From contig CATMVA010000007.1 in assembly GCA_950075865.1 (NCBI GenBank), positions 1 to 64,000 on the forward strand: a stretch of 64,000 nucleotides of DNA, read 5' to 3'. Below, piece by piece: positions 1 to 64,000 of the stretch. How positions within the stretch are numbered: position 1 is the first letter of the stretch; each line of letters begins with the position of its first letter. Made by a program: the position numbers and the translations under genes. This stretch comes from an uncultured Oscillospiraceae bacterium. Lineage in GTDB: Bacteria; Bacillota; Clostridia; Oscillospirales; Oscillospiraceae. The notes under the pieces are model-generated. The model saw only the letters and a program-made list of their open reading frames with translations. It did no database searches and was not told where the DNA came from.

Positions 1-147
1 TCCTCTTCTGGTGTCTTTCTTCGTCTTCACGTTGTTTAATTTACAAGGTGCACGCTGCGCGTGACGGTTTCCATAAAACCCGATATCCGTTGTCCCCCTA
101 AGGGTTTCAGCTTCTCCGGGTTTGGCCCCCGTTTGGAGCGCTCTATT

Positions 148-176
148 ACTATACCAAACCGAGCCCGGAATGTCAA
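148..176 (-). promoter_or_regulatory. Sigma-A promoter reading off the left edge
   Basis: On the minus strand TTGACA (171-176) and TATAGT (148-153) are separated by exactly 17 bp. Transcription would start near 141 and run leftwards out of the window. Bases 1-147 hold no convincing gene. A 12-codon minus-strand frame starting METVTRSV lies in this leader without a good ribosome-binding site, and an AGAGGA at the extreme left edge suggests that the real gene starts just outside. Confidence 0.6.
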
Positions 177-232
177 CACTTTTTTGCATTTTTTCCGCAA
201 CTTTTTTCTTGGCCCAACATCTTCGCTCCATT

Positions 233-1255
233 TTATTTTTCGCCCACAAAATGTGGTCCAACTTTTTCCTCCGGGCGGCCATTTCCCGTCAAAACAGAGA
301 GAAATGGAATACCCACGCCCAGAATCAGGTTTCCCCAGAGCCCTGTCCAGCCGGTCACAATCGCCGTCCCCGTGCCGGGATCGGCCAGGGCCAGGGCAAA
401 CCCGGCCACTGTGGGGATCCACCCTGCCCCGCCGAACAGATACTGCCACAGTCGGGTACAGCTCTGGGAGAAAAGCCCTAGCAAAGCCAGATCCCCCAGC
501 GCCGCCAGAGCCATCAGGAGGGCCTCCCCCCGCTGAAAGGCCCCAGGCACCCCGGCACCACTTAATAAATATAGAAAGGGCTGATCCATCTGCAGGATCA
601 GGGCTGGTCCGAAGGCGCCCATCAGAGCCAGCAGCAAGGTGGACACCGCGGCGCAGATCCAGAGGATCCAGCTCCCCTGCTCCGGCTCCCCCTGCGCGGG
701 CAGAAAGACGGCATATACGCCATATCCGGACAGGGACAAGGCCCAGGCTCCGGCGGCAGGAAGGCCCTTGACCTCGTCGGCAGTCACAGGGAGCAGATTT
801 TCCCAATGCAGGCTGGGCAGACTCAACAGCAAAACGGACAGCAAAAGGACAGCCACAGTCGGAAGGAACAGCTTACCCGCCCGGGTCAGGACCTGGGCCC
901 GGCGGGTCAGGTAGAGCGTCAGAAGCAGGGCGGTCAGTAGAATGACCCAGCGGCGGCCGTCTGAGCCAAGAGAGCGGAGCAGACGTCCGGAGGAGGAAGC
1001 GGCCGATCCCCAAAGGAGGGCCATACCCCAGGCCAGATAGAGCACTGCTAGGAGTCGGCCGGCCGGATCGGGCGGTTTTTCCAGAAAGGTTTCCTCCCTT
1101 CCCCGCCGGCTCCAATACAGCAGAAGCCACACTGGCAGAAGGGCCAGAGGGCACAGCCAAGCCAAATGGCCGGCGGTTTGGACGGGGAATTTTAAGGTCG
1201 TGATGACGGCGGGAAGCAGGGCGGAGACAATGATGGGGACGGATTTTTTATCCAT
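233..1255 (-). CDS. GerAB-like spore germination permease subunit
   Basis: This 340-residue, strongly hydrophobic protein has about ten predicted membrane segments, the size and layout of the GerAB/endospore permease family (APC superfamily). In germinant receptors this subunit sits in the inner spore membrane and binds the germinant. The start MDKKSVP is chosen because hydrophobic sequence begins there; the in-frame upstream extension is Pro/Arg-rich and lies over the preceding gene. The start overlaps the end of the GerC-like gene by 8 bp, so the two are translationally coupled. The assignment rests on topology and operon context rather than on a sharp motif. Confidence 0.75.
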   Translation of the reverse strand: MDKKSVPIIVSALLPAVITTLKFPVQTAGHLAWLCPLALLPVWLLLYWSRRGREETFLEKPPDPAGRLLAVLYLAWGMALLWGSAASSSGRLLRSLGSDGRRWVILLTALLLTLYLTRRAQVLTRAGKLFLPTVAVLLLSVLLLSLPSLHWENLLPVTADEVKGLPAAGAWALSLSGYGVYAVFLPAQGEPEQGSWILWICAAVSTLLLALMGAFGPALILQMDQPFLYLLSGAGVPGAFQRGEALLMALAALGDLALLGLFSQSCTRLWQYLFGGAGWIPTVAGFALALADPGTGTAIVTGWTGLWGNLILGVGIPFLSVLTGNGRPEEKVGPHFVGEK

Positions 1256-1892
1256 AGCGGGCTCCTTCCCAGCAAACGCTTGCGGTGACTGTTTTGCCGG
1301 TATATCCGAGCAGGCCGGAAGGGGCCAGGACGGCCCAGCCGGCAGGTTCCAGCGAACCCTTGTCCCCCAAGGCCAAAGCGGGGATCTCGACCTTTCTTCC
1401 TTCGCAGAGTTGGGAGAGGGCCCAGGCCACCGAAACGCCCCGCTCATCGCGGCCTGGGGTCTCCCCGGAAACCGTTGGTGCAGTGGCGCTCAGGCCCTCT
1501 CCAGCAGAGCCTTTTACTACATATAATAAAGTATCCAGGCGGAGGTCGTGGTGGTCCAGGACATACTCCAGAGTTTTGAGGAGCTCGGAGGCGGCAATCC
1601 CTTCTCCCAGTAAGAGCTTCTCGGTCTGGCCCAGGTAGGCCTGGGAAGCCCGGGCGGACTGGAGGGACTGGATGGCAGAATCCATGTCAAACCCTTGTGC
1701 CGTAAGGAGTTCAGGCTCTTCATTTTCGCTGGCGCGGACGGCGGTGAGGGCGGTGAGGGAAATTTCGGCGTCGAAGCGGTCAACACATAGAGCCGTAATG
1801 ATTTGGCGTTCTTCCAGCTCCCGGCCATGGGGAAGGCCGGAGGTGGCGGCAAGGGCCAAAATCAACAACAAAACGGAATATTTCTTTTGCAT
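1248..1892 (-). CDS. GerC-like germination protein, short and without lipobox cysteine
   Basis: A 214-residue protein resembling the N-terminal domain of GerAC. GerAC is normally an outer-face lipoprotein of about 370 residues in the receptor complex. The N-terminus has a hydrophobic leader ending LAATSGLPHGRELEE, where the family usually has a lipobox (SGC followed by W-D-x-x-E-L). Here the Cys is replaced by Leu, so lipidation looks impossible. The protein ends about 150 residues early, losing the C-terminal domain. ATG 1892 follows an AAGGGG ribosome-binding site. It lies between gerAA and gerAB genes in one minus-strand operon. It could be a reduced functional subunit or a decaying gene. 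Confidence 0.7.
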   Translation of the reverse strand: MQKKYSVLLLILALAATSGLPHGRELEERQIITALCVDRFDAEISLTALTAVRASENEEPELLTAQGFDMDSAIQSLQSARASQAYLGQTEKLLLGEGIAASELLKTLEYVLDHHDLRLDTLLYVVKGSAGEGLSATAPTVSGETPGRDERGVSVAWALSQLCEGRKVEIPALALGDKGSLEPAGWAVLAPSGLLGYTGKTVTASVCWEGARYG

Positions 1893-2043
1893 ATTACTAT
1901 TTGTTTCCCCTTTTCTTTGCGGTTTTGAGGGCGTTTTGGAGGGTTTTGAGGTCATTTTCGGGGATTTTTGGGGTGGTTTGAATTTTGAGGAATGCGCAAA
2001 GGAAAAAGTGCACGATGGATCGGGATAAATTCGCGGATCGCCG

Positions 2044-2060
2044 CGGGGCTTCGCCCCTCG
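2044..2060. repeat. Small GC-rich hairpin in the ger intergenic gap
   Basis: GGGGC-ttc-GCCCC forms a short hairpin inside the 204-bp gap between the gerAA-like and gerC-like genes. The surrounding wording (CTCGCAATGACGGA on the right) looks like a dispersed intergenic repeat rather than coding sequence. No T-run follows, so it is not called a terminator. Confidence 0.35.
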
Positions 2061-2096
2061 CAATGACGGACGAAGGGCAAGGGCGCGGCCACGCAC

Positions 2097-3593
2097 CTAC
2101 TTTTGTTTGCGGCGGTTTTGGGGGTTCAGATGGGCGGGGCGGAGCTTGTCGGCGGGAAGAGGCTGGCGAAGGACGGGCTCGCCGTCGGCGAAGGGGTCCA
2201 GCCAGGCCGCGCCGAAGCTCTCCAGACCGGCGACGTGACCGATGAGCCAGCCGGCACCGGCCACCACACCCAGGAGCCCGGCCAGGCCGGCCAAGAGGGT
2301 GAGGAGGAAGCGCCAGAGGCGCAGGGCCCCTGCCAAGTCCTGGGAGGGCATGGTATAGCCGGCCACGCCGGCCACGGCCACCACCACCAGCACCGCCGGG
2401 GAGATGAGCTTGGCCTCCACCGCCGCCGAGCCCACCACCAGGCCGCCCAGGATGGAGACGGTCTGGCCCATGGACTGGGGAAGGCGGAGGCCGGCCTCCT
2501 GGAGGATCTCAAAGGCTACGAGAAGCATTAAAGTCTCGAAGAGGGCGGAAAAGGGCACGTCCCGCCGGGCGGCCATGATGGAGAGGGCCAGGCGGGTGGG
2601 GATGGCCTCGGGGTGAAAATTCACCATGGCCACATAGACCGCCGGAAAAAAGAGGGTCACCAGCAGGCAGACCCACCGGATCACGGTGAGGGCCGAGGCC
2701 AGCATCCAGTTGTCCGCACGGTCCTGTGGAGTACGGAGGAAATCCCCCACCACGCCGGGGAGGAGCCAGCCCAGGGGGAGCCCCTCGGCCAGGATGCCTA
2801 CCTTGCCCTGGCAGAGCCCGTAGCAGAAGCGGTCGGGGCGCTCGGTGGTGAGGGCCAGAGGGAAGGGGGTGTCCAGATCGTCGATGAGGTACTCCTCCAA
2901 GTTCCCGGTTGCCAGAAGGGCGTCGATGTCGATATTTTGGATGCGCGCCTCCACCTCTTTGACCGTGTTCGGGTCGGCGATGCCGTCGATCCACAAAATA
3001 TCCACCGGGGTGAGGGACTGGCGGCCCACGATCTGCTCGGTGATCCGCAGCTCGGGGCATTTCAGGTGCCGCCGGGTCAGGGAGGTGTTGGTCCGCAGGT
3101 TCTCCACGAAGGAGTCCCGGGGGCCCTTGACCGACACCTCGTTTTCCGGGCCGGCGATGCCCCGCTTCTCCTCGGTACCCACGTTGAAGGACAGGGCCCG
3201 CTCTTTTCCCGGGAAAAGCAGCAGGCAGTTGCCGTCAATGAGGTCGCTCACGGCATCGTCCAAGGTGTCCCGCTCTGTCACCGACAGGCCGTAGAGGGCC
3301 CCGGCGCGCATCTTTTCCCAGGCAATGGACTCCCCCAGCTCCCCCAGGGCCTTGTCCTGGGCCAGGGGGCGGAGGACGTAGTCGCTGACCCTCTCCATAC
3401 GAACCATACCGGCCAAAAAGATCAGCTCGCAGCGCAGGGCCTGGTTCCCACCCACGGCGACGCTCCGGCGGTTAAAGTCCACGCAGCCGGCAAAGACTTC
3501 GGCCAGGCGCTCCGAGGTCAGAGGACCGGGAAGGCGGGGCTCCTTCCGGGGGTGGGGCGGGTCGGTGGGGGCGGGATTTCCGAACAGAGACAT
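2097..3593 (-). CDS. GerA-family spore germination receptor subunit A
   Basis: A 498-residue protein with the classical GerAA layout: a soluble N-terminal region (about 1-270) containing SLTRRHLKCPELRI and VDILWIDGIADP, then a C-terminal membrane domain of about five or six helices (about 290-460). Conserved family wording includes IDDLDTPFPLALTTERPD and FHPEAIPTRLALSI. GerAA subunits form part of the nutrient-sensing receptor in the spore inner membrane. The start ATG at 3593 follows AGAGGTG. It is the first gene of the minus-strand ger operon, followed by the GerC-like and GerAB-like genes, an A-C-B order instead of the usual A-B-C. Confidence 0.92.
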   Translation of the reverse strand: MSLFGNPAPTDPPHPRKEPRLPGPLTSERLAEVFAGCVDFNRRSVAVGGNQALRCELIFLAGMVRMERVSDYVLRPLAQDKALGELGESIAWEKMRAGALYGLSVTERDTLDDAVSDLIDGNCLLLFPGKERALSFNVGTEEKRGIAGPENEVSVKGPRDSFVENLRTNTSLTRRHLKCPELRITEQIVGRQSLTPVDILWIDGIADPNTVKEVEARIQNIDIDALLATGNLEEYLIDDLDTPFPLALTTERPDRFCYGLCQGKVGILAEGLPLGWLLPGVVGDFLRTPQDRADNWMLASALTVIRWVCLLVTLFFPAVYVAMVNFHPEAIPTRLALSIMAARRDVPFSALFETLMLLVAFEILQEAGLRLPQSMGQTVSILGGLVVGSAAVEAKLISPAVLVVVAVAGVAGYTMPSQDLAGALRLWRFLLTLLAGLAGLLGVVAGAGWLIGHVAGLESFGAAWLDPFADGEPVLRQPLPADKLRPAHLNPQNRRKQK

Positions 3594-3676
3594 AGAGACA
3601 CCTCTTTGGGGGGTTGATTGGATCAGTATTTCCAGAAAGAGGGATTTTATGCCGGGGAGCGCTTGAAGGGCAAAAA

Positions 3677-3704
3677 CACCCCCCGGACCGGAGTCCGGGG
3701 GGTG
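3677..3704 (-). terminator. Terminator after the 3.7 kb gene
   Basis: A 12-bp GC stem (CACCCCCCGGAC with GTCCGGGGGGTG, 4-base loop) is followed on the minus strand by TTTTTG. It ends the upstream minus-strand gene and separates it from the ger operon. Confidence 0.85.
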
Positions 3705-3724
3705 GGGGAGCTAATGGTTCGCGG

Positions 3725-4600
3725 TCAGTCCGCAATTTTGAATCCCATGCTTTTCATGCGCTCGGCGAAGGCGTCGCCGCTGTTCTCGTTGAAGGCGTGG
3801 CTGATGACATGCTCGTAGGGGGTGTCCCCCTCGTACCAGGTACCGAAGCACTGGCTCTGGCCGTGCTTGTCCAGCTTGGGATAGGCGCTGAAGCTCTTGG
3901 TGCCCCATTTCCCGTTAAAATGGATGGTCTTGGGGCCGATGGTCCAGACGGCGTCGGTATAGACCACCGTGTCGTCCTTCACATAGGGCAGGCGGCGGAA
4001 CACGGCGTCCAGGCGGACCTGGTCGGTGACGATGGGCTCCTCCCCGTCGATGTAGTACATCCCGATGCCGGTGCCGTTTTTGGTGGTGATCAGGGCGTAG
4101 AGGCACTCCCGCCGGCCGTCCTGCCGGACCCCGGAATAGAGGGCACAGGTGCAGCGGTAGGTTGCAGCGTAGTTCTGCTCCTCCCTGCCGCCGTCCCCCT
4201 TCACCCGGTCCACCACAAAGGTCCGGTCAAAGCCCCCCATGCCCCGGACCGGCTTGCCCATGTAGGTGCCGGTGACCAGAGTATTGACCTGGAAGTAGGG
4301 GGCGGGCTGCTCGGGATTGGCGTGGCTGATGACGGCCACCGGGAAGGGGGTCACCTTCAGGTCCAGGATGCTGCCGCCGGGGCCTTCCTTAAATTCGGCG
4401 GCGACACCGCCGCTGCCGTCGTCGGTAAAGCGGAGGAGGCTATACGGCGAAGTGGATTCGATCTCGAAACATTTGGGGCGGTCCCCCATCTTGTGGTAGG
4501 GCCCGGACACGGCGTCCTCCTGAGCGATGTCCTCCCCATGGAGGCCACGCTGGCAGGCCGGGGGATGGTCACCGAACTCGATAATGCCGCTCCACCGCAA
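3725..4600 (-). CDS. Uncharacterised protein, possible lipocalin/CrtC-like fold
   Basis: A 291-residue soluble-looking protein with no signal peptide. I do not recognise it firmly. It is rich in beta-type sequence, and the pattern G-K-P-V-R-G-M-G-G-F-D-R-T-F near residue 130 is reminiscent of the G-x-x-x-x-x-D-R motif of CrtC/AttH-type lipocalin-like proteins; this is a weak resemblance only. The annotated start is TTG (4598-4600) with no clear ribosome-binding site; an internal ATG (residue 38, MGDRPKCFEIES) is an alternative. A hairpin lies just upstream (4619-4648) and a strong terminator just downstream, so the gene is probably monocistronic. Confidence 0.65.
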   Translation of the reverse strand: MRWSGIIEFGDHPPACQRGLHGEDIAQEDAVSGPYHKMGDRPKCFEIESTSPYSLLRFTDDGSGGVAAEFKEGPGGSILDLKVTPFPVAVISHANPEQPAPYFQVNTLVTGTYMGKPVRGMGGFDRTFVVDRVKGDGGREEQNYAATYRCTCALYSGVRQDGRRECLYALITTKNGTGIGMYYIDGEEPIVTDQVRLDAVFRRLPYVKDDTVVYTDAVWTIGPKTIHFNGKWGTKSFSAYPKLDKHGQSQCFGTWYEGDTPYEHVISHAFNENSGDAFAERMKSMGFKIAD

Positions 4601-4618
4601 AGGGTGCGGATATGAAAA

Positions 4619-4648
4619 GGGCCGAAGGTCTGCTCAAACCTTCGGCCC
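4619..4648. repeat. Hairpin upstream of peptide ORF 1
   Basis: GGGCCGAAGGT pairs with ACCTTCGGCCC around an 8-base loop. It sits between the minus-strand gene at 3725 and the first of two tandem 27-codon plus-strand ORFs. The equivalent position before the second copy also holds a hairpin (4807-4837). No clear T-run follows, so a regulatory role or boundary hairpin is as likely as a terminator. Confidence 0.6.
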
Positions 4649-4676
4649 TCTTCATAAGGAAAGAGGATACAATGAA

Positions 4677-4760
4677 ATGAAAAAGAAAACTGCCCTTGCA
4701 AGAGATATCATACCCCGGACTTGTTTCTTAAAAAAACAAAAGTTGTTACAAAAACATTAA
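4677..4760 (+). CDS. 27-residue peptide, tandem copy 1
   Basis: A 27-codon ORF starting MKKKTALA and ending KLLQKH. It has the same length, without indels, as a second ORF 98 bp downstream. The two share M-K-K, L-A at 7-8, I11, C16, K-K at 19-20 and the whole end L-L-Q-K-H, 14 of 27 residues; several conserved residues use different codons (AAA/AAG, CAA/CAG, ATC/ATT), which favours translation. AAGAGGA lies about 9 bases upstream. An extra ATG at 4672, a 5-base duplication, gives only Met-Lys-stop. I know no family for it. Confidence 0.5.
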   Translation: MKKKTALARDIIPRTCFLKKQKLLQKH

Positions 4761-4806
4761 ATCTCAAATTTTTTCTGTCGTTTTTCCGTAACACAGGGCA
4801 AGATGC

Positions 4807-4837
4807 AAAAAGACGGCGGGGTGACCGCCGTCTTTTT
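4807..4837. terminator. Bidirectional terminator between the peptide ORFs
   Basis: AAAAAGACGGCGG pairs with CCGCCGTCTTTTT around a 5-base loop, giving a T-run in both directions. It could end transcription of tadA from the right and of peptide ORF 1 from the left, and it sits upstream of ORF 2 just as 4619-4648 precedes ORF 1. Confidence 0.8.
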
Positions 4838-4858
4838 GCAAAGGATAAAGAGGATAGA

Positions 4859-4942
4859 ATGAAAAAGATACTTCCGCTTGCAAAGTCTATTATGGCGGGA
4901 AGGTGTTACGAAAAAAAGCCCGAGTTGTTACAGAAACATTAA
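4859..4942 (+). CDS. 27-residue peptide, tandem copy 2
   Basis: Second copy of the small ORF, starting MKKILPLA and ending ELLQKH, with AAAGAGGAT about 6 bases upstream of the ATG. Its first 15 residues are short, basic and hydrophobic, with one Cys at position 16 followed by a K-K pair. The stop codon overlaps the stop codon of the convergent tadA gene by two bases (4940-4941), so the pair are tail to tail. The repeat unit (hairpin, ribosome-binding site, ORF) is duplicated as a whole. Function unknown; it may encode a signalling, leader or membrane peptide. Confidence 0.5.
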   Translation: MKKILPLAKSIMAGRCYEKKPELLQKH

Positions 4943-5403
4943 ATCGTATGTTCCCGGCGGTGGGCGAAGAAGTCCCGGAGAAGGGCGGCGCACTCGGCCT
5001 CCAGCGGGCCACGGTAGAGCCGGGGGCCTTTGAGGGTGGCGAAGTTCTCCTCGAAGAGGTTGAGGACCGAGCCGCAGACACCCATACTCTCGTCCCGGGC
5101 GCCGTAGTGGACCTCGCCGATGCGGGCGCTCATGATGGCGCCGGCGCACATGGGGCAGGGCTCCAGGGTCACGTAGAGCCTGGCCTTTTGGAGCCGCCAG
5201 CCGCCCAGGGCTTGGTTGGCCTGGCGGATGGCCATGAGCTCGGCGTGGCCCAGGGCATCGGAGTCGGTCTCCCTGCGGTTGTAGCCCTCCCCCACGATGG
5301 AACCGTCCTCCCAGACGATGACACAGCCCACGGGGACCTCCCCCAGGGAGAAGGCGGTGCGGGCCAGCTCCAGGGCCCGGGACATATAAAATTCGTGATT
5401 CAT
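4939..5403 (-). CDS. tadA: tRNA-specific adenosine deaminase
   Basis: A 154-residue zinc deaminase that converts adenosine-34 of tRNA-Arg(ACG) to inosine, allowing wobble reading. The cytidine-deaminase fold signature is complete: HAE (in GHAELMAI, around residue 53) and PCPMC (in LEPCPMCAGAIM, around residue 83) supply zinc ligands and the proton shuttle. The length and N-terminus (FYMSRALELA) are normal for TadA. It is an essential cytoplasmic enzyme in most bacteria. It is monocistronic here: the mfd terminator is upstream and a bidirectional hairpin lies beyond its 3' end. Confidence 0.95.
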   Translation of the reverse strand: MNHEFYMSRALELARTAFSLGEVPVGCVIVWEDGSIVGEGYNRRETDSDALGHAELMAIRQANQALGGWRLQKARLYVTLEPCPMCAGAIMSARIGEVHYGARDESMGVCGSVLNLFEENFATLKGPRLYRGPLEAECAALLRDFFAHRREHTI

Positions 5404-5427
5404 GTCATTCCTCCGTCAAAATGGGGT

Positions 5428-5459
5428 CCCCGCAAAAGCGGTATACCGCTTTTGCGGGG
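5428..5459 (-). terminator. Perfect 32-bp palindrome downstream of mfd
   Basis: CCCCGCAAAAGCGGTA is followed directly by its own reverse complement. It lies between the end of mfd and the start of tadA. No long T-run follows, so it may act as a boundary hairpin as well as a terminator. Confidence 0.65.
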
Positions 5460-5517
5460 GAAGGGAGAAGATGTCTGAGGATATGAAAGCTTTCGGCAAA
5501 GCCGGAAACGAAATGGA

Positions 5518-8500
5518 TCAGACTGCTTCTGACGCGGCGTAGTCCTCCACCAGGACCCGGGAGAGCTTCAGGGGGTCCTCCCCTTTTTTCAGGCGGAGGG
5601 TGAGGGCGGGCTTCTCTCCGGGGGAGAAAAGGACCCGGCCCTTCCAGCGCTCGGCCCCGCAGAGGGCCGAGACCCGCCGCAGATCGAATTCCTTGAGGGA
5701 GAAGACCACGTTGCTGCCCTTCTGGGTCAGCTCGGTGATCCCGTTTTCGGCGCAGCGGGAGCGGAGCAGGGCCACAGCGATCAGGTTGTTCACCGGCCGG
5801 GGCGGGTCGCCGTAGCGGTCGATGAGCTCGTCGGTGACATCGTCGGCGTCAGCCTCGGTGCGGATGAGGGCGATCTTGCGGTAGAGGTCCATCCGCTGCT
5901 CGGCCGAGGGGACGTAGCGGTCGGGGATGGAAGCGGCCACGGTCAGGTCGGCCGAGCACTGTCCGGGAAGCCGGTCGGCCTCCCCCCGCTCGGTGAGGAC
6001 GGCCTCCTCCAGAAGCTTCAGGTACATGTCGTAGCCCACGCTGACCAGGAAACCGGACTGCTCGGGGCCCAGGACGTTGCCGGCGCCCCGGATCTCCAGG
6101 TCACGCATGGCGATCTTGAAGCCCGAGCCGAACTCGGCGAACTCCCGGATGGCGGACAGGCGCTTGGAGGCCACCTCGGAGAGGACCTTGCCCCGGCGGA
6201 AGGTCAGGTAGGCGAAGGCCCGGCGGGAGGATCGGCCCACCCGGCCCCGAATCTGATGGAGCTGGGCAAGGCCCATTTTGTCGGCATCCTCGATGATGAG
6301 GGTGTTCACGTTGGCGATGTCGATGCCGGTCTCGATGATGGTGGTGCAGCAGAGCACGTCCACCTCCCCGTCGGACATGCGGGTCATCACGTCGCCCAGC
6401 TCCTCCTGGGTCATCTTGCCGTGGGCCACGGCCACACGGGCCTCCTCCCCCAGCATTTCCCGGATACGGTTCGCCGTGCGGGCGATGGTCTCCACCCGGT
6501 TGTGGAGGTAGTAGACCTGGCCGCCCCGCTCGATCTCCCGGCGCATGGCGTCGGCCAGGACCGACCAGTCGTGCTCCAGGACGTAGGTCTGGACCGGTTG
6601 GCGGTCCAGGGGGGGCTCCTCCAGGGTGGACATGTCCCGAATGCCCGAGAGGGCCATGTTGAGGGTGCGGGGAATGGGGGTGGCCGAGAGAGTGAGCACG
6701 TCCACCTGGCGGGAGATCTCCTTGAGCCGCTCCTTGTGGGTGACGCCGAAGCGCTGCTCCTCGTCCACCACTAAAAGGCCCAGGTCCTTGAACTGCACGT
6801 CCTTCTGGAGAAGCCGGTGGGTGCCGATGAGGAGGTCCACACCTCCCTCGGCGGTTTTGCGGAGGGTCTCCTTCATCTGGGCGGGGGTGCGGAAGCGGGA
6901 GATGACGGCCACATCCACGGGGTATTTGGCGAAGCGCTGTTTGGCGGTCAGGTAGTGCTGCCGGGCCAGGACGGTGGTCGGAACCAGGATGGCGGCCTGC
7001 TTGCCGTCCAGAATACACTTCATGATGGCCCGAAAGGCCACCTCGGTCTTGCCGTAACCCACGTCGCCGCAGAGGAGGCGGTCCATGGGCTTGTTCTGCT
7101 CCATATCCCGCTTGATCTCGGCAATGCAGCGGAGCTGGTCCTCGGTCTCGGTGTACTGGAACTCCTCCTCAAACTCCTTTTGCCAGGGGGAGTCGGGGGA
7201 AAAGGCGAAGCCGGGCTGGCGCTGGCGCTGGGCGTAGAGCCGGATGAGGCCTTTGGCCAGGTCCTGGACCGCCTTTTTGGCCTTCGACTTCTGCCGTTCC
7301 CAGTCGCCGCCCCCCAGTTTGGAGAGCTTTTTGGTCTCGTTCGCATCCTCTCCCCCGCCGATGTACTTGCTGACCATATCCAGCTGGGTGGCGGGGACGT
7401 AGAGCACATCGGCCCCGGCGTAGGCGATCTTCACGTAGTCCTTGTCAATGCCGTCCACGGGCATCTTTACCATGCCCTGGTACCGGCCGATGCCGTACTG
7501 CTGGTGGACCACCAGGTCACCGGGGCTGAGGTCGGCGTAGGACTTCAGCTTCTCCCGGTTGGTGGTTTTGGCCGGACGGTGCTTCTTAACCGGGGCGGCC
7601 TGGCCCTCAGTGAGGACGGCCAGCCTAGCCCCCGGAAACTCCATGCCCGAGGAGAGGCCGCCGCAACAGATCACCGCCTCCCCCGGTTTGGGGAGGACCG
7701 AGAGCTTGAAGTCCACCGCCGAGCGGACCTTCTGTTCCCGGAGGAGGGTCTGGAGGTTGAGACAGCGCTGCTCGGTGCCCGCCAGGACCACCACGGAGAA
7801 GCCGGCGGAAATATAGTGTGAGAGGTCAGAGACGGCGGTCTCCAGGCTGACGCCGTAAGAGGGAAGCTGCTTGGCAGTGACCGCGACCAGTTCCCGGGGG
7901 CGCAGGGGGTACTGGGAGGAGGTGAAGGAATCCAGGTAGGCGGCGGCCCAGGCCTCCAGGGAGGCCGAGAACTCCTCGGGGGAGGCGCACAGTCTCCCCA
8001 ACTCGGGAAGGAGAAGGCCGCTCTCACTAAGGGCGGTCACGTCCTCGTTCATCTGCCAGAGGTAGTTTTTGCACCGCTCCAGGAAGCGGGGAGATTCGCT
8101 GATGAGGACGGTGGCGTCGGGGGGGAAATAGTCCAGGGCGGTGGCCATCTCCGGGTAGATGAGGGCCAGGTAGCGGTCCATGGCCGGGAAGGTCAGGCCG
8201 TTTTCTATCAGTTCCTTGTCCTGATGGAGGGTCACCAGGAGCTGGTCGGGGCAGTTCCCCTTCTTGACGGCGGTGGCCAGGCGCTGGTCCAGGGCTTTGG
8301 CCAGGCCGGGGGCAAACTGGGGCAGGACCTCGGCAGCGGGGAGGATGCGGGCCTCCTCCAGCTGCTCGGTGCGGCGCTGGGTGGAGGGATCGAAGAGGCC
8401 CATGGAGTCCACCTCGTCCCCGAAGAACTCCAGGCGGACCGGCTGGGGGTGGGCGGGGGAGAAAAAGTCCAGGATGCCGCCACGGAGGGCAAACTGGCCC

Positions 8501-9012
8501 ACGCCCTCCACCTGGTCGCAGCGGGAGTAGCCGGCGGCAGTCAGGCTCTCGGCCAGTTCGTTCAGGTCGTACCTCTCCCCCATTTTCAGCACCCGGCTGA
8601 CCCTGTTCAGCAGGCCGGGGGGCATGGTGCGCTGGACCACCGCCTCGGCGGCGGCCACGGTGAAGGGGGGCGGAGTCTCCCCTCCCAGGGCCCAGAGGGC
8701 GGAAAGACGCTTGTGCTCCCACTCCCGGGAGACCACGGCGGCGTTGTGGAAGGTAAATTCCCGGGCGGGGAGGGTAAGGACGGCCTCCCCGGTGAGGGCG
8801 GTGAGATCGGCGGCAAGGCGTTGGCAGTCGGCCTCGTCGGCGCAAAGAAGGACCACCGGGCGGCCGGTCTGCCGCCGGAGGCCGGCGGCAAAGTAAGCCC
8901 GGTGAGCCAGGGAGAGGCCGGAAACGGCCACGGGGGAACGGCCGGCGTCCAGGGCGGACGTCAGATGGGTGAACTCCGGTATTTGGCTCAGGAAATCAAG
9001 CAGTTTTTTCAT
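5518..9012 (-). CDS. mfd: Transcription-repair coupling factor
   Basis: A 1164-residue ATP-dependent translocase that removes stalled RNA polymerase at DNA lesions and recruits UvrA. The order is canonical: UvrB-like N-terminal domains (about 1-400), the RNA-polymerase-interacting CarD-like domain (around 490-560, DLVVHQQYGIGRYQGM), superfamily 2 motor domains with Walker A (CGDVGYGKTEVAF) and DEEQRFG, the conserved RGRVGRSSRRAFAYL segment, and the C-terminal TRCF domain. ATG 9012 (MKKLLDFLSQ) follows GGAGGATCT; in-frame sequence further upstream is Pro-rich and unlikely to be translated. The foldase gene next upstream has its own terminator. Confidence 0.97.
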   Translation of the reverse strand: MKKLLDFLSQIPEFTHLTSALDAGRSPVAVSGLSLAHRAYFAAGLRRQTGRPVVLLCADEADCQRLAADLTALTGEAVLTLPAREFTFHNAAVVSREWEHKRLSALWALGGETPPPFTVAAAEAVVQRTMPPGLLNRVSRVLKMGERYDLNELAESLTAAGYSRCDQVEGVGQFALRGGILDFFSPAHPQPVRLEFFGDEVDSMGLFDPSTQRRTEQLEEARILPAAEVLPQFAPGLAKALDQRLATAVKKGNCPDQLLVTLHQDKELIENGLTFPAMDRYLALIYPEMATALDYFPPDATVLISESPRFLERCKNYLWQMNEDVTALSESGLLLPELGRLCASPEEFSASLEAWAAAYLDSFTSSQYPLRPRELVAVTAKQLPSYGVSLETAVSDLSHYISAGFSVVVLAGTEQRCLNLQTLLREQKVRSAVDFKLSVLPKPGEAVICCGGLSSGMEFPGARLAVLTEGQAAPVKKHRPAKTTNREKLKSYADLSPGDLVVHQQYGIGRYQGMVKMPVDGIDKDYVKIAYAGADVLYVPATQLDMVSKYIGGGEDANETKKLSKLGGGDWERQKSKAKKAVQDLAKGLIRLYAQRQRQPGFAFSPDSPWQKEFEEEFQYTETEDQLRCIAEIKRDMEQNKPMDRLLCGDVGYGKTEVAFRAIMKCILDGKQAAILVPTTVLARQHYLTAKQRFAKYPVDVAVISRFRTPAQMKETLRKTAEGGVDLLIGTHRLLQKDVQFKDLGLLVVDEEQRFGVTHKERLKEISRQVDVLTLSATPIPRTLNMALSGIRDMSTLEEPPLDRQPVQTYVLEHDWSVLADAMRREIERGGQVYYLHNRVETIARTANRIREMLGEEARVAVAHGKMTQEELGDVMTRMSDGEVDVLCCTTIIETGIDIANVNTLIIEDADKMGLAQLHQIRGRVGRSSRRAFAYLTFRRGKVLSEVASKRLSAIREFAEFGSGFKIAMRDLEIRGAGNVLGPEQSGFLVSVGYDMYLKLLEEAVLTERGEADRLPGQCSADLTVAASIPDRYVPSAEQRMDLYRKIALIRTEADADDVTDELIDRYGDPPRPVNNLIAVALLRSRCAENGITELTQKGSNVVFSLKEFDLRRVSALCGAERWKGRVLFSPGEKPALTLRLKKGEDPLKLSRVLVEDYAASEAV

Positions 9013-9145
9013 AGATCCTCCGAAAAAGAGTGTTTTCCCGGAACGACCAAAAGCCCCCATTCCCGGAGGGAGGGGGGGTCTGCGGTTTGTGAAACCAGTA
9101 TAACGATTTTTGGGCGGGGGGTCAAGGGGGAAAAGGGACAAAAAA

Positions 9146-9169
9146 CGGCCCCTCCGGAGGGAGGGGCCG
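9146..9169 (-). terminator. Terminator after the PrsA-like gene
   Basis: CGGCCCCTCC pairs with GGAGGGGCCG and is followed on the minus strand by TTTTTTG, a classic intrinsic terminator 15 bp beyond the foldase stop. Confidence 0.88.
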
Positions 9170-9183
9170 CTGACGCAGGGTCC

Positions 9184-10347
9184 TTACTGGGCAGGGCTTG
9201 CGGTGGGAGCGGAGCTCTCCAGGGCTTTGGCGATCTGGCGGGCTTCGTTGACGGCGGCGAGCTGGTCCCAGAAGGTGTGGGGGTCCAGATCGTCGTAAGC
9301 CTGGGTTGTCTCCACCGCAGCCTCCTCGATCCACTGGCGGGTCATGTCGTCCAGCCGGTAGCCGGCGATCACATCGTCGGTAGCATAGGCGCGGATCTGA
9401 TCCTCGGCGACGGGGATACGCATGATGATGTGGTAGCCGTAAGAGGTGGTGACCACATCGCTGACCTGACCGATCTCCAGGGCCAGGGCGGCGTTCTCAA
9501 ATTCGGGGACCATCTGGCCGGCGTAGGCCATGGTGTAACCGTCGGGATAGTAGAGCTCTCCGGTGGAAGCGTCCCGGCCATCCTCGCTGTACGCCTTCAT
9601 CAGCTCGTCGAAGGTGGCCGCGGGATCCTCGGCGGCGCGGATCTGGGCCAGGAAGCCCTGGATCTTCTCCAGAACGGCGGTCTTCTCCTCGTCGGAGAAG
9701 TTCTCGTAGGTGCCGTCCTCCAACTGGCGACGGGTAGACAGGAGGATATGCTTGGCTCCGTAGATGCCGTTCTCCTCCATAAAGTCGGAGACGAAAGCAT
9801 CCCGGTCGGCCTCGGTCACCGTGATCTCGCCGGTCTCGCGGAGCTTGGCCAGCAGGGCCTCGTTCAGGAAATAGACGGCGTTGAGCTCCTCGAAGAGTTC
9901 CCGGGAGACGCACATGCTGTCCAGCATGGCAAGGTACTCCTCCTCCCCGCCGTACATCTGGATGGCGTAGGCGATCTGCTCGGCGGCTTTCTCCTCCTGC
10001 TCGGGGGAGAGGACGGCGCTGACCTCGGCGGCTTTGGCCCGGACCACCTGGTAGAGCTTGGCGGTCTCCAAGGCCTGGTCCTTCAGCTCCTGGGCCTTGG
10101 AGGTCCACTGCTCGGCGGTGCTGAGACCGTAATACTGCTGCTCCACCGAGATGGCGTTGGAGAGCCAGAAGAGGTACTCCTCGGCGGTGATCCCGGTGCC
10201 GTTGATGGTCAGCAGGGCGTAGTCGCTCTTGATGCCGGCGGCCTGCCAGCAGAGGTCGCCGCTATGGTCCTCCTCCTGGGGCTTGGGGGTACAGCCCGAG
10301 AGCAGGATCAGGGCCAAAAGCCCAGCCAGAAATCTCGTCTTTTTCAT
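9184..10347 (-). CDS. PrsA/SurA-type peptidyl-prolyl isomerase lipoprotein
   Basis: A 387-residue exported foldase. The N-terminus MKKTRFLAGLLALILLSGC is a lipoprotein signal with lipidation predicted at Cys19, anchoring it to the outer face of the membrane. A helical SurA-like N-terminal region (about 45-190) is followed by a parvulin-type rotamase domain (about 195-315) with GAKHILLS, a flexible loop and VTTSYGYHIIMRI. It would assist folding of secreted proteins, plausibly including the SLH exoproteins encoded nearby. The region upstream is non-coding for about 700 bp. Exact subfamily (PrsA against SurA-like) is uncertain. Confidence 0.88.
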   Translation of the reverse strand: MKKTRFLAGLLALILLSGCTPKPQEEDHSGDLCWQAAGIKSDYALLTINGTGITAEEYLFWLSNAISVEQQYYGLSTAEQWTSKAQELKDQALETAKLYQVVRAKAAEVSAVLSPEQEEKAAEQIAYAIQMYGGEEEYLAMLDSMCVSRELFEELNAVYFLNEALLAKLRETGEITVTEADRDAFVSDFMEENGIYGAKHILLSTRRQLEDGTYENFSDEEKTAVLEKIQGFLAQIRAAEDPAATFDELMKAYSEDGRDASTGELYYPDGYTMAYAGQMVPEFENAALALEIGQVSDVVTTSYGYHIIMRIPVAEDQIRAYATDDVIAGYRLDDMTRQWIEEAAVETTQAYDDLDPHTFWDQLAAVNEARQIAKALESSAPTASPAQ

Positions 10348-10501
10348 TTACATATCCTCCCGCATATTTAGCTTCGCTTGTCTTTGCCGATCAAAGCTAA
10401 CGTGATTTTTGTTATTGTACCACCAATTTGTGAACAAAACAAGACGGAGTTTTTGGGGGGGCGTTTTCTTGCCCAAGGGCAAGGGCGGATTTGCAGGGGG
10501 A

Positions 10502-10627
10502 CCACTTTGGGGCCAAAGTGGCCCCCCTTAGACCCCCCGAAAGCCCCAGAGGGGGAGAGTTTCGATTCTCTCCCCCTCTGGACTCCCCCTCTCACCGACC
10601 AAAGGAGGGGGCCTGCGGGCCCCCTCC
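10502..10627. repeat. Three consecutive perfect hairpins
   Basis: Three dyads lie in a row: 10502-10521 (CCACTTTGG and complement), 10546-10581 (CCAGAGGGGGAGAG with an 8-base loop) and 10604-10627 (GGAGGGGGCC, 4-base loop). None has a proper T-run, and both strands carry open frames only because of composition. This looks like a dispersed structured intergenic repeat. Confidence 0.6.
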
Positions 10628-11062
10628 TTGTGGAATCTTCCCCGAGATGTTCTACCATAGGCCACTGACCTTCGACCCGAACTTCGTAGCGGGTCTTGGT
10701 TCGAGGGGAACGGCGCGTCAAGGATGCCGCGCCCTACGAGGGCAAAGGGCACGGGGCACGCCCACCCAGGCGGCGGAAATTTCAACCCAACCACCCCAAG
10801 GTTGCGATACTGTGAGCGGCAGCGGCGCAAGAGAGGCCGCGGGTCGCATTGAGAGAGCCGCCGGTCAATAGGTCGGTAACCCGGAGTTTTTCACCCGAGT
10901 GAGCGCAGGACAGATTTTCAACACAGGACAGTTGCAGACCCCCACACCATAATTTTCTGTGGTCTTGCCCGTAAAAAGTTCGGAGTCCAGAACCGCTTTC
11001 AAGCGGTTTTGGACCCGGCTGGGAAGCCGAAAAAGAATAAAAGGTCAGGGACAAAGGCTTTC
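10628..11062. other. Non-coding stretch, no recognised gene
   Basis: About 435 bp with no ORF that has a ribosome-binding site or protein-like composition. It contains small hairpins such as ACCGCTTTCAAGCGGT (10992-11007). It does not match tmRNA, RNase P RNA, SRP RNA or tRNA by the conserved words I know. It may be degenerate sequence or a structured RNA that I cannot identify. Confidence 0.4.
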
Positions 11063-11227
11063 TCAGGAGATCTCTCCATGTTCCTTTTCAAACTTCTTCA
11101 CACAGCTGTAAATCAGCATCCGTATCAGGCTCCCCGTGCTTCGGCAGTCGTATTTGGCAATATATTTCAACTTTTTCAGCTGGTCCTCCGGGATGCGGAA
11201 GCCGAAATTGATCTGGCGGTCTTTCAT
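11063..11227 (-). CDS. Small ribbon-helix-helix protein (54 aa)
   Basis: A 54-residue ORF starting MKDRQINFGFRIPEDQ. The short basic beta-strand segment followed by two helices (ED-QLKKLKYIAKYD, then GSLIRMLIYSCVKKFEKE) fits the Arc/MetJ ribbon-helix-helix DNA-binding fold. GGGAGGTG lies 8 bases before ATG 11227; an ATG two codons earlier is too close to it. It is divergent from the RHH gene at 11362, sharing a 134-bp AT-rich control region. Likely an autoregulated repressor; target unknown. Confidence 0.65.
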   Translation of the reverse strand: MKDRQINFGFRIPEDQLKKLKYIAKYDCRSTGSLIRMLIYSCVKKFEKEHGEIS

Positions 11228-11291
11228 GAACATCACCTCCCAGCCAATATAATACTATATATACACTATTTAGTCAATATATAGGCATTAG

Positions 11292-11320
11292 TTGTATGAA
11301 GAAATTTTTCTTGCTATAAT
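11292..11320 (+). promoter_or_regulatory. Promoter of the first plus-strand RHH gene
   Basis: TTGTAT (11292-11297) and TATAAT (11315-11320) with a 17-bp spacer and an extended TGC before the -10. Just upstream is an inverted repeat CTATATA (11255-11261) / TATATAG (11278-11284), a possible operator shared with the divergent RHH gene. Confidence 0.65.
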
Positions 11321-11361
11321 AGACACCAGATAGTATGTATGCGCGTCGGGAGGCGTTTTTT

Positions 11362-11529
11362 ATGGCTGAGCCTGTATATGTGAACCGCATCAGATTTGCC
11401 TCTTCTCTGGACAAAGAGTTGGCGGACCCCTTTGACCGGCTGTCCAAGAAGACCCGGATCCCCAAGTCCCGGCTGCTGGACGAAGCCATTGAGGATCTGC
11501 TGGCGAAATACGAAAAGAAAAGCGGCTGA
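11362..11529 (+). CDS. Small ribbon-helix-helix protein, paralog A (55 aa)
   Basis: A 55-residue ORF, MAEPVYVNRIRFASS..., with the RHH pattern: an N-terminal strand (VNRIRFASSL), helix 1 (DPFDRLSKKT) and helix 2 in R-I-P-K-S-R-L-L-D-E-A. The start at 11362 follows GGGAGG at 8 bases; an upstream in-frame ATG lacks a site. It is a close paralog of the ORF at 11658, same length. DNA binding is inferred from the fold; no antitoxin partner toxin gene is adjacent. Confidence 0.72.
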   Translation: MAEPVYVNRIRFASSLDKELADPFDRLSKKTRIPKSRLLDEAIEDLLAKYEKKSG

Positions 11530-11558
11530 GGGCGGGACCACGCTCCGGCCGCTTTTTT
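11517..11558 (+). terminator. Terminator after RHH paralog A
   Basis: AAAAGCGGC pairs with GCCGCTTTT in a stem that overlaps the end of the ORF and is followed by a run of six T. It separates the two paralogous RHH genes transcriptionally. Confidence 0.7.
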
Positions 11559-11570
11559 CGCACCGTATAC

Positions 11571-11655
11571 TTACATCATTATACACCACATTACATAAAA
11601 TGCAACCACTTGTTTCAAATTTTTGTATGCTGTAAAATGGTGTAAGGTGATGTAA
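11571..11655 (+). promoter_or_regulatory. Promoter flanked by inverted arrays of TTACA half-sites
   Basis: TTGTTT (11610-11615) and TAAAAT (11633-11638) with a 17-bp spacer form the promoter of the second RHH paralog. Upstream, TTACA-type sites begin at 11571, 11581 (ATACA) and 11591. Downstream, the complement TGTAA begins at 11631, 11641 and 11651. All steps are exactly 10 bp, one helical turn, and the two arrays face each other across the promoter. This is the arrangement expected of a cooperative RHH operator. Confidence 0.6.
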
Positions 11656-11657
11656 TT

Positions 11658-11825
11658 ATGGCAGATAGTATCCTGGTAAACCGGACCCGCTTTACCTCCT
11701 CCATGAAAAACGAGCTGATGGAGGACTTTGACAAGCTGGCCGCCGAGACCCGCATCCCGAAATCCCGGCTGCTGGACGAGGCCGTGGAGGACCTGCTGAA
11801 GAAGTACCGGAAAAAGGGCCGCTGA
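11658..11825 (+). CDS. Small ribbon-helix-helix protein, paralog B (55 aa)
   Basis: A 55-residue ORF, MADSILVNRTRFTSS..., aligned over its full length with the ORF at 11362; both share the core T-R-I-P-K-S-R-L-L-D-E-A followed by E-D-L-L. It is likely a dimeric DNA-binding protein. The ATG follows directly on the third TGTAA of a 10-bp-phased array, with AAGGTG as ribosome-binding site, so binding there would block both promoter and translation start. That points to autoregulation. No toxin-like or other partner gene lies in the same transcription unit. Confidence 0.72.
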   Translation: MADSILVNRTRFTSSMKNELMEDFDKLAAETRIPKSRLLDEAVEDLLKKYRKKGR

Positions 11826-11833
11826 TACCATTC

Positions 11834-11894
11834 GGACAGCAGGGACGGTTCTTCTGTCTCAAAGGGCGAGACAGTAAGAACCGTCCCTCTGTCC
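11834..11894. repeat. REP-like inverted repeat
   Basis: GGACAGCAGGGACGGTTCTT and its imperfect complement form a 61-bp inverted repeat with a short loop. The AGGGACGGTTCT word resembles REP elements moved by RAYT-type transposases in other Firmicutes; no transposase is present here. Confidence 0.6.
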
Positions 11895-11955
11895 TTCGCG
11901 GAAATGGAAAAGATGAAGAATTTCTTTTGTTTTTCTTTATTTTCACTTTTTCCCA

Positions 11956-11984
11956 GTGACAAATCAAATCTCCTGCGTTATAAT
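11956..11984 (+). promoter_or_regulatory. Promoter of the HD gene
   Basis: GTGACA (11956-11961) and TATAAT (11979-11984), 17-bp spacer, 44 bp before the HD gene start. Confidence 0.6.
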
Positions 11985-12027
11985 GGGCCCACGAACCAGA
12001 CTTCCGATCTCAAAGGGGGAGCTTTCC

Positions 12028-12513
12028 ATGCGCCTGATCGACGCGCCCAATCATCTGGCCTTTCTGGCCTGCGTTCACGACCTGCTGGCCGAGCCCAAGG
12101 TCCAGTCCATGCGGACCTTTATCCATCACCCCGGCGTGACCTGCTACGAGCACTCCATCTTTGTGGCTTACGTGGCCTTCCGGCTGGCCCGGCGGTGGCG
12201 GCTCAACTACATGGCCTGCGCCCGGGCGGGGCTGCTTCACGACCTGTACCTCTACCGCTGGAACGACCAGAGCGCCCATCCGGGCAACCAGTGTCTGGAC
12301 CACCCCGAATTTGCCCTCCGCAACGCCCAGACCATCACCAAGCTCTCCCCCATGGAGAGAAACATCATCCAGGCCCACATGTGGCCCCTGGCCATCCACA
12401 TGCCCCACTCACGGGAGGCCTGGACGGTGAGCCTGGCCGACAAGATCTGCGCCACCATCGAAACCATCCAGCTCTGGAAGCGGATGAAGCTGCGGACGGT
12501 CCTGGCCCAGTAA
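12028..12513 (+). CDS. HD-domain phosphohydrolase
   Basis: A 161-residue cytoplasmic protein with an HD metal-binding domain: the first His in CYEHSIFVAYVAF, the HD pair in AGLLHDLYLYRW, further His in HPGNQCLDHPEF and QAHMWPLAIHMP, and a late Asp in SLADKICA. HD proteins of this size hydrolyse phosphomonoesters or nucleotides; the substrate is unknown. Start ATG 12028 follows AAAGGGGGAG. It stands alone between its own promoter and a strong terminator (12542-12572). Confidence 0.85.
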   Translation: MRLIDAPNHLAFLACVHDLLAEPKVQSMRTFIHHPGVTCYEHSIFVAYVAFRLARRWRLNYMACARAGLLHDLYLYRWNDQSAHPGNQCLDHPEFALRNAQTITKLSPMERNIIQAHMWPLAIHMPHSREAWTVSLADKICATIETIQLWKRMKLRTVLAQ

Positions 12514-12541
12514 CACGGCAAAAAGCACAAAAAACCCGTCG

Positions 12542-12572
12542 AAACGCTCCGTTTTTTTGCGGAGCGTTTTTT
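12542..12572 (+). terminator. Terminator after the HD gene
   Basis: AAACGCTCCG pairs with CGGAGCGTTT around a T-rich loop and is followed by TTTT. Confidence 0.88.
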
Positions 12573-12582
12573 CTTATTTCCT

Positions 12583-12611
12583 TTGCATTTCCATCTCTCC
12601 TTTGCTATAAT
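12583..12611 (+). promoter_or_regulatory. Promoter of the glmU-like/prs unit
   Basis: TTGCAT (12583-12588) and TATAAT (12606-12611) with 17 bp between and an extended TGC -10, 48 bp before the first gene. Confidence 0.7.
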
Positions 12612-12658
12612 AGATTATAATGTTATATACGCTTTATTTTCAGATGGGAGTGGAGAGC

Positions 12659-13819
12659 ATGAATCATCTCAGCGCCATGGTCTTTCTGTCCCGGGACCCC
12701 CAGGGTCCCTCCCCTCTTTTGCAGGACATTTTATTCGATCCGGCAGCCCGCTGGCTGGCGGAAGCCCTCCGTTCCGCCGGCGTGGAACGGTTTTTTGTTG
12801 TCTGCGACCGGGACAACGCAGAGAAGACCGCTCTCTGCTTCCCCGAGGGGACCACGGTGGTCTCTGACGGCGACGGGGACGCCACGGTACGGCTCCACGG
12901 CTTTCTGGAGGAGAATCCGGGCAATCTGGCCGTGATCACCCGGCCAGTGCTGCTCGCCCCCGAGGGGACCACCTTCTCCCTGCCTGGGAAGGAGCCCCAG
13001 AAGAGCATTTTCTCCCTGAAGGGGAGCGCCCTTCTCTCCGCCCTGCGGGACGGGAAGAGCTTTGGGGACGCGGTCCACGCCATGGGGGACGCCTCCCCCT
13101 GGAAGGGGCGGGTCCTGCCTTTGGAGAACGATCCCTCCTACCGGGCCTTTACGGTGGAGCCCATAGCCAAGAATCTGAGCGTGGAACGGCTCCTGGCCGC
13201 CGGGGTGCGGATCATGGATCCCAGCCAGGTGTACGTAGGACCCGCGGTCAAGGTGGGCAGGGGCACCGCCCTGCTGCCCGGCACCATCCTCCGGGGAGAG
13301 ACCGTGATCGGGGAGGACTGCGTCATCGGGCCTACTACCATGATTCGGGACTGCGTGATCGGGGACCGGGTGACGGTAAACGCCTCCCAGCTCAACGAGA
13401 GCGTGGTGGAGGAGGATACCACCGTGGGGCCCTTTGCCTATGTCCGGCCCCACACCCATGTGGGCAAGGCCGTCAAGGTGGGGGACTTTGTAGAGCTGAA
13501 GAACTCGGTCATCGGGGACGGCACCAAGATCTCCCATCTGACCTATGTGGGGGATTCCGACGTGGGACAGAAGGTCAACTTCGGTTGCGGCACGGTGACG
13601 GTGAACTACGACGGGACCAAAAAGTTCCGCACGGTCATCGGGGACCACGCGTTTATCGGCTGCAACACCAACTTGGTGGCTCCGGTGGAGGTGGGCGAGG
13701 GCGCCTACACCGCCGCCGGCAGCACCATCACCGACGACGTGCCCGCCGAATCCCTGGCCATCGCCCGGTCCCGGCAGGAGCTCAAGCGGGATTGGGTCAA
13801 GCGGCGCCGCAAGGGCTGA
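12659..13819 (+). CDS. glmU: GlmU-like acetyltransferase with degenerate uridylyltransferase domain
   Basis: A 386-residue protein. From about residue 185 it is a clear left-handed beta-helix GlmU acetyltransferase domain that would make N-acetylglucosamine-1-phosphate from glucosamine-1-phosphate and acetyl-CoA (VGPFAYVRPHTH, NYDGTKKFRTVIG, GCNTNLVAPVEV, AAGSTITDDVPA). The first 180 residues keep the outline of a nucleotidyltransferase (AEALRSAGVERFFVV) but lack the L-x-x-G-x-G-T-R-M loop, where SRDPQGPSPLL stands, and the later G-D-x-P motif reads TRPVLL. The whole protein is 60-70 residues shorter than usual. Pyrophosphorylase activity therefore looks lost, or moved to another enzyme. It is probably co-transcribed with prs. 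Confidence 0.85.
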   Translation: MNHLSAMVFLSRDPQGPSPLLQDILFDPAARWLAEALRSAGVERFFVVCDRDNAEKTALCFPEGTTVVSDGDGDATVRLHGFLEENPGNLAVITRPVLLAPEGTTFSLPGKEPQKSIFSLKGSALLSALRDGKSFGDAVHAMGDASPWKGRVLPLENDPSYRAFTVEPIAKNLSVERLLAAGVRIMDPSQVYVGPAVKVGRGTALLPGTILRGETVIGEDCVIGPTTMIRDCVIGDRVTVNASQLNESVVEEDTTVGPFAYVRPHTHVGKAVKVGDFVELKNSVIGDGTKISHLTYVGDSDVGQKVNFGCGTVTVNYDGTKKFRTVIGDHAFIGCNTNLVAPVEVGEGAYTAAGSTITDDVPAESLAIARSRQELKRDWVKRRRKG

Positions 13820-13904
13820 GAGGCCTTCTTTTTGTCCGCTTCCCTTTCGGGGGCTGAATATACAAGGAAAATAGAATACAAAAGAGATGAGAGGGTGTAG
13901 TGAC

Positions 13905-14861
13905 ATGATTTCACACGGAAAGGACATCAAGATCTTCTCGGGCAACGCTAATCCGGCTTTGGCCAAGGCCATTTGCCAGCGGCTCAACACCGAGCTGGGA
14001 AGCGCGGAGACCGGCCGTTTCGCCGACGGCGAGGCCTTCTGCTCCATCTACGAGACCGTCCGGGGCTCTGACGTGTTCGTGGTGCAGCCCACCTGCCGGC
14101 CGGTGAACGACAACCTGATGGAGCTGCTCATCATGATCGACGCCCTCAAGCGGGCCTCGGCCGGGCGGATCACCGCCGTCATTCCCTACTTCGGCTACGC
14201 CCGGCAGGACCGGAAAGCCAAGCCCCGGGATCCTATTTCGGCCAAGCTGGTGGCCAACATGATCACCGCCGCCGGGGCGGACCGAGTGCTGACCATGGAC
14301 CTCCACGCCTCTCAGATCCAGGGCTTCTTTGATATTCCGGTGGACAATCTGCTGGGAAGCCCCATTTTTGCTCATTACTACCACGACCAGTTCATCGGCC
14401 AGGAGGAATCCACCGTGGTAGTCTCTCCCGACGTGGGCAGCGTGGCAAGGGCCCGGACCTTCGCCCAGAAGCTGGGGCTGCCCCTGGCCATCGTGGACAA
14501 GCGGCGGCAGAAGGCCAACTCCTCCGAGGTCATGAACATCATCGGCAACGTGAAGGGAAAGAAGGTCATCCTGCTGGATGATATGGTGGATACCGCCGGG
14601 TCCCTCTGCCACGCCGCCCAGGCTATCGTGGACATCGGCGGGGCCACCGAGGTGTACGCCTGCGCCAGCCATGGCGTGCTCTCCGGCCCCTCCTATGACC
14701 GGATCGAGCAGAGCCCCATCAAGGAGCTGGTGCTGCTGGATTCCATCCCCGCCCAGCGGGAGAACTTCCCCAAGATCAAGTATCTCACCGTGGCCGACCT
14801 CTTTGCCGAGGCCATCGAGCGGATCTATCAGGAGGTTTCGGTGTCCAAATTGTTTAACTGA
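13905..14861 (+). CDS. prs: Ribose-phosphate pyrophosphokinase
   Basis: A 318-residue PRPP synthetase, making 5-phosphoribosyl diphosphate from ribose-5-phosphate and ATP for nucleotide, His and Trp synthesis. Family signatures are present: FSGNANPALA at the N-terminus, the flexible loop YFGYARQDRKAKPRDP, DLHASQIQGFFDIPVDNL, and the PRPP-binding site ILLDDMVDTAGSL. ATG 13905 (MISHGKDIK) follows GAGAGGG; an earlier in-frame codon lacks spacing. It lies 85 bp after the glmU-like gene with no terminator between, so they are likely one operon. A terminator hairpin (15003-15031) precedes pth. Confidence 0.97.
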   Translation: MISHGKDIKIFSGNANPALAKAICQRLNTELGSAETGRFADGEAFCSIYETVRGSDVFVVQPTCRPVNDNLMELLIMIDALKRASAGRITAVIPYFGYARQDRKAKPRDPISAKLVANMITAAGADRVLTMDLHASQIQGFFDIPVDNLLGSPIFAHYYHDQFIGQEESTVVVSPDVGSVARARTFAQKLGLPLAIVDKRRQKANSSEVMNIIGNVKGKKVILLDDMVDTAGSLCHAAQAIVDIGGATEVYACASHGVLSGPSYDRIEQSPIKELVLLDSIPAQRENFPKIKYLTVADLFAEAIERIYQEVSVSKLFN

Positions 14862-15002
14862 GAAGCGCGAAAGGGCGGACAACGAGCGACATTGGACCGG
14901 AGCGAGGACGAGCGCAGGGCCGAAAAGCGGCCCAGGATCAGTCCGAGTCGGAGGGAAATGGAGCGAGTGTTCTGGCCGCCCTGCAGCGTGACATGGCTTT
15001 CT

Positions 15003-15031
15003 AAAGGAGAGCAGGACCTGCTCTCCTTTTT
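15003..15031 (+). terminator. Terminator between prs and pth
   Basis: AAAGGAGAGCAG pairs with CTGCTCTCCTTT and is followed by T residues. The pth ribosome-binding site begins 4 bp later, so read-through may be normal. Confidence 0.8.
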
Positions 15032-15047
15032 CCTAGGGAGGTTCACT

Positions 15048-15641
15048 ATGTTCTTCCGAAAAGACAAATCATCCGGGGTGAGCTGGCTCATTGTGGGGTT
15101 GGGCAATCTGGGAGACCAGTACGAGGGCTCCCGGCACAATGTGGGGTTTGACACGGTGGATGTGCTCTCCCGCGGCCTGGGGGTGAACGTGCAGCGGCTC
15201 AAGTTCAAGGCGCTGACGGCCACTGCTGACATCGGCGGAGAAAAGATGCTGCTGATGAAGCCCACCACCTTTATGAACCTGTCCGGGGAGGCAGTGGAGC
15301 AAGCGGCCGCCTTTTACAAGGTTCCCCCCGAGCGCATTCTGGTCATCTCGGATGAGGTGGCTCTCCCCCCGGGGAGCCTCCGCATCCGAAAGAACGGCTC
15401 GGCCGGCGGGCACAACGGGCTGAAGAACATCATCGCCCACCTCCACTCCCAGGAGTTTCCCCGGATCCGGATCGGGGTGGGGGAAAAGCCCCATCCGGAC
15501 TACGACATGGCCGACTGGGTGCTGGGAAAGCCCCAGGGAGCCGACCGGAAAGCCATCGACGAGGCCATCGGCCGGGCTGCCCAGGCCGTTGAGTGCTATA
15601 TCAATGAGGGTCCCGACCGGGCCATGAGTAAATTCAACTAA
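15048..15641 (+). CDS. pth: Peptidyl-tRNA hydrolase
   Basis: A 197-residue enzyme that frees tRNA from peptidyl-tRNA drop-off products. Signatures: IVGLGNLGDQYEGSRHNVGF at the N-terminus with the catalytic His in RHNVGF, KPTTFMNLSGEAV, SDEVALPPGSLRIR and GSAGGHNGLKNI. ATG 15048 follows AGGGAGG. The family's usual D-D-x-D-L-P-x-G is S-D-E-V-A-L-P-P-G here, keeping the Asp. It follows prs in the order common in Firmicutes, but mfd, its usual neighbour, is transcribed elsewhere in this window on the other strand. Confidence 0.96.
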   Translation: MFFRKDKSSGVSWLIVGLGNLGDQYEGSRHNVGFDTVDVLSRGLGVNVQRLKFKALTATADIGGEKMLLMKPTTFMNLSGEAVEQAAAFYKVPPERILVISDEVALPPGSLRIRKNGSAGGHNGLKNIIAHLHSQEFPRIRIGVGEKPHPDYDMADWVLGKPQGADRKAIDEAIGRAAQAVECYINEGPDRAMSKFN

Positions 15642-15648
15642 ACTGAAA

Positions 15649-15682
15649 CGCCGTGGAAAGACTTTCTTTCCACGGCGCTTTT
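15649..15682 (+). terminator. Terminator after pth
   Basis: CGCCGTGGAAAG pairs perfectly with CTTTCCACGGCG and is followed by CTTTT. Confidence 0.88.
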
Positions 15683-15764
15683 GTCGGTATGTTTAAGATA
15701 ATATCCCTTAAAATGTCATAAGTGATTTCCGCTTACGTCATACTGTCATCGGAGGTTGATGCGC

Positions 15765-15989
15765 ATGTATGAACGGATCCGGGAGCTGCGGGAAGACAAT
15801 GATATCAAACAGAAGGACATGGCCGCCTATCTGAAGCTCCACCAGACCACCTATTCCAGCTACGAGCTGGGGAAGCTGAATGTTCCGGCCGGCATCCTGA
15901 TGGCGCTGGCCCGATATTATCACACCAGCGTAGATTACCTGCTGGGCATGACCGATATCCGGACCCCTTATCCGCCCAGGAAAAAATAG
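15765..15989 (+). CDS. XRE-family helix-turn-helix regulator (74 aa)
   Basis: A 74-residue Cro/C1-type DNA-binding protein: RIRELREDNDIKQKDMAAYL followed by the recognition helix region TTYSSYELGKLNVP and the tail VDYLLGMTD typical of small XRE regulators. GGAGG lies 9 bases before ATG 15765; the ATG at 15759 is too close. It immediately precedes the Spo0A-like gene (48 bp), and the pair may be co-transcribed. Target unknown. Confidence 0.85.
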   Translation: MYERIRELREDNDIKQKDMAAYLKLHQTTYSSYELGKLNVPAGILMALARYYHTSVDYLLGMTDIRTPYPPRKK

Positions 15990-16036
15990 GATTCCGGCGC
16001 TGTCATTGTTTGATTTTGATCCGGAAGGTGGAGGTC

Positions 16037-16717
16037 ATGGATGGATCCCCTGTCGTCCGTGTGCTGCTGGCGGAGCCTTCGCCGCTCCAAGGCCAGGTAA
16101 TGACCGATCTGCTCCATACGGCGGGGATGGAGGCGCGGTGGGCCATGGACGGCCCGGAGGCGCTGGCGCTCCTTCCCGACTTTCGGCCCCACGTGCTTCT
16201 GACCGAGCTGATGCTGCCCTTTTTCAGCGGGTTGGAGCTGATCCGGCGGTGCCGGGCCCAGGAGCCCGAGCTCAAGGCGCTGGTGGTGACCTCGGTCTCG
16301 GCCGAATGGGCCATGGAGGCCGCCTCGGCCGCCGGGGCCCAGTTTGTGCTGCTCAAGCCCGCCGACGGTGGCGAGATCCTGCGGCTGATTTGGGAGCTGA
16401 CCGGCGCAGAGGCCTATTTGGAAAAACTCCTTCTCGCCCACTATCCCGAGGGACACAAGCTGGGGCGTTGTCGGTGCGCCCGGTGCGCCGCTCTGCTGGC
16501 CCAGAACCGGGAGGCGCAGCTGAAAGAGCTGTATATCGAGGTGGCCGCGCGGGAAAAGACCAACCGAAGCTGCGTGGCCCAAAGTGTGGGGCGGTTCATC
16601 AAGGAGTTCTGGCAGAACGGCGACCCCGACTTTCTGGGGCTTCCGGACACGGAGAAGCCCCCGCCCATCAAAGACTTTTTGAAGGCTTTGTCCCAAGCCG
16701 CCACGTTTCCCTTGTAA
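16037..16717 (+). CDS. Spo0A-like response regulator with Glu in place of the phospho-Asp
   Basis: A 226-residue two-domain protein. Residues about 5-120 form a receiver domain: VLLAEPSP where Spo0A-type receivers have V-x-I-A-D-D, HVLLTELMLPFFSG with Glu at the usual phospho-acceptor Asp, and the conserved VVTS and LLKPAD (switch Thr and Lys) retained. Residues about 125-226 resemble the Spo0A DNA-binding domain (LKELYIEVAAREKTNRSCVAQSV then GRFIKEFWQNGDPDF, matching its effector helices). Asp to Glu can mimic phosphorylation, so the protein may be constitutively active or a partner of the true Spo0A. GGAAGG lies 9 bases before the ATG. Confidence 0.72.
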   Translation: MDGSPVVRVLLAEPSPLQGQVMTDLLHTAGMEARWAMDGPEALALLPDFRPHVLLTELMLPFFSGLELIRRCRAQEPELKALVVTSVSAEWAMEAASAAGAQFVLLKPADGGEILRLIWELTGAEAYLEKLLLAHYPEGHKLGRCRCARCAALLAQNREAQLKELYIEVAAREKTNRSCVAQSVGRFIKEFWQNGDPDFLGLPDTEKPPPIKDFLKALSQAATFPL

Positions 16718-16772
16718 TCGGACAAGTTCTCCCGGTATCATGGTGACACCAAATGAGAAAGGTCTGATCACC

Positions 16773-19397
16773 ATGCGCGCCTGGCACACCGTTTCGTCAG
16801 AGGAGACCCTGGCCCAGTTGGGCTCCCACCCCAGGCAGGGGCTTGCCGGCCGGGAGGCAAGCCGCCGACTGGAAAAATACGGGCCCAACCGGCTCCGGGG
16901 CAAGCCGCCCCGGCCCATGGTCCTGCGGCTGCTGGACCAGTTTCGGGACCCCATGATCCTGGTGCTTCTGGCCGCGGCCGGGCTGAGCCTTCTGTCCAGC
17001 GGCGGGGAGGAGTGGCTGGACAGCGTGATCATTCTACTTATCGTGGCGGTGAACGCCGTCATCTCCATCTCCCAGGAGAACAACGCCCAGAAGGCACTGG
17101 AGGCCCTTCAGAACATGTCGGCCCCTCATGCCAGGGTGATCCGGGACGGGAAGGAGCTCCGTATCCCGGCCCAGGAGGTGGTACCCGGGGACCTGATCCT
17201 GCTGGAGGCCGGGGACCTGGTGCCGGCCGACGCCCGGCTGCTGGAGGCCCACGGGCTCAAGGCTGACGAGTCGGCCATGACCGGAGAGTCGGTACCGGTG
17301 GACAAGGACCATGCGGGGGCCCTCCCCGAGGCCACCGCCCTGGCTGACCGCCGCAACATGGTCATCGGCTCCACCGTCATCACCGCCGGCCGGGGCCGGG
17401 GGGTGGTGACGGCCACGGGGATGGACTCCGAGGTGGGCAAGGTGGCCGGGCTCCTGCTCCGCCAGGAGGAGGCCGAGACTCCTCTCCAGCGGCGGATGGG
17501 GGAGATCTCCAAGACCCTGTCCTTTGTGTGTCTGTGCGTATGCGCCGTCATGTTCGGGGTGGGGCTGCTCCAGAACCGGGGGATGCTGGATATGTTCATG
17601 ACCGCCGTGTCCCTGGCGGTGGCCGCCATTCCCGAGGGACTGCCCGCCATCGTCACTATCGTGCTGGCCCTGGGGGTACAGCGGCTGGCCAAGCGGGGGG
17701 CCATCGTGAAAAAGCTCCCCGCCGTGGAGACCCTGGGCTGCGCGGGAGTGATCTGTTCGGACAAGACGGGGACCCTGACCCAAAACAAAATGACCGTGCG
17801 GCAGGTGTGGATGGCTCCAGGGACCGACCGGCGGAGCCTGCTGGGGGCGGGGGCCCTGTGCTGCGACGCCACCCTCCAGGGAGGATCATCGGCCGTGGGG
17901 GACCCCACCGAGACCGCCATTGTGGAGGCCGCCCTCAAGGAGGGCCTGCGGAAGGACCAACTGGAGAAGGAAAGCCCCCGGAAGGGGGAGGTGCCTTTCG
18001 ATTCCGAGCGGAAGCTCATGTCCACCGTCCACGTCCTGCCCGGAGGCGGGTTCCGGGTGTGCGTCAAGGGGGCCCCCGATATATTGCTGAAAAAATGCGC
18101 CCTGGAGCCCCACCAGCGCAGGGCGGCTCTGGCCGAGAACGACCGGATGGCCCAGAACGCTCTGCGGGTCATTGCCGTGGCCGTCCGGAATCTGCCCTCT
18201 CTCCCCCCTGTTCTCTCCGGGGAGACATTGGAGAAGGACCTGACCCTGCTGGGGCTCATCGGCATGATCGACCCGCCCCGGGACGAAGTGAAGGCGGCGG
18301 TGGCCGAGTGCCGCCGTGCGGGGATCCGGCCCGTGATGATCACCGGGGACCACAAGCTCACGGCCGTGGCCATCGCGAAGGAGCTGGGCATCTACCGCAA
18401 CGGGGATCTGGCCCTGACCGGGGCTGATCTGGACTTTATGCCTCAGGGAATGCTGGAGCAGGACATCGGGCGCATCACGGTCTTCGCCCGGGTCTCTCCC
18501 GAGCACAAGACCCGGATCGTCAATGCCTGGCGGAAGCAGGGGCAGGTGGTGGCCATGACGGGGGACGGGGTCAATGACGCTCCCGCCCTGAAGGCCGCCC
18601 ACATAGGCTGCGCCATGGGCAAGGCGGGCACCGACGTGGCCAAGGGGGCGGCCGACATGATCCTCACCGACGACAACTTTGCCACTATTGTCGCCGCCGT
18701 GGCCGAGGGACGGGGGATCTACGCCAACATCCGTAAGGCCATCCATTACCTGCTCTCCTGCAACATCGGGGAGATCTTTACCATCTTCATCGCCACTGTG
18801 CTGGGGTTCCACCAGATGCCCCTGCTGCCGGTGCAGCTCCTGTGGCTCAACCTGGTCACTGACTCCCTGCCCGCCCTGGCATTGGGGGTGGAGCCGGTGG
18901 AGGAAGGCATCATGGACCGGAAGCCACGGCGCTCTGACGAAAATCTGTTCAGCCGGGCCTTCTCCTTCCGGCTACTGTGGCAGGGGGTGATGGTGGGGTT
19001 GCTCACCCTGGGAGCCTACGTGCTGGGGGAGTATGTCCTCTCCGATCCGGGTGAGGCCTGTCAGGCGGCCAACACCATGGCCTTCGCCACCCTGACCCTG
19101 TGTCAGCTCTTTCACGCCTTTGACGTGCGCAGCGAGTACCATTCCCTCTTCCACATCGGAGTTTTTTCCAACCCCGCCATGAACAAAGCCTTTCTGGTAG
19201 GGCTTGCCATGCAGCTATCAGTGCTGCTTTTGCCTCCCCTTCAGGTCATTTTTCAGACCGTGCCTATGAACGCCGCCGAATGGAGCGCCGTATTGGTCCT
19301 CTCCCTGACCCCGGTAGTCATTTGTGAGCTGGGGAAACGCTTGGGGCGGAAGTCCCAGGCCGCGCCTTCCGTCCAAAAAGTCGGTTCTGTCCGGTAA
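16773..19397 (+). CDS. Calcium-type cation-transporting P-type ATPase
   Basis: An 874-residue P2A-type ATPase expected to export Ca2+ across the cell membrane. Motifs in order: TGES in the actuator domain (AMTGESVPVDK), PEGLP in M4 (AAIPEGLPAIV), the phosphorylation site CSDKTGTLTQNK (Asp near residue 330), MITGDHKLTA, and hinge TGDGVNDAPALK. About ten membrane helices, with QLLWLNLVTDSLPALALG in M6. The N-terminus MRAWHTVSSEETL is typical, so ATG 16773 is preferred over 16740. A strong terminator follows. Ion choice is inferred from P2A similarity (PEGLP, N-x-x-T-D); a broader divalent range is possible. Confidence 0.93.
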   Translation: MRAWHTVSSEETLAQLGSHPRQGLAGREASRRLEKYGPNRLRGKPPRPMVLRLLDQFRDPMILVLLAAAGLSLLSSGGEEWLDSVIILLIVAVNAVISISQENNAQKALEALQNMSAPHARVIRDGKELRIPAQEVVPGDLILLEAGDLVPADARLLEAHGLKADESAMTGESVPVDKDHAGALPEATALADRRNMVIGSTVITAGRGRGVVTATGMDSEVGKVAGLLLRQEEAETPLQRRMGEISKTLSFVCLCVCAVMFGVGLLQNRGMLDMFMTAVSLAVAAIPEGLPAIVTIVLALGVQRLAKRGAIVKKLPAVETLGCAGVICSDKTGTLTQNKMTVRQVWMAPGTDRRSLLGAGALCCDATLQGGSSAVGDPTETAIVEAALKEGLRKDQLEKESPRKGEVPFDSERKLMSTVHVLPGGGFRVCVKGAPDILLKKCALEPHQRRAALAENDRMAQNALRVIAVAVRNLPSLPPVLSGETLEKDLTLLGLIGMIDPPRDEVKAAVAECRRAGIRPVMITGDHKLTAVAIAKELGIYRNGDLALTGADLDFMPQGMLEQDIGRITVFARVSPEHKTRIVNAWRKQGQVVAMTGDGVNDAPALKAAHIGCAMGKAGTDVAKGAADMILTDDNFATIVAAVAEGRGIYANIRKAIHYLLSCNIGEIFTIFIATVLGFHQMPLLPVQLLWLNLVTDSLPALALGVEPVEEGIMDRKPRRSDENLFSRAFSFRLLWQGVMVGLLTLGAYVLGEYVLSDPGEACQAANTMAFATLTLCQLFHAFDVRSEYHSLFHIGVFSNPAMNKAFLVGLAMQLSVLLLPPLQVIFQTVPMNAAEWSAVLVLSLTPVVICELGKRLGRKSQAAPSVQKVGSVR

Positions 19398-19413
19398 TAC
19401 AAGGAAAACATGG

Positions 19414-19445
19414 AAAAATCCTCCTCTTAGAAGAGGGGGATTTTT
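19414..19445 (+). terminator. Terminator after the P-type ATPase
   Basis: AAAAATCCTCCTCT pairs with AAGAGGGGGATTTTT around a short loop; T-runs in both directions. Confidence 0.85.
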
Positions 19446-19457
19446 CTTTCGGGGATA

Positions 19458-19486
19458 TTGCTATTTTTGTCGAGGTTCGGTATAAT
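19458..19486 (+). promoter_or_regulatory. Promoter of the SLH-GH18 gene
   Basis: TTGCTA (19458-19463) and TATAAT (19481-19486) with a 17-bp spacer, 69 bp before the start codon. Confidence 0.65.
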
Positions 19487-19554
19487 GATTCCATAGCGGC
19501 CTTGGGCCGCCATTCCCTCAACCACGCGCTATGACTTTAAAAGGAGGCGGAAAG

Positions 19555-21237
19555 ATGCTGCAGAGATTGAAACATTTGCTCTCCGCCGCACTGATGGCAG
19601 TTCTTCTGGTGATCACGGTCTCCCCGATGGTCCCTACGGCATGGGCCGCCTATACCGACGACGCCGGGGACTGGTACTCCCCCATGATCCAGAAGGCCCA
19701 GGAGTATAAGCTGATGAACGGCTATCCGGACGGCTCTTTCGGGGTGGGGCTGGATATCACCCGGGCCGAGTTTACCACCGTCCTGTGCCAGATGTTTGGC
19801 TGGGAGCCGGTGGAGGAGCCTGAGGAGGTCGTTTTTGACGATGTGAGGGGCTGGGCCCAAAAGTACATTTACGCCGCTTTGGAGCACGGCGCGGTGGACT
19901 CTGACGCCACCTTCCGTCCCCAGGCCCCCATCTCCCGGGAGGAGATGGCCGTCATGCTGGTGAAGGCCCTGGGCTACGGGGACCTGGCTGAAAAACGGGC
20001 CGAGGCCGAGTTGCCCTTCGCTGATGTGGACGAGAACGGGAACAGGGGCTATATCCGGGTAGCCTACGACATCGGTATGACCGCCGGGGTCCCCGGACCC
20101 AATGGCACGGTCGACTTCCTGCCCCAGGATTCGGCCCGGCGGGAGGAGGCGGCCACCATGCTGGTGAACGTCTACGAGCGTTATATCTCCAAGACCGACT
20201 GGCTCCACGGATTTTACGCCTTCGCCTCCTTCTCCCAGATCGATCTTGGAACCCAGATGGACGAGGTAAGCATGGGCTGGGCCCGACTGTCTTGGAACGA
20301 GGAAGAAGGCGTCTACCTTAACACCTCCCGCTCGGGAGGCAACGAATGGGCCATTCCCGAGGATCCCCGGGCCTCCCTGGACAAGCTGGAGGAGGCGGAG
20401 GTCCCCCACAATCTGAATGTCTACGCCGACACGGCCAAGCGGGTCAAGGTCAGCGAGGAGGAGAGCATCAGTGTGCTGGAGCTCCTCATGACCGACGAGG
20501 CGGCGGCCCAGCAAATGACCGAGCTGCTGGTGGAGGCCGCCCAGGACCACGCCGGACTCACCATCGACTTTGAGGGGCTGAAGGACGAGCAGTGGCGGGA
20601 ACCCTTCGCGGCCCTGCTTGCCCGGCTGCGGGAGGCCCTGCCCCAGGATAAAACCCTCTATGTCTGCGTGCCGCCGGACACCTGGTATCACAGCTACGAC
20701 TACCGGGCTTTGGGGGAGATCTGCGACAAGGTGATCCTGATGGCCCACGACTACCAGTTCCCCTCCATCCCCGAGGGATATGTTGGCACCAGTAAGACCT
20801 ACAGCCCGGTGACCCCCCTCAGCGATATCTACACCGCCCTCCAGCACCTGACCGACCGGGAGACCGGCGTGCAGGACAAGAGCAAGGCAGTCCTCCAGAT
20901 CTCCTTCGGCACCGCCGGGTTCAAGGTAGACGAGGAAGGGCTTATTCAGAATACCACTATCTACCATCCCGCCTCCACCGTCATCGCCACCCGGCTGGAG
21001 CAGGAGGACACGGTGTACACCTGGGACGAGGTCAGCCGCAACCCCTTCATCATCTATACCACCGAGGAGGGGAACCACTACAAACTTTGGTTCGAGAACG
21101 CCCCCGCCGTGGAGGAAAAGCTCTCTCTGGCCCGGATGTTCGGGGTCACGGGAGTCTCGGTCTGGCGGCTGGGCACCATCCCCTACTTCCCCGAAATCGA
21201 AAATTACGACGTCTGGCAGGTCTTCGCAGACCGCTAA
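19555..21237 (+). CDS. Secreted SLH-domain protein with GH18-type glycosidase domain
   Basis: A 560-residue exoprotein. A Sec signal peptide (MLQRLKHLLSAALMAVLL to about residue 32) is followed by three S-layer homology repeats (about 40-210; LMNGYPDGSFGVGLDITRAE, ATFRPQAPISREEMAVM, GTVDFLPQDSARREEA), which bind secondary cell-wall polymer. The remainder (about 215-560) resembles the GH18 chitinase/YaaH-SleL family: GLTIDFEGL corresponds to the D-x-D-x-E catalytic motif with a presumed catalytic Glu. YaaH-type enzymes cleave muramic-lactam-containing spore cortex, so a cell-wall or cortex role is plausible but inferred. AAGGAGGCGG supports ATG 19555. Confidence 0.88.
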   Translation: MLQRLKHLLSAALMAVLLVITVSPMVPTAWAAYTDDAGDWYSPMIQKAQEYKLMNGYPDGSFGVGLDITRAEFTTVLCQMFGWEPVEEPEEVVFDDVRGWAQKYIYAALEHGAVDSDATFRPQAPISREEMAVMLVKALGYGDLAEKRAEAELPFADVDENGNRGYIRVAYDIGMTAGVPGPNGTVDFLPQDSARREEAATMLVNVYERYISKTDWLHGFYAFASFSQIDLGTQMDEVSMGWARLSWNEEEGVYLNTSRSGGNEWAIPEDPRASLDKLEEAEVPHNLNVYADTAKRVKVSEEESISVLELLMTDEAAAQQMTELLVEAAQDHAGLTIDFEGLKDEQWREPFAALLARLREALPQDKTLYVCVPPDTWYHSYDYRALGEICDKVILMAHDYQFPSIPEGYVGTSKTYSPVTPLSDIYTALQHLTDRETGVQDKSKAVLQISFGTAGFKVDEEGLIQNTTIYHPASTVIATRLEQEDTVYTWDEVSRNPFIIYTTEEGNHYKLWFENAPAVEEKLSLARMFGVTGVSVWRLGTIPYFPEIENYDVWQVFADR

Positions 21238-21261
21238 TCCATTTTTGGGAGGCCACGCATC

Positions 21262-22170
21262 ATGGAGGAAGAAATCAAACCGCAGCAGAAAAAACCGGTC
21301 CCCATTACCCCCCTGACGGCCAAGGGGCGGATGATCGAGTTCGGCATGATGACCCTGGGCTCTGCCCTGGTGGCTGTGGGCGTCTATTTCTTCAAGTTCC
21401 CCAATAACTTCTCCACCGGCGGGGTATCCGGCCTGTCGGTGCTGCTGGGCAGCATTTTTCCCTCCGCCGTGATCACCTCCAGCCTGATGAACACTGTGCT
21501 GAATGTTATCTTCCTTGCTCTGGGTTTCCTGGTGCTGGACAAGGGCTTCGGCTTCCGCACGGTCTATTGCACCCTGCTTTACACCGGTCTGGTTCAGGTT
21601 TTTGAGTGGGTCTGGCCTCTGGCCGCTCCCCTCACGAACCAAAAGATGCTGGAGCTTTTCTTCGGCATCTTCCTGCCCTCCCTGGGGGCCGCTATTCTCT
21701 TTAACGTCAGCGCCTCCACCGGCGGCACCGACATCATTGCCATGATCCTGAGAAAGTACTCCGGGCTGGACGCGGGTAATGCCCTGCTCCTCTCCGACGT
21801 GCTTATCGCGGCCTCGGCCCTCCTTGTCTTTGACGTGGAGACCGGACTGTTCTCCCTGCTGGGTCTTGTGCTGAAATCCCTGATGGTGGACTGGGCGTTG
21901 GGCTCCCTCAACCGGAAGAAAGCCTTTATGGTGGTCACCCAGGACCCGGAGAATGTCTGCAAGTTTATCATCGACGGCATGAGCCGCAGCGCCACCGTCT
22001 GGGACGCCCAGGGGGCCTACACCAAAAACCGGGAGTATGTGGTGCTGACCGTGCTTTCCATTCACCAGTCGGTGCTGCTGCGCAATCACCTGCGGAAGAC
22101 CGATCCCCACGCCTTTATTTTGGTGACCACCTCCTCGGAGATCTTCGGAAAGGGTTTTCTGTCGGCGTGA
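21262..22170 (+). CDS. YitT-family membrane protein
   Basis: A 302-residue protein with five to six membrane segments in the first 190 residues (FPNNFSTGGVSGLSVLL, FNVSASTGGTDIIAMIL are family words of the YitT/DUF161 repeats) and a cytoplasmic C-terminal DUF2179 domain (about 205-295; KAFMVVTQDPENV, VLTVLSIHQSVLL). The family is widespread in Firmicutes but has no firmly established transport substrate. GGGAGG precedes the ATG by 10 bases; it lies 24 bp after the SLH-GH18 gene and probably shares its transcript, ending at the hairpin 22182-22214. Confidence 0.92.
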   Translation: MEEEIKPQQKKPVPITPLTAKGRMIEFGMMTLGSALVAVGVYFFKFPNNFSTGGVSGLSVLLGSIFPSAVITSSLMNTVLNVIFLALGFLVLDKGFGFRTVYCTLLYTGLVQVFEWVWPLAAPLTNQKMLELFFGIFLPSLGAAILFNVSASTGGTDIIAMILRKYSGLDAGNALLLSDVLIAASALLVFDVETGLFSLLGLVLKSLMVDWALGSLNRKKAFMVVTQDPENVCKFIIDGMSRSATVWDAQGAYTKNREYVVLTVLSIHQSVLLRNHLRKTDPHAFILVTTSSEIFGKGFLSA

Positions 22171-22181
22171 AGAAAAGCAGC

Positions 22182-22214
22182 AAAAGCCACTATCCGTAAG
22201 GGCAGTGGCTTTTT
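22182..22214 (+). terminator. Terminator after the YitT gene
   Basis: AAAAGCCACT pairs with AGTGGCTTTT and is followed by T residues. Confidence 0.85.
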
Positions 22215-22315
22215 GTTGCCTTCGACCCCCTTCCCCTTCTTTTTCTGTTGGGAAATGGTAAAATTTGGATGTACCGGCCCGGTTTTACTATACCACTGAG
22301 AAAGAAGGAGATTTT

Positions 22316-23113
22316 ATGCCCTTCCTCCGCAAGAAAGGTCTTTTTGAGAGCAGCAAGATCCTCTATCTGCCCGTTGTCGCCGTCACCCCCAACCCGGGGC
22401 AGCCCAGACGGGAATTCGACCCGGCGGGGCTGGAGGAGCTCGCTCAGAGCATCGCCCGTCACGGCATCCTTCAGCCCCTGTCGGTGCGGCGGAACGGCGG
22501 TGGGTACGAGCTGATCTCAGGGGAACGGCGGCTCCGGGCGGCCAGGATGGCCGGGCTGGGTGAGGTGCCCTGCCTGGTGGTCAACGCCGACGCCCAGGAA
22601 TCCTCCCTGCTGGCCCTCATTGAGAACGTCCAACGGCGGGATCTGGACTTTTGGGAGGAGGCCCGGGCGCTCCAGGAGCTGCTCGCCGCCACTGGGCTCT
22701 CCCAGGAGGCCCTGGCCAGGCAGATCGGCAAGAGCCAGTCGGCGGTGGCCAACAAGCTGCGGCTCCTCAAGCTGGCACCCAAGGCCATCCAGCTCTTGCG
22801 GGACAGCGGTTTTACCGAGCGGCATGCCCGGGCGCTCCTGCGGCTGGAGGACCCGGAGGCCCAGATGGGAGCCGCCCGGCAGGTGGTGGACCAGGGGCTG
22901 ACCGTGGCCCGGACCGAGGCCTATGTGGATGCCCTCCTGTCCCCGCCGCCCCCCAAGAAGAGCAAGCCTATTTTTATTTTGAAGGACGTGCGGCTGTTCC
23001 TCAACACGGTGAAACGGGGGCTGGACATGATGCAGAGCGCCGGGGTCAAGGCCGACTGCCAGCGGGAGGATCGCGAAAGTGAGATTTTGCTGACTATACG
23101 GATACCGAGGTGA
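22316..23113 (+). CDS. noc: ParB-like nucleoid occlusion protein
   Basis: A 265-residue ParB/Noc-family protein. The N-terminal CTPase-type domain has LPVVAVTPNPGQPRREFD, GERRLRAARMAG and ALIENVQRRDLDFWEEA. The central HTH is in LSQEALARQIGKSQSAVANK. The C-terminus is short and basic. It is a paralog of the ParB at 25522. As one of two ParB-type genes near soj in a Firmicute, Noc is the natural call; Noc inhibits septum assembly over the nucleoid. AAGGAG supports ATG 22316. A second chromosomal ParB remains possible. No canonical Noc-binding site was seen nearby. Confidence 0.8.
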   Translation: MPFLRKKGLFESSKILYLPVVAVTPNPGQPRREFDPAGLEELAQSIARHGILQPLSVRRNGGGYELISGERRLRAARMAGLGEVPCLVVNADAQESSLLALIENVQRRDLDFWEEARALQELLAATGLSQEALARQIGKSQSAVANKLRLLKLAPKAIQLLRDSGFTERHARALLRLEDPEAQMGAARQVVDQGLTVARTEAYVDALLSPPPPKKSKPIFILKDVRLFLNTVKRGLDMMQSAGVKADCQREDRESEILLTIRIPR

Positions 23114-23118
23114 AAAGT

Positions 23119-23156
23119 AAAAGCGTCGAAGGCCTTTACTTGCCTTTGACGCTTTT
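23119..23156 (+). terminator. Terminator after noc
   Basis: AAAAGCGTC and AAGGC pair with GCCTT and GACGCTTTT around a short loop, with further T residues after. Confidence 0.85.
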
Positions 23157-23191
23157 CTTTTAGGCCGGCTCTGGGTTCTCTTTAAATCTCT

Positions 23192-23809
23192 CTATTTACT
23201 ATGCACAAAGATGATATCGCTACCACTCCAAAAATCCGGAATGAACCTTATCTCAAATGTGTTCCAGTCAGCAGGGACCTCATACCCAATCTGACCATTC
23301 ATTTTCTTCCCAGCTGCTATAGTGCCGTCTAATTGTTCTTTATCTTTTTCAATCATAGCCGTCAAACTCATGTTTGTGCTAAAATCATCTACGTAAGCAG
23401 CAAAGCACATCAGAGAGCTGATGGAAAGGTCCTTCTCCGAATTGTTTTCAATCGTGAACTCACAAAGAAGAAACACATTCCCTTCAGACGGTTTATTGAA
23501 CTGAGACCCTTCACTTTCTTTGATTCCATCCAGCGTTACCACAACGCCGTTCAGCTCAACCTTCTCCCCAATTCCAAATGTCGTCGGCCCCTGTGTTTCC
23601 TCCTGCCTTGGAGGAGTATTCTCTCCGACTTTGTGTGGCTCATCGTTTGACATACCGCTTCCAACAGCACCCACAATGAGAAGCACTCCAAAAATCACGA
23701 GAATCGTCCCCAGAATAGGACGCTTTAGCTTTGCTCCGCATTGGGGGCAGATTTTTGCATTCTTAGCTACCCCTGCGCCACAAGCTTTACATTTTTTCAT
23801 TTTTTCCAT
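23192..23809 (-). CDS. Zinc-ribbon membrane protein with DUF4352-like domain
   Basis: A 205-residue protein. An N-terminal zinc ribbon (CKACGAGVAKNAKICPQCG, two CxxC knuckles) is followed by a membrane segment (PILGTILVIFGVLLIVGAVG) and an extracellular domain (about 85-205) with the immunoglobulin-like DUF4352 pattern (KVELNGVVVTLDGI, EGNVFLLCEFTIENNSEKD). Such proteins are common in Firmicutes; function unknown. It is visibly more AT-rich than its neighbours, hinting at recent acquisition. Start 23809 follows GGAGAGAGGG; a Met three codons in is an alternative. Confidence 0.78.
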   Translation of the reverse strand: MEKMKKCKACGAGVAKNAKICPQCGAKLKRPILGTILVIFGVLLIVGAVGSGMSNDEPHKVGENTPPRQEETQGPTTFGIGEKVELNGVVVTLDGIKESEGSQFNKPSEGNVFLLCEFTIENNSEKDLSISSLMCFAAYVDDFSTNMSLTAMIEKDKEQLDGTIAAGKKMNGQIGYEVPADWNTFEIRFIPDFWSGSDIIFVHSK

Positions 23810-23888
23810 TTCCCTCTCTCCTGTCATTTTTGTTATCGTATGCTTTTTCAAGTTGCCTAAATCGCACATGTATGGCCCAAAAAAGTTA

Positions 23889-23917
23889 TTGACATGGCAG
23901 GTTTTTGACGGTATAAT
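23889..23917 (+). promoter_or_regulatory. Consensus sigma-A promoter
   Basis: TTGACA (23889-23894) and TATAAT (23912-23917) with a 17-bp spacer, a full consensus match. It points at the hairpin RNA below, with no protein gene before the T-run. Confidence 0.8.
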
Positions 23918-23923
23918 AAATAT

Positions 23924-23983
23924 TGTTAAGTGGGCTTTGTGAAATTTGGAAAAGTATACTTTTCCAAATTTCAGCCCGCTTTT

Positions 23984-23985
<2 letters not shown>
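23924..23985 (+). ncRNA. Candidate ~62-nt hairpin RNA
   Basis: Predicted from a perfect promoter ending at 23917 and an intrinsic terminator ending in six T (23980-23985). The transcript is mostly one long stem: a perfect 32-bp palindrome GAAATTTGGAAAAGTA plus its complement (23941-23972), closed outside by GGGCT/AGCCC. It could be a small regulatory RNA, or a promoter and terminator left behind after a gene was lost between them. The recombinase remnant alongside supports past rearrangement. Confidence 0.4.
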
Positions 23986-24359
<374 letters not shown>

Positions 24360-24461
24360 CCGTTACCCCTCCTTGCCCCTTCCCTGTCCGACAGGGGATT
24401 GTATTCTATCACACAATTTGGGCGAGGTGGTGAGGAGCTATAAAATTTTGGAAATACAGAA

Positions 24462-24477
24462 AGTTTCACGTGAAACA
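24462..24477. promoter_or_regulatory. parS site 1
   Basis: AGTTTCACGTGAAACA matches the Firmicutes parS TGTTTCACGTGAAACA at 15 of 16 bases. It lies 46 bp upstream of the soj -10/-35 region, so Soj/ParB binding could also affect expression. Confidence 0.92.
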
Positions 24478-24507
24478 TTCTTAGATCACTTTTTTCGTCT
24501 TTTCCTA

Positions 24508-24536
24508 TTGAAAACCCCGGCGGTTCTGGGTATAAT
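24508..24536 (+). promoter_or_regulatory. Promoter of soj-parB
   Basis: TTGAAA (24508-24513) and TATAAT (24531-24536), 17-bp spacer, 39 bp before the GTG start of soj. Confidence 0.72.
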
Positions 24537-24574
24537 AGGGATTACTGATTTTTACAGAGAAAGAAGGATGATCC

Positions 24575-25333
24575 GTGGCTAAAAGGATCGCCATTGTGAA
24601 TCAAAAGGGTGGCGTGGGCAAGACCACCACCTGTGTCAATCTGGCCTCGGCCCTGCGGGCCAAGGGGAAGAAGGTCCTGCTGTGCGATTTTGACCCCCAG
24701 GCCAACGCCACCTCGGGAGTGGGGGTGGACAAGACAACCGCCACCCCCAGCATTTACGAGGTCCTGGTGGAGGGCGTGGAATGCAGTCGGGCCATTGTCC
24801 ATACGCCTTACTGCGATGTGATTCCGGTGAACAAGGCTCTGGCTGGGGCCGGAATCGAGATGATCGGCATGGCCGACCGGGAGCATCTACTGAAAAAGGC
24901 ATTGGACACGGTGGAAAGCGACTACGATTACATCATCATCGACTGTCCGCCCTCCTTGGAGCTACTTACCCTGAATGGCCTGTGTGCCGCCCGGACCATT
25001 CTGGTTCCGGTGCAGTGTGAGTATTACGCTCTGGAAGGGCTTTCCGACCTGTTGGGAACAGTACGGATCGTGAAGCGGTCCCTCAACCCGGAAATCGCCC
25101 TGGAGGGGGTGCTGTTGACCATGTACGACAGCCGGACCAACCTGTCCATGCAGGTGGCCGAAGAGGTCAAGCGCCATTTCCCCGGCCAGGTCTACGCCAC
25201 CGTGATCCCCCGGACGGTGCGGCTCTCCGAAGCGCCCAGCCACGGCAAGCCCATCGATGTGTATGACCCCTACTCCCGGGGCACCGAGGCCTACGCCAAT
25301 CTGGCCGATGAGGTTATTGCGGCGAACAAGTGA
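24575..25333 (+). CDS. soj: Chromosome partitioning ATPase ParA/Soj
   Basis: A 252-residue ParA-family ATPase that acts with ParB-parS in origin segregation and, in Bacillus, modulates DnaA. The deviant Walker A NQKGGVGKTT starts near residue 9, followed by LLCDFDPQANAT and Walker B YIIIDCPPSLELLT. Start GTG 24575 with AGAAGG 9 bases upstream. It heads a soj-parB pair separated by 188 bp that contain a parS site; three parS sites surround the locus, supporting origin proximity. Confidence 0.96.
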   Translation: MAKRIAIVNQKGGVGKTTTCVNLASALRAKGKKVLLCDFDPQANATSGVGVDKTTATPSIYEVLVEGVECSRAIVHTPYCDVIPVNKALAGAGIEMIGMADREHLLKKALDTVESDYDYIIIDCPPSLELLTLNGLCAARTILVPVQCEYYALEGLSDLLGTVRIVKRSLNPEIALEGVLLTMYDSRTNLSMQVAEEVKRHFPGQVYATVIPRTVRLSEAPSHGKPIDVYDPYSRGTEAYANLADEVIAANK

Positions 25334-25368
25334 TCGGAAGGTTTCATATCAGAATATTAGCATGAGAA

Positions 25369-25384
25369 GGTTTCACGTGAAACC
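25369..25384. promoter_or_regulatory. parS site 2
   Basis: GGTTTCACGTGAAACC is a perfect palindrome matching the 14-bp parS core, in the soj-parB gap. Confidence 0.92.
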
Positions 25385-25521
25385 ACAGCGTGAGGCATAT
25401 GTGCCGGGGCACATTTGTAGCGTAAGCCCCGGGCAACTTATTTGCCAGAGTGACATGATAGAAGAAAATGTCTCCCGATTTTTATCTAATAACCCACCAC
25501 AAAAGGAAAGGAATGATCGAT

Positions 25522-26424
25522 ATGGCTACTAAAGGCGGCCTGGGCAAGGGCCTGGGCGCTCTTTTAGGGGAAGACGCGGTTCGGCAGGACCAGCAGCAAG
25601 GGCAGGGCTCCTTCCTCCTTCCCATCTCTCAGGTGCAGCCCACCGTGGGTCAGCCTCGGAAGCGGTTTGACGAGGTGGCCCTCCAGGATCTGAGCGATTC
25701 CATCCACCTCCACGGAGTGATCCAACCCCTCACCGTGCGGCGGCTCGGCTCGGGCTATTATCAGATCATCGCCGGCGAGCGGCGCTGGCGGGCCGCCAAG
25801 ATGGCCGGGCTGAAGGAGATCCCCGCCGTGGTTATTGAGGCCGACGACCGAAAGGCAGCCGAGTTGGCCATGATCGAGAACCTGCAACGGGAAGACCTGA
25901 ACCCCATCGAGGAGGCCTCGGGCTACAAGACCCTCATCGAGGAGTATGGCCTGACCCAGGAAGAGGTCGCCCGGCAGGTGGGCAAGTCCCGGCCGGCGGT
26001 GACCAACGCCCTGCGGCTGCTGGAGCTGCCCGATCCGGTGAAGCAGCTTTTAGAGGAGGGCCGGCTCTCGGCCGGCCACGCCCGCGCCATTCTGTCTGCG
26101 CCGGGCAAATCTCTCCAGCGCTCTCTGGCCCAGAAGGTTGTGAACGAGGGTCTTTCGGTCCGCCAGACCGAGGCCTTGGCCAAACGCATGGGCCAGGAGG
26201 ACAAGGAGAAGCCTGCCAAGGAGGATCCCTACCGGATCTACCGGGACGCCGCCGCCAAGGACCTGTCCGCCCGGCTGGGACGGAAGGTCAACATCGTCCA
26301 GGGGGCCAAGAAGGGCAAGGTGGAGCTGGAGTACTACGACGACAATGATCTTAACACCCTTCTAGATCTGCTGGAGGAGCTGCACGCCGGCAAGGAAAAG
26401 CCCTCCAAAGGAGGCAAAGCATGA
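25522..26424 (+). CDS. parB: Chromosome partitioning protein ParB
   Basis: A 300-residue ParB/Spo0J CTPase clamp. Domains: N-terminal KGGLGKGLGALLGED (the Soj-stimulating tail), CTP-binding region with QPRKRFDEVALQDLSDSI and GERRWRAAKMAGL, ENLQREDLNPIEEA, the parS-reading HTH in LTQEEVARQVGKSRPAVTNALR, and a C-terminal dimer domain (DLNTLLDLLEEL). AAAGGA at 9 bases supports ATG 25522 rather than 25513. It overlaps the next gene by 4 bp (ATGA). Confidence 0.96.
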   Translation: MATKGGLGKGLGALLGEDAVRQDQQQGQGSFLLPISQVQPTVGQPRKRFDEVALQDLSDSIHLHGVIQPLTVRRLGSGYYQIIAGERRWRAAKMAGLKEIPAVVIEADDRKAAELAMIENLQREDLNPIEEASGYKTLIEEYGLTQEEVARQVGKSRPAVTNALRLLELPDPVKQLLEEGRLSAGHARAILSAPGKSLQRSLAQKVVNEGLSVRQTEALAKRMGQEDKEKPAKEDPYRIYRDAAAKDLSARLGRKVNIVQGAKKGKVELEYYDDNDLNTLLDLLEELHAGKEKPSKGGKA

Positions 26425-26984
26425 GCGGAGAACGGTCCCGCCGGGAGGCCGAGGATCTCCAGCATCAGGCCGAGCACATCCGGCCCCGGCGGAAGATGTC
26501 GGTTTTCGGATATATGGCCGTGCTGTTCAGCGTGGCCTTTCTGTTGCTGCTCATTGCCTTCTTCCAGCAACAGCGTGCCAATGACGAAGCTGCCGACGCC
26601 CTTCAGAAATCCCAGTCCACCATTGAGTCCATCCAGCAGTTGCTGGACGAGAACAAGCTCCTCCGGGCGGAGAACGAGGCCCTGAAAAGCGAAAAGGAAG
26701 AGCTTCAGGGGCAGGTGACCCAGCTGGATTCCGACCGGCGGACCCAGAACCTGAATATGGAGGCGCTCCTGGAGGAGATGGCTGGTCAGGAGAACGCCCT
26801 CAAGGCCATGGACTTCTTCTGGCAGATCGACGAGGCTTTCGCCCTGAACCGGTACAACCTGTGCCGGACCCTGATCCAGGAGATGGGGGATCTTTCCCAG
26901 TACCTGCCCAACTGGAAGGCCACAGAAAACAACCGCTTCTCCCCTGCCAAGCGGTTTGAGGAGATCAAGCAGGCACTGGGGTAA
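26421..26984 (+). CDS. Single-pass membrane protein with coiled coil
   Basis: A 187-residue protein of unknown function. A basic cytoplasmic start (RSRREAEDLQHQAEHIRPRR) is followed by one membrane helix (about 27-48, FGYMAVLFSVAFLLLLIAFF) and a long coiled coil (about 50-120, heptad-like LLDENKLLRAENEALKSEKE), then a helical C-terminus. Its 4-bp overlap with parB means translational coupling, so a role tied to chromosome segregation or division is a fair guess. The layout is generally like DivIC/FtsL-type proteins, but I see no family motif. Confidence 0.7.
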   Translation: MSGERSRREAEDLQHQAEHIRPRRKMSVFGYMAVLFSVAFLLLLIAFFQQQRANDEAADALQKSQSTIESIQQLLDENKLLRAENEALKSEKEELQGQVTQLDSDRRTQNLNMEALLEEMAGQENALKAMDFFWQIDEAFALNRYNLCRTLIQEMGDLSQYLPNWKATENNRFSPAKRFEEIKQALG

Positions 26985-27000
26985 TCCCCAGAGTCCAGAC

Positions 27001-27016
27001 TGTTCCACGTGAAACA
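27001..27016. promoter_or_regulatory. parS site 3
   Basis: TGTTCCACGTGAAACA differs from the parS consensus at one base, a variant also known as functional in Bacillus. It lies between the coiled-coil gene and serS. Confidence 0.9.
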
Positions 27017-27049
27017 TCCAAATTCAAATCCCTACGAGAGGTGAATAAT

Positions 27050-28369
27050 ATGTTGGACATTCGATTTGTTCGGGAGAATCCCGAAGCCGTCAAGGAAAAC
27101 ATCAAAAAGAAGTTTCAGGACGAGAAGCTGCCCTTAGTGGACCAGGTCATTGACCTGGATGCCCAGCGGAGGGCTGCCATCGGTGAAGTAGACGAGCTCA
27201 AGGCCCAGCGTAACAAACTGAGTAAGGCCAACGGTCCCCTGTTCGGCCAGCTCAAAAAGGCCGACGGAGCTGAGAAGGACAAGCTCCAGGCCCAAATCGA
27301 CGCCAATATGGCCGCCGTAAAAGCCGACGAGGAAAAATTGGCCCAACTGGACAAGACCATCGCCCAGTTGGAGGATCAGATCCGCCATATCATGCTCACC
27401 ATCCCCAACATCATCGATCCCAGCGTGCCCATCGGAAAGGACGACAGCGAAAACGTGGAGGTGGAACGGTTCGGCGAGCCTGTGGTGCCCGACTTTGAGA
27501 TCCCCTACCACACCGACATCATGGAGTCCTTCAACGGTATCGACCTGGACGCCGCCGGGCGGGTGTCAGGTTCGGGCTTCTACTATCTGCTGGGGGACAT
27601 TGCCCGGCTCCATGAGGCCGTGCTGGCCTACGGTCGGGACTTCATGATCTCCAAGGGCTTCACCTACTGCATCCCCCCTTTCATGATCCACGGCAACGTG
27701 GTGGAGGGGGTCATGAGCCAGACCGATATGGACGCCATGATGTACAAGATCGAGGGGGAGGACCTCTATCTCATCGGCACCTCTGAGCACTCCATGATCG
27801 GCCGGTTCATCGACCAGATCCTCCCCGAGGACAAGCTGCCCCAAACGCTGACCTCCTACTCCCCCTGCTTCCGCAAGGAGAAGGGCTCCCACGGCATCGA
27901 AGAGCGGGGCGTGTACCGGATCCATCAGTTCGAGAAGCAGGAGATGATCGTGGTCTGCAAGCCCGAGGAATCCAAAGAGTGGTACGAGAAGATGTGGAAG
28001 TATTCGGTGGAACTTTTCCGGAACTTTGATATCCCGGTGAGGCAGCTGGAATGCTGTTCGGGCGACCTGGCCGATCTGAAAGTAAAGTCCTGCGACATCG
28101 AAGCTTGGAGCCCCCGGCAGAAGAAGTATTTCGAGGTCTGCTCCTGCTCCAACCTGGGGGACGCCCAGGCAAGACGGCTCAAGATCCGGCACAAGGACGC
28201 AGAGGGCAAGATCCAGCTCTGCCATACCCTGAACAACACCTGCGTGGCCCCCCCCCGGATGCTGATCGCCCTGCTGGAGAACAACCTCCAGGCTGACGGC
28301 AGCGTGAAGATCCCCGAGGTTCTGTGGCCCTACATGGGCGGCACCAAGGTGCTCACCCCAAAGCATTAA
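27050..28369 (+). CDS. serS: Seryl-tRNA synthetase
   Basis: A 439-residue class II synthetase. The N-terminal antiparallel coiled-coil arm (about 25-105) grips the tRNA-Ser long arm. Catalytic motifs follow: motif 2 in CFRKEKGSHGIEERGVYRIH with QFEKQEMI, and motif 3 in HTLNNTCVAPPRMLIALLEN. AGAGG lies 8 bases before ATG 27050; an upstream in-frame GTG overlaps that site. No T-box leader fits in the 65-bp gap. It is on the same strand as soj-parB, as often in Firmicutes near the origin. Confidence 0.97.
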   Translation: MLDIRFVRENPEAVKENIKKKFQDEKLPLVDQVIDLDAQRRAAIGEVDELKAQRNKLSKANGPLFGQLKKADGAEKDKLQAQIDANMAAVKADEEKLAQLDKTIAQLEDQIRHIMLTIPNIIDPSVPIGKDDSENVEVERFGEPVVPDFEIPYHTDIMESFNGIDLDAAGRVSGSGFYYLLGDIARLHEAVLAYGRDFMISKGFTYCIPPFMIHGNVVEGVMSQTDMDAMMYKIEGEDLYLIGTSEHSMIGRFIDQILPEDKLPQTLTSYSPCFRKEKGSHGIEERGVYRIHQFEKQEMIVVCKPEESKEWYEKMWKYSVELFRNFDIPVRQLECCSGDLADLKVKSCDIEAWSPRQKKYFEVCSCSNLGDAQARRLKIRHKDAEGKIQLCHTLNNTCVAPPRMLIALLENNLQADGSVKIPEVLWPYMGGTKVLTPKH

Positions 28370-28396
28370 GGGGCTTCCCGGAAAGGAGAAAAACCT

Positions 28397-28735
28397 ATGA
28401 AAAAGTTTTGGAAGCGGGCTCTGAGTCTGCTCACCTTAGCCACCGTGGTGCCCGTGAGCATCAAACACGATGAGGCTACCGGAAAGACCACCTATCAGTC
28501 CCTGCTGGCCTCCCTGGAGGTGGGTCCCAGCCGGGACGGCACCCACACCAACGTGGGACTTAACCTGGGTGAGGGAGCCCTCTCCGGGCCGCTCTATCAG
28601 CACCTGGTCGTCCGGAAGGAAGCCGCCATGTACGCCGACGACGAACCCGAGACCGCCGTCCCCTTCCTCCCCTCCGGGGAGCCCACAGAGGAGACCCCCG
28701 CGGATGTAGAGGACCCTGTGTCCACAGAGGAATAA
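28397..28735 (+). CDS. Short protein with hydrophobic N-terminus, unknown
   Basis: A 112-residue protein with a basic-hydrophobic start (MKKFWKRALSLLTLATVVPV) that could be a weak signal or anchor, a middle part rich in Gly and Ser (LNLGEGALSGPLYQHLVV), and a very acidic Pro-rich tail ending VSTEE. Not recognised. GGAG is well placed for ATG 28397. It lies 27 bp after serS and 42 bp before mscL, so all three may be co-transcribed. Confidence 0.6.
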   Translation: MKKFWKRALSLLTLATVVPVSIKHDEATGKTTYQSLLASLEVGPSRDGTHTNVGLNLGEGALSGPLYQHLVVRKEAAMYADDEPETAVPFLPSGEPTEETPADVEDPVSTEE

Positions 28736-28777
28736 AAGCTCCTGCTGACATACTAAAACAGATAGGAGAGAGAAAAA

Positions 28778-29182
28778 ATGAAAGAAAAGAGCAAAGGATT
28801 TTTCGGAGAGTTCAAGGAGTTCATCGCCCGTGGCAATGTGATGGACATGGCAGTGGGTGTCATCATCGGCGGCGCCTTCAGCGCCATCACCACCTCCCTC
28901 ATCAACGACATCATCATGCCCATACTGGGAATTTTTACCAGCAGCATCTCCTTCGCCGATCTGGCGGTGGAGGTGGGTGGTGCGGTCATCACCTACGGGA
29001 ACTTTGTCCAGGCCGTACTCAACTTTCTGGTGATGGCCCTGGTGGTCTTCTGCCTGGTGAAGGCCATGAACTCCTTCCACAAAAAGAAGGAAGAGTCCCC
29101 GGCCGAGCCCGCCCCCGAGCCCGAGCCCTCGGCTGAGGAGAAGCTGCTCACCGAGATCCGGGACCTGCTGAAAAAAGACTGA
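28778..29182 (+). CDS. mscL: Large-conductance mechanosensitive channel
   Basis: A 134-residue pentameric channel subunit that releases solutes under hypo-osmotic shock. The N-terminal amphipathic helix and pore helix are typical (KEFIARGNVMDMAVGVIIGGAFS), M2 is ITYGNFVQAVLNFLVMALVV, and the cytoplasmic tail is a Glu/Pro spacer (EPAPEPEPSAEEK) then a C-terminal helix (LLTEIRDLLKK). A terminator hairpin follows at 29195-29229. Confidence 0.96.
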   Translation: MKEKSKGFFGEFKEFIARGNVMDMAVGVIIGGAFSAITTSLINDIIMPILGIFTSSISFADLAVEVGGAVITYGNFVQAVLNFLVMALVVFCLVKAMNSFHKKKEESPAEPAPEPEPSAEEKLLTEIRDLLKKD

Positions 29183-29194
29183 TCGCCACAAGGG

Positions 29195-29229
29195 CGCGGG
29201 GCGTTTCATGGGAAACGCCCCGCGTTTTT
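29195..29229 (+). terminator. Terminator after mscL
   Basis: CGCGGGGCGTTTC pairs with GAAACGCCCCGCG and is followed by TTTTT. An in-frame ATG of the next gene falls in the loop, which rules it out as a start. Confidence 0.9.
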
Positions 29230-29255
29230 CCCTTCCAAACTGCGAGGTGAAAACG

Positions 29256-29981
29256 TTGGAAAAGATTCTGGCACAAGGATTCCAAGAGATGGGGCTTACT
29301 CCGCCCGACGGGGCGGTCGGCAAGCTGTGCCGATACGCCGAGCTGCTGTTGGAGCAGAATAAGGTCATGAACCTGACCGCCATCACCCAGCCTGAGCAGG
29401 TGGCACGGCTACATTTTCTGGACTCGGCCGCCATTCTGGCCTGGCCGGCTGGGGGCGGCGCCGGCTGGTTATCCGGTAAGTCCCTGATCGACGTGGGCAC
29501 CGGCGCCGGGTTCCCCGGCGTGGTGCTGAAGATCCTGGAGCCCTCCCTTTCGCTCACACTGGTGGACTCTATAGGCAAGCGGGTGGCCTGGTTGGAAAAT
29601 GTCTGTAAGGCTCTTTCACTTGACAATGTGCGATGTCTCCACGCCCGTGCCGAGGAACTGGCCCTGGAGGAGGGCTTCCGGGATGCTTTCGACGCGGCGG
29701 TCTCACGGGCGGTGGCCTCCTTCCCCGCCTTGTGCGAACTGTGCCTGCCCTACGTGAAGGTGCGCGGACGGTTTATCGCCATGAAAAGCGTGGAGAGCGG
29801 TCAGGAGATCCGGAACGGCGAGAATGCGGTCAAACAATTGGGGGGCAGGAGCTTGCCCGGCTGGGACTACCCCATTCCCGGCGGAGAGGTCACCCACAGG
29901 CTGGTATGTGTGGAGAAGATCGCCCCCACACCGAAGGGGCTCCCCCGAAGCTGGGGGAAGATCAAAAAAGCTCCTCTTTGA
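29256..29981 (+). CDS. rsmG: 16S rRNA (guanine-527-N7) methyltransferase
   Basis: A 241-residue class I SAM methyltransferase (GidB). SAM-binding motif I is DVGTGAGFPGVVLKI; motif II region LTLVDSIGKRVAWLENV; VSRAVASFPALCELCLPY and FIAMKS follow. The chosen start is TTG 29256 (LEKILAQGF) with GAGGTG 8 bases upstream; the ATG further upstream is inside the mscL terminator. rsmG is a frequent neighbour of soj-parB-noc near the origin, as here. Confidence 0.94.
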   Translation: MEKILAQGFQEMGLTPPDGAVGKLCRYAELLLEQNKVMNLTAITQPEQVARLHFLDSAAILAWPAGGGAGWLSGKSLIDVGTGAGFPGVVLKILEPSLSLTLVDSIGKRVAWLENVCKALSLDNVRCLHARAEELALEEGFRDAFDAAVSRAVASFPALCELCLPYVKVRGRFIAMKSVESGQEIRNGENAVKQLGGRSLPGWDYPIPGGEVTHRLVCVEKIAPTPKGLPRSWGKIKKAPL

Positions 29982-30020
29982 CCAAACAGTAAAATTTTGC
30001 ATCAAAGCGTTGAAAAACCG

Positions 30021-30049
30021 TTGAAGGGCCGGCTTTTTTGTGCTATACT
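30021..30049 (+). promoter_or_regulatory. Promoter of the MinD-like gene
   Basis: TTGAAG (30021-30026) and TATACT (30044-30049), 17-bp spacer, 54 bp before the start codon. Confidence 0.65.
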
Positions 30050-30103
30050 GCTATTTGTAATCATTTGCGCTTCGCGCGGCGACAGGAGAGGGGGCCCTCC
30101 AAC

Positions 30104-30841
30104 ATGGCAACTGTGATCGCGGTCACCTCTGGCAAGGGGGGGACCGGAAAAACCTCTCTGGTGGGGGCTGTGGGCTCCTGCCTGGCCGCCTTGGACTACT
30201 CCACTCTCTGCATCGACATGGATGTTGGGCTGCGGAACCTGGACCTGACCCTGGGTCTCTCCGACCGGGTGCTGATGGATTTTACCGATGTGCTTCAAGG
30301 GCGCTGCTCTCTGGAAAAAGCCGTGGTGGAGCACCCCGACATCAAGGGACTTTTCCTGCTCACCGCGCCGGTGGTCCTCCCCGAGGGGATCAGCGAGGAG
30401 GCCATGAAGTCCCTGCTGCGCTACGCCGGGGAACTCTATGACTACATCCTGCTGGATGCTCCTGCCGGATTGGGGCCCTGTTTCCGGCTGGCGGTGTGCG
30501 GGTGCGACCGGGCCATCGTGGTCTCCACCACTGACGCTTCCTCCCTTCGGGACGCCCAGAGAACGGTCTCCCTGCTGGCCGATTATGGGGTGGATCGGGT
30601 CCAGCTGGTGGCCAACCGGGTCCAGCCCAAGCTGCTCCGTAAGCTCCACGCCACCATTGACGACGCCATGGACGCCGCCGGGCTGCCTCTTCTGGGGGTG
30701 GTGCCCGAGGACAGCCAGGTCACTTTGGCGGCCAATCAGGGGGTCCCCCTGATCCTCCGCTCCAATAAGGGGGCCGCCGTGGGATATCGGAACATTGCCC
30801 TTCGCCTGGACGGGCGGCGGGTGCCCGTGATGGATCTGTAA
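30104..30841 (+). CDS. MinD-like ATPase without membrane-targeting tail
   Basis: A 245-residue deviant-Walker ATPase: VTSGKGGTGKTSLVGAVG near residue 8, switch I IDMDVGLRNLDLTLGL, which is typical of MinD, and Walker B YILLDAPAGLGPCF. MinD positions the division septum by membrane-bound ATP cycling. Here the C-terminus ends YRNIALRLDGRRVPVMDL, with no amphipathic basic helix of the kind MinD uses for membrane binding, and no minC or minE is adjacent. It may be a MinD paralog with a soluble role. ATG 30104 follows GGAGAGGGGG. Confidence 0.8.
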   Translation: MATVIAVTSGKGGTGKTSLVGAVGSCLAALDYSTLCIDMDVGLRNLDLTLGLSDRVLMDFTDVLQGRCSLEKAVVEHPDIKGLFLLTAPVVLPEGISEEAMKSLLRYAGELYDYILLDAPAGLGPCFRLAVCGCDRAIVVSTTDASSLRDAQRTVSLLADYGVDRVQLVANRVQPKLLRKLHATIDDAMDAAGLPLLGVVPEDSQVTLAANQGVPLILRSNKGAAVGYRNIALRLDGRRVPVMDL

Positions 30842-30879
30842 CTCATTTTTAGAAAAGGATTTGAGAAGGAGGGGTTCAC

Positions 30880-31293
30880 ATGAATATCGCACTGTTGGCA
30901 CATGACCGGAAGAAAGAATTGATGATCCAGTTCTGCATCGCCTATTCAGGAATTTTGGGCAAGCACAACCTTTGCGCCACCAACACCACCGGCCGGCTGG
31001 TGGCCGATGCCACCGGTCTGCCCGTCACGCTCCACCTCTCCTGTGAGCACGGCGGCGCCCAACAGATCGGCGCCCGGATCTCCTATAACGAAATCGATAT
31101 GGTGCTCTTTTTCTCCGATCCCCAGGCCCACAACCTGGACTCCGATCAGGATCTGATCATCCGGTTGTGCGACCAATACAATATCCCGGTGGCTACAAAC
31201 GTAGCCACCGCTGAAATGCTCATTATGGGCTTGGCCCGGGGCGATTTGGACTGGCGGGAATCGATCAAACCCGGCAGCACCCCCTTCATCTGA
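30880..31293 (+). CDS. mgsA: Methylglyoxal synthase
   Basis: A 137-residue enzyme converting dihydroxyacetone phosphate to methylglyoxal and phosphate, an overflow bypass of lower glycolysis. The start NIALLAHDRKKELMIQF carries the conserved H-D and phosphate-binding K, followed by NTTGRLV, the GGAQQIGARI loop, FFSDP and NVATAEMLI. Length is slightly short of the E. coli form but usual in Clostridia. Excellent AAGGAGGGG ribosome-binding site. Probably co-transcribed with the MinD-like gene (38-bp gap). Confidence 0.93.
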   Translation: MNIALLAHDRKKELMIQFCIAYSGILGKHNLCATNTTGRLVADATGLPVTLHLSCEHGGAQQIGARISYNEIDMVLFFSDPQAHNLDSDQDLIIRLCDQYNIPVATNVATAEMLIMGLARGDLDWRESIKPGSTPFI

Positions 31294-31389
31294 CCGCGGC
31301 TTTGTCCGGGCAGGGTCTCCTCGCGCTGCGGGGGCGGATCCTGCCCGTCTCTTTGCAGATACACTTTGTAAGTAGGAAAGGATGATCCC

Positions 31390-32745
31390 ATGGAACGGAT
31401 CAAGCCCCGGACTCTGTCCGGTTTTATGGAGCTCCTTCCCCGGCAGCAGCTCCAGTTCGAGCGGGTAAAGGGCACCATTGAGGAGGTCTACCGCCGGTAT
31501 GGCTTCACGGCCCTGGACACCCCTGTTATCGAGGCTTCCGAGGTGCTGTTGGCCAAGGCCGGCGGAGAAACCGAGAAGCAGATCTACCGCTTTACCAAGG
31601 GGGACAGCGACCTGGCCCTCCGGTTCGACCTGACGGTGCCCCTGGCCAAGTATGTGGCTCTCCACTACAACGAGCTCTCCTTCCCCTTCCGCCGGTACCA
31701 AATCGGCAAGGTCTACCGGGGTGAGCGGGCCCAGCGGGGCCGGTTCCGGGAGTTTTACCAGGCCGACATCGACGTGATCGGGGACGGCTCCCTGGATATC
31801 ATCAACGAGGCTGAGATCCCCGCCATCATCTACCACACCTTTACCGCTATGGGGCTCGAACGGTTCCAGATCCGGGTAAACAACCGGAAGCTCCTCAACG
31901 GCTTCTACGCTATGCTGGGCTGGGACCACAAGGCCGGGGATATCATGCGCGTGGTGGACAAGCTGCCCAAGATTGGGGCCGAGAAGGTGGGTCTCATGCT
32001 CCACGACGACCTGGGACTGGATCAGGACTCGGTGGGAGAGATCGTGTCGTTTATGGCCATCAAGGGCTCCAATCAGGCGGTTCTTACCGCTCTGGAGGAA
32101 TACCGGGGCCGGAATGAGGTCTTTGACCGGGGCTTGGACGAACTGAACACCGTGGTGAAGTATCTGGCCGACTTCGGCGTTCCCCAGGAGAATTTCGCGG
32201 TGGACCTCACCATCGCCCGTGGCCTGGACTACTATACCGGTACGGTGTACGAGACCTTTATGCTGGATCACCCCGAGGTAGGCGCCATCTGCTCGGGAGG
32301 CCGATATGATAACTTAGCGGAATATTACACCGAAAAACAACTGCCTGGCGTCGGAATCGCCATCGGATTGACCCGGCTGTTCTACGTTTTGCAGGAGCAG
32401 GGAATGCTGAACGAGGGCCTGCCCACCTCCCCCTGCGATGTGCTGGTGCTCCCCATGACCGGCGACCTCTCCCCTGCCATCTCCTTCGCCACCTCCTGCC
32501 GGAATGCCGGGATACGCGCCCAACTCTATACCGAACCCAAAAAGTTTAAGGCCAGGATGAACTATGCCGACAAGATCGGCGTGCCCTATGTAGCTTTCCT
32601 GGGGGAGGATGAGATCGCGGCCGGCGTAGTCTCCATCAAGGATATGGCCTCCGGCGAGCAGGAGAAGGTGGTCCTGGCCGACGCGCCCCAGTGGCTGCAG
32701 GGGCGGGTGTCCGCCCGAAATCAGGGAAGCGTCATCCGGGCCTGA
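31390..32745 (+). CDS. hisS: Histidyl-tRNA synthetase
   Basis: A 451-residue class II enzyme. Motif 1 lies in YRRYGFTALDTPVIE, motif 2 in YQIGKVYRGERAQRGRFREF with YQADIDVIG, the His-binding signature is ARGLDYYTGTVYE, and motif 3 is in GVGIAIGLTRLFYVL. The C-terminal anticodon-binding domain (about 345-440) follows. AAAGGA precedes ATG 31390. No T-box leader was recognised in the 96-bp gap. HisZ can resemble HisS, but the complete HisA-type signatures and C-terminal domain favour a true synthetase. Confidence 0.95.
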   Translation: MERIKPRTLSGFMELLPRQQLQFERVKGTIEEVYRRYGFTALDTPVIEASEVLLAKAGGETEKQIYRFTKGDSDLALRFDLTVPLAKYVALHYNELSFPFRRYQIGKVYRGERAQRGRFREFYQADIDVIGDGSLDIINEAEIPAIIYHTFTAMGLERFQIRVNNRKLLNGFYAMLGWDHKAGDIMRVVDKLPKIGAEKVGLMLHDDLGLDQDSVGEIVSFMAIKGSNQAVLTALEEYRGRNEVFDRGLDELNTVVKYLADFGVPQENFAVDLTIARGLDYYTGTVYETFMLDHPEVGAICSGGRYDNLAEYYTEKQLPGVGIAIGLTRLFYVLQEQGMLNEGLPTSPCDVLVLPMTGDLSPAISFATSCRNAGIRAQLYTEPKKFKARMNYADKIGVPYVAFLGEDEIAAGVVSIKDMASGEQEKVVLADAPQWLQGRVSARNQGSVIRA

Positions 32746-32782
32746 AACGGCACCGTATCCCACAAAGAAAGGTCTGAGCTTT

Positions 32783-34750
32783 TTGAAAAGAAGGTTTCTG
32801 CCCCTCTGTCTGAGCTTTTTCATGGCCCTCTCCCTGTTTCCCGTCTCCGCCCTGGGCTCCCAGGAGACCTCTGGCTATCAGTCCAGCGGCGGACTTCCCA
32901 AGCTGACCAGGGGGGAGATTACCCAACTGCTGGAGGACAGCTCCCTCTCCCTGCCCGCCTCCCTGTTCGAGACCGACCCCTCCCTCACCGCCCCCTACAC
33001 CCCCGGCAAGGTCACCCACGAGGCCCTTCAGGCGGCCCTGGACCGGCTGAACCTGATGCGCCGGCTGGCTGGACTGCCTGGTGTCACCCTGGACACCTCC
33101 CTCAACGAGAACGCCCAGTACGGGGCCCTTCTGCTCGCCGTCTCCTCCTTTAGTCACAGCCCGGCCCAGCCCGGGGATATGGACAGCTCCACATATCAGA
33201 ATGGACTGAGCGCGGTCTCCTCCAGCAATATCCACTACGGCAGCGGAGGGATCTACAGCAATCTGGTCTACTCAGTGGACAGCTATATGGACGACAGCGA
33301 CGCCGGCAACATCAGCCGGATCGGCCACCGCCGCTGGCAGCTCAACCCCTCCCTGGGCAAGGTGGGCTTCGGCCTTGTAAAGAAGGGCAGCGCCGCCTAC
33401 ATGACCGAAAAGGTCTTTGACCGATCCGGAGCCACCGTAGATTACGACTTCATCGCCTGGCCAGCCTCGGGAAACTTCCCCAACGAGATCTTCGACGGCG
33501 ATACCCCCTGGAGCATCACTCTGAACCCGGATAAGTACCTCCAACCCAGCCCGGACCAGGTCTCGGTTACCCTGACCCGTACGTCGGACCAGACCACCTG
33601 GACTTTCTCGGGCAGCAATTACAGTCCTTCCGACTCCGGCTCCTATTTCACGATAGACACTGCCAATTACGGCGTAAACAACTGCATCATTTTCCGACCT
33701 GACGAGATCGCCTCCTACGACGGCCTCTACACCGTGACCATCCAGGGACTGAAAAACAAGAGCGGTCAATCGGTCTCCCTGGCCTACCAGGTGGACTTTT
33801 TCCGGCCCGGCCAGGCGGATCTGGAGGAAAAGACCCTCTCCGCCGCCGCGGCCCCGGTAGAGGAGCGCTTTCCCGCCGTGCAGGAGTTCCCAGGCTACTC
33901 CGATGTGCCCGGAAACGCCTACTACGCCCCCAGCGCCAAGGCCCTTTATGAAATGAAGATCATGATCGGGGATGGCACGGGCCGCTTCAACCCGAATCAG
34001 GAGCTGACCATCGCCGAATGCTCCGCCCTGGCCGCCGTCATGTACAGCCGGGCCCACGGCGGAGACGGCTATCTGGACCGGACCTCCCCCTGGTACACCG
34101 GCCCCATGACCTATCTGACCAACGCGGCCATAGAGCAAAACAACTGGTCAGCGGTGACCCTCCTGAGTAATCAGGACCCCGAGCACACCCCCATCACCCG
34201 GGCCGGCTTTATCCTCCTCCTGAGCCTGTCCGCCGACGAGGAGATGCTCAAGCCGGTCAACAATATCACCGCCCTGCCCGACACCACCGACTCCCACGTG
34301 CTGGCCTTCTACAATGCCGGCATCCTGTCCGGCACCGACAAGTACGGCACCTTTGCCGGGGACCAGACCCTGACCCGGAAGGACTGCGCCGTCATGACCG
34401 CCCTGCTGGTCCGGCCCGGGCTGCGGCCCGCCTCCACCACCCTGGCCGACTATTCCCCCTTTGCCGCCGCCAGGGTCACCCCCACCACCCTCTTCTTCCC
34501 CGGCGTCCCGGCCGAGCGGTATCTGACCCAAGTCAACAGCCTGATCGCCGAGCTGGAACAGAAATGTGATGCCGAGGAAGTGGAATTCAACTGGGGTCAC
34601 ACCTATGGTGGGCAAACCTTCCTGGACTATGTAAAGTCTCAGTCCTTGTCCCAGCTGGGTGTCACTGCCGGCGAGGGCACCCAGGTCTACCAGGATTTTG
34701 ACCTGCAGGTCTATTACAGCCGGTTGGTGGGGATTAACGGAGGCTTCTGA
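32783..34750 (+). CDS. Secreted protein with CAP domain and SLH repeats
   Basis: A 655-residue exoprotein. The start is TTG (32783) after AAAGG, giving a signal peptide MKRRFLPLCLSFFMALSL. A CAP/SCP-like domain (about 85-200) has LDRLNLMRRLAGLP, NAQYGALLLAVSSFSHSP and GHRRWQLNPSLGKVGFG. A beta-rich region (about 230-350) follows, then SLH-type repeats (about 370-550; YYAPSAKALYEMKIM with GDGTGRFNPNQELTI, YAGTFAGD-like and LTRKDCAVM). The last 80 residues are unassigned. SLH repeats would anchor it to the wall. CAP proteins occur in sporulation and cell-wall contexts, but their activity is unclear. Confidence 0.82.
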   Translation: MKRRFLPLCLSFFMALSLFPVSALGSQETSGYQSSGGLPKLTRGEITQLLEDSSLSLPASLFETDPSLTAPYTPGKVTHEALQAALDRLNLMRRLAGLPGVTLDTSLNENAQYGALLLAVSSFSHSPAQPGDMDSSTYQNGLSAVSSSNIHYGSGGIYSNLVYSVDSYMDDSDAGNISRIGHRRWQLNPSLGKVGFGLVKKGSAAYMTEKVFDRSGATVDYDFIAWPASGNFPNEIFDGDTPWSITLNPDKYLQPSPDQVSVTLTRTSDQTTWTFSGSNYSPSDSGSYFTIDTANYGVNNCIIFRPDEIASYDGLYTVTIQGLKNKSGQSVSLAYQVDFFRPGQADLEEKTLSAAAAPVEERFPAVQEFPGYSDVPGNAYYAPSAKALYEMKIMIGDGTGRFNPNQELTIAECSALAAVMYSRAHGGDGYLDRTSPWYTGPMTYLTNAAIEQNNWSAVTLLSNQDPEHTPITRAGFILLLSLSADEEMLKPVNNITALPDTTDSHVLAFYNAGILSGTDKYGTFAGDQTLTRKDCAVMTALLVRPGLRPASTTLADYSPFAAARVTPTTLFFPGVPAERYLTQVNSLIAELEQKCDAEEVEFNWGHTYGGQTFLDYVKSQSLSQLGVTAGEGTQVYQDFDLQVYYSRLVGINGGF

Positions 34751-34821
34751 CCCATGCCGGTCCCCAAATAAATACGTTTTGTATTATTCATTTCAGATAT
34801 TACAATTAGGAGCTGATTTCC

Positions 34822-36615
34822 ATGGATCAAGTCAAGACCGCCTACCGCACCAACTCCTGTGGCGAGCTGCGGATGGCCGACGTGGGCAAGACCGTCACCC
34901 TCTCCGGCTTCCTGGAGAACTTCCGGGAGGTGGGCAGCGAGTTGGGCTTTGCCGTCCTCCGGGACTTTTACGGCACCACCCAGGTGGTGGCCGAAACCGA
35001 AGAGACAGTGAAGGCCATTAAGGCCCTAAACAAGGAATCCACCATCCAGGTCACAGGCACCGTCCGGGAGCGGGACAGTAAAAATCCCAACATGCCCACC
35101 GGCGACATCGAGGTGGTACCCTCCGCTATCACGGTACTGGGCAAGTGCCGCCACAACGAGCTGCCCTTCCTGGTGAACCGCTCCCGGGAGGCCGACGAGT
35201 CCACCCGGCTGAAGTACCGCTACCTGGACCTGCGGAACCCCGAGGTGAAGAAGAATATCATTCTCCGCTCCCAGGTGGTGGCCGCCCTGCGGTCTTCCAT
35301 GATCGACCACGGCTTCATGGAGATCACCACCCCCATTCTGACCGCCTCCTCCCCCGAGGGGGCCCGGGACTATCTGGTTCCCTCCCGGAAGCATCCTGGC
35401 AAGTTCTACGCCCTTCCCCAGGCTCCCCAACAGTTCAAGCAGCTGTTGATGGCCTCCGGCTTTGACAAGTACTTCCAGATCGCCCCCTGCTTCCGGGATG
35501 AGGATGCCCGGGGCGACCGCTCCCCCGGTGAGTTCTACCAACTGGATATGGAGATGGCCTTCGCCTCCCAAGAGGATGTTTTCGCCGTGCTGGAGGACGT
35601 TCTGCCCCCCATTTTCGCCAAATATGGCACCTATGACCGGGCATCTTCTGCCCCCTTCCTGCGTATTCCTTATCTGGAGGCCATGGAGAAATATGGCTCC
35701 GACAAGCCCGACCTGCGCATCGACCTGACCGTCACCAACGTGACCGAGCTTCTTGGGAATTGCGGCTTCGAGCCCTTCTCCGGAAATACAGTGAAAGCAG
35801 TTGTAGTCAGCGACTTTGAGGGAACCCGGAAGCAGATCGACAAGCTGTGCGCCGACGTGGAGGTCCAGGCCGGCAATAAGGCCTATTGGTTCCGTCTGGA
35901 CGAAAACGGCGAGCTGGTAGGCGGCATCTCCAAATTCCTTCAGGATAACAAGGACCACGTCATCAATGCGTTGGGGCTCAAGCCCAATACTTTCGTGGGT
36001 CTTGCCGCCGGGAAGAAGCTGGCCGCCCAGAAGACGGCGGGCGTGCTTCTCAAAATGTTGGGTGCATTCTGTCCCAACCACTTTGACAAGGAGCAGTACG
36101 CCTTCTGCTGGATCGTGGACTTCCCCATGTACGAGATCGGGGAGGAGAGCGGCGAGCTGGAATTCTGCCACAACCCCTTCTCCATGCCCTCGGGCGGGCT
36201 GGAGGCTCTGGACAAGGCCGCCAAGGGAGAGATCGACCCCCTCACCATCACGGCCGACCAGTACGACTTGGTATGCAACGGTGTAGAGCTGTCCTCGGGC
36301 GCCGTGCGAAACCACGACCCCGAGATCATGATCGAGGCCTTCCGTCTGGTGGGTCTGGGCGAGGAGGATGTGAAGTCCAAGTTCCCCGCCATGTACAACG
36401 CCTTCACCTACGGCGCGCCCCCTCACGCCGGCATCGCCCCCGGGGTGGACCGGATGGTCATGCTGCTGTCCGGCGAAGAGACCATCCGGGAGATCATCCC
36501 CTTCCCCATGAACAAGAACGCCCAGGACATCATGATGGGTGCCCCCGGCTTTGTCACCGACAAGCAGCTTCAGGAGTTGAACATCCAGGTGACAGCCAAG
36601 GAAGAGGACGAATAA
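34822..36615 (+). CDS. aspS: Aspartyl-tRNA synthetase
   Basis: A 597-residue bacterial-type AspRS. The N-terminal OB-fold anticodon domain (about 15-105) is followed by the catalytic core (RSQVVAALRSSMIDHGFMEI motif 1; FRDEDARGDRSPGEFYQLD motif 2), the bacterial GAD insertion (about 290-420) and motif 3 in APGVDRMVMLLSGEETIREI. Full length for a bacterial enzyme. AGGAGC precedes ATG 34822. Whether it also charges tRNA-Asn (non-discriminating) cannot be read from this window. Confidence 0.97.
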   Translation: MDQVKTAYRTNSCGELRMADVGKTVTLSGFLENFREVGSELGFAVLRDFYGTTQVVAETEETVKAIKALNKESTIQVTGTVRERDSKNPNMPTGDIEVVPSAITVLGKCRHNELPFLVNRSREADESTRLKYRYLDLRNPEVKKNIILRSQVVAALRSSMIDHGFMEITTPILTASSPEGARDYLVPSRKHPGKFYALPQAPQQFKQLLMASGFDKYFQIAPCFRDEDARGDRSPGEFYQLDMEMAFASQEDVFAVLEDVLPPIFAKYGTYDRASSAPFLRIPYLEAMEKYGSDKPDLRIDLTVTNVTELLGNCGFEPFSGNTVKAVVVSDFEGTRKQIDKLCADVEVQAGNKAYWFRLDENGELVGGISKFLQDNKDHVINALGLKPNTFVGLAAGKKLAAQKTAGVLLKMLGAFCPNHFDKEQYAFCWIVDFPMYEIGEESGELEFCHNPFSMPSGGLEALDKAAKGEIDPLTITADQYDLVCNGVELSSGAVRNHDPEIMIEAFRLVGLGEEDVKSKFPAMYNAFTYGAPPHAGIAPGVDRMVMLLSGEETIREIIPFPMNKNAQDIMMGAPGFVTDKQLQELNIQVTAKEEDE

Positions 36616-36639
36616 TTTGTTTCCCAGGGAGTTGAGCCT

Positions 36640-37974
36640 ATGACGGAAAACGACAATTACCTCCATCTCATGGTGGATCTGCCCTCCGATGTAAGCCGCC
36701 GCTGCGTGGCCGGCGATCTGGAGGGAGCTCGGCGGCTCATCACCCGGTATCTGGACGCCGGCTGCGAGCTGCCTCTCCGCTGCCGCCTGAATGCCGAGTT
36801 GGACCGGCTGCGGCGGCTGGAGAGCAACTATCCCTATGACCGGGCCACCGCCATCGCCCTGGTCCGTCAGGAGTGGCCCGACTTCACCGAAGCACAGTTT
36901 GACGCCCTGGTGGACGCCCAGCGCATCGACTGGCGGTATATCAACGGGGAGGAGCGGTATCTGGCCAGCTTCCTGACCTCCCTGCGGCTCTATCCCAAGG
37001 ATGCCCCCGGCCTCAAACAGACCGCCGAGGACCACACCAAGCGGGATAATATCCTTCGCCGGATGGAGGAGGAGGGGGAGATCTCCGCCCTCATCACCCT
37101 GAAGGCCGCTATCCGGCCCAATCAGAGCGCCCGGGGCAAGGCTGTCCAGGCCTGGCTTCCCATACCCGCCCAATGTCCCCAGCAAAGTGGGATCCAGATC
37201 CTATCGGCCACCGAAGGGTATACTCTCGCCCCCGAGGACACTCAGGCCCGCACGATCTACTGGGAAAGCCGGGAGCGGGACAGCTTTGAGGTAACTTACC
37301 GCTACAAATTCCGAGCCGAGTATGTGGACCCCTTCACCCTCCCATGGGACGGCCAGCAGCCTCTGTTTTACACCGGCGAATGGCTCCCCCACATTGCCTT
37401 CACCCCCTATCTGCGCACCCTGGCCGAGCGGCTCACCAAGGATCTGGACACCCCGGTGGAGAAGGCCTATGCCATCTACAACTGGGTCACCGAAAATGTG
37501 GACTACCGCCACCAGCCCTCCTATGTGCTGCTGGACAACATTGCTGACACCTGCGCCAAGGACCTGCGGGGAGACTGCGGGGTCATGGCCCTGCTTTTCA
37601 TCACCCTGTGCCGCATCGCCGGCATCCCCTCCAAGTGGCAAAGCGGACTGTCAGTCCACCCAGACAGCGCCGGGTGCCATGATTGGTGCATGTTCTACGC
37701 CGCCCCCCACGGCTGGCTCTACGCCGACCCCTCCTTCGGTTCCGGGGCCCGTCGAAACCTGGAGCCCCATCGCCGCCGGCACTACTTCGGTAGCCTGGAC
37801 CCCTGGCGGATGGTGGCCAATTCTGCCTTCCAGACCCCCCTCTCCCCCGCCGACCCCTGCTTCCGCCACGACCCCTACGACAACCAGTTGGGGGAGATGA
37901 CAGTGGACGGCGTGGGCCTGCTGGGCAGCGAGATGGAACGGACGGTGGAGACATTGGAGTTTACCCTTCTGTAA
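36640..37974 (+). CDS. Transglutaminase-like cysteine protease-fold protein
   Basis: A 444-residue cytoplasmic protein. The C-terminal half carries a transglutaminase-like domain with a complete triad: Cys in LRGDCGVMALLFITLC, His in GCHDWCMFYAA and Asp in LYADPSFGSG. The N-terminal 150 residues are helical and family-specific. Such proteins often act as proteases or amidases rather than cross-linkers; the substrate is unknown. GGGAG precedes the ATG 25 bp after aspS, so it is likely co-transcribed with aspS and the following HD gene. Confidence 0.85.
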   Translation: MTENDNYLHLMVDLPSDVSRRCVAGDLEGARRLITRYLDAGCELPLRCRLNAELDRLRRLESNYPYDRATAIALVRQEWPDFTEAQFDALVDAQRIDWRYINGEERYLASFLTSLRLYPKDAPGLKQTAEDHTKRDNILRRMEEEGEISALITLKAAIRPNQSARGKAVQAWLPIPAQCPQQSGIQILSATEGYTLAPEDTQARTIYWESRERDSFEVTYRYKFRAEYVDPFTLPWDGQQPLFYTGEWLPHIAFTPYLRTLAERLTKDLDTPVEKAYAIYNWVTENVDYRHQPSYVLLDNIADTCAKDLRGDCGVMALLFITLCRIAGIPSKWQSGLSVHPDSAGCHDWCMFYAAPHGWLYADPSFGSGARRNLEPHRRRHYFGSLDPWRMVANSAFQTPLSPADPCFRHDPYDNQLGEMTVDGVGLLGSEMERTVETLEFTLL

Positions 37975-37987
37975 TTGGGAGCGAATG

Positions 37988-38632
37988 ATGACTGCAGTGA
38001 TTGAGAAGGCCATCGAGTACGTCAAACAGGTTTTTGCCGGCGATTCCAGCGGACACGATGATTCCCACACCCTGCGCGTCTGGCGCCTGGCTGTGGAAAT
38101 CGCGGAACAGGAGCACGCAAATATGCAGATCGTGCATCTGGCCGCGCTGCTGCACGATGTGGACGACCGGAAGCTCTCCCCCGAAACCAGCGAGAGCAAG
38201 ACCCGGGCGACAGCGTTTATGAAAAACAACGGGGTATCCGACGAGGTCAGCGCCGCCGTGCGCCAGATCATCGGGGAGATCTCCTTCGCGGGGACCGATT
38301 CCGTCGTACCGGGTACCATAGAGGGGAAGTGCGTTCAGGATGCGGACCGGCTGGATGCCATCGGAGCCATCGGCATTGCACGAGCCTTCGCCTACGGCGG
38401 AAGCCGGGGCCGAAAAATCTATGATCCGGACATCAAACCCCTGCTGAACATGAGCAAGGAGGAATATCATCAGAACCAAACCTCCACCAGCATCAACCAC
38501 TTTTATGAAAAGCTGCTGCTTCTGAAGGATATGATGAATACCCCCACCGCCCGAAAAATCGCCGCCCACCGGCAGGCCGTGATGGAGGACTTCCTCCAGG
38601 AATTCCTGGCCGAGTGGAACGGAGAACGGTAA
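37988..38632 (+). CDS. HD-domain metal-dependent phosphohydrolase
   Basis: A 214-residue YedJ/HDIG-type protein: GHDDSHTLRVWRLAVEIA (first His), AALLHDVDDRKLS (HD), and VQDADRLDAIGAIGIARAFAY (late Asp and substrate region). The full motif set predicts an active phosphohydrolase, possibly on nucleotides. GGGAG lies 6 bases before ATG 37988; ATG 37985 is also possible. It closes the plus-strand aspS group and ends at a bidirectional terminator shared with nifU. Confidence 0.9.
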   Translation: MTAVIEKAIEYVKQVFAGDSSGHDDSHTLRVWRLAVEIAEQEHANMQIVHLAALLHDVDDRKLSPETSESKTRATAFMKNNGVSDEVSAAVRQIIGEISFAGTDSVVPGTIEGKCVQDADRLDAIGAIGIARAFAYGGSRGRKIYDPDIKPLLNMSKEEYHQNQTSTSINHFYEKLLLLKDMMNTPTARKIAAHRQAVMEDFLQEFLAEWNGER

Positions 38633-38640
38633 TTGCTGCA

Positions 38641-38678
38641 AAAGAAACCGGGGACCTATCAGGGTCCCCGGTTTCTTT
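38641..38678. terminator. Bidirectional terminator between HD gene and nifU
   Basis: AAAGAAACCGGGGACC pairs with GGTCCCCGGTTTCTTT around a 6-base loop; its right arm touches the nifU stop codon. Confidence 0.88.
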
Positions 38679-39112
38679 TACCCCATGCAGCCCTCACAGT
38701 GTCCGTCACACCCGGGAAACTGGACTGGGTCGTAAGCAATGCCTCTGCGGTCATAGTAGTCCTTCACCGCCGAGCGAATCGCCTCCTCAGCCAGCACCGA
38801 ACAGTGGAGCTTATGAGCAGGCAGGCCGTCCAGCGCCTCGGTCACCGCCTTGTTGGTGAGCTGGAGCACCTGGGAGAGCGGCTTGCCCTTGATCATTTCG
38901 GTGGCCATGGAGCTGGAAGCGATGGCGCTGCCACAGCCAAAGGTCTCGAACTTTACATCGGTGACCACATCGTTTTCGATCTTCAGGTAGATTTTCATGA
39001 TGTCCCCGCAGACAGCGTTGCCCACCTCGCCCACGCCGTCCGCATCCTCAATGACCCCCGCGTTCCGGGGATTGCGGAAATGGTCCATCACCTTATTGCT
39101 GTAAAGTGCCAT
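38678..39112 (-). CDS. nifU: Iron-sulfur cluster scaffold NifU/IscU-like
   Basis: A 144-residue scaffold on which Fe-S clusters are assembled. The three conserved ligand Cys are present: NAVCGDIMKIYLKI, TFGCGSAIASSSMA and LHCSVLAEEAI. The C-terminus carries an extra Cys cluster (CDGHCEGCMG) found in many Clostridial NifU-like proteins. It lies 18 bp after nifS on the same transcript, with AAGGAAGG before its ATG, forming a minimal two-gene assembly system controlled by the divergent Rrf2 gene. Confidence 0.94.
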   Translation of the reverse strand: MALYSNKVMDHFRNPRNAGVIEDADGVGEVGNAVCGDIMKIYLKIENDVVTDVKFETFGCGSAIASSSMATEMIKGKPLSQVLQLTNKAVTEALDGLPAHKLHCSVLAEEAIRSAVKDYYDRRGIAYDPVQFPGCDGHCEGCMG

Positions 39113-39130
39113 GTTGATTGCCTTCCTTTC

Positions 39131-40315
39131 TTAAAGCACAAATGGATTTTTCCCACTGACCTTGTCCTTCCACAGTGGGGACATCCCCCGGAGATACTCC
39201 ACCACCTGGGGCACCGCCTCCAGAACGGCATCCACGTCGGCGTCGGTGTTCTCCTCAGACAGGGAGAGCCGGAGGGACCCGTGGGCTACCTCATGGGGCC
39301 GTCCGATGGCCAGAAGCACGTGGCTGGGGTCCAGGGACCCCGAGGTACAGGCCGAGCCCGAGGAGGCACAGATGCCCTTGTCGTCCAGCAAAAGAAGCAG
39401 GCTCTCCCCCTCAATGCCCTCGAAGCAGAAATTCACGTTGCCGGGGAGCCGGTTCTCCCGGCCCCCGTTGAGGGCCGAATGGGGAATTTGGGAAAGCCCG
39501 TCGATGAGCCGGTCCCGGAGGGCGGAAACCTTCCGGGCGTTCTCCTCCAGATGGGCACAGGCCTCCTCCAAGGCTGCGGCCATGCCCACGATGGCGGGGA
39601 GGTTCTCGGTGCCCGCCCGCTTGCCCCGCTCTTGGGCGCCCCCCTCGATCAAGCTCACCAAGGATATCCCCCGGCGCGCATAGAGGGCCCCCACTCCCTT
39701 GGGACCGTGGAACTTATGGGCCGAAAGGGAGAGCATATCGATGTTCTGGGCCGCCACGTCAATGGGCAGATGGCCCGCCGCCTGAACGGCGTCGGTGTGG
39801 AAGGGAACCCCCTTCTCCCGGCAGACCGCCCCGATCTTAGCGATGGGCAGGATGGAGCCGATCTCATTGTTGGCATACATCAAGGTCACCAAGGCGGTGT
39901 CCTCTCGGATGGCCTCCGACACTTGCTTGGGCGTAATATTGCCCTTCTCTCCCACGGGAAGGAGATCTACCTCGAAGCCCTCCTGCTTCAGCTTCTCCAG
40001 GGTGTGAAGAACAGCGTGATGCTCAAAGGTCGAAGAGATGATGTGCTTTTTCCCCTTCTTCTCCCCCAGCCAGGCGGCCGAAAGGATGGCCTGGTTGTCC
40101 CCTTCGCTGCCCCCGGAGGTGAAATAAATCTCCTTGGGAGAGGCCCCAATACAGGCAGCCATGCGCTCCCGGGCCCTCCAAAGGTCCTCGGCAGCCCTCT
40201 GCCCGTGAGCATAGAGGCTGGATGGATTGCCCCAATTCTCCGCCATGCAGGCTGTCATGGCCGCCATAGCCGCTTGGCCCGTCTTTGTGGTGGCGGCGTT
40301 GTCCATATAGATCAC
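39131..40315 (-). CDS. nifS: Cysteine desulfurase NifS/IscS-like
   Basis: A 394-residue PLP enzyme that takes sulfur from cysteine for Fe-S clusters. The PLP Lys is in [17 protein letters not shown], cofactor contacts in [12 protein letters not shown] and [12 protein letters not shown], and the mobile persulfide Cys in [19 protein letters not shown], the longer group I loop. The start is GTG 40315 ([10 protein letters not shown]) 8 bases after AGGAGG, matching the canonical family N-terminus. It heads the nifS-nifU operon. Its promoter overlaps a palindrome (40366-40386). Confidence 0.96.
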
Positions 40316-40352
40316 AGCGGTTTCCTCCTGTTTTTGATTTTCTGTCCCCTTT

Positions 40353-40386
40353 ATTATAGAACATAAACCTATAAAGTCAATAGGTT
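40353..40386 (-). promoter_or_regulatory. nifS promoter with overlapping palindromic operator
   Basis: On the minus strand TTGACT (40375-40380) and TATAAT (40353-40358) lie 16 bp apart. A 21-bp palindrome AACCTAT-N7-ATAGGTT (40366-40386) covers the -35 box. It is the obvious candidate operator for the divergent Rrf2 regulator, which would repress nifSU when its cluster is loaded. Confidence 0.65.
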
Positions 40387-40409
40387 AATAGGAAATTGTG
40401 TCCAAGCCC

Positions 40410-40438
40410 TTGCGCACAACCGCAGTTGGGTTTATAAT
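40410..40438 (+). promoter_or_regulatory. Promoter of the rrf2-type gene
   Basis: TTGCGC (40410-40415) and TATAAT (40433-40438), 17-bp spacer, 30 bp before the start codon, divergent from nifS. Confidence 0.6.
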
Positions 40439-40467
40439 TGGAACATATCAGACATGGGGGTGGGCAA

Positions 40468-40872
40468 ATGGTCTCCACAAAAGGCCGGTACGCTCTGCGG
40501 GTGATGATCGACCTGGCCCGACAGGAGCCGGGAACGCCGGTCCCGCTGGACCAGATCGCCGGGCGGCAGGGGATCTCCAAAAAGTATCTGGAGCTCATTC
40601 TGAAAACCCTGGTTCAGAAGGGTTTGCTCAAGGGACAGCGGGGCAAAGGGGGCGGTTACCAGCTTACCCGGCGGCCCGAGGAGTACCCTGTGGGGGAGAT
40701 CCTGGAACTCACCGAGGGAACTCTGGCTGTTGTATCCTGTCTGCAGGAGGGTCGATCCTGCGCCCGGCAGAGCGTTTGCGACACCTACCCCATGTGGTCC
40801 CGGTTTGACAGGATGGTTCACGATTTCTTTTACGGCATTACCCTGGCCCAACTGGTTCAGGAAATGGCATGA
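40468..40872 (+). CDS. Rrf2/IscR-family regulator
   Basis: A 134-residue winged-helix regulator. The N-terminus MVSTKGRYALRVMIDLA and wing GQRGKGGGYQLTR are standard for Rrf2. Three Cys near residue 90-105 (SCLQEGRSCARQSVC, spacing C-x6-C-x5-C) are the expected [2Fe-2S] ligands, so it probably senses Fe-S status like IscR. It is divergent from nifS-nifU with a palindrome between, pointing to feedback control. GGGGGTGGG precedes ATG 40468. Confidence 0.9.
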   Translation: MVSTKGRYALRVMIDLARQEPGTPVPLDQIAGRQGISKKYLELILKTLVQKGLLKGQRGKGGGYQLTRRPEEYPVGEILELTEGTLAVVSCLQEGRSCARQSVCDTYPMWSRFDRMVHDFFYGITLAQLVQEMA

Positions 40873-40876
40873 GGCA

Positions 40877-40934
40877 AAAGCAAAAAACAGAACGTATTTT
40901 CCGGCGCGGAAAATACGTTCTGTTTTTTGCTTTG
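40877..40934. terminator. Long bidirectional terminator between rrf2-type gene and galE
   Basis: A near-perfect 26-bp stem (AAAGCAAAAAACAGAACG onward) with a 5-base loop and T-runs on both strands ends both convergent genes. Confidence 0.9.
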
Positions 40935-40940
40935 AAGGGT

Positions 40941-41927
40941 TTACCGGTCCCCGTAGCCCTCCGGGTAGCCGGAATGCCAGGTCCAGGCGTCGGCAATGAT
41001 CTCCTCCAGGCCCCTCTTGGGGGTCCAACCCAAAACCTCCCGTGCCCTTTGGTTGGAGGCGATGAGGGTGGGGGGGTCCCCCGGCCGGCGGGGCTTCATG
41101 GTGGCGGGGATGGGCTTTCCGGTCACCTTCCGGGCTGTCTCCACGATCTCCTTTACGCTGTATCCGTCGCCGCTGCCCAGGTTGAAGGGACCGCTCTCCC
41201 CGCCCTTGTCCAGATACTCCAAGGCCAACAGGTGAGCCTCCACCAGGTCCCGGACATGGATGTAGTCCCGGACGCAGGTGCCGTCTGGAGTGGGGTAGTC
41301 ATCGCCGTAGAGCTCCAGGGCCTTTTTGCCCAGCGCGGCGGCCAGCACGTTGGGGATCAGATGGGTCTCAGGGAAGTGGTCCTCTCCGATGCCCGTGTCA
41401 GTGTTGGCCCCAGCGGCGTTGAAATACCGCAGGGCGGCATACTTGATGCCGTAGGCCACGTCGCACCATTTGAGAAGCCCCTCAATGGTCAGCTTGGAGG
41501 CCCCGTAGGGGTTGATGGGGTCGGTGCGGTCGCTCTCCACGATGGGCTGCCGCTCGGGCACACCGTAGGTGGAGGCGGTGGAGGAGAAGACGATGCGCTT
41601 CACCCCATGGTTTTTCATGGCGGTGAGGATGCCCACTGCACCTCCCACATTGTTGTTGTAGTATTTCAGCGGGTCCGCCATGCTCTCGGCCACCAGGGAA
41701 AAAGCGGCGAAGTTGATGACCCCGTGGATCTCGTTCTCGGAAAAGACCTTCTCCAGAAACTCTCCGTCCCGCAGGTCCCCGGTGTAGAGCCGGGCCCCCT
41801 TCACGGCCTTGGCATGGCCGGTAGAGAGATTGTCTGCCACCGCCACATCATAGCCCTTCTCCACCAGCAGGGCAACCATGTGACTGCCGATATAGCCGGC
41901 GCCGCCGGCTACCAGAATGGTTTTCAT
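40941..41927 (-). CDS. galE: UDP-glucose 4-epimerase
   Basis: A 328-residue short-chain dehydrogenase-type epimerase interconverting UDP-glucose and UDP-galactose for Leloir metabolism and surface polysaccharides. NAD-binding VAGGAGYIGSHMVALL at the N-terminus, the catalytic Ser/Thr region SSTASTYG, and Y-x3-K in NPYGASKLTIE. C-terminal family words include RDYIHVRDLVEAH and NLGSGDGYSVKEIV. ATG 41927 follows AAAGGAGG. It stands alone on the minus strand. Confidence 0.95.
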   Translation of the reverse strand: MKTILVAGGAGYIGSHMVALLVEKGYDVAVADNLSTGHAKAVKGARLYTGDLRDGEFLEKVFSENEIHGVINFAAFSLVAESMADPLKYYNNNVGGAVGILTAMKNHGVKRIVFSSTASTYGVPERQPIVESDRTDPINPYGASKLTIEGLLKWCDVAYGIKYAALRYFNAAGANTDTGIGEDHFPETHLIPNVLAAALGKKALELYGDDYPTPDGTCVRDYIHVRDLVEAHLLALEYLDKGGESGPFNLGSGDGYSVKEIVETARKVTGKPIPATMKPRRPGDPPTLIASNQRAREVLGWTPKRGLEEIIADAWTWHSGYPEGYGDR

Positions 41928-42013
41928 GCTTTGCGTCCTCCTTTCTTGTTCGGACAAACCCATTGTGCCACAAATGGCGGTATTTGGCAACAGAAGATTT
42001 TCTTAACCTTCCC

Positions 42014-42319
42014 CTACTTCCCCGCCTCCATGGCGTCCAGAAAGGCCAGCAGGCTCCCCTGCTGCCGGGGTGTCAGCTCCCGCACCCGCCGCTCCAGCCG
42101 GTGTTCCGGGGTCTCGTCCTCCCGGGGCTCATCAAAAAAGTCCCGCAGAGACACTCCGAGGGCGTCGCATACCAGAGAGAGGTTCTCCACCGAGATCCCC
42201 TTCTCCCCCATCTCCACCGCCCGCAGGAAGCTTTGGGACAGGCCGCAGGCGTTGGCCAGCCGGTTGGTAGTCCACTCCTTCTTGATCCTCAGAGCAGCGA
42301 TCCGCTTCCCTATCTCCAT
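42014..42319 (-). CDS. XRE-family helix-turn-helix regulator (101 aa)
   Basis: A 101-residue Cro/C1-type regulator. HTH residues about 5-60: RIAALRIKKEWTTNRLANAC, LSQSFLRAVEMGEKGISVEN and ALGVSLRDFFDE. The C-terminal third is charged and helical (ELTPRQQGSLLAFLDAME). It is divergent from the 56-residue ORF at 42436 with a 116-bp promoter region between, so that small protein is its likely target or partner. Confidence 0.85.
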   Translation of the reverse strand: MEIGKRIAALRIKKEWTTNRLANACGLSQSFLRAVEMGEKGISVENLSLVCDALGVSLRDFFDEPREDETPEHRLERRVRELTPRQQGSLLAFLDAMEAGK

Positions 42320-42371
42320 AAAAATAACCCTCCCCCACTTTCTATAACCATAGCAAAAAAATCTTCCGGTA

Positions 42372-42400
42372 TTTACATCTTTAGATATTTATGCTATATT
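42372..42400 (+). promoter_or_regulatory. Promoter of the 56-residue ORF
   Basis: TTTACA (42372-42377) and TATATT (42395-42400) with a 17-bp spacer, 35 bp before the ATG. Confidence 0.6.
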
Positions 42401-42435
42401 TATAGAGATATATCAGAGAAAGGCGGAACATATTT

Positions 42436-42606
42436 ATGGAAAAAGAACGGGAGGAGCTCCCTCTTGCCCAGCAGGAGGACCCGGACGCCCTGGCCAGGCA
42501 GTACCGGACCTTTGACAGCCAGACCCTGCGCCGGTGGTGCCAGGTCATCGTAGGGCCCCACCGCACGGCCATGGAGACCGTTCTGAAAGAGCGGGGCGAG
42601 GAATAA
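42436..42606 (+). CDS. Small hypothetical protein (56 aa)
   Basis: A 56-codon ORF, MEKEREELPLAQQED..., with AAAGGCGG about 8 bases upstream and a good promoter. It is highly charged and predicted helical, with a single W-C pair (RRWCQVIVG). Not recognised. Divergent from an XRE regulator and 64 bp before the interrupted pdaB gene, with which it may share a transcript. Confidence 0.55.
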   Translation: MEKEREELPLAQQEDPDALARQYRTFDSQTLRRWCQVIVGPHRTAMETVLKERGEE

Positions 42607-42670
42607 GAGGTCATAGTTCCTCCTCCCCTCCTCATATACTTCCCCAGGAAATGACGAGGAGGGTCCCCTA

Positions 42671-42889
42671 ATGAAAAAAATGTTTTTGCTCTCACGCAAG
42701 CGCCTGGCCGTCCTAGGCTGCGCCTTGGCTGCCATCGCCATGTTCTGGGCGGTGAACTCCCCCCTGGTGGTCGGCGCGTCCGCCACCCAGCGGCAATTGC
42801 CGATTTACTGCGTCCAGCGGGACCAGAAGATGGTGGCCATCTCTTTCGACGCCGCCTGGGGTGATGTTATTTTGCGGCAGGGAATATAA
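42671..42889 (+). pseudogene. pdaB: 5' part of interrupted PdaB-type polysaccharide deacetylase
   Basis: The first 63 codons plus two bases of the next (to 42861) encode a membrane anchor/signal (KRLAVLGCALAAIAMFWAV) and the start of the deacetylase domain, ending in MVAISFDAAWG. The frame then runs into element sequence and stops at 42889 after 9 foreign codons. PdaB proteins carry F-D-x-x-W-G at this point. The remainder lies at 60685-61267. Joining across one copy of CCTGGGG gives 774 bases, 257 codons plus stop, with no shift. AGGAGGG precedes ATG 42671. A possible sporulation-type -10 (CATATACT, 42633) is upstream. Confidence 0.9.
42855..42861 (+). other. Left attachment core (attL)
   Basis: CCTGGGG, also found at the right junction (60678-60684). 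To the left is pdaB sequence; to the right the element begins GGTGATGT. The crossover dinucleotide is inferred to be TG (42857-42858). Confidence 0.85.
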
Positions 42890-42903
42890 GGGGATTTTTT
42901 AAC

Positions 42904-42940
42904 AGCAAGGCAGGAGAGAAAACCCCTCTCCTGCCTTGCT
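42904..42940. repeat. Hairpin at the left end of the element
   Basis: AGCAAGGCAGGAGAG pairs with CTCTCCTGCCTTGCT around a short loop. It lies beyond the 3' end of the PolC-like gene but has no clean T-run; it may block read-through across the attachment site. Confidence 0.65.
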
Positions 42941-42957
42941 TGATGTAGAATGTCATA

Positions 42958-44469
42958 TTAACTCAAAATGCGTATATCGTCACAGCTTGCCGCAATCAGG
43001 CGGGGATCCTCCACCACGACCTTGTGGCGGTCTGCGGCCTCAAAATAGCAAAACTCTTCCAGCATCTCTTTTGTTGTCCTCAGATAGGGCAAATTGCACT
43101 CATCATACTCCAGCATAACCCGCTCTTCATATGTACTGCGGAATTTGGCTTCATCTTCCGGGCCTAAGAGGGCCACATTCCCCGTTGCACATACGGGCTT
43201 TCCAAGACTCTTCCCTATGGCGAGGATCATCTGAGTGATCTCCCGCAGTTCTTCCCCCGTCGCCATTCGATCATTCTGACGTATAAGGGTTTCACTATAC
43301 GAAACCGGTTGAAGCATAAGATAGTCGTACCACGAGGCCACTTGCTGCAAGACATCCATACTCCCTATCCCGTCTTTCACATACCTCAAAATTCTGGACT
43401 GCAATTCACCCGATTCCGTTCCGCTGCCAATCAAGAGTCCATTGCGCAGCTTATTTACTTCACTTTTCAGTACCGTCGGCTTTCCTCGCATCACTCTCTG
43501 TTGAGAAAGTTCGAGAAGGTAAAGCAGATTTTCCAAGCCCTCCTGGTTCCTCACAAGGATGTTGATTGGTGTTGGGCGCATTTTTCTTGACGGCAGTTGT
43601 CCCACCCGAAGTTTTGCCATCAGGCCATTTATTTCGCTCAATTTTTGAACCTGCAATTCCCGCAGCTGTTCCGCAAACCTCGAAAATAACTGCCCAACGA
43701 GATATGCCTCCGTGCTGCCCTGATCGGTTTCTATTCCCAAATGGGCACACACCTCTTGAAGCGTGTATTGGGGGAGATCCGGCAGAAGGATCTGTGCCAG
43801 GCCCAGCGTATCGATCCATGCATTTTGGAGTATTTTGCCATTGCGCTGCATCGCTTGGACAAGAAAGTTCTCCGTAAACTCCGCATTATGCGCTACCAAC
43901 GGGCGGTCCCCAATAAAATCCAGGAAGGAACGCAGCACGGCCTCTTCGCTGGGAGCACCCTGAAGCATCTCGTTGGTGATGCCCGTCAATTCCGTAATCA
44001 GCTCCGGAACCTCGGCTTGGATATAGCTGTGAAAATCCGCAAGTTTTTCTCCCTGCCTCCAAAGCACAGCTGACAGTTCAATGATCCTGTCCATTTTTGC
44101 ATTCAACCCCGTAGATTCCAAGCCTATACAAATAACTTCATCCTGTATGGTTTGATTGGACTCCCCATGAAAGGCAGGGCTGGCATCCAGATCATTTACC
44201 ATATACAGTTCTGTGCCTCCGATGATTTTCAGCTTGCTTTCCCGGCAGGCTTCCGGCGGCAAAGTCAGCACACTGCGGTCAGTAATGGCAATGGCCTCCT
44301 GCCCCCACGCCTCTGCCGTTTGAATGGCTTGGGCCGCTGAAAGGACAGGAATAATTGGCAGTTCCATCTCGGCGGACTTTGTCGTGTGTACCTGAAGCTC
44401 TATCCGCTTTATTTTTTCTGCATCTGTTCTGCCCGTAGGCCCAGGCAGTATCATTTTAGTAGTGTCCAT
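42958..44469 (-). CDS. PolC-like PHP-exonuclease protein, catalytically degenerate, no polymerase
   Basis: A 503-residue protein aligning with the PHP domain of DNA polymerase PolC and its inserted DnaQ-type exonuclease, but with no polymerase palm, fingers or thumb. PHP part 1 is residues about 20-95 (KRIELQVHTTKS, WGQEAIAITDRSVL), the exonuclease about 110-270 (ESTGLNAKMDRIIELSAV, LTGITNEMLQGAP), PHP part 2 about 280-490 (TPINILVRNQEGLENLLYLL, VCATGNVALL, LRTTKEMLEEF). Expected catalytic residues are replaced: H-x-H reads Q-V-H, T-D-H reads T-D-R, exonuclease D-x-E reads G-L-E, N-A-x-F-D reads NAEFT, and the last His/Asp pair is missing. It is probably a structural mimic or binding protein. 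Confidence 0.78.
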   Translation of the reverse strand: MDTTKMILPGPTGRTDAEKIKRIELQVHTTKSAEMELPIIPVLSAAQAIQTAEAWGQEAIAITDRSVLTLPPEACRESKLKIIGGTELYMVNDLDASPAFHGESNQTIQDEVICIGLESTGLNAKMDRIIELSAVLWRQGEKLADFHSYIQAEVPELITELTGITNEMLQGAPSEEAVLRSFLDFIGDRPLVAHNAEFTENFLVQAMQRNGKILQNAWIDTLGLAQILLPDLPQYTLQEVCAHLGIETDQGSTEAYLVGQLFSRFAEQLRELQVQKLSEINGLMAKLRVGQLPSRKMRPTPINILVRNQEGLENLLYLLELSQQRVMRGKPTVLKSEVNKLRNGLLIGSGTESGELQSRILRYVKDGIGSMDVLQQVASWYDYLMLQPVSYSETLIRQNDRMATGEELREITQMILAIGKSLGKPVCATGNVALLGPEDEAKFRSTYEERVMLEYDECNLPYLRTTKEMLEEFCYFEAADRHKVVVEDPRLIAASCDDIRILS

Positions 44470-44552
44470 TAAAGAGATCACTCCTTTTATTTTTACACAT
44501 CTGTTTCTATTTACTACTATCTGTAAGCCTTTGTCAATGGTATCCTAATCAT

Positions 44553-44591
44553 AGCAGATGGGGTAGACAATATATGTCTACCCCATCTGCT
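44553..44591 (-). terminator. Strong hairpin after the XRE gene
   Basis: AGCAGATGGGGTAGACA pairs perfectly with TGTCTACCCCATCTGCT (17-bp stem, 5-base loop). It separates the minus-strand XRE gene from the PolC-like gene. A possible PolC-like gene promoter begins at TTGACA (minus strand, 44532-44537). Confidence 0.7.
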
Positions 44592-44678
44592 CGAAACTCT
44601 TGTTATCTCTTGTCAAAATTTTTTAATCTTTTTTGTGGACATCTACTGTCCACCAAATTTAGTATGATTGCCATAAGG

Positions 44679-44915
44679 TCAATTCTCATCAAATTCTAAA
44701 AAGTTGGAAAATGGTATATCTAAAGCCTCCGCAATATCGAAAAGTGTATCCAGTGACAAGGCCTTCATAACATTGGGCGCTTCCAAGTGCCCAATGAAGG
44801 CCGGGGTCAATCCCACCCGCTCGGCCAGCTCCTCCTGGGTCAGTCCCCGGAGCTTGCGGTAGTAAGCTATTTTCAACCCGATTTGACGGTATTTTTCCAC
44901 ATGAATCTGCTTCAT
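44679..44915 (-). CDS. XRE-family helix-turn-helix regulator (78 aa)
   Basis: A 78-residue Cro/C1-type repressor-like protein: IGLKIAYYRKLRGLTQEELA, the recognition helix region VGLTPAFIGHLEAPNVM and the tail LSLDTLFDIAEALDIPFSNF. GGGGGGA precedes its ATG. It is divergent from the WYL regulator; the 131-bp gap holds a perfect 15-bp palindrome that either could bind. Likely one half of the element's regulatory switch. Confidence 0.87.
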   Translation of the reverse strand: MKQIHVEKYRQIGLKIAYYRKLRGLTQEELAERVGLTPAFIGHLEAPNVMKALSLDTLFDIAEALDIPFSNFLEFDEN

Positions 44916-44943
44916 TTGTGTATCCCCCCGCTACTCTTTATGG

Positions 44944-44991
44944 TATCGGATTCCGATAATAATTGACATGAGCGGGTAGTTATATTATTAT
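44944..44991 (+). promoter_or_regulatory. WYL operon promoter with palindromic operator
   Basis: A perfect 15-bp palindrome TATCGGA-T-TCCGATA (44944-44958) lies 5 bp upstream of TTGACA (44963-44968); TATTAT follows at 44986-44991 with a 17-bp spacer. A TAGTTATAT direct repeat (from 44977 and from 45002) is a second candidate site downstream. Confidence 0.68.
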
Positions 44992-45046
44992 ATCTTTTGG
45001 ATAGTTATATGTGTTTCACAGCACATATGGCGAAGGAGGGAGCTCC

Positions 45047-45988
45047 ATGGCAGAATCCTCGGCAGGCAAATCGGACAGGCTCCTGCAAATCTATTCCCGC
45101 CTGGTAAACGGCGAGATCTTGAGCAAGCGCAACCTGGCCCAGCAATTCCGGGTCACAGAAAAAAGTATCCAGCGGGATATGGAGGCCCTGCGCTGCTTCT
45201 TCGCCGAGCAGGCGTTGAATCAGGATGTGGTCTACGACTCCGCCGCCAAGGGCTACCGCCTTATAGACCCCACGGCCCATAAGCTGAGCAACAGCGAGAT
45301 CCTGGCGGTGTGCAAGATCCTGCTGGAAAGCCGCTCCATGCGTAAGGACGAAATGTTGCCTATCCTGGATAAGCTCATCTCCTTCGGTGTTCCCGAGCAG
45401 AACAAAACAGCGGTGACCCAGCTGGTGGCCAACGAGAAATTTCACTACATCGAGCCTCACCACGGAAGGCCCATTTTAGAGGGCTTGTGGGATATAGGCC
45501 AGGCCATTCAGAATCATCAGGTGCTGGAGATCCAGTATGAACGTATGAAAGAACCGAAGTTAATTACCCGTCAGGTGGAACCCGTAGGCATCATGTTCTC
45601 CGAGTATTATTTCTATCTTACGGCTTTCCTCCGGGAAGTGGATCGACAAGCAAGGTTTGAGCAGCCGAATGATCGTTATCCAACCATCTATCGCATTGAC
45701 CGTATCCAATCTTTCAAGGTATTGAACGAACATTTCCGAGTTCCTTACTCAAGCCGCTTTGAGGAAGGCGAGTTTCGCAAACGAGTGCAGTTTATGTATG
45801 GCGGCAAACTGGAGCGAATCAAGTTCCATTATACCGGCCCCTCCCTGGAAGCTGTTCTGGATCGGCTCCCCACGGCTAAAGTCATCAACGAAGGTACCGA
45901 TGGCTGGGATGTGGAGGCCGAGGTGTTCGGAAAAGGAATCGAAATGTGGCTGAGAAGTCAGGGGAGCTACATAGCAGAAATGCTATGA
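45047..45988 (+). CDS. WYL-domain transcriptional regulator
   Basis: A 313-residue regulator. N-terminal winged helix (about 8-70; LSKRNLAQQFRVTEKSIQRD), linker, then a WYL domain (about 150-230; LEIQYERMKEPKL, RQVEPVGIMFSEYYFYLTAF, YRIDRIQSFKVL) and a C-terminal WCX-like extension (about 245-313; LERIKFHYTGPSLEAVLD). WYL domains sense nucleic acid or nucleotide ligands, and regulators such as BrxR and CapW control anti-phage systems. It is first of a three-gene plus-strand run; a 35-bp gap leads to the next gene. GAAGGAGGG supports ATG 45047. Confidence 0.9.
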   Translation: MAESSAGKSDRLLQIYSRLVNGEILSKRNLAQQFRVTEKSIQRDMEALRCFFAEQALNQDVVYDSAAKGYRLIDPTAHKLSNSEILAVCKILLESRSMRKDEMLPILDKLISFGVPEQNKTAVTQLVANEKFHYIEPHHGRPILEGLWDIGQAIQNHQVLEIQYERMKEPKLITRQVEPVGIMFSEYYFYLTAFLREVDRQARFEQPNDRYPTIYRIDRIQSFKVLNEHFRVPYSSRFEEGEFRKRVQFMYGGKLERIKFHYTGPSLEAVLDRLPTAKVINEGTDGWDVEAEVFGKGIEMWLRSQGSYIAEML

Positions 45989-46023
45989 GACCAAATATTC
46001 ATAATAAAAAAGGAGAATGTAAA

Positions 46024-46572
46024 ATGAGTGACTATGTACAGAAGAAAAAGGATATGCGGTTTCAAAGTCAAGACGCACTGAAAACAGTTCAGGCTGTCAT
46101 TGATGATGCAGATCTCGCTTTGCATGAAAAGTCCCGCAAAATGAAAGATTCCCCTATTGGCGAAGCGGTTGCTGGTGCTGTCGGTGTGGGAGTCGGTGCT
46201 GGAATTGGATTCGCTGGACTTTATTTGGGCGGTTCTGTTGTTGGGCTGAGTGCTGCCGGAATTACCAGTGGCCTCGCCGCCGCAGGTACTTTAATTGGCG
46301 GAGGTATGGCTGCCGGCGTTGCTGTATTAGCGGCACCTGCTGTTGTCCTTGGTGGCACTGCAATGGGTGTTACATCCCATATTAGAAATAAACGTCTGAA
46401 AGAGGCAAAAGAGCTTATTTATAAAAACGCCATTGCAAAGCAAACCGCTATCGTCAAGGCGCTTAAGGAAGAAACCGATGCAGACAAGGAGCGGATTGAC
46501 TATTTGAACGGCTTAAATACTCTTCTTCAGGCCGCCATCAAAGATTTGCAGCACGATCTTGGTATTTCCTAA
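46024..46572 (+). CDS. Glycine-rich membrane protein of unknown function
   Basis: A 182-residue protein. Residues about 1-45 are charged and helical, about 48-120 form a long Gly/Ala-rich hydrophobic block (GAVGVGVGAGIGFAGLYLGG, TSGLAAAGTLIGGGMAAGVA, VLAAPAVVLGGTAMGV) compatible with two or three packed membrane helices of glycine-zipper type, and about 122-182 form a charged coiled coil (NKRLKEAKELIYKNAIAKQT). The layout recalls pore-forming or membrane-perturbing effectors, but no family is recognised. It sits between the WYL regulator and the 467-residue gene (25-bp gap). AGGAG precedes ATG 46024. AT-richer than the host genome. Confidence 0.75.
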   Translation: MSDYVQKKKDMRFQSQDALKTVQAVIDDADLALHEKSRKMKDSPIGEAVAGAVGVGVGAGIGFAGLYLGGSVVGLSAAGITSGLAAAGTLIGGGMAAGVAVLAAPAVVLGGTAMGVTSHIRNKRLKEAKELIYKNAIAKQTAIVKALKEETDADKERIDYLNGLNTLLQAAIKDLQHDLGIS

Positions 46573-46597
46573 TTTTATTTAGCTGGGGAGGATTCTT

Positions 46598-48001
46598 ATG
46601 AGCCAGTTTAAGTACTCCGATGAGGAGCAAAAAATAAATAAGGCTCTTAAAATGAACCAGGATCAGTCCAAGGCTTTATTAGATGATCCTGAAATGGCAC
46701 AGTCAAGAGACTCCGCAGACCAAAGCATCGAATCTTCCCTTGCTCTTCTGAAACAGTTAGGGAAGGGCGATTCTGTGGCTGAATTAGAATCCCAAATACA
46801 AAGTGAACGTGGGAAACGCAAATTGGAGCATCCCCCTCAACTTGAGGAGTGGAACAAAATTGTTCAAGAGGCCGAAGCCTATACCCCCGACACTGTAAAT
46901 TTGGAAGATATTATGTCAGAGGCCGAAATTAGCGCAGCTTTTCAAGAGCTTGATGAAATCAATGACCAATTTTCAAAAAAGACCAGCATTATCAACAAAA
47001 CCGACCTTTCTTTTCTTGCTATTGCAACAGCCCTACAAGTAACAAAGGCGTTATTATTCCCATATATAGCTGCTAAAGCCGGCTATGGAAACGGGTTCGA
47101 TCCAAACGAGCGGATGGATCATAATGACAAATTTATAGAGCAAAAACATAAAGAGGCAAATGACGCTTTCAAAGAGAAAAAACTTGCGAATAACAAGGGT
47201 AAAACCGGCTATTGGATCAATATTTTATATCAAACGCCACCATACGACATTACACGGGGATCACCTGCTGCGGATATCCAACTTCATGGCGGCGAACATC
47301 GGCTGTACACTCTGGGGCACGATCCAATACTCGGTTGGCTTTTTGGCACGATGAATATCCTAACCGATATTGTTACAACAAACCATTTGCAGTCACGACG
47401 GGTACAACGGAATCCAATGATAATTTTGCCTGGGAATGTCCCGATACCCACTATGATACAGGAAAGCTGGGAAATGATAAAGGCTGACAGGTTGAATTTA
47501 CCAGCAGCAGTCTTTGCTCAAGCACAACACCTAAAGTCAGACGAATTTACAAAGGCTGGACTTCCCGTCCCGGTTCTTTCTGTCATTAACGAACAGTTTG
47601 CCAGCAAATTATACAAAGAACACTATGATGCCCTATGCTTTTCACGGGATGCAAAGATTGTAGGTACCTCTTTTATCGTATCAGCGTTAATTGATATGAT
47701 TATCGGTCTTACCCATGGCCTCTTCCGTGATGAAAATGTGCCAAAAGATATTTATGAAGTGCGAACCCGCAAAATTCTTTTGATATCCAATTCTATTGCA
47801 TCCTCCAGCACCATTATTAAAACCGCAATAACATCCAATCCCAAAGATTTGGACATTGGAAGTTTACTCAATACTGTCGTGCATCTTTTTACTGATATTC
47901 GCTTCATTACAAAAGTCAAAAAGGAATTTGTTGAAAGTGAAATTGCCATGAAGCTCCAGGCCGAGCTCTCTGAAATTGATAAGTTGTACGATGAAATTTG
48001 A
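46598..48001 (+). CDS. Uncharacterised 467-aa protein of the WYL-linked operon
   Basis: Not recognised. Residues about 1-140 are acidic and helical (DEEQKINKALKMNQDQSKAL, IMSEAEISAAFQELDEIND). About 145-165 is hydrophobic (LSFLAIATALQVTKALLFPY). A motif-like stretch with three His follows, LHGGEHRLYTLGHDPILGWL, then FGTMNILTDIVTT; a late hydrophobic part contains TSFIVSALIDMIIGLTHGL, followed by basic helices. Several hydrophobic stretches suggest membrane association. It is co-directional with the Gly-rich gene, GGGGAGG before the ATG, and ends at a strong terminator (48214-48277). The WYL regulator suggests a conditional, perhaps defensive, two-gene module; this is inference. Confidence 0.75.
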   Translation: MSQFKYSDEEQKINKALKMNQDQSKALLDDPEMAQSRDSADQSIESSLALLKQLGKGDSVAELESQIQSERGKRKLEHPPQLEEWNKIVQEAEAYTPDTVNLEDIMSEAEISAAFQELDEINDQFSKKTSIINKTDLSFLAIATALQVTKALLFPYIAAKAGYGNGFDPNERMDHNDKFIEQKHKEANDAFKEKKLANNKGKTGYWINILYQTPPYDITRGSPAADIQLHGGEHRLYTLGHDPILGWLFGTMNILTDIVTTNHLQSRRVQRNPMIILPGNVPIPTMIQESWEMIKADRLNLPAAVFAQAQHLKSDEFTKAGLPVPVLSVINEQFASKLYKEHYDALCFSRDAKIVGTSFIVSALIDMIIGLTHGLFRDENVPKDIYEVRTRKILLISNSIASSSTIIKTAITSNPKDLDIGSLLNTVVHLFTDIRFITKVKKEFVESEIAMKLQAELSEIDKLYDEI

Positions 48002-48029
48002 TAATGCAACGAGCAAGAGGAACTAAAAC

Positions 48030-48188
48030 TCGATGATACTCCATCATCTTCTTCAGCTCCGGGCGGTCGGTGCTTTTGCCGCTCATGCGGTCCATGTAAA
48101 CCTCATCCACTCCGAGGCTTTCCATCAGCACCTCCTGCCGGATGGTATTCTGCTCCTGAGTGCTGACACGGATATATCCAATCTTCAA
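48030..48188 (-). pseudogene. N-terminal fragment of a small serine recombinase
   Basis: About 53 residues of a resolvase/invertase: LKIGYIRVSTQEQNTIRQEV with the catalytic Ser, then VYMDRMSGKSTDRPELKKMM. Homology stops at 48030, where the sequence joins unrelated DNA; the rest of the catalytic domain and the DNA-binding part are missing. GAGGTG lies before TTG 48188. It is a relic of an earlier recombination event inside the element, unrelated to the large recombinase at 57330. Confidence 0.85.
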
Positions 48189-48213
48189 GAAACTCACCTC
48201 TCTACTGAACACT

Positions 48214-48277
48214 GTCCCAATAGGGTGGTTCCGGCTCATGGAACGTATCAAAAGCCGGAAACCAACCCTATTGGGAC
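48214..48277 (+). terminator. Long hairpin terminator after the WYL-linked operon
   Basis: GTCCCAATAGGGT-GGTT-CCGGCT pairs with AGCCGG-AAACC-AACCCTATTGGGAC around a 16-base loop and is followed by CTTTTTC on the plus strand. The CCCAATAGGG word recurs in part further right (48296-48315). Confidence 0.75.
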
Positions 48278-48319
48278 TCTTTTTCTGTGTCTCGCTGGGG
48301 TATGCCCTATTGAGACAGG

Positions 48320-48850
48320 CTACTTTTGATTCAACTGTCGCTCCAACAGAGTGCAGTACCCATAGACCCGGTCCATCTCCAAGTCACCCCAACCGTCTGG
48401 GCCGACTTGATCCCCAGAGATAGGGGTGAGGCGCATTTTCCCATCTTCTATGGTTTCCTCTGCCCGGATGGTCGTATCCCCGAAGAAGCAACAGACGGTG
48501 CCATCCCCTTGTTCTACTCTGGAAAGGTTGGAGATAGCCGCCGCATCCCGTATCTGCTCCAGAATGTAGCAGTCCTCTACCTTCCAACCACCGGGGTTGC
48601 CCTCTTCCGCCATGTACCCTTCCAGTCGGACGCCGAGATCCGTTCCATCCAAACTGTCCCCAAAGATAGAATAGCCTCCCATGTTAGGCCGGAAAGCCTT
48701 GTTATTACTGCTCACAACATAGGTTCGGCTCAACAGGGGGTACTCCTTCATAAAGCTATCCACCGTAAAAACAATATGGGCGGTCAGTTCCTCGCCGGGG
48801 TGATTACGGTTCCACTCTTGGAAAATCTCTTTTACTTCCGAGTAAATCAT
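48320..48850 (-). CDS. Hypothetical protein (176 aa) of the recombination module
   Basis: A soluble, acidic protein starting MIYSEVKEIFQEWNRNHPGE. It has a regular alpha/beta look (LTAHIVFTVDSFMKEYPLLS, CYILEQIRDAAAISNLSRVE) and no recognisable motif. It is the last gene of the minus-strand run that carries the YqaJ nuclease and DUF932 genes, with GGAGGAG before its ATG. I cannot assign a function; it is probably accessory to the replication or recombination of the element. Confidence 0.6.
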   Translation of the reverse strand: MIYSEVKEIFQEWNRNHPGEELTAHIVFTVDSFMKEYPLLSRTYVVSSNNKAFRPNMGGYSIFGDSLDGTDLGVRLEGYMAEEGNPGGWKVEDCYILEQIRDAAAISNLSRVEQGDGTVCCFFGDTTIRAEETIEDGKMRLTPISGDQVGPDGWGDLEMDRVYGYCTLLERQLNQK

Positions 48851-48915
48851 ATCCACTCCTCCAATATAAAGTTACCCGGTATCTCTACCATAGAGCAGAG
48901 ATACCGGGCGCTATT

Positions 48916-49680
48916 TTAACTGGCCTCTGCCAGATCAGGCATCAACTCGGCAGCGTTCACACTGTCCATGAACTGCCTGGCATAGGCCCTGGCGTGTTCG
49001 GCCTCCTGAGGGCTGAGCAGGCTCACAGCCTCGAAGTTGAACAGGGCGTAGGGCTTTCCGCTCTTGCTGGTAGCCTTCTCCAAGGAGATCTTCGTCACCA
49101 CACTGTTCACCGGCACCAGATTTCCCGCCAGCCGAGCGGTGTACTTGAGGAACCGGGGCTTACTGGTGACAGGCACCCGCACCAGCAGGGGCAGCACATT
49201 CCCCGGCCGGAGGAGGAACAGCAGCACCGATTCCTTACAGGCCTTGGCGTTGCTCTCGCCGTCCTTGCTGCCAAAGTCATTGTAAGGGCAGCTAAAGCAG
49301 GCCTTGCCATCGTGGGAAACGATGCTGTTCTGGCTCATACAGACCGGCGGCGTACCCTCCACCGGGTCAGGAGTGTCCCAGTAAGCCCTGGGCGTGGTGT
49401 AGTCCAGAATGATCCCGGTCAATTCCTTCTCTGCCTCCTCTCCGGTGAGGCCCGGCACGGAAAACACGGTGGCGCCGCCCGAAGGGGACTTGACCACATC
49501 GAAGAGCTGGAGGGACAGGGGCTGGTTCTTCAGGTTTTCCCGGATCACGTCCAGGGCATTGTTGGAAAGGGCGGCATAGCCAGAGCTGACCGGCGCTATC
49601 GAAGCCGCAGGAGAAGAAATGGGCTCCTGCATAGCCTCCACTTTGTCGCCCAAACGGTCTTTCAGCTTTGTGGTATCCAT
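48916..49680 (-). CDS. Putative single-strand DNA-binding/recombination accessory protein
   Basis: A 254-residue protein with a Cys cluster near residues 112-145 (PPVCMSQNSI, ACFSCPYNDFGS, KACKES) that could bind zinc, flanked by beta-rich sequence (VLLFLLRPGNVLPLLVRVPV, ISLEKATSKSGKPYALFNFE). Proteins of this type sit next to YqaJ nucleases in phages and mobile elements, where single-strand binding or annealing is expected. The assignment is mainly by context: it ends 12 bp before the YqaJ gene begins its own stop, all in one transcript. Confidence 0.55.
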   Translation of the reverse strand: MDTTKLKDRLGDKVEAMQEPISSPAASIAPVSSGYAALSNNALDVIRENLKNQPLSLQLFDVVKSPSGGATVFSVPGLTGEEAEKELTGIILDYTTPRAYWDTPDPVEGTPPVCMSQNSIVSHDGKACFSCPYNDFGSKDGESNAKACKESVLLFLLRPGNVLPLLVRVPVTSKPRFLKYTARLAGNLVPVNSVVTKISLEKATSKSGKPYALFNFEAVSLLSPQEAEHARAYARQFMDSVNAAELMPDLAEAS

Positions 49681-49692
49681 AGTAGATCCTCC

Positions 49693-50634
49693 TTAACTCG
49701 CCGCCTTGATGGTAAAGCGGCGGTATGATGTTTTGTTGGCGTACTTTTGGTAGAGAGCTGGATGCTCGGTCTTTAGGGTCTTGCTGTCCAGCCGCTCCTG
49801 AGATACACTTTTCCAGACAATGACCCTATCCCCGGCAGTGCCCACCTCATTTTCTCCCAGTAGTTCCTTCAGCTTGTTCTCGGCCTCCTGCTTCTGCTCG
49901 GTGATGGCTTCTAACTGCTCACAGGCAATATCGTACTGCTGGATAAGGTCAGCGGCAGTATCGGGAAGGGTGATTTGGGACTTGGGTACGCTATCCGGAA
50001 ATCTCTCGGAAAGGAATTTGGCACTGGCAGCAGAGCCGTCCATGGCCGGGGGCGTGTTCATCTGCACATGATCCCAGAAGTTGGCCTCCAACTCAATGAG
50101 CATGGAAATCAGCTCCTCGTCCCGTTCCACCAGCTTCCAGCGGAAGGTATTGCCGCCAATGAGGACTGCAATGTAGGCGGCTTTGTAGCCTGTCACCGCC
50201 ATATAGTGCTGGATCTGAAGCTGGTACTCGTCCGGGATGGCGCCATCCCACTCCCCGGCTTTATAGGCGGAGGCTGTCTTGGCTTCAAAGATACAGGTGC
50301 CATAATCCGGGTGTTCACAGGTGCCGTCCAGATTGGCCAGCATGAAGGGGTACTCCTCGCTTTGGAGAAGTACCCCTTTGTGTTCGACCTCTATCCCGGT
50401 ACGCTTGGTGAACTCTGCCCTTACAAGGGCCTCCAACTGAGTACCCCAGTATGCGGCCTCCCCTGCCTCCTGATAGGGGAGCTGACCCGTCTTATCCAGC
50501 CACAGCTCCACGGGGGATTTATAGCGGCTGATCCCACAGACCACGGAGGCATCCGAGCCGCCGATGCCCTTTCTCCGCCATTCCAACCAGTCCTCATAGG
50601 GCATATTCTCTGTGACGGCTAAGATGTTTGCCAT
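49693..50634 (-). CDS. YqaJ-family viral-type exonuclease
   Basis: A 313-residue lambda-exonuclease-like (PD-(D/E)XK) recombinase nuclease. Conserved features: WRRKGIGGSDASVVCGIS at the N-terminus, EAAYWGTQLEALVRAEF, and the catalytic Asp and E-x-K in LANLDGTCEHPDYGTCIFEAKTAS, followed by IPDEYQLQIQHYMAVTG. A C-terminal helical extension covers about 220-313. It would resect dsDNA ends for single-strand annealing, together with the neighbouring Cys-cluster protein. Confidence 0.92.
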   Translation of the reverse strand: MANILAVTENMPYEDWLEWRRKGIGGSDASVVCGISRYKSPVELWLDKTGQLPYQEAGEAAYWGTQLEALVRAEFTKRTGIEVEHKGVLLQSEEYPFMLANLDGTCEHPDYGTCIFEAKTASAYKAGEWDGAIPDEYQLQIQHYMAVTGYKAAYIAVLIGGNTFRWKLVERDEELISMLIELEANFWDHVQMNTPPAMDGSAASAKFLSERFPDSVPKSQITLPDTAADLIQQYDIACEQLEAITEQKQEAENKLKELLGENEVGTAGDRVIVWKSVSQERLDSKTLKTEHPALYQKYANKTSYRRFTIKAAS

Positions 50635-50646
50635 AGCAAGCCCTCC

Positions 50647-51582
50647 TTACGCCGCCGCCAGCACCAGCTTATAGGCCTTGTCGATGATGGGGTTGCCCTC
50701 CACGGTGCGGAGGAACAGGTTCTCCTCATAGTTCCGGGTCCTGCGGATGGGGTCGGCATGGGTGGCGAAGTCGCTGACGGCATTGATAAAGCGGTAGCCG
50801 TTCTTGTCCACGTTGGACAGATCCGGGGCCTCCCAATACCGCAGTTTCATATCGTCCAGGAGCCGCAGATTGTTCTTCCGCTGGGCCTCCGGCATATCCG
50901 GCTCAACGGGGAAGAACTCACCCATGAACGCCATGACCTGCTTATCGGTCAGCTTGATCTTGGACAGGGTATCAATACCCCGGCCCAGTTCACCCATGTA
51001 TGCCTCAGCCAGTTCCAAGGTCTCTCTGGCCTCATAGACACGGCTCATGACGTTCTCGGTGTGCTTGGTTGTCCAAGTACGCTTGGCACTGTTCAAGGCC
51101 AGATTCAGGGTGTTCTGACACACCACCCGAATGGGGGTCATGGCGACCTTGATGCCGGAGCTGCCATCGTGGGAGTTCATCACCACCAGATAGGGAGCGA
51201 TCTCGTCCCCGGCGATAATATACCGGTGGGGCATCCGGGCCAGCAGCCAGACCTTCCGGCCACCCTGCAAGGCCCCGGCTGTCTCATAGGTTACACCCTC
51301 GCCCAGCAGGTCGTCGGTGAACTGAAAGGCATCCTCGTTCTGCACCACCTTGTAGCGGTCAGTTACGATACCCAAAGGGGCGCCGTCCCGATCCCGGATG
51401 TTGACCTTGTAGCCGGGAATCAATGTACCGTCACCGGCAAAGACGGGCTTCTGCTCCACCTGCCAGTCCAGGCCGGCCCAAATAAGGGCGTCCTCCGAGT
51501 TGGGAGCCTCCTTCACCTCGGTACCCAGCCCATGCCAGGGCTTTTCACGAACATAGAACATGGTTTCAACATTTGCGGGCAT
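50647..51582 (-). CDS. DUF932 phage/plasmid-like protein
   Basis: A 311-residue member of the DUF932/phage-plasmid-like (TIGR03299-type) family: MFYVREKPWHGLGTEVKEAP at the start, DRYKVVQNEDAFQFTDDLLG, VMNSHDGSSGIKVAMTPIRV and CQNTLNLAL. The family is common next to YqaJ/RecT genes on mobile elements; biochemical function is not established. It is upstream of the YqaJ gene by 12 bp in the same operon. Confidence 0.9.
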   Translation of the reverse strand: MPANVETMFYVREKPWHGLGTEVKEAPNSEDALIWAGLDWQVEQKPVFAGDGTLIPGYKVNIRDRDGAPLGIVTDRYKVVQNEDAFQFTDDLLGEGVTYETAGALQGGRKVWLLARMPHRYIIAGDEIAPYLVVMNSHDGSSGIKVAMTPIRVVCQNTLNLALNSAKRTWTTKHTENVMSRVYEARETLELAEAYMGELGRGIDTLSKIKLTDKQVMAFMGEFFPVEPDMPEAQRKNNLRLLDDMKLRYWEAPDLSNVDKNGYRFINAVSDFATHADPIRRTRNYEENLFLRTVEGNPIIDKAYKLVLAAA

Positions 51583-51600
51583 TTTACATTCCTCCTAATC

Positions 51601-51861
51601 TTACCTATCCCGATCCAGCACTTCACATACCTCACACATGAACATTACCCCGGTGCAGACGCCAATCGTAAAGGCGTCCTCCTGCACCAACACATTGCGC
51701 TGCATCTCAATGTCCAGCAGCTCCTCCAGCAGCTTTTTCCCGCTCTCATCCAGTTGTGCGGACAGTGTGGCGGAAATCGCCGAGGCTTCTTTCCCCAGCT
51801 TGCTGTACTCCGGATCGCCATACCGGTATTCCTGATCCATAAGGCGTTCAATGATCTCCAT
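51601..51861 (-). CDS. Small hypothetical protein (86 aa)
   Basis: A helical, acidic protein (MEIIERLMDQEYRYGDPEYS, then KKLLEELLDIEMQRNVLVQE and a Cys-containing end CTGVMFMCEVCEVLDRD). It resembles small uncharacterised proteins common on Clostridial mobile elements (DUF6809-like), a tentative resemblance. GGAGGAG overlaps the stop of the preceding 52-codon ORF, so the two are coupled. Confidence 0.6.
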   Translation of the reverse strand: MEIIERLMDQEYRYGDPEYSKLGKEASAISATLSAQLDESGKKLLEELLDIEMQRNVLVQEDAFTIGVCTGVMFMCEVCEVLDRDR

Positions 51862-51864
51862 ATC

Positions 51865-52023
51865 TCACTCCTCCTCTTCAAAATTCAGCGGAGACTGCCC
51901 CTCCACCTGGGGATAGTCCTCATGGGCGCTCTCCTTCAGCAGCTCGTCAATAGCGCCGCAGATAATAGCGGCAGCAGCAGCCAGGAGTACCCCAAGCACT
52001 GTTCTTTTCCTGTTGCTCATCAT
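51865..52023 (-). CDS. Small membrane protein (52 aa)
   Basis: A 52-codon ORF starting MMSNRKRTVLGVLLAAAAAI: basic N-terminus, one membrane helix (VLGVLLAAAAAIICGAI), then an acidic tail ending in a run of Glu. GAGGGGGG lies just before two tandem ATG codons (52023, 52020). Its stop overlaps the ribosome-binding site of the 86-residue gene. Function unknown. Confidence 0.6.
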   Translation of the reverse strand: MMSNRKRTVLGVLLAAAAAIICGAIDELLKESAHEDYPQVEGQSPLNFEEEE

Positions 52024-52035
52024 GTTTCCCCCCTC

Positions 52036-52122
52036 TCAAGGCAGCACCGTGCATCCGCAGACATACCCCACAAGGGTATAAAGAACCATGCGGATAGCGT
52101 TTAGGATCGTTTTCAGCATCAT
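52036..52122 (-). CDS. Tiny hydrophobic peptide (28 aa)
   Basis: A 28-codon ORF, MMLKTILNAIRMVLYTLVGY then VCGCTVLP, with a perfect AAAGGAG a few bases before tandem ATG codons (52122, 52119). One membrane helix is likely. It is the first ORF of the minus-strand module and could be a leader peptide linked to the upstream hairpin (52206-52251), or a small membrane protein in its own right. Confidence 0.5.
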   Translation of the reverse strand: MMLKTILNAIRMVLYTLVGYVCGCTVLP

Positions 52123-52205
52123 GTTTTCTCCTTTCAAATGTGTATTTTTGATGGTTCTTGCTGTCTTCCCAGGATGAAATTGAAAATTTCCCGGTAAAAC
52201 AGTAA

Positions 52206-52251
52206 AACAGGCAAGCCCCGTAATCGCCTTGAATGACGGGGCTCACCTGTT
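52206..52251 (-). promoter_or_regulatory. Leader hairpin, possible attenuator
   Basis: AACAGGTGAGCCCCGT pairs with ACGGGGCTTGCCTGTT (minus strand) and is followed by TTTACTGTTTTACC. It lies about 85 bp upstream of the first ORF of the recombination operon, where a terminator would act as an attenuator. Confidence 0.5.
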
Positions 52252-52339
52252 CTGTTTCAATAATACACTTTTTCAATGAGAAGAAATAACGCTAAACAAC
52301 CGCATAAGGGAAACCACTATTTTGACTGGAGGGGTTGCT

Positions 52340-52585
52340 ATGAATCCTTTTAATTACGGTTATGGCCCTATCTATGAAGATGAGCAAGAGGAAAGCCACA
52401 CCTATGATTTCCTTACGCCAAAGGAGGTCATGGAGGAGCTGGCTATTGGGAAAAACACCTTGTATCGGCTTCTGAACTCCGGGGAACTCCCCGCTTTTCG
52501 AATCGGGAAGCTGTGGAGAGTGCGGAGGGTAGATTTGGAAAATTGGGTGCCAGTCCATAGGATTTTTAACGAAATTGAAAAGTAA
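52340..52585 (+). CDS. Excisionase-family helix-turn-helix protein
   Basis: An 81-residue DNA-binding protein of the MerR-like excisionase type: YDFLTPKEVMEELAIGKNTL, then LLNSGELPAFRIGKLWRVRR and DLENWVP. The signature S/T-P-K-E ... Y-R-L-L-N-S-G-x-L-P-A ... G-x-x-W-R-x-x-x-x-x-L is complete. It is the only obvious candidate for a recombination directionality factor in the element, though such proteins also act as plain regulators. GGAGGGG precedes ATG 52340. Divergent from the recombination operon. Confidence 0.85.
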   Translation: MNPFNYGYGPIYEDEQEESHTYDFLTPKEVMEELAIGKNTLYRLLNSGELPAFRIGKLWRVRRVDLENWVPVHRIFNEIEK

Positions 52586-52615
52586 CGGAATAGCCTTAAA
52601 GGCTATTCCGTTACT
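52581..52615. terminator. Bidirectional hairpin between convergent genes
   Basis: AAGTAACGGAATAGCC pairs with GGCTATTCCGTTACTT around a 3-base loop, spanning both stop codons. Confidence 0.8.
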
Positions 52616-53835
52616 TAATCATGTGCAGTTATACGTTTGTCTCTTTTATCATAAATCCTGGTAAATCTCCCCGGGACAACTATGCCACTGTCCTGCCTCC
52701 TATGGAATTCGTCTTCTAATTCCTGCCCCATCTCTTTCCGGAGCTGTTCTATCTCTCCTTTCTTTATCCCATCGTCAAAAACTGTGTTGATTTTCAAAAT
52801 CGGCGCACTTTTTTCAATGCTTTCGCAAGCACTGCCTTGATTTACCTGAACTACTGCACTGTTCAATAGGAACAGGCAAGCTATTGGATCTAACACATAA
52901 TCCTTTCTAAGAACATGATACCATGTCAAGAAGATTTCCCACCAACCCGTCCAAGCATAGCTTCTCTCCCCTTTGTATGATATAAATATGTCCACATACT
53001 TAGGTTCCTCTCCCGAAGCAGTCCTCTCCTCGCGAAGCGCTAATCCGCTGCACCATGATCTATATCTGTCCGTAGGAACAATATAGTCCATACAAAGGTT
53101 GCATACGGTATTGGCATCAATATATTTCGGGTGGGAAAGAACGCCTATTCCTACGGTACTCATCCATGCCAAATCTTTTAAGACAAATTGATTCGCAAAT
53201 TTTTGCAGTTGTCGTATAAACCTACCGGCATTTTTGGGGGTTTGACTGGTTATCAAACAACCAATTCCTTGCGAAGGATATTGATTCTGTTCTGGTTGAG
53301 TACATCCAAAGAAATCATCTCTCAAGCTATCAAACTTATTTAGGTTAATCCCATACTTTTCACAGTTTTCCAAAAAAACACTAACAAATCTACTGCCATT
53401 GAAATCCGCAAAATTATACATATATGCAGTCAGAATATACGGCAAAACGGATTCCGCTTTATCGTCAAGACCTCCCAGGATTTGCCCCAAACCACATTCC
53501 CAGTTCTTTATTCCAGGCGGGACTTTCTTCTTTCCAATATAGTAATAAAACTTTTCAAAACAGCTTTTCAGTCTTTCTGGTTTAGTTTTTCCCTCCACTT
53601 CCTCATCGTCATCCCCAAGCCATTTGTACTCTCCCCAATCGCACAATCGGCTATAAACGGATGCTGCTATTTGGTTTTCAACTTCTTTAGAATTAGATAA
53701 CTTGAAAACATCTGTATTTTCATTGATATAGAACAATTCACACACCCCTTTCTCAAACGCACATGGCCTCATAAAAATGTTGGCACCAAAATGCTCAAAT
53801 TTTGTCGTTATTTCACAACAAAAAGGCTGTCTCAA
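52615..53835 (-). CDS. Uncharacterised 406-aa AT-rich gene
   Basis: Not recognised. A soluble protein with many Cys and aromatic residues (CEITTKFEHFGANIFM, VCNLCMDYIVPTDRYRSWCS, YAWTGWWEIFLTWYHVLRKD) and a charged C-terminus (EQLRKEMGQELEDEFHRRQD). A stretch YVDIFISYKGER recalls the start of a TIR domain but lies near residue 285 and is not followed by TIR motifs. The only frame-covering start is TTG 53835, without a good ribosome-binding site; Met 22 is an alternative. It is among the most AT-rich genes in the window, standing alone between the excisionase-like gene and the coupling-protein leader. Cargo of unknown role. Confidence 0.65.
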   Translation of the reverse strand: MRQPFCCEITTKFEHFGANIFMRPCAFEKGVCELFYINENTDVFKLSNSKEVENQIAASVYSRLCDWGEYKWLGDDDEEVEGKTKPERLKSCFEKFYYYIGKKKVPPGIKNWECGLGQILGGLDDKAESVLPYILTAYMYNFADFNGSRFVSVFLENCEKYGINLNKFDSLRDDFFGCTQPEQNQYPSQGIGCLITSQTPKNAGRFIRQLQKFANQFVLKDLAWMSTVGIGVLSHPKYIDANTVCNLCMDYIVPTDRYRSWCSGLALREERTASGEEPKYVDIFISYKGERSYAWTGWWEIFLTWYHVLRKDYVLDPIACLFLLNSAVVQVNQGSACESIEKSAPILKINTVFDDGIKKGEIEQLRKEMGQELEDEFHRRQDSGIVVPGRFTRIYDKRDKRITAHD

Positions 53836-54222
53836 GGTGTTTTACAAAAACTAATTCCCTACTCTAAGTTCTTTTCTCTACTTTTTTGATGTAATTTCGT
53901 TTGTTTTTTCCATTGAAAAGGTTTCTTCTTCCCCCGTCTGCCAGCTCATCTGGGGGCCATGTGTTATCATGATGCTCGCAAGCGAAGTGACGCTTTCTTC
54001 ATTTGCAAGCACCTTGAAAACTGAATATAGTATGCTTTAATTGAGATCCACTGTCAAGACCATTCTCAGCTTGTCATACCACACCAGAGGGGCTTGCCTC
54101 TCCGGCAATGGCAACCGCAAGCTGTCTATGGGCCGCCGTTGGATCTCGGTCTCAGTCTGAATAAGCTCCTCTGCTTACTCTGGAGATAGGAGGAACTTAA
54201 AATAGATAACGACGAAAAAATC
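53836..54222. other. Leader region before traG-like gene
   Basis: A 387-bp gap with no convincing gene. It contains small inverted repeats (for example CAGAGG near 54086) and an isolated GGAGG at 54188, 30 bases before the annotated ATG of the coupling protein. It could include an origin of transfer, but I see no diagnostic nick motif. Confidence 0.4.
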
Positions 54223-56058
54223 ATGATCGGTCTTGCTACCGGCGCAGCCGTTACTCTCGGGATTGCCTACATCGTCTCGGTCGCAGAGCCTCAGATTCCC
54301 CGGCAAGACAACAAGCTGGAAAACTCCCCTGTCCCTTCGGAGCTATACGTTCCAAACAGCAGGGGCGGATTCTACTTCGGCAACGCTCCCTTACCCGAGG
54401 GACACAAGGCCTGCTGTCAATGCCCTGCTGGCTTTTATGGTAAGCCCATGACTGCGGACGGCAACATCCTTGTGATCGGTGGCCCCGGAAGTGGCAAAAC
54501 GACTGGTCATGTCTATCCGACCATGAAGACTTGGAAGGGAAGCATGATCATGTTGGATGTCAAGGGCGGCATGGAAAAGCTGTGGAGAAGCATTCACAAG
54601 GATGATGGCAAAGAACTTCGGGTATTTGCGCCCTTTCAATGTGGCGCAGACACTTGTACGTTCGACCCATTTTCCCTGATGAAGGCCAATGAGTTAAATG
54701 CGGCCGGACACGCCTGTGATATTGCTGAGGCCCTGGTGGCGATTTCCGCATCGGACAGTGAACCCTTCTGGAGGGAGTCCGCCCAAAACCTTCTGGCAGG
54801 GTTCCTTCTCCATTGCTTCCGCTGTGGTAAGTCCTTCATCGAAGCAATGAAGGATATGAGTGATCGCTCAGTATCTGAGATGGTTGCTCTGATCATGGAT
54901 GGCCCCTGTGAGCAGGCGAAGTCTTTCGTAAGCAAGTTGCAGGGCATGAGTGGAAAAACCGCCGCCTCCGTTGGGCTGAACCTGAACAAGCTATCCAAAT
55001 TTTTGCTGAATCCAGACGTCACCGGTTCGCTGACTCCAAACCCGGGGAGACCCGTGTTGAACTGGATGGAGCTGAACTCGGCAAAAAGGCCCATTGACGT
55101 CATCATTGACGTTCGCGGGGACGCATTGGCTCAGTGTGCGCCTTTGGTTCGTCTGGTACTGACACAGCTGGTAAAGATGCTGTCGTTACGGGGCGAGAAG
55201 CATTATGGAGGGAACGATCTCCCCCCGGTGCTGCTCTGTATCGACGAGTTTCCGCAGTTAGAGTGCATGCCGGCCATGATAAGTGCCTTGACTACCCTCC
55301 GTAGCAAAGGAGTTACCATGGCCCTGTGCGTTCAAAGCCTGGCGTCACTGGAGGCGACTTATGGCCACAACGAGGCCCGAGTCATCTTGGACGCTTGCGG
55401 CTATAAGGTTATACGGAACGCCAACGATGTCGAGTCCCAAAAGTACCTTTCCGAGCTGATCGGCACAACGGACGTTCTCTCGCTCTCGCCCTCTGTCTCA
55501 TGCGGGATGAGTGCCTCCCTTGGCTATCGGCCTGTCGCAACGCCTGGAGTGAGTATCTCCCTTGGCCGTCAGCAAAGGCCGCTTATCTATCCAGAGGCGT
55601 TGGGGCGACTGCGTGGGAAAGCGATTCTAATCACCCCTTATGGGACGTGTCAGGTTATACCGAAGCCGATATATCCCCCGGTGCCTTCCCAAAGGCAAGC
55701 GGAAATCGAGTACCTTACTACTAATCTCGCTTTGCTGTGTTCCATGATAGAGTCATCCGTGAATTCAGCAAATCGGGACAGTAATGACGTCACCCAAAAT
55801 CAAGTGATACCCGCTCCTGTACAAGGAAACGAGAACCCTGCGGCGAGTGGCGTCAGAGATGCGTCGAAGATGGAGGCAGTATGTGAATACTGTGCCAGCG
55901 AAGCAAGAACCGCCAGAGAAATCATGGCGCATCTCAATATTAAGGCCCGCCAGCACTTCTGTGCTGTGATCTTAAGGCCTCTCCTGAAGCAGGGGCGGTT
56001 AGCGATGACCCATCCAGAGTCCCCCAAGCATCCCGATCAGAAGTACCGCACTGTATGA
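54223..56058 (+). CDS. VirD4/TraG-type conjugative coupling ATPase
   Basis: A 611-residue type IV coupling protein. Residues about 1-20 form a membrane helix, Walker A is VIGGPGSGKTTGHVY (near 86), then MIMLDVKGG, and Walker B LLCIDEFPQLECMP (near 340). The C-terminus (about 545-611) is a winged-helix-like domain (EARTAREIMAHLNIKARQHF), unusual for VirD4. It would dock the relaxosome to a transfer channel. Start problem: GGAGG is 30 bases from ATG 54223 and the in-frame codons between (K-I-D-N-D-E-K-I) contain no standard start. Strong homology layout otherwise. Confidence 0.88.
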   Translation: MIGLATGAAVTLGIAYIVSVAEPQIPRQDNKLENSPVPSELYVPNSRGGFYFGNAPLPEGHKACCQCPAGFYGKPMTADGNILVIGGPGSGKTTGHVYPTMKTWKGSMIMLDVKGGMEKLWRSIHKDDGKELRVFAPFQCGADTCTFDPFSLMKANELNAAGHACDIAEALVAISASDSEPFWRESAQNLLAGFLLHCFRCGKSFIEAMKDMSDRSVSEMVALIMDGPCEQAKSFVSKLQGMSGKTAASVGLNLNKLSKFLLNPDVTGSLTPNPGRPVLNWMELNSAKRPIDVIIDVRGDALAQCAPLVRLVLTQLVKMLSLRGEKHYGGNDLPPVLLCIDEFPQLECMPAMISALTTLRSKGVTMALCVQSLASLEATYGHNEARVILDACGYKVIRNANDVESQKYLSELIGTTDVLSLSPSVSCGMSASLGYRPVATPGVSISLGRQQRPLIYPEALGRLRGKAILITPYGTCQVIPKPIYPPVPSQRQAEIEYLTTNLALLCSMIESSVNSANRDSNDVTQNQVIPAPVQGNENPAASGVRDASKMEAVCEYCASEARTAREIMAHLNIKARQHFCAVILRPLLKQGRLAMTHPESPKHPDQKYRTV

Positions 56059-56137
56059 GTGGATCAACTATCCTAATCCACTCATATGCGCAATTAAACA
56101 TTGCCAAGTGGCAAGTCAAGTTCAGGAGGAATCAGTC

Positions 56138-56959
56138 ATGCTAACAACCATTTCCCTATCTTCATCTAACGTCAGTCGTAGGCAAGGGGGAGGCGCTGTA
56201 GGCGCCTATTCTTACGCCTCCGGCCAGAAGTTTCGAGATTCCCGTACTGGGAAAACGTACTATTCCTCAGGCCGCACCGATGTAGCCTCCTGCGGCCTGA
56301 TCCTTCCGCCATCTGCGCCCAAAGGCCTTGAGGACCCCCAGACATTTTTTGATGCCTGGAATCAGGCCGAAAAGCGCAAGGATGCGTCCATGGGCCATAA
56401 GTACATCATCGCCCTGCCCAACGAACTATCTGCTGAGCAGCAGGTCGAAGTTGTAATGAGATTCGTCCATGAGAACTTTACCGAGGCTGGCTATCCGGCC
56501 CTCTATGCGATACACAGCGGCAGAGCCGATGAACATGTGAAGCCTGCAAGCATTGAGGCAACACGTCAGCGTGAGGATAACCCCCACGTCCACATCATCG
56601 CTTCCGCCCGCAAGATAGATGAGCACGGCTTCCAGGCAACGAAGCTGGACGGCCGTGCTACATATAAGAGAGCTTTTCTTTTGGCCCTGCGAAAAAGCTG
56701 GGCCGACCACTTGAACGCAACGTTTGAGCGGCTCGGTCTGGAGATTCGAGTGGATCATCGCAGCTATAAAGATCGCGGGATAGACCGGACTCCCACGGCC
56801 CACATTGGCCCAAAGGCAATGGCCCTGGAGATGCGTGGGAAAAAAACGGCTGTTGGTGACCGCTATCGCAACGCCATTCAACAGAATAGAGCGCGGGAAG
56901 TACAGCGCCCCCGCGATGCCAGCTATGATAAGACGGCCGAATTAGAAGTTGAACGCTGA
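56138..56959 (+). CDS. MobA/MobL-type relaxase, short
   Basis: A 273-residue relaxase-domain protein. N-terminal Tyr region GGGAVGAYSYASGQKFRD, then HKYIIALPNELSAEQQVEVV and the metal-binding HUH-type motif NPHVHIIASARK, all as in MobQ/MobL relaxases that nick oriT. Full-length relatives are usually longer; this one stops at LEVER followed by TGA, and no continuation in another frame was found. CAGGAGG supports ATG 56138. It follows the coupling protein by 79 bp, so the two form the mobilisation unit. Confidence 0.85.
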   Translation: MLTTISLSSSNVSRRQGGGAVGAYSYASGQKFRDSRTGKTYYSSGRTDVASCGLILPPSAPKGLEDPQTFFDAWNQAEKRKDASMGHKYIIALPNELSAEQQVEVVMRFVHENFTEAGYPALYAIHSGRADEHVKPASIEATRQREDNPHVHIIASARKIDEHGFQATKLDGRATYKRAFLLALRKSWADHLNATFERLGLEIRVDHRSYKDRGIDRTPTAHIGPKAMALEMRGKKTAVGDRYRNAIQQNRAREVQRPRDASYDKTAELEVER

Positions 56960-57154
56960 ACAAATGAATTTGCCAGACACGCAGAGGAGCTTATTCAGGC
57001 TGAGACTGTATTGGGTTCGGGGGTAATACTCGTACCTTTACTGCGTAATGCCTCAATTTTATCTGTGTATTATTACTAAGTAAGAACAAGCCGACGGCAG
57101 CGGTGGTTCTATTCGCCGCCGCCCTCGGCATAGAGTAGCACGGGGGGTGATGAG

Positions 57155-57298
57155 ATGACAAGCCAGCAGGAGGTCAAGCCTTGCAAAGAGCAAGATCGCA
57201 CTTTGAGAGTGATTTGCGTAAAACGTAAATTTACTCCGTCACACAAAAGCCGTGATGCAGTCCGGAATTTACTCCGGGCGCATGGGGCAACCGCGTAA
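57155..57298 (+). CDS. Small protein upstream of the recombinase (47 aa)
   Basis: A 47-codon ORF, MTSQQEVKPCKEQDRTLRVI then VKRKFTPSHKSRDAVRNLLR, basic in its second half and with a GGGGGGTG ribosome-binding site 7 bases upstream. It lies 31 bp before the recombinase start in the same direction. Small basic proteins at this position could assist recombination; no family is recognised. The 195 bp before it hold a GC-rich inverted repeat (57090-57130) and nothing else clear. Confidence 0.55.
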   Translation: MTSQQEVKPCKEQDRTLRVICVKRKFTPSHKSRDAVRNLLRAHGATA

Positions 57299-57329
57299 CA
57301 CGAATCACGAATGAAAGGAGGTGCGCCGG

Positions 57330-58934
57330 ATGGCTCGCACCAAACGAATGCCCGGGATCGGGCAGGCAGAAACGGGTAAGGTGGTCTGGCGCGCCGCCTT
57401 ATACGCCCGGTTATCCCGGGATGATGGAGATAAACCAGAGAGCGATAGTATCGTCAACCAGAGAAAGCGTTTGGAACAATTTCTGGCTGGACAAGCCCAA
57501 ATGGAATTTGCCGGTTTCTATGTTGACGATGGCTATACTGGCACCAACTTTGACCGTCCGGGCTTCCAGCGTATGATTGAGGATATTGAGGCTGGGAAGG
57601 TCAACTGCGTTGTCGTCAAAGATCTTTCTCGTTTCGGCCGGGACTACATTGGGGTAGGGGGCTATATGCGAGACTGGTTCCCTGCACATGGAGTTCGGTT
57701 CATTGCATTGGGTGAAGGGGAGGACAGTGAAAAGAACTCATGCGATATGCTCATCCCGTTTAAGAATGTGATGAACGAGCAATATGCCAGAGATATTTCG
57801 CAAAAAGTTCGTAGCTCCATCCAGATCAAGCAGCAGAGTGGGGAATTTATCGGGGCATTTGCTTCCTACGGGTATCGAAAGGATCCAGAGGACCATAACA
57901 AGCTCCTCATTGATCCTCCTGCTGCCGCCGTAGTTCGCCGGATCTTTACCCTTTATGAGCAGGGTATGGGGAAAATACGGATCGCAAAATTGCTAAATGA
58001 GGAAAAGATACCTTGCCCCAGCGAATATAAGCGCCTTAACGGGGAGAAATATCATAATGGCCAACGGCTGGGGAGTACGTCCTATTGGACCTATGCGACG
58101 ATCCACCGCATCTTAAAAAATCAGATGTATGTTGGCCGAATGGAACAGGGCAAAGCCCCTCGCCAGGGAATGCACGGCAAGGCAAAGCAACTCCCCCGGG
58201 AGCAGTGGACGGTCGTGGAAGGGACCCACGAGGCCATTATTGAACCGGATCAGTGGGAGCGCGTGCAATCCCTTTTGCAGAGAGATACCCGCACCCTGAG
58301 CTTTGAGCAAAATGTAAGCCCTTTTGCGGGGTTCCTCCGCTGCGGCGATTGTGGACGAGCCATGAGCAAGACCAACCACCCAGGCGGTATCTATTATTGC
58401 TGCGGCTCCTACAAACGCTATGGTCCCAGTGTCTGTACCCGACATGGAATCTCCTACCGGGATTTGGAGCAGACGGTGCTGGAAGATCTGAACAAGGTTA
58501 TTGCATCAGTGGAGGATCTTCATGCCTTGGCCCAGGAAGCCAAGGAAAACACTCGCCCAACGGATCACAGCGCCGAACAAGAGCGCTTACAGGGTAGTCT
58601 TGAACGAGTGCGAAGGCTCCGCAAATCTGCCTATGAGGACTACAAGGACGACCTTATCAGCAAGGAAGATTACCTTCGTTATAAGGACGACTATCAAGGG
58701 CAGGAAGATGTCATCATGGCCCAGTTGGAGCGCCTGCAAGCGCAAGAAGATACTCCAAAGGAATCGCCTTGGGTCGAGGAACTTCTGAAACTGGGAAAGC
58801 TAACCGAGCTTGACCGGGCTACTGTAGCTGAAACGATTAAGGAAATTTTGGTCTATGAAGATCATGTGGAGATTACATACAATTTCTCGGATGATCTGGG
58901 TTTCTGGACCAATCAGGATGCTCCAAAGCTGTGA
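57330..58934 (+). CDS. Large serine recombinase (integrase of the element)
   Basis: A 534-residue site-specific recombinase. The catalytic domain (about 20-165) has YARLSRDDGDKPESDSI with the nucleophilic Ser near 29, VDDGYTGTNFDRPGF and VVVKDLSRFGRDYIGVG. The recombinase domain (about 195-310) contains GYRKDPEDHNKLLIDP, and the zinc ribbon (about 330-370) has CGDCGRAMSK and YYCCGSYKRYGPSVCTRHG. A coiled-coil segment (about 400-470) is typical of this group. ATG 57330 follows AAAGGAGGTG. It would catalyse insertion into pdaB at CCTGGGG and, with a directionality factor, excision. Confidence 0.96.
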   Translation: MARTKRMPGIGQAETGKVVWRAALYARLSRDDGDKPESDSIVNQRKRLEQFLAGQAQMEFAGFYVDDGYTGTNFDRPGFQRMIEDIEAGKVNCVVVKDLSRFGRDYIGVGGYMRDWFPAHGVRFIALGEGEDSEKNSCDMLIPFKNVMNEQYARDISQKVRSSIQIKQQSGEFIGAFASYGYRKDPEDHNKLLIDPPAAAVVRRIFTLYEQGMGKIRIAKLLNEEKIPCPSEYKRLNGEKYHNGQRLGSTSYWTYATIHRILKNQMYVGRMEQGKAPRQGMHGKAKQLPREQWTVVEGTHEAIIEPDQWERVQSLLQRDTRTLSFEQNVSPFAGFLRCGDCGRAMSKTNHPGGIYYCCGSYKRYGPSVCTRHGISYRDLEQTVLEDLNKVIASVEDLHALAQEAKENTRPTDHSAEQERLQGSLERVRRLRKSAYEDYKDDLISKEDYLRYKDDYQGQEDVIMAQLERLQAQEDTPKESPWVEELLKLGKLTELDRATVAETIKEILVYEDHVEITYNFSDDLGFWTNQDAPKL

Positions 58935-58972
58935 GGCAACATACCGCTATCGTTTGGTAGCGGTATGTTGCC
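58935..58972 (+). terminator. Terminator after the recombinase
   Basis: GGCAACATACCGCTA pairs perfectly with TAGCGGTATGTTGCC, immediately beyond the stop codon; only two T follow. Confidence 0.75.
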
Positions 58973-59033
58973 TTCCTTTCAACGGATGCCTTCTATTTTC
59001 TTGCATATAATTAAAGTATATTTATATTATAGG

Positions 59034-59062
59034 TTGACAAAATGGAAAATATGACTTAGAAT
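59034..59062 (+). promoter_or_regulatory. Promoter of the AAA ATPase gene
   Basis: TTGACA (59034-59039) and TAGAAT (59057-59062), 17-bp spacer, 19 bp before the ATG. Confidence 0.68.
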
Positions 59063-59081
59063 CATACATGAGGTGAGGAAT

Positions 59082-60530
59082 ATGGCCATTACAACGAAAA
59101 GCCAGATCTTAAAAGTGCTCAAAGCCTTTAACCCTTGGTGGGCAACGGGGAGCGTTCACCCGGACTTCACAAAGGATTACCGCCGTTTTGCGTATTATGA
59201 GGCAATGAAGCGGATAGATCAGACCGACTTGCGGCGTACGGTTGTTCTTACCGGCACGCGCCGGGTGGGAAAGACAACCATTCAATATCAAATGATCGAT
59301 ACACTTTTGAAGCGCAAAATCCCGCCGCAGCGTATCGTATTTATTTCTCTGGATCACCCTATGCTGAAGCTCAGTAATTTCAACGACATTTTGGAGTGTT
59401 ACCACGAGAATATCTGCCCGGATCAAAATGTTTTTTACTTTTTTGACGAGATCCAATATGTCGCCGATTGGGACAAGTGGCTGAAAACCATCTATGATAT
59501 GCAGCCTGAAACCCGTATGATCGCTACCGGCTCGGCAAGCCCGGCATTGATGAAGGGCAGTACGGAGAGCGGCGCCGGCCGTTGGAGCATTATTCCCGTT
59601 CCCACCCTTTCCTTTTTTGAGTATTGCTCTTTGATTGGGGTAAATGTCCCGGATTTAGGGCCCAGTGTTCGCCCAACGGCTTTTCAGCGTATGACCCAAG
59701 CCGAGCGTGCATCCATCATGCTGAAATTGGAGCCAATCCAGAATCACTTTATTCGTTATCTGCAAGTGGGCGGTTTTCCAGAGTTGGCCTTGGCCTCCAA
59801 CGATCTTATGGCACAGCAGATCATGCGGGAGGATGTGGTAGACAAGGTTTTGAAGCGCGACCTGCCCTCCCTCTATAACATCCGCAGTGCCACAGAGTTA
59901 GAGCGGATCTTTTTATATCTGTGCAACGTATCCTCCAACATTGTTTCTTTTTCTGCCTTAGCAAAAGAGCTGGAGGGTGTTTCCCGGCCCACGGTAGAAA
60001 ACTATATTAACTATTTGGAAAGTGCTAATCTCATTTATCAGAGCTGGCCGGTGGAAATGGCTGGGCGGAAGGTGCTGAAATCCCAGCCGAAGATCTATAT
60101 TGCCGATGCAGCCATCCGCAATGCGGTTTTGATGGATGATGATGTGCTGACCAATCCCATCGAATTGGGAAAGATGGTGGAAACCGCTGTTTATAAGCAT
60201 GTGGCGGCATTCTATTATCAGCAGGCTACACGGGTAGGTTACTACCGGGGCGGCCGGTCAGGGAATGAAATTGACATCGTTGTGGATTATCCCAACATCA
60301 AAAATATTCTGATCGAGGTCAAATATCGGGAGCAGGCTCCCGTTCCCAACACCGATGCCATCATTGAGCTTTCCGACCAGGCCAGTGCCGGTATTATCAT
60401 TACAAAACGCGCAGATGATTATGGGACGCATCATACTCCCAGCGGAAAAGAGCTCATTCGCATCCCGGCTTTTGCGTTTTTGTACCTGCTGGGAAACGCC
60501 GAGCGGTATGGCTACCGGGGAAAAGATTGA
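59082..60530 (+). CDS. AAA ATPase of the AAA_14/DUF4143 family
   Basis: A 482-residue protein. Residues about 50-190 form an ATPase: Walker A VLTGTRRVGKTTIQYQM, Walker B FYFFDEIQYVADWDKWL, sensor ATGSASPAL. The C-terminal DUF4143 part (about 250-480) ends with GNEIDIVVDYPNIKNILIEV-K, a PD-(D/E)XK-like nuclease pattern. Proteins of this type are very common, often in multiple copies, in anaerobes, with no settled function; some act in defence or mobile-element maintenance. It has its own promoter, lies after the recombinase and fills the right end of the element, a typical cargo position. GAGGTGAGG precedes ATG 59082. Confidence 0.88.
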   Translation: MAITTKSQILKVLKAFNPWWATGSVHPDFTKDYRRFAYYEAMKRIDQTDLRRTVVLTGTRRVGKTTIQYQMIDTLLKRKIPPQRIVFISLDHPMLKLSNFNDILECYHENICPDQNVFYFFDEIQYVADWDKWLKTIYDMQPETRMIATGSASPALMKGSTESGAGRWSIIPVPTLSFFEYCSLIGVNVPDLGPSVRPTAFQRMTQAERASIMLKLEPIQNHFIRYLQVGGFPELALASNDLMAQQIMREDVVDKVLKRDLPSLYNIRSATELERIFLYLCNVSSNIVSFSALAKELEGVSRPTVENYINYLESANLIYQSWPVEMAGRKVLKSQPKIYIADAAIRNAVLMDDDVLTNPIELGKMVETAVYKHVAAFYYQQATRVGYYRGGRSGNEIDIVVDYPNIKNILIEVKYREQAPVPNTDAIIELSDQASAGIIITKRADDYGTHHTPSGKELIRIPAFAFLYLLGNAERYGYRGKD

Positions 60531-60577
60531 TGAGATTCATTCGTACCGAATAAGTAATTATTTTTGTAATAAAGGGC

Positions 60578-60606
60578 TTGCTGAATCTCTCCCACTGTGC
60601 TATCAT
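60578..60606 (+). promoter_or_regulatory. Outward-reading promoter at the right end
   Basis: TTGCTG (60578-60583) and TATCAT (60601-60606), 17-bp spacer. It reads towards the attachment site and the 3' half of pdaB; in a circular element it would read into the left end. Confidence 0.5.
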
Positions 60607-60618
60607 AATATTATAAAA

Positions 60619-60667
60619 AATACGGTCATTGACACCCTTCAAACCATTGGGCGCCAATGACCGTATT
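60619..60667. repeat. Inverted repeat next to the right attachment site
   Basis: AATACGGTCATTG and its exact complement CAATGACCGTATT flank a 23-base spacer. The right arm forms part of the terminal repeat of the element, so it may be a recombinase arm site or a hairpin that ends transcription before the junction. Confidence 0.65.
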
Positions 60668-60677
60668 ATTACATCAC

Positions 60678-60684
60678 CCTGGGG
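60678..60684 (+). other. Right attachment core (attR)
   Basis: CCTGGGG at the right junction, identical to 42855-42861. To its right the pdaB frame resumes with CAACGAGGACACC. Crossover inferred at TG (60680-60681). Confidence 0.85.
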
Positions 60685-61267
60685 CAACGAGGACACCCAG
60701 CAGCTCATCGACATTCTGGCCAAATACAACATCAAAGCCACCTTTTTCGTGGTGGGAGACTGGGTGGACAAGTACCCGGAGTCGGTCAAGGCCCTTTCCG
60801 ACGCGGGCCACGAGGTCATGAACCACTCCAACCACCACGACCACTTCTCCAAGCTCTCCCGGGATCAGATCATCGCCGATGTGAACGCCTGCAACGACAA
60901 GATCGAGACGGTGACCGGGGTGCGCCCCACCCTCATCCGGCCACCCTATGGAGAGTATGACGACAACGTTATCACCGCCATCCGTGCAGCAGGTATGGAG
61001 CCCATCCAGTGGGATGTGGACTCCCTGGACTGGAAGGACCTGTCCGCCGCCGAGATCACCAAGCGGGTCACCACCAAGGTCCAGGCCGGGTCCATCGTCC
61101 TCTTCCACAACGCCGCCAAGCACACCCCCGAGGCCCTGCCCACCATTCTGGAGACCCTTCTTCAGGAGGGCTACACCTTCGTACCCATCTCGGAGATCAT
61201 TCTTCCCGGCGAGTATAACGTGGACTACACCATCGATCACACCGGCCGCCAATGCCCGGCGGGCTGA
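60678..61267 (+). pseudogene. pdaB: 3' part of interrupted PdaB-type polysaccharide deacetylase
   Basis: From 60685 the frame reads NEDTQQLIDILAKYNIKATF, then DWVDKYPESVKALSDAGHEV, metal-site H-S-N-H-H, the T-L-I-R-P-P-Y-G-E-Y motif, WDVDSLDWKDLS and LFHNAAKHTPEALP, which is the complete NodB-homology domain minus its first strand. Without the 5' part there is no start codon or export signal. Restored, the protein is 257 residues, like Bacillus PdaB (about 254). PdaB is a sporulation protein needed to keep the spore cortex. The outward promoter at 60578 could transcribe this fragment but not give a normal protein. Confidence 0.9.
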
Positions 61268-61298
61268 TATTTTCTCTCTGTTTGAGCCTCATATACCA

Positions 61299-61331
61299 GA
61301 AAGGCACAGTGCAAGATGCACTGTGCCTTTC
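61299..61331. terminator. Terminator after pdaB, shared with convergent gene
   Basis: GAAAGGCACAGTGCA pairs with TGCACTGTGCCTTTC and is followed by TTTTG on the plus strand. Confidence 0.87.
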
Positions 61332-61343
61332 TTTTGTTTCTTA

Positions 61344-62183
61344 CTACATCCCGATCTGCCTCATGACCTCCTTGGTGGTCACGCCGGGATCCCGGAAGAC
61401 CAGCTCCTCCAACCCGAAGGGCAGCTCCTGCTCCCCGTCCAGACAGATCAACGCATAGTTCTTTCTGAGCCTGTCGGCGTTCCGGAGCACCGACTCCCGG
61501 ACTGAGGGTTTCCCGATCTCCTCCGCCCCGGCCAGCAGGGTCTCCAGATCCCCAAACTGGTTCATCAGGGCGGCCGCCGTCTTGGGCCCCACCTTGTCTA
61601 CGCCCTTGATGTTGTCCGAGGCGTCCCCCGTCAGGGACTTGTAGGCAGCATACTGTCTTGGGTCGATGCCCAGCTTCTCCCGGATGTAGGCCGGGTCGCA
61701 GATCACGGTCTTCTCCCCCCGGTAGCGCAGCACATGGACCCGCTCGGTAATAAGCTGGAAAAGGTCGCTGTCCTGGGAGGAGATGACCACATCCATCTCC
61801 CCGCCGTACCGTTTGGCATACCCCGCCATCCAGTCGTCGGCCTCACAGACCGAGGTTTCTTGATGATGGATACTCAGGCAGTCCAGGGCGGCATAAATGT
61901 CAGGAAGCTGGGAAAATGGGGTATCCTCCCCGTCCATCTGAGAGTAATCCGGCCGGTTGCCCTTGTAGTCGGCATCCAACTCACCACGACGGCTGACATA
62001 CTCTCCATCAAAGACCGCCACCACATGGGTGGGATGGGTCATGCGGATGATCTTCAGAAAAGCCCCTACAAAACCCAGGGTGCCGTGGATGGCCTTACCC
62101 CGCTCGTCCACGATCCGGGCGGGCATCCCGTAAAACATCTGAAAGAGCAGATTGCTGCCGTCTACCACCAAAAGCTTGTCCAT
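61344..62183 (-). CDS. Stand-alone 5'-3' exonuclease (PolA N-domain/Xni-like)
   Basis: A 279-residue FEN-type nuclease with the acidic metal ligands in order: VVDGSNLLFQM, VVAVFDGEYVSRRGELDADY, SVCEADDWMAGYAKR and ISSQDSDLFQL. The H3TH DNA-binding region is LTGDASDNIKGVDKVGPKTA. It matches the N-terminal domain of PolA but has no polymerase, so it should remove RNA primers or flaps. AAAGGAG precedes its ATG. Convergent with pdaB. Confidence 0.92.
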   Translation of the reverse strand: MDKLLVVDGSNLLFQMFYGMPARIVDERGKAIHGTLGFVGAFLKIIRMTHPTHVVAVFDGEYVSRRGELDADYKGNRPDYSQMDGEDTPFSQLPDIYAALDCLSIHHQETSVCEADDWMAGYAKRYGGEMDVVISSQDSDLFQLITERVHVLRYRGEKTVICDPAYIREKLGIDPRQYAAYKSLTGDASDNIKGVDKVGPKTAAALMNQFGDLETLLAGAEEIGKPSVRESVLRNADRLRKNYALICLDGEQELPFGLEELVFRDPGVTTKEVMRQIGM

Positions 62184-62272
62184 ACCCGTCTCCTTTGCAT
62201 TGCATTCCGCGGGATTTTAGTGTATAATATTACTTCCCGCAAATCAAACCAGTTCTGAACAGAGGTGAGCCC

Positions 62273-63499
62273 ATGCCCAACTACGAGTCCCTGTCCCCCG
62301 TGCTGACCCAACGCATCCAGCGGGAGAAGGAGACCGGGACCTATCCCAAATTCGGTTTTGACGACCGCGATATCCTTCGCAGATCTATGTCCCCGTCGGA
62401 CCACGCCACTATCTGGCGTCCGGCCTTTGTCCATGATACCGACAAGATCATGCACTGCCCTTATTATAACCGATACAGCGACAAGACGCAAGTTTTCTCC
62501 CTTGTCAGGAATGACGACGTATCCCGCCGCAGCCTTCATGTGCAGCTGGTTTCCCGCATCGCCCGGATGATCGGTCGGGTGCTGGGCCTGAACCTGGATC
62601 TGATCGAGGCCATCGCCCTGGGCCATGACATCGGCCACCCCCCCTTCGCCCACTCCGGGGAGGTCTACCTGGACGAGCTCTATTTCAGGCACGCCGGCCG
62701 GCACTTCAGCCACAGCATCCACTCGGTGCGGGTTCTGGACGGCATTTTCCCCCTGAACATCAGCCTTCAGGTCCTGGACGGCATCGCCTGCCACAACGGC
62801 GAGATCGAGCTGGAGGAATACCAGCCCGCCACCCTGGAGACCTTCGACCAGTTCGACACCATGATCGAAAGGTGCTACGAGGATGTCCGGCAGGTGTACA
62901 AGCTGATGCCCTCCACCTTAGAAGGGGCGGTGGTCCGCATCTCGGACATTATTGCCTACCTGGGCAAGGACCGGCAGGACGCCGCCCGGATCAAGCTGGT
63001 GGACGAGGACGCATACAGCCAAACCATCATCGGCTCCATCAACGCCGAGATCATCAACAACCTGATGGTCAACGTCATTGAAAACAGCTATGGGACCCCC
63101 TATATCCGCATGGATAAGGCCCATTTCGACGCCCTGAAAACGGCAAAGAGGGACAATTACTCTCTCATTTACGAAAACGCCGCCGCCCTGGCCAAGCTGA
63201 ACACCACGGTCAAGCCCATGATGGCCGAGATCTACGACCAGATGCTCTCCGACCTGCGGCAGAGAAAGAAATACTCCCCCATCTTCACCCACCACATCGG
63301 CTACGTCAACCGGACCCATTACGCCCGGCCCACCCCCTACGAGAATTCCGAGCCCAACCAGATCGTGGTGGACTATATTGCCAGCATGACAGACGACTAT
63401 TTGATCGATTTGCATCACTTTTTGTTCCCAAACAGCTCTTATGAGGTGAAATACACCGGTTATTTTGACGAGGATTCGGAGGGTTTTGACCATGTTTGA
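62273..63499 (+). CDS. HD-domain dGTPase-like protein
   Basis: A 408-residue triphosphohydrolase-type HD protein. Motifs: NRYSDKTQVFSLVRNDDVSR and RSLHVQLVSRIARMIGR (first His), IALGHDIGHPPFAHSGEVYL (HD with extra His), CHNGEIELEEYQ, and ISDIIAYLGKDRQDAARI (late Asp). These match dGTPase/YpgQ-like enzymes that degrade dNTPs; substrate unconfirmed. CAGAGGTGAG precedes ATG 62273. Its last 8 bases overlap the next gene, so the two are coupled. Confidence 0.88.
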   Translation: MPNYESLSPVLTQRIQREKETGTYPKFGFDDRDILRRSMSPSDHATIWRPAFVHDTDKIMHCPYYNRYSDKTQVFSLVRNDDVSRRSLHVQLVSRIARMIGRVLGLNLDLIEAIALGHDIGHPPFAHSGEVYLDELYFRHAGRHFSHSIHSVRVLDGIFPLNISLQVLDGIACHNGEIELEEYQPATLETFDQFDTMIERCYEDVRQVYKLMPSTLEGAVVRISDIIAYLGKDRQDAARIKLVDEDAYSQTIIGSINAEIINNLMVNVIENSYGTPYIRMDKAHFDALKTAKRDNYSLIYENAAALAKLNTTVKPMMAEIYDQMLSDLRQRKKYSPIFTHHIGYVNRTHYARPTPYENSEPNQIVVDYIASMTDDYLIDLHHFLFPNSSYEVKYTGYFDEDSEGFDHV

Positions 63500-64000
63500 A
63501 GCGGTTTTGAGGGCGGTTTGGGAGCATGACACCATCATCCTCCACCGGCACCGCCGGCCCGACGGGGATGCCCTGGGCAGCCAGATCGGACTGAAGCATC
63601 TGCTGATGGAAAACTTCCCAGACAAAAAGGTCTACATGGTAGGCGATGAGGCCGGCTACCTCAGCTTCATGGAGGACTCGGTGATGGACACCATCCCGGA
63701 CAGCGCCTATGAGGGCGCCCTGGCCATGGTCCTGGACTGCGGCGCCAAGGCGCTGGTCAGCGATGACCGGTATACCCTGGCCGCCAGGACCATACGGATT
63801 GACCATCACATCTTCTGTGGCCGGTTCTGCGACCTGGAGGTCATCGACTCGGACTACGAAAGCTGCTGCGGCCTCATCGCCCAATTCGCCGTGGAGTGCG
63901 GGTGGAAGCTGAACCGCCTGGCCGCTCAGAGCCTTTACACCGGCATGGTCACCGACTCGGGCCGGTTCCGCTACGACGCCACCACCCCCCGGACCCTGCG
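63492..64000 (+). CDS. DHH-family phosphoesterase (NrnA-like), 3' end outside window
   Basis: The first 169 residues of a DHH/DHHA1 phosphoesterase: LHRHRRPDGDALGSQIGLKH (motif I/II), MVLDCGAK, TIRIDHHIF (the DHH motif) and LYTGMVTDSGRFRYD (motif IV). NrnA proteins degrade short oligoribonucleotides and 3'-phosphoadenosine-5'-phosphate. The start overlaps the dGTPase-like gene by 8 bp. The frame is open to the window edge, so the gene is partial here only because of the cut. Confidence 0.92.
   Translation, partial: MFEAVLRAVWEHDTIILHRHRRPDGDALGSQIGLKHLLMENFPDKKVYMVGDEAGYLSFMEDSVMDTIPDSAYEGALAMVLDCGAKALVSDDRYTLAARTIRIDHHIFCGRFCDLEVIDSDYESCCGLIAQFAVECGWKLNRLAAQSLYTGMVTDSGRFRYDATTPRTL

What the first reader, a model, noticed from the sequence alone, without database searches (positions are those of the whole stretch)
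42671..61267. A 17.8-kb element splits a sporulation deacetylase gene and could be excised to restore it
Seen: the 5' part (42671-42861) and 3' part (60685-61267) of one PdaB-type gene are separated by foreign DNA; both junctions carry CCTGGGG; rejoining gives exactly 774 bases in frame, 257 codons plus stop. A large serine recombinase lies near the right end. Known: skin in sigK and SP-beta in spsM are excised by serine recombinases during sporulation to rebuild the host gene. Inference: this may be the same type of regulated interruption, here in pdaB, which I do not know as a described target. The element also looks mobilisable, unlike a domesticated skin.
Basis: partly seen in the sequence, partly recalled or inferred. 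Interest (0 to 1): 0.93.

Follow-up and report, generated by a model that had tools for sequence, protein, structure and literature searches.

The report
Mobile element splitting spore gene pdaB
In a likely gut bacterium a 17.8-kb element with mobility-type genes cuts a pdaB-type gene, predicted to be needed for making spores, in two at a site that related elements also use across the bacterial family, and the element likely pops out during spore formation so that the gene would be whole when it is needed.

Summary
In detail: 42671-42861 plus 60685-61267 join to 774 bp (257 codons) of a PdaB-type gene, split by a 17,823-bp element with CCTGGGG at both ends. It is not a one-off: among 400 family genomes at least 25 have pdaB split at this codon and 35 at a second one (aa ~175), 8 at both; site 2 goes with an unrelated serine-recombinase family. 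Element ends form a conserved inverted-repeat attP around a TG core. In 28 of 28 relatives of the recombinase examined, a tiny conserved, unannotated protein (about 36-47 aa) is encoded just upstream (by eye), and a promoter motif learned from intact pdaB genes is enriched there (score >=10: 15/26 versus 52/600 other ORFs). SP-beta (SprB, 58 aa) and gin (GirX, 42 aa) have this layout. Split copies keep frame and most invariant residues; the host has spo0A and spoIVA. Best reading: a mobilisable element excised in the mother cell, restoring pdaB. Excision was not seen; the window's own promoter match is weak (10.6 bits); a fused PdaB-domain paralog exists. The literature searches listed no report of pdaB as such a target.

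The parts
42610..42642 (+). predicted mother-cell-type promoter of pdaB (GTCATAGTT...TCATATACTTC)
   Evidence: score 13.4 with the motif learned from 80 intact pdaB upstream regions
42671..42861 (+). 5' part of the pdaB-type gene (codons 1-63 and two bases of 64)
42855..42861 (+). attL core CCTGGGG
42862..42877 (+). left attP arm TGATGTTATTTTGCGG
   Evidence: left-end pattern in 16 of 16 ends
42862..60684 (.). the 17,823-bp element
42958..44481 (-). RNase_T exonuclease / PHP domain protein
45011..45988 (+). WYL-domain regulator
45946..48001 (+). two ORFs resembling PADLOC models BnzA (partial match) and BnzB; possible defence cargo
   Evidence: E 2.4e-12 and 4.3e-28
49693..51582 (-). YqaJ/RecE-like exonuclease and DUF932 protein
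52322..52585 (+). excisionase-type helix-turn-helix protein (alternative directionality-factor candidate)
   Evidence: HTH_17, TIGR01764 excise
54223..56058 (+). VirD4/TraG-type coupling protein
56108..56959 (+). MobA/MobL (MobQ-like) relaxase
57106..57138 (+). predicted mother-cell-type promoter of the recombinase operon (-10 CATAGAGT)
   Evidence: score 10.6, weak by itself; family statistics
57155..57298 (+). 47-aa ORF, candidate recombination directionality factor
   Evidence: homologous small ORF in 28 of 28 recombinase relatives by eye, 22 of 28 by a regular expression
57330..58934 (+). large serine recombinase
   Evidence: Resolvase, Recombinase and zinc-ribbon domains, phrog_95 integrase
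59082..60530 (+). AAA_14 / DUF4143 ATPase
60619..60667 (.). hairpin next to the right end
   Evidence: -24.5 kcal/mol, z -6.7
60661..60677 (+). right attP arm CCGTATTATTACATCAC
60678..60684 (+). attR core CCTGGGG
60685..61267 (+). 3' part of the pdaB-type gene

Best explanation
A 17.8-kb element sits at a CC-TG-GGG core inside a pdaB-type gene, and its own large serine recombinase, helped by a predicted 47-aa partner, would likely cut it out in the sporulating mother cell and rejoin the gene. Shown by sequence: the insertion, the shared core, the empty site in relatives, the conserved attP ends, the recombinase, the small ORF before it, and a relaxase and coupling protein. Inferred: (1) the small protein is the directionality factor that turns integration into excision; (2) the operon is read by a mother-cell sigma factor (sigma-E or sigma-K type), because upstream regions in the family share the -35/-10 motif of the pdaB promoter; (3) excision between attL and attR restores codon 64 and PdaB; (4) the forespore keeps the element, so it is inherited, and it can also be mobilised to other cells by the transfer machinery of a helper.
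For: Exact joined frame and core. Empty site in relatives: TGGGG at these codons in 88 of 88 intact loci (82 distinct). Recurrence: at least 25 of 400 family genomes split at this codon, a junction with attP arms seen in 24 of the 25; 22 of the 27 genomes with a recombinase homologue at E<=1e-160 are split here. Small ORF before 28 of 28 recombinase relatives by eye. Promoter score >=10 in 15 of 26 of these operons against 2 of 14 other recombinases and 52 of 600 other ORFs, Mann-Whitney p 7e-9 and 9e-4. A second, unrelated recombinase family at site 2 shows the same plan. Split copies: no stop in 15 of 15 3' parts, 9 of 15 without change at 62 invariant residues. Host has spo0A and spoIVA. 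pdaB is listed in the sigma-E (mother-cell) regulon of B. subtilis (PMC4703394, passage). Precedents: SprB 58 aa with a mother-cell promoter (PMC4191935, passages), GirX 42 aa (PMC5595907, passages), CD1234 (PMC5025042, passages).
Against: No excised circle or empty junction was seen for this genome: the attP core with up to one mismatch occurs in 1 of 400 genomes, inside a chromosomal contig. The window's own promoter score, 10.6, is reached by about 9% of other ORF upstream regions. pN/pS to the nearest intact neighbour is higher in split than in intact genes (median 0.255 against 0.161, p 0.004), though the neighbours are more distant. The genome has an intact PdaB-like domain in a fusion protein. 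Five of 27 genomes with the recombinase are not split at this codon or show no pdaB ortholog piece. Two of 29 recombinase hits have an in-frame TGA. An Xis-like protein at 52322 is a competing directionality-factor candidate.
Confidence: 0.72

Rival explanations
1. An ordinary mobilisable element that uses the conserved catalytic codons of pdaB as its attB. It would leave only for transfer; pdaB stays broken, and the host lives with it because of the fused paralog or because it seldom sporulates.
For: Relaxase and coupling protein in the element; recent exchange of the AAA_14 gene between G000 and G002 (dS 0.19 against 0.64 for host galE); fused paralog; weak promoter match in the window; higher pN/pS in split genes.
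Against: Small elements such as G145 (4.0 kb: recombinase plus two metabolic-type ORFs by my reading) keep an intact recombinase without any relaxase in view; split genes keep invariant residues; the promoter enrichment and the small ORF; two unrelated systems with the same plan in one gene.
Confidence: 0.21
2. A dead insertion: the element no longer moves and pdaB is a young pseudogene.
For: Higher pN/pS in split genes; in-frame TGA in 2 of 29 recombinase hits in other genomes.
Against: In the window the recombinase is intact, att arms and core are intact, both gene parts are in frame; recombinase dN/dS against G002, G003 and G005 is 0.04-0.08.
Confidence: 0.05
3. Assembly artefact of a draft genome.
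For: 37 contigs, 89% completeness; no read data here.
Against: The same split at the same codon with the same arms in the single-contig genomes G092 and G218 and in G316, whose contig length and small protein equal those recorded for Flavonifractor sp. An10.
Confidence: 0.02

Closest known systems
SP-beta prophage in spsM, B. subtilis (SprA, SprB)
   Same: Serine recombinase; a tiny partner (58 aa) with a mother-cell promoter directly upstream; short core; a mother-cell sporulation gene is restored (PMC4191935, passages)
   Different: SP-beta is an active phage; here mobilisation genes, another gene and unrelated small-protein sequence; in SP-beta only the partner is sporulation-controlled, here recombinase and partner look like one operon; excision not shown here
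gin element in gerE, B. cereus (GirC, GirX)
   Same: Non-phage element; 42-aa partner; recombinase and partner both expressed in sporulation; inverted-repeat att sites (PMC5595907, discussion section and passages)
   Different: gin has no conjugation structural genes; different target; found in a few Bacillus strains, here a family-wide site
skin elements in sigK (B. subtilis; C. difficile CD1231, CD1234)
   Same: Serine recombinase; the directionality factor is under sigma-E and SpoIIID in C. difficile (PMC5025042, passages)
   Different: Prophage-derived; target is a sigma factor and so a developmental switch, here a late enzyme gene
yin element in yabG, C. botulinum
   Same: A sporulation gene split, excision seen in culture (PMC10747680, abstract and introduction)
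   Different: Prophage-like, reported from one strain
Tn4451-type and other mobilisable elements with serine recombinases (recalled)
   Same: Large serine recombinase plus a Mob protein
   Different: Here one fixed target codon in a sporulation gene and a mother-cell-type promoter

Membership tests
Sporulation gene-intervening element (skin / SP-beta / gin class) | Insertion splits a mother-cell sporulation gene in frame-restorable form | tested here: met
   Joined frame; pdaB-type by best model, below its cut-off; mother-cell expression from B. subtilis literature, not tested in this host
Sporulation gene-intervening element (skin / SP-beta / gin class) | Short identical core at both ends; empty site in relatives | tested here: met
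Sporulation gene-intervening element (skin / SP-beta / gin class) | Encodes its own site-specific recombinase | tested here: met
Sporulation gene-intervening element (skin / SP-beta / gin class) | Recombinase or directionality factor under mother-cell control | tested here: inconclusive
   Family-wide motif enrichment, weak score for the window itself; no expression data
Sporulation gene-intervening element (skin / SP-beta / gin class) | Excision during sporulation restores the gene | not testable with these tools
   No culture or reads; no circle found in assemblies
PdaB family (TIGR02764) | Score above the curated cut-off | tested here: not met
   213.4 bits against 237.4, still the best-scoring model; hence 'PdaB-type'
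Integrative mobilisable element | Integrase, relaxase and coupling protein inside precise ends | tested here: met
   no full type IV secretion set noticed in the scanned ORFs (not every small ORF was scanned)
Integrative mobilisable element | oriT | not tested
   oriT was not sought
Integrative mobilisable element | Transfer to another cell | not testable with these tools
   Recent exchange of the AAA_14 gene between genomes is only indirect evidence

The most novel reading that the evidence does not exclude
Across the Oscillospiraceae pdaB is a gene in pieces put together by DNA splicing in the mother cell: two unrelated serine recombinases, each with its own tiny partner protein and a pdaB-like mother-cell promoter, hold two different codons of the same gene, at times both at once, so that spore formation depends on one or two programmed excisions.
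Probability: 0.6. Interest if true: 0.93.

Novelty: new variant of a known kind. Interest (0 to 1): 0.86.

Why it matters
Programmed DNA excision in sporulation is known from a handful of genes, in Bacillus and a few Clostridium or Clostridioides strains. Here one enzyme gene is split in at least 52 of 400 genomes of a family, at two codons, by two unrelated recombinases that share one apparent regulatory plan, and the element in the window carries mobilisation genes. If true, gene splitting is a common state of spore formers in this family, a conjugation-type element can live harmlessly in a needed gene, and annotation pipelines would call pdaB broken where it may be working. The conserved att sites and small partner proteins would also be new, directly testable recombination systems.

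Tried and rejected
Free circle: the joined attP core was searched in 400 genomes (one copy, in a chromosomal contig of G316) and in viral contigs (three contigs, each with two copies 24 bp apart inside a repeat and no recombinase homologue at 1e-5 in the stretches; rejected as unrelated). Viral contigs hold only distant recombinase relatives (5 loci, 39-41% identity).

Shared gene set: over nine elements no BLAST family (1e-6) was found in more than six; the largest was the recombinase, which the greedy ORF choice hid in G094, G226 and G365. So I have no evidence for a larger conserved excision module; the small ORF was found only by reading directly upstream. A first claim that it is absent from other recombinases was mended: the regular expression finds it in 22 of 28 relatives (28 of 28 by eye) and in 1 of 16 other serine recombinases of the genus (0 of 14).

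Promoters: a rigid B. subtilis-like sigma-E pattern hit 8 of 80 pdaB and 6 of 28 recombinase upstream regions (shuffle means 1.7 and 1.65); CATA-N3-T alone hit 60 of 80 and 19 of 28 (7.2 and 5.8). These were replaced by a motif learned from the 80 pdaB regions only (shuffles there keep base composition only). In one search the region scanned was -300 to -90 for recombinases (26 of 28 relatives and 14 of 16 others had it) and the 210 bases before each of 600 mechanical ORFs of 150 aa or more, so the control is not perfectly matched.

Selection: pN/pS went against the reading and is confounded by distance; the invariant-residue test covers columns 69-240 of 15 split 3' parts, 88 near intact loci (six repeats) and 20 distant intact ones (0-9 changes, 6 of 20 with none). 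A first dS run had frame slips in two genes and was redone.

Partial pdaB matches at contig ends in G005 (aa 119) and G015 (aa 94) were not counted as splits at those codons. The 25/35/8 tally rests on alignment boundaries (G005 and G008). One search looked at 76 chosen of the 400, and the match lists are truncated; contig ends were not excluded one by one for site 2 (for example G237, G339). Stops reported inside the G163 and G264 matches lie outside the pdaB pieces.

Papers: ten searches, listings only except for the papers named; open-licence papers only. None listed a report of an element in pdaB.
Full report
Observation. The two gene parts, the CCTGGGG cores and the 774-bp joined frame are as described. 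The insertion falls in the codons for SFDAAWG-NEDT. The 5' part carries the N-terminus and that motif; the 3' part carries most of the deacetylase domain. The joined protein scores best with the PdaB model TIGR02764, though under its cut-off.

Host. The genome is 2.29 Mb in 37 contigs, 89% complete. The nearest named pdaB loci are Oscillospiraceae, Pseudoflavonifractor and Flavonifractor records, many from gut samples by their titles. It has spo0A (159 bits) and spoIVA (707 bits), families that ring only in B. subtilis among 14 control genomes, so it looks like a spore former.

Recurrence. In the genus (16 genomes) pdaB is whole in 8, split at this codon in G000, G002, G003 and G005, and split at a second place (aa ~175) in G008 and G012; G015 is cut by a contig end and G013 has no match at 1e-30. 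In 400 family genomes alignment boundaries give 25 splits at site 1 and 35 at site 2, 8 of them at both, 52 genomes in all; for 24 of the 25 a junction with attP arms was read (all but G228). Of the 27 genomes with a recombinase homologue at E <= 1e-160 (29 hits, 50-100% identity), 22 have pdaB split at site 1; G050, G281 and G376 are unsplit there, and G101 and G395 show no pdaB ortholog piece. In 295 genomes of the order 4 have a hit at E <= 1e-150, one of them outside the family. Element sizes at site 1 run from about 4.0 kb (G145) and 5.2 kb (G094) to about 57 kb (G053).

Attachment site. Sixteen left and 24 right ends were read; 16 of 16 left ends follow TGGG[GC]-N-[AG]A[TC]G-n5-7-[GA]CG[GC], and 22 of 24 right ends the mirrored arm (of the two misses, G350 is close and G327 was read at a shifted position). 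In the window the reconstructed attP contains ACATCACCC-TG-GGGTGATGT, perfect 9-bp arms around TG. Empty sites keep TGGGG in 88 of 88 intact loci, 82 of them distinct.

The operon. A short protein (consensus RVxRxFxGxR...LRxLIxAH) is encoded directly upstream of the recombinase in 28 of 28 relatives looked at (by eye; 24 of these genes are from genomes split at site 1, and three more hits were not looked at: G376, the second of G094, and G002, whose start is missing). The same regular expression finds it before 22 of 28 relatives and 1 of 16 other serine recombinases of the genus. It has no Pfam family over cut-off and no PHROG at 0.01; 78 database proteins match the profile and the names shown are 'hypothetical protein' or uncharacterised. 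A two-block motif learned from 80 intact pdaB upstream regions (nnCATGT-N14-GCATAnAGTGG; that CATA is the -10 type of sigma-E and sigma-K is recalled) scores >= 10 before 15 of 26 of these operons, 2 of 14 other recombinases and 52 of 600 other ORFs. In 14 of 22 automatically placed small ORFs the best -10 lies 23-66 bp before the start. For the window the score is 10.6, modest by itself.

Site 2. A second recombinase family (50-76% identity to the G008 protein; 24-27% to the window's recombinase) was found with the aa ~175 split in 14 of the 23 genomes whose site-2 DNA I fetched, several only in part. In 12 of 13 it has its own, different small upstream ORF (M-x-I-x-H-T-H-P type, by eye), and the pdaB-type promoter motif scores >= 10 in 9 of 13, up to 21.5. 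Two unrelated systems that share plan and target argue for selection on sporulation timing rather than chance.

Is the split gene alive? No stop in 15 of 15 3' parts. Nine of 15 keep all 62 invariant residues; the worst (G094, 9 changes) equals intact copies of its own genus (L259 and L267, 9 each). Against: pN/pS to the nearest intact neighbour is higher in split genes (median 0.255 against 0.161, p 0.004), with more distant neighbours. Recombinase dN/dS against G002, G003 and G005 is 0.04-0.08. Recombinase and pdaB distances correlate (Mantel r 0.63, 0 of 5000 permutations, n 22), with clear exceptions such as G316/G194 (recombinase 96%, pdaB 85%) and G094/G387 (59%, 91%): a long shared history with some exchange.

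Comparison. SprB of SP-beta is a 58-aa protein with a mother-cell promoter whose -10 is perfect and -35 imperfect (PMC4191935, passages). GirX is 42 aa, expressed in sporulation and required with GirC for excision (PMC5595907, passages). CD1234 is under sigma-E and SpoIIID and confines skin excision to the mother cell (PMC5025042, passages). The window's system works like these; membership is not complete because excision was not tested. pdaB is spoVIE of the sigma-E regulon in B. subtilis, listed with a value of 5 that I read as percent sporulation (PMC4703394, passage), and SpoIIID binds upstream of ybaN, its older name (PMC517825, passages). That fits a model in which only the mother-cell chromosome is rearranged. 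The targets named in what I read are sigK, spsM, spoVFB, gerE, yabG and spoVR.

Element. Besides the recombinase operon it holds a MobQ-like relaxase and a VirD4-type coupling protein, an excisionase-type HTH protein, phage-type recombination genes and a pair resembling PADLOC's BnzA and BnzB. A 463-aa protein elsewhere in the genome carries an intact PdaB-like domain on an anti-sigma-like N-terminus and could soften a pdaB defect; it is the main reason to keep the plain-mobile-element rival.

Noticed in passing
L113, L114, L239, L276-L295 (other genomes): A second, unrelated serine-recombinase family splits the same gene at aa ~175, with its own conserved small upstream ORF and pdaB-type promoter motif.
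   Followed up: partly
L236 (G330), L240 (G053), L117 with L116 (G002): Three genomes hold a 3' part running to aa 256 and, in addition, a spare copy of about aa 172-256.
   Followed up: no
L249; G316:C2:164095-164112: An intact attP inside a chromosomal contig of G316, about 4 kb past pdaB, with a second recombinase 96% identical to the first 6.6 kb further on.
   Followed up: partly
L141 (G005): The end that lies at the right junction in the window lies at the left junction in G005, with the recombinase on the opposite strand: the element seems inserted the other way round.
   Followed up: no
45946-48001: Two ORFs resembling BnzA and BnzB of PADLOC, possible anti-phage cargo behind a WYL regulator.
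   Followed up: no
59082-60530: The AAA_14/DUF4143 gene is 99% identical in protein to that of G002 (dS 0.19) while host galE has dS 0.64 and the recombinase 0.96: recent exchange between elements.
   Followed up: partly
L023 1492-2883 (-): A PdaB-like domain fused to an anti-sigma-like N-terminus beside a sigma-factor-like ORF.
   Followed up: partly
47916-48251 (-): Remnant of a small serine recombinase N-terminus inside the element.
   Followed up: no
L163, L168: Recombinase genes of G194 and G226 each contain one in-frame TGA.
   Followed up: no
L203 8413-12422 (G145): A 4.0-kb element in pdaB with the recombinase and, by my reading of the translations, an oxidoreductase-like and a TruA-like ORF but no mobility genes.
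   Followed up: no
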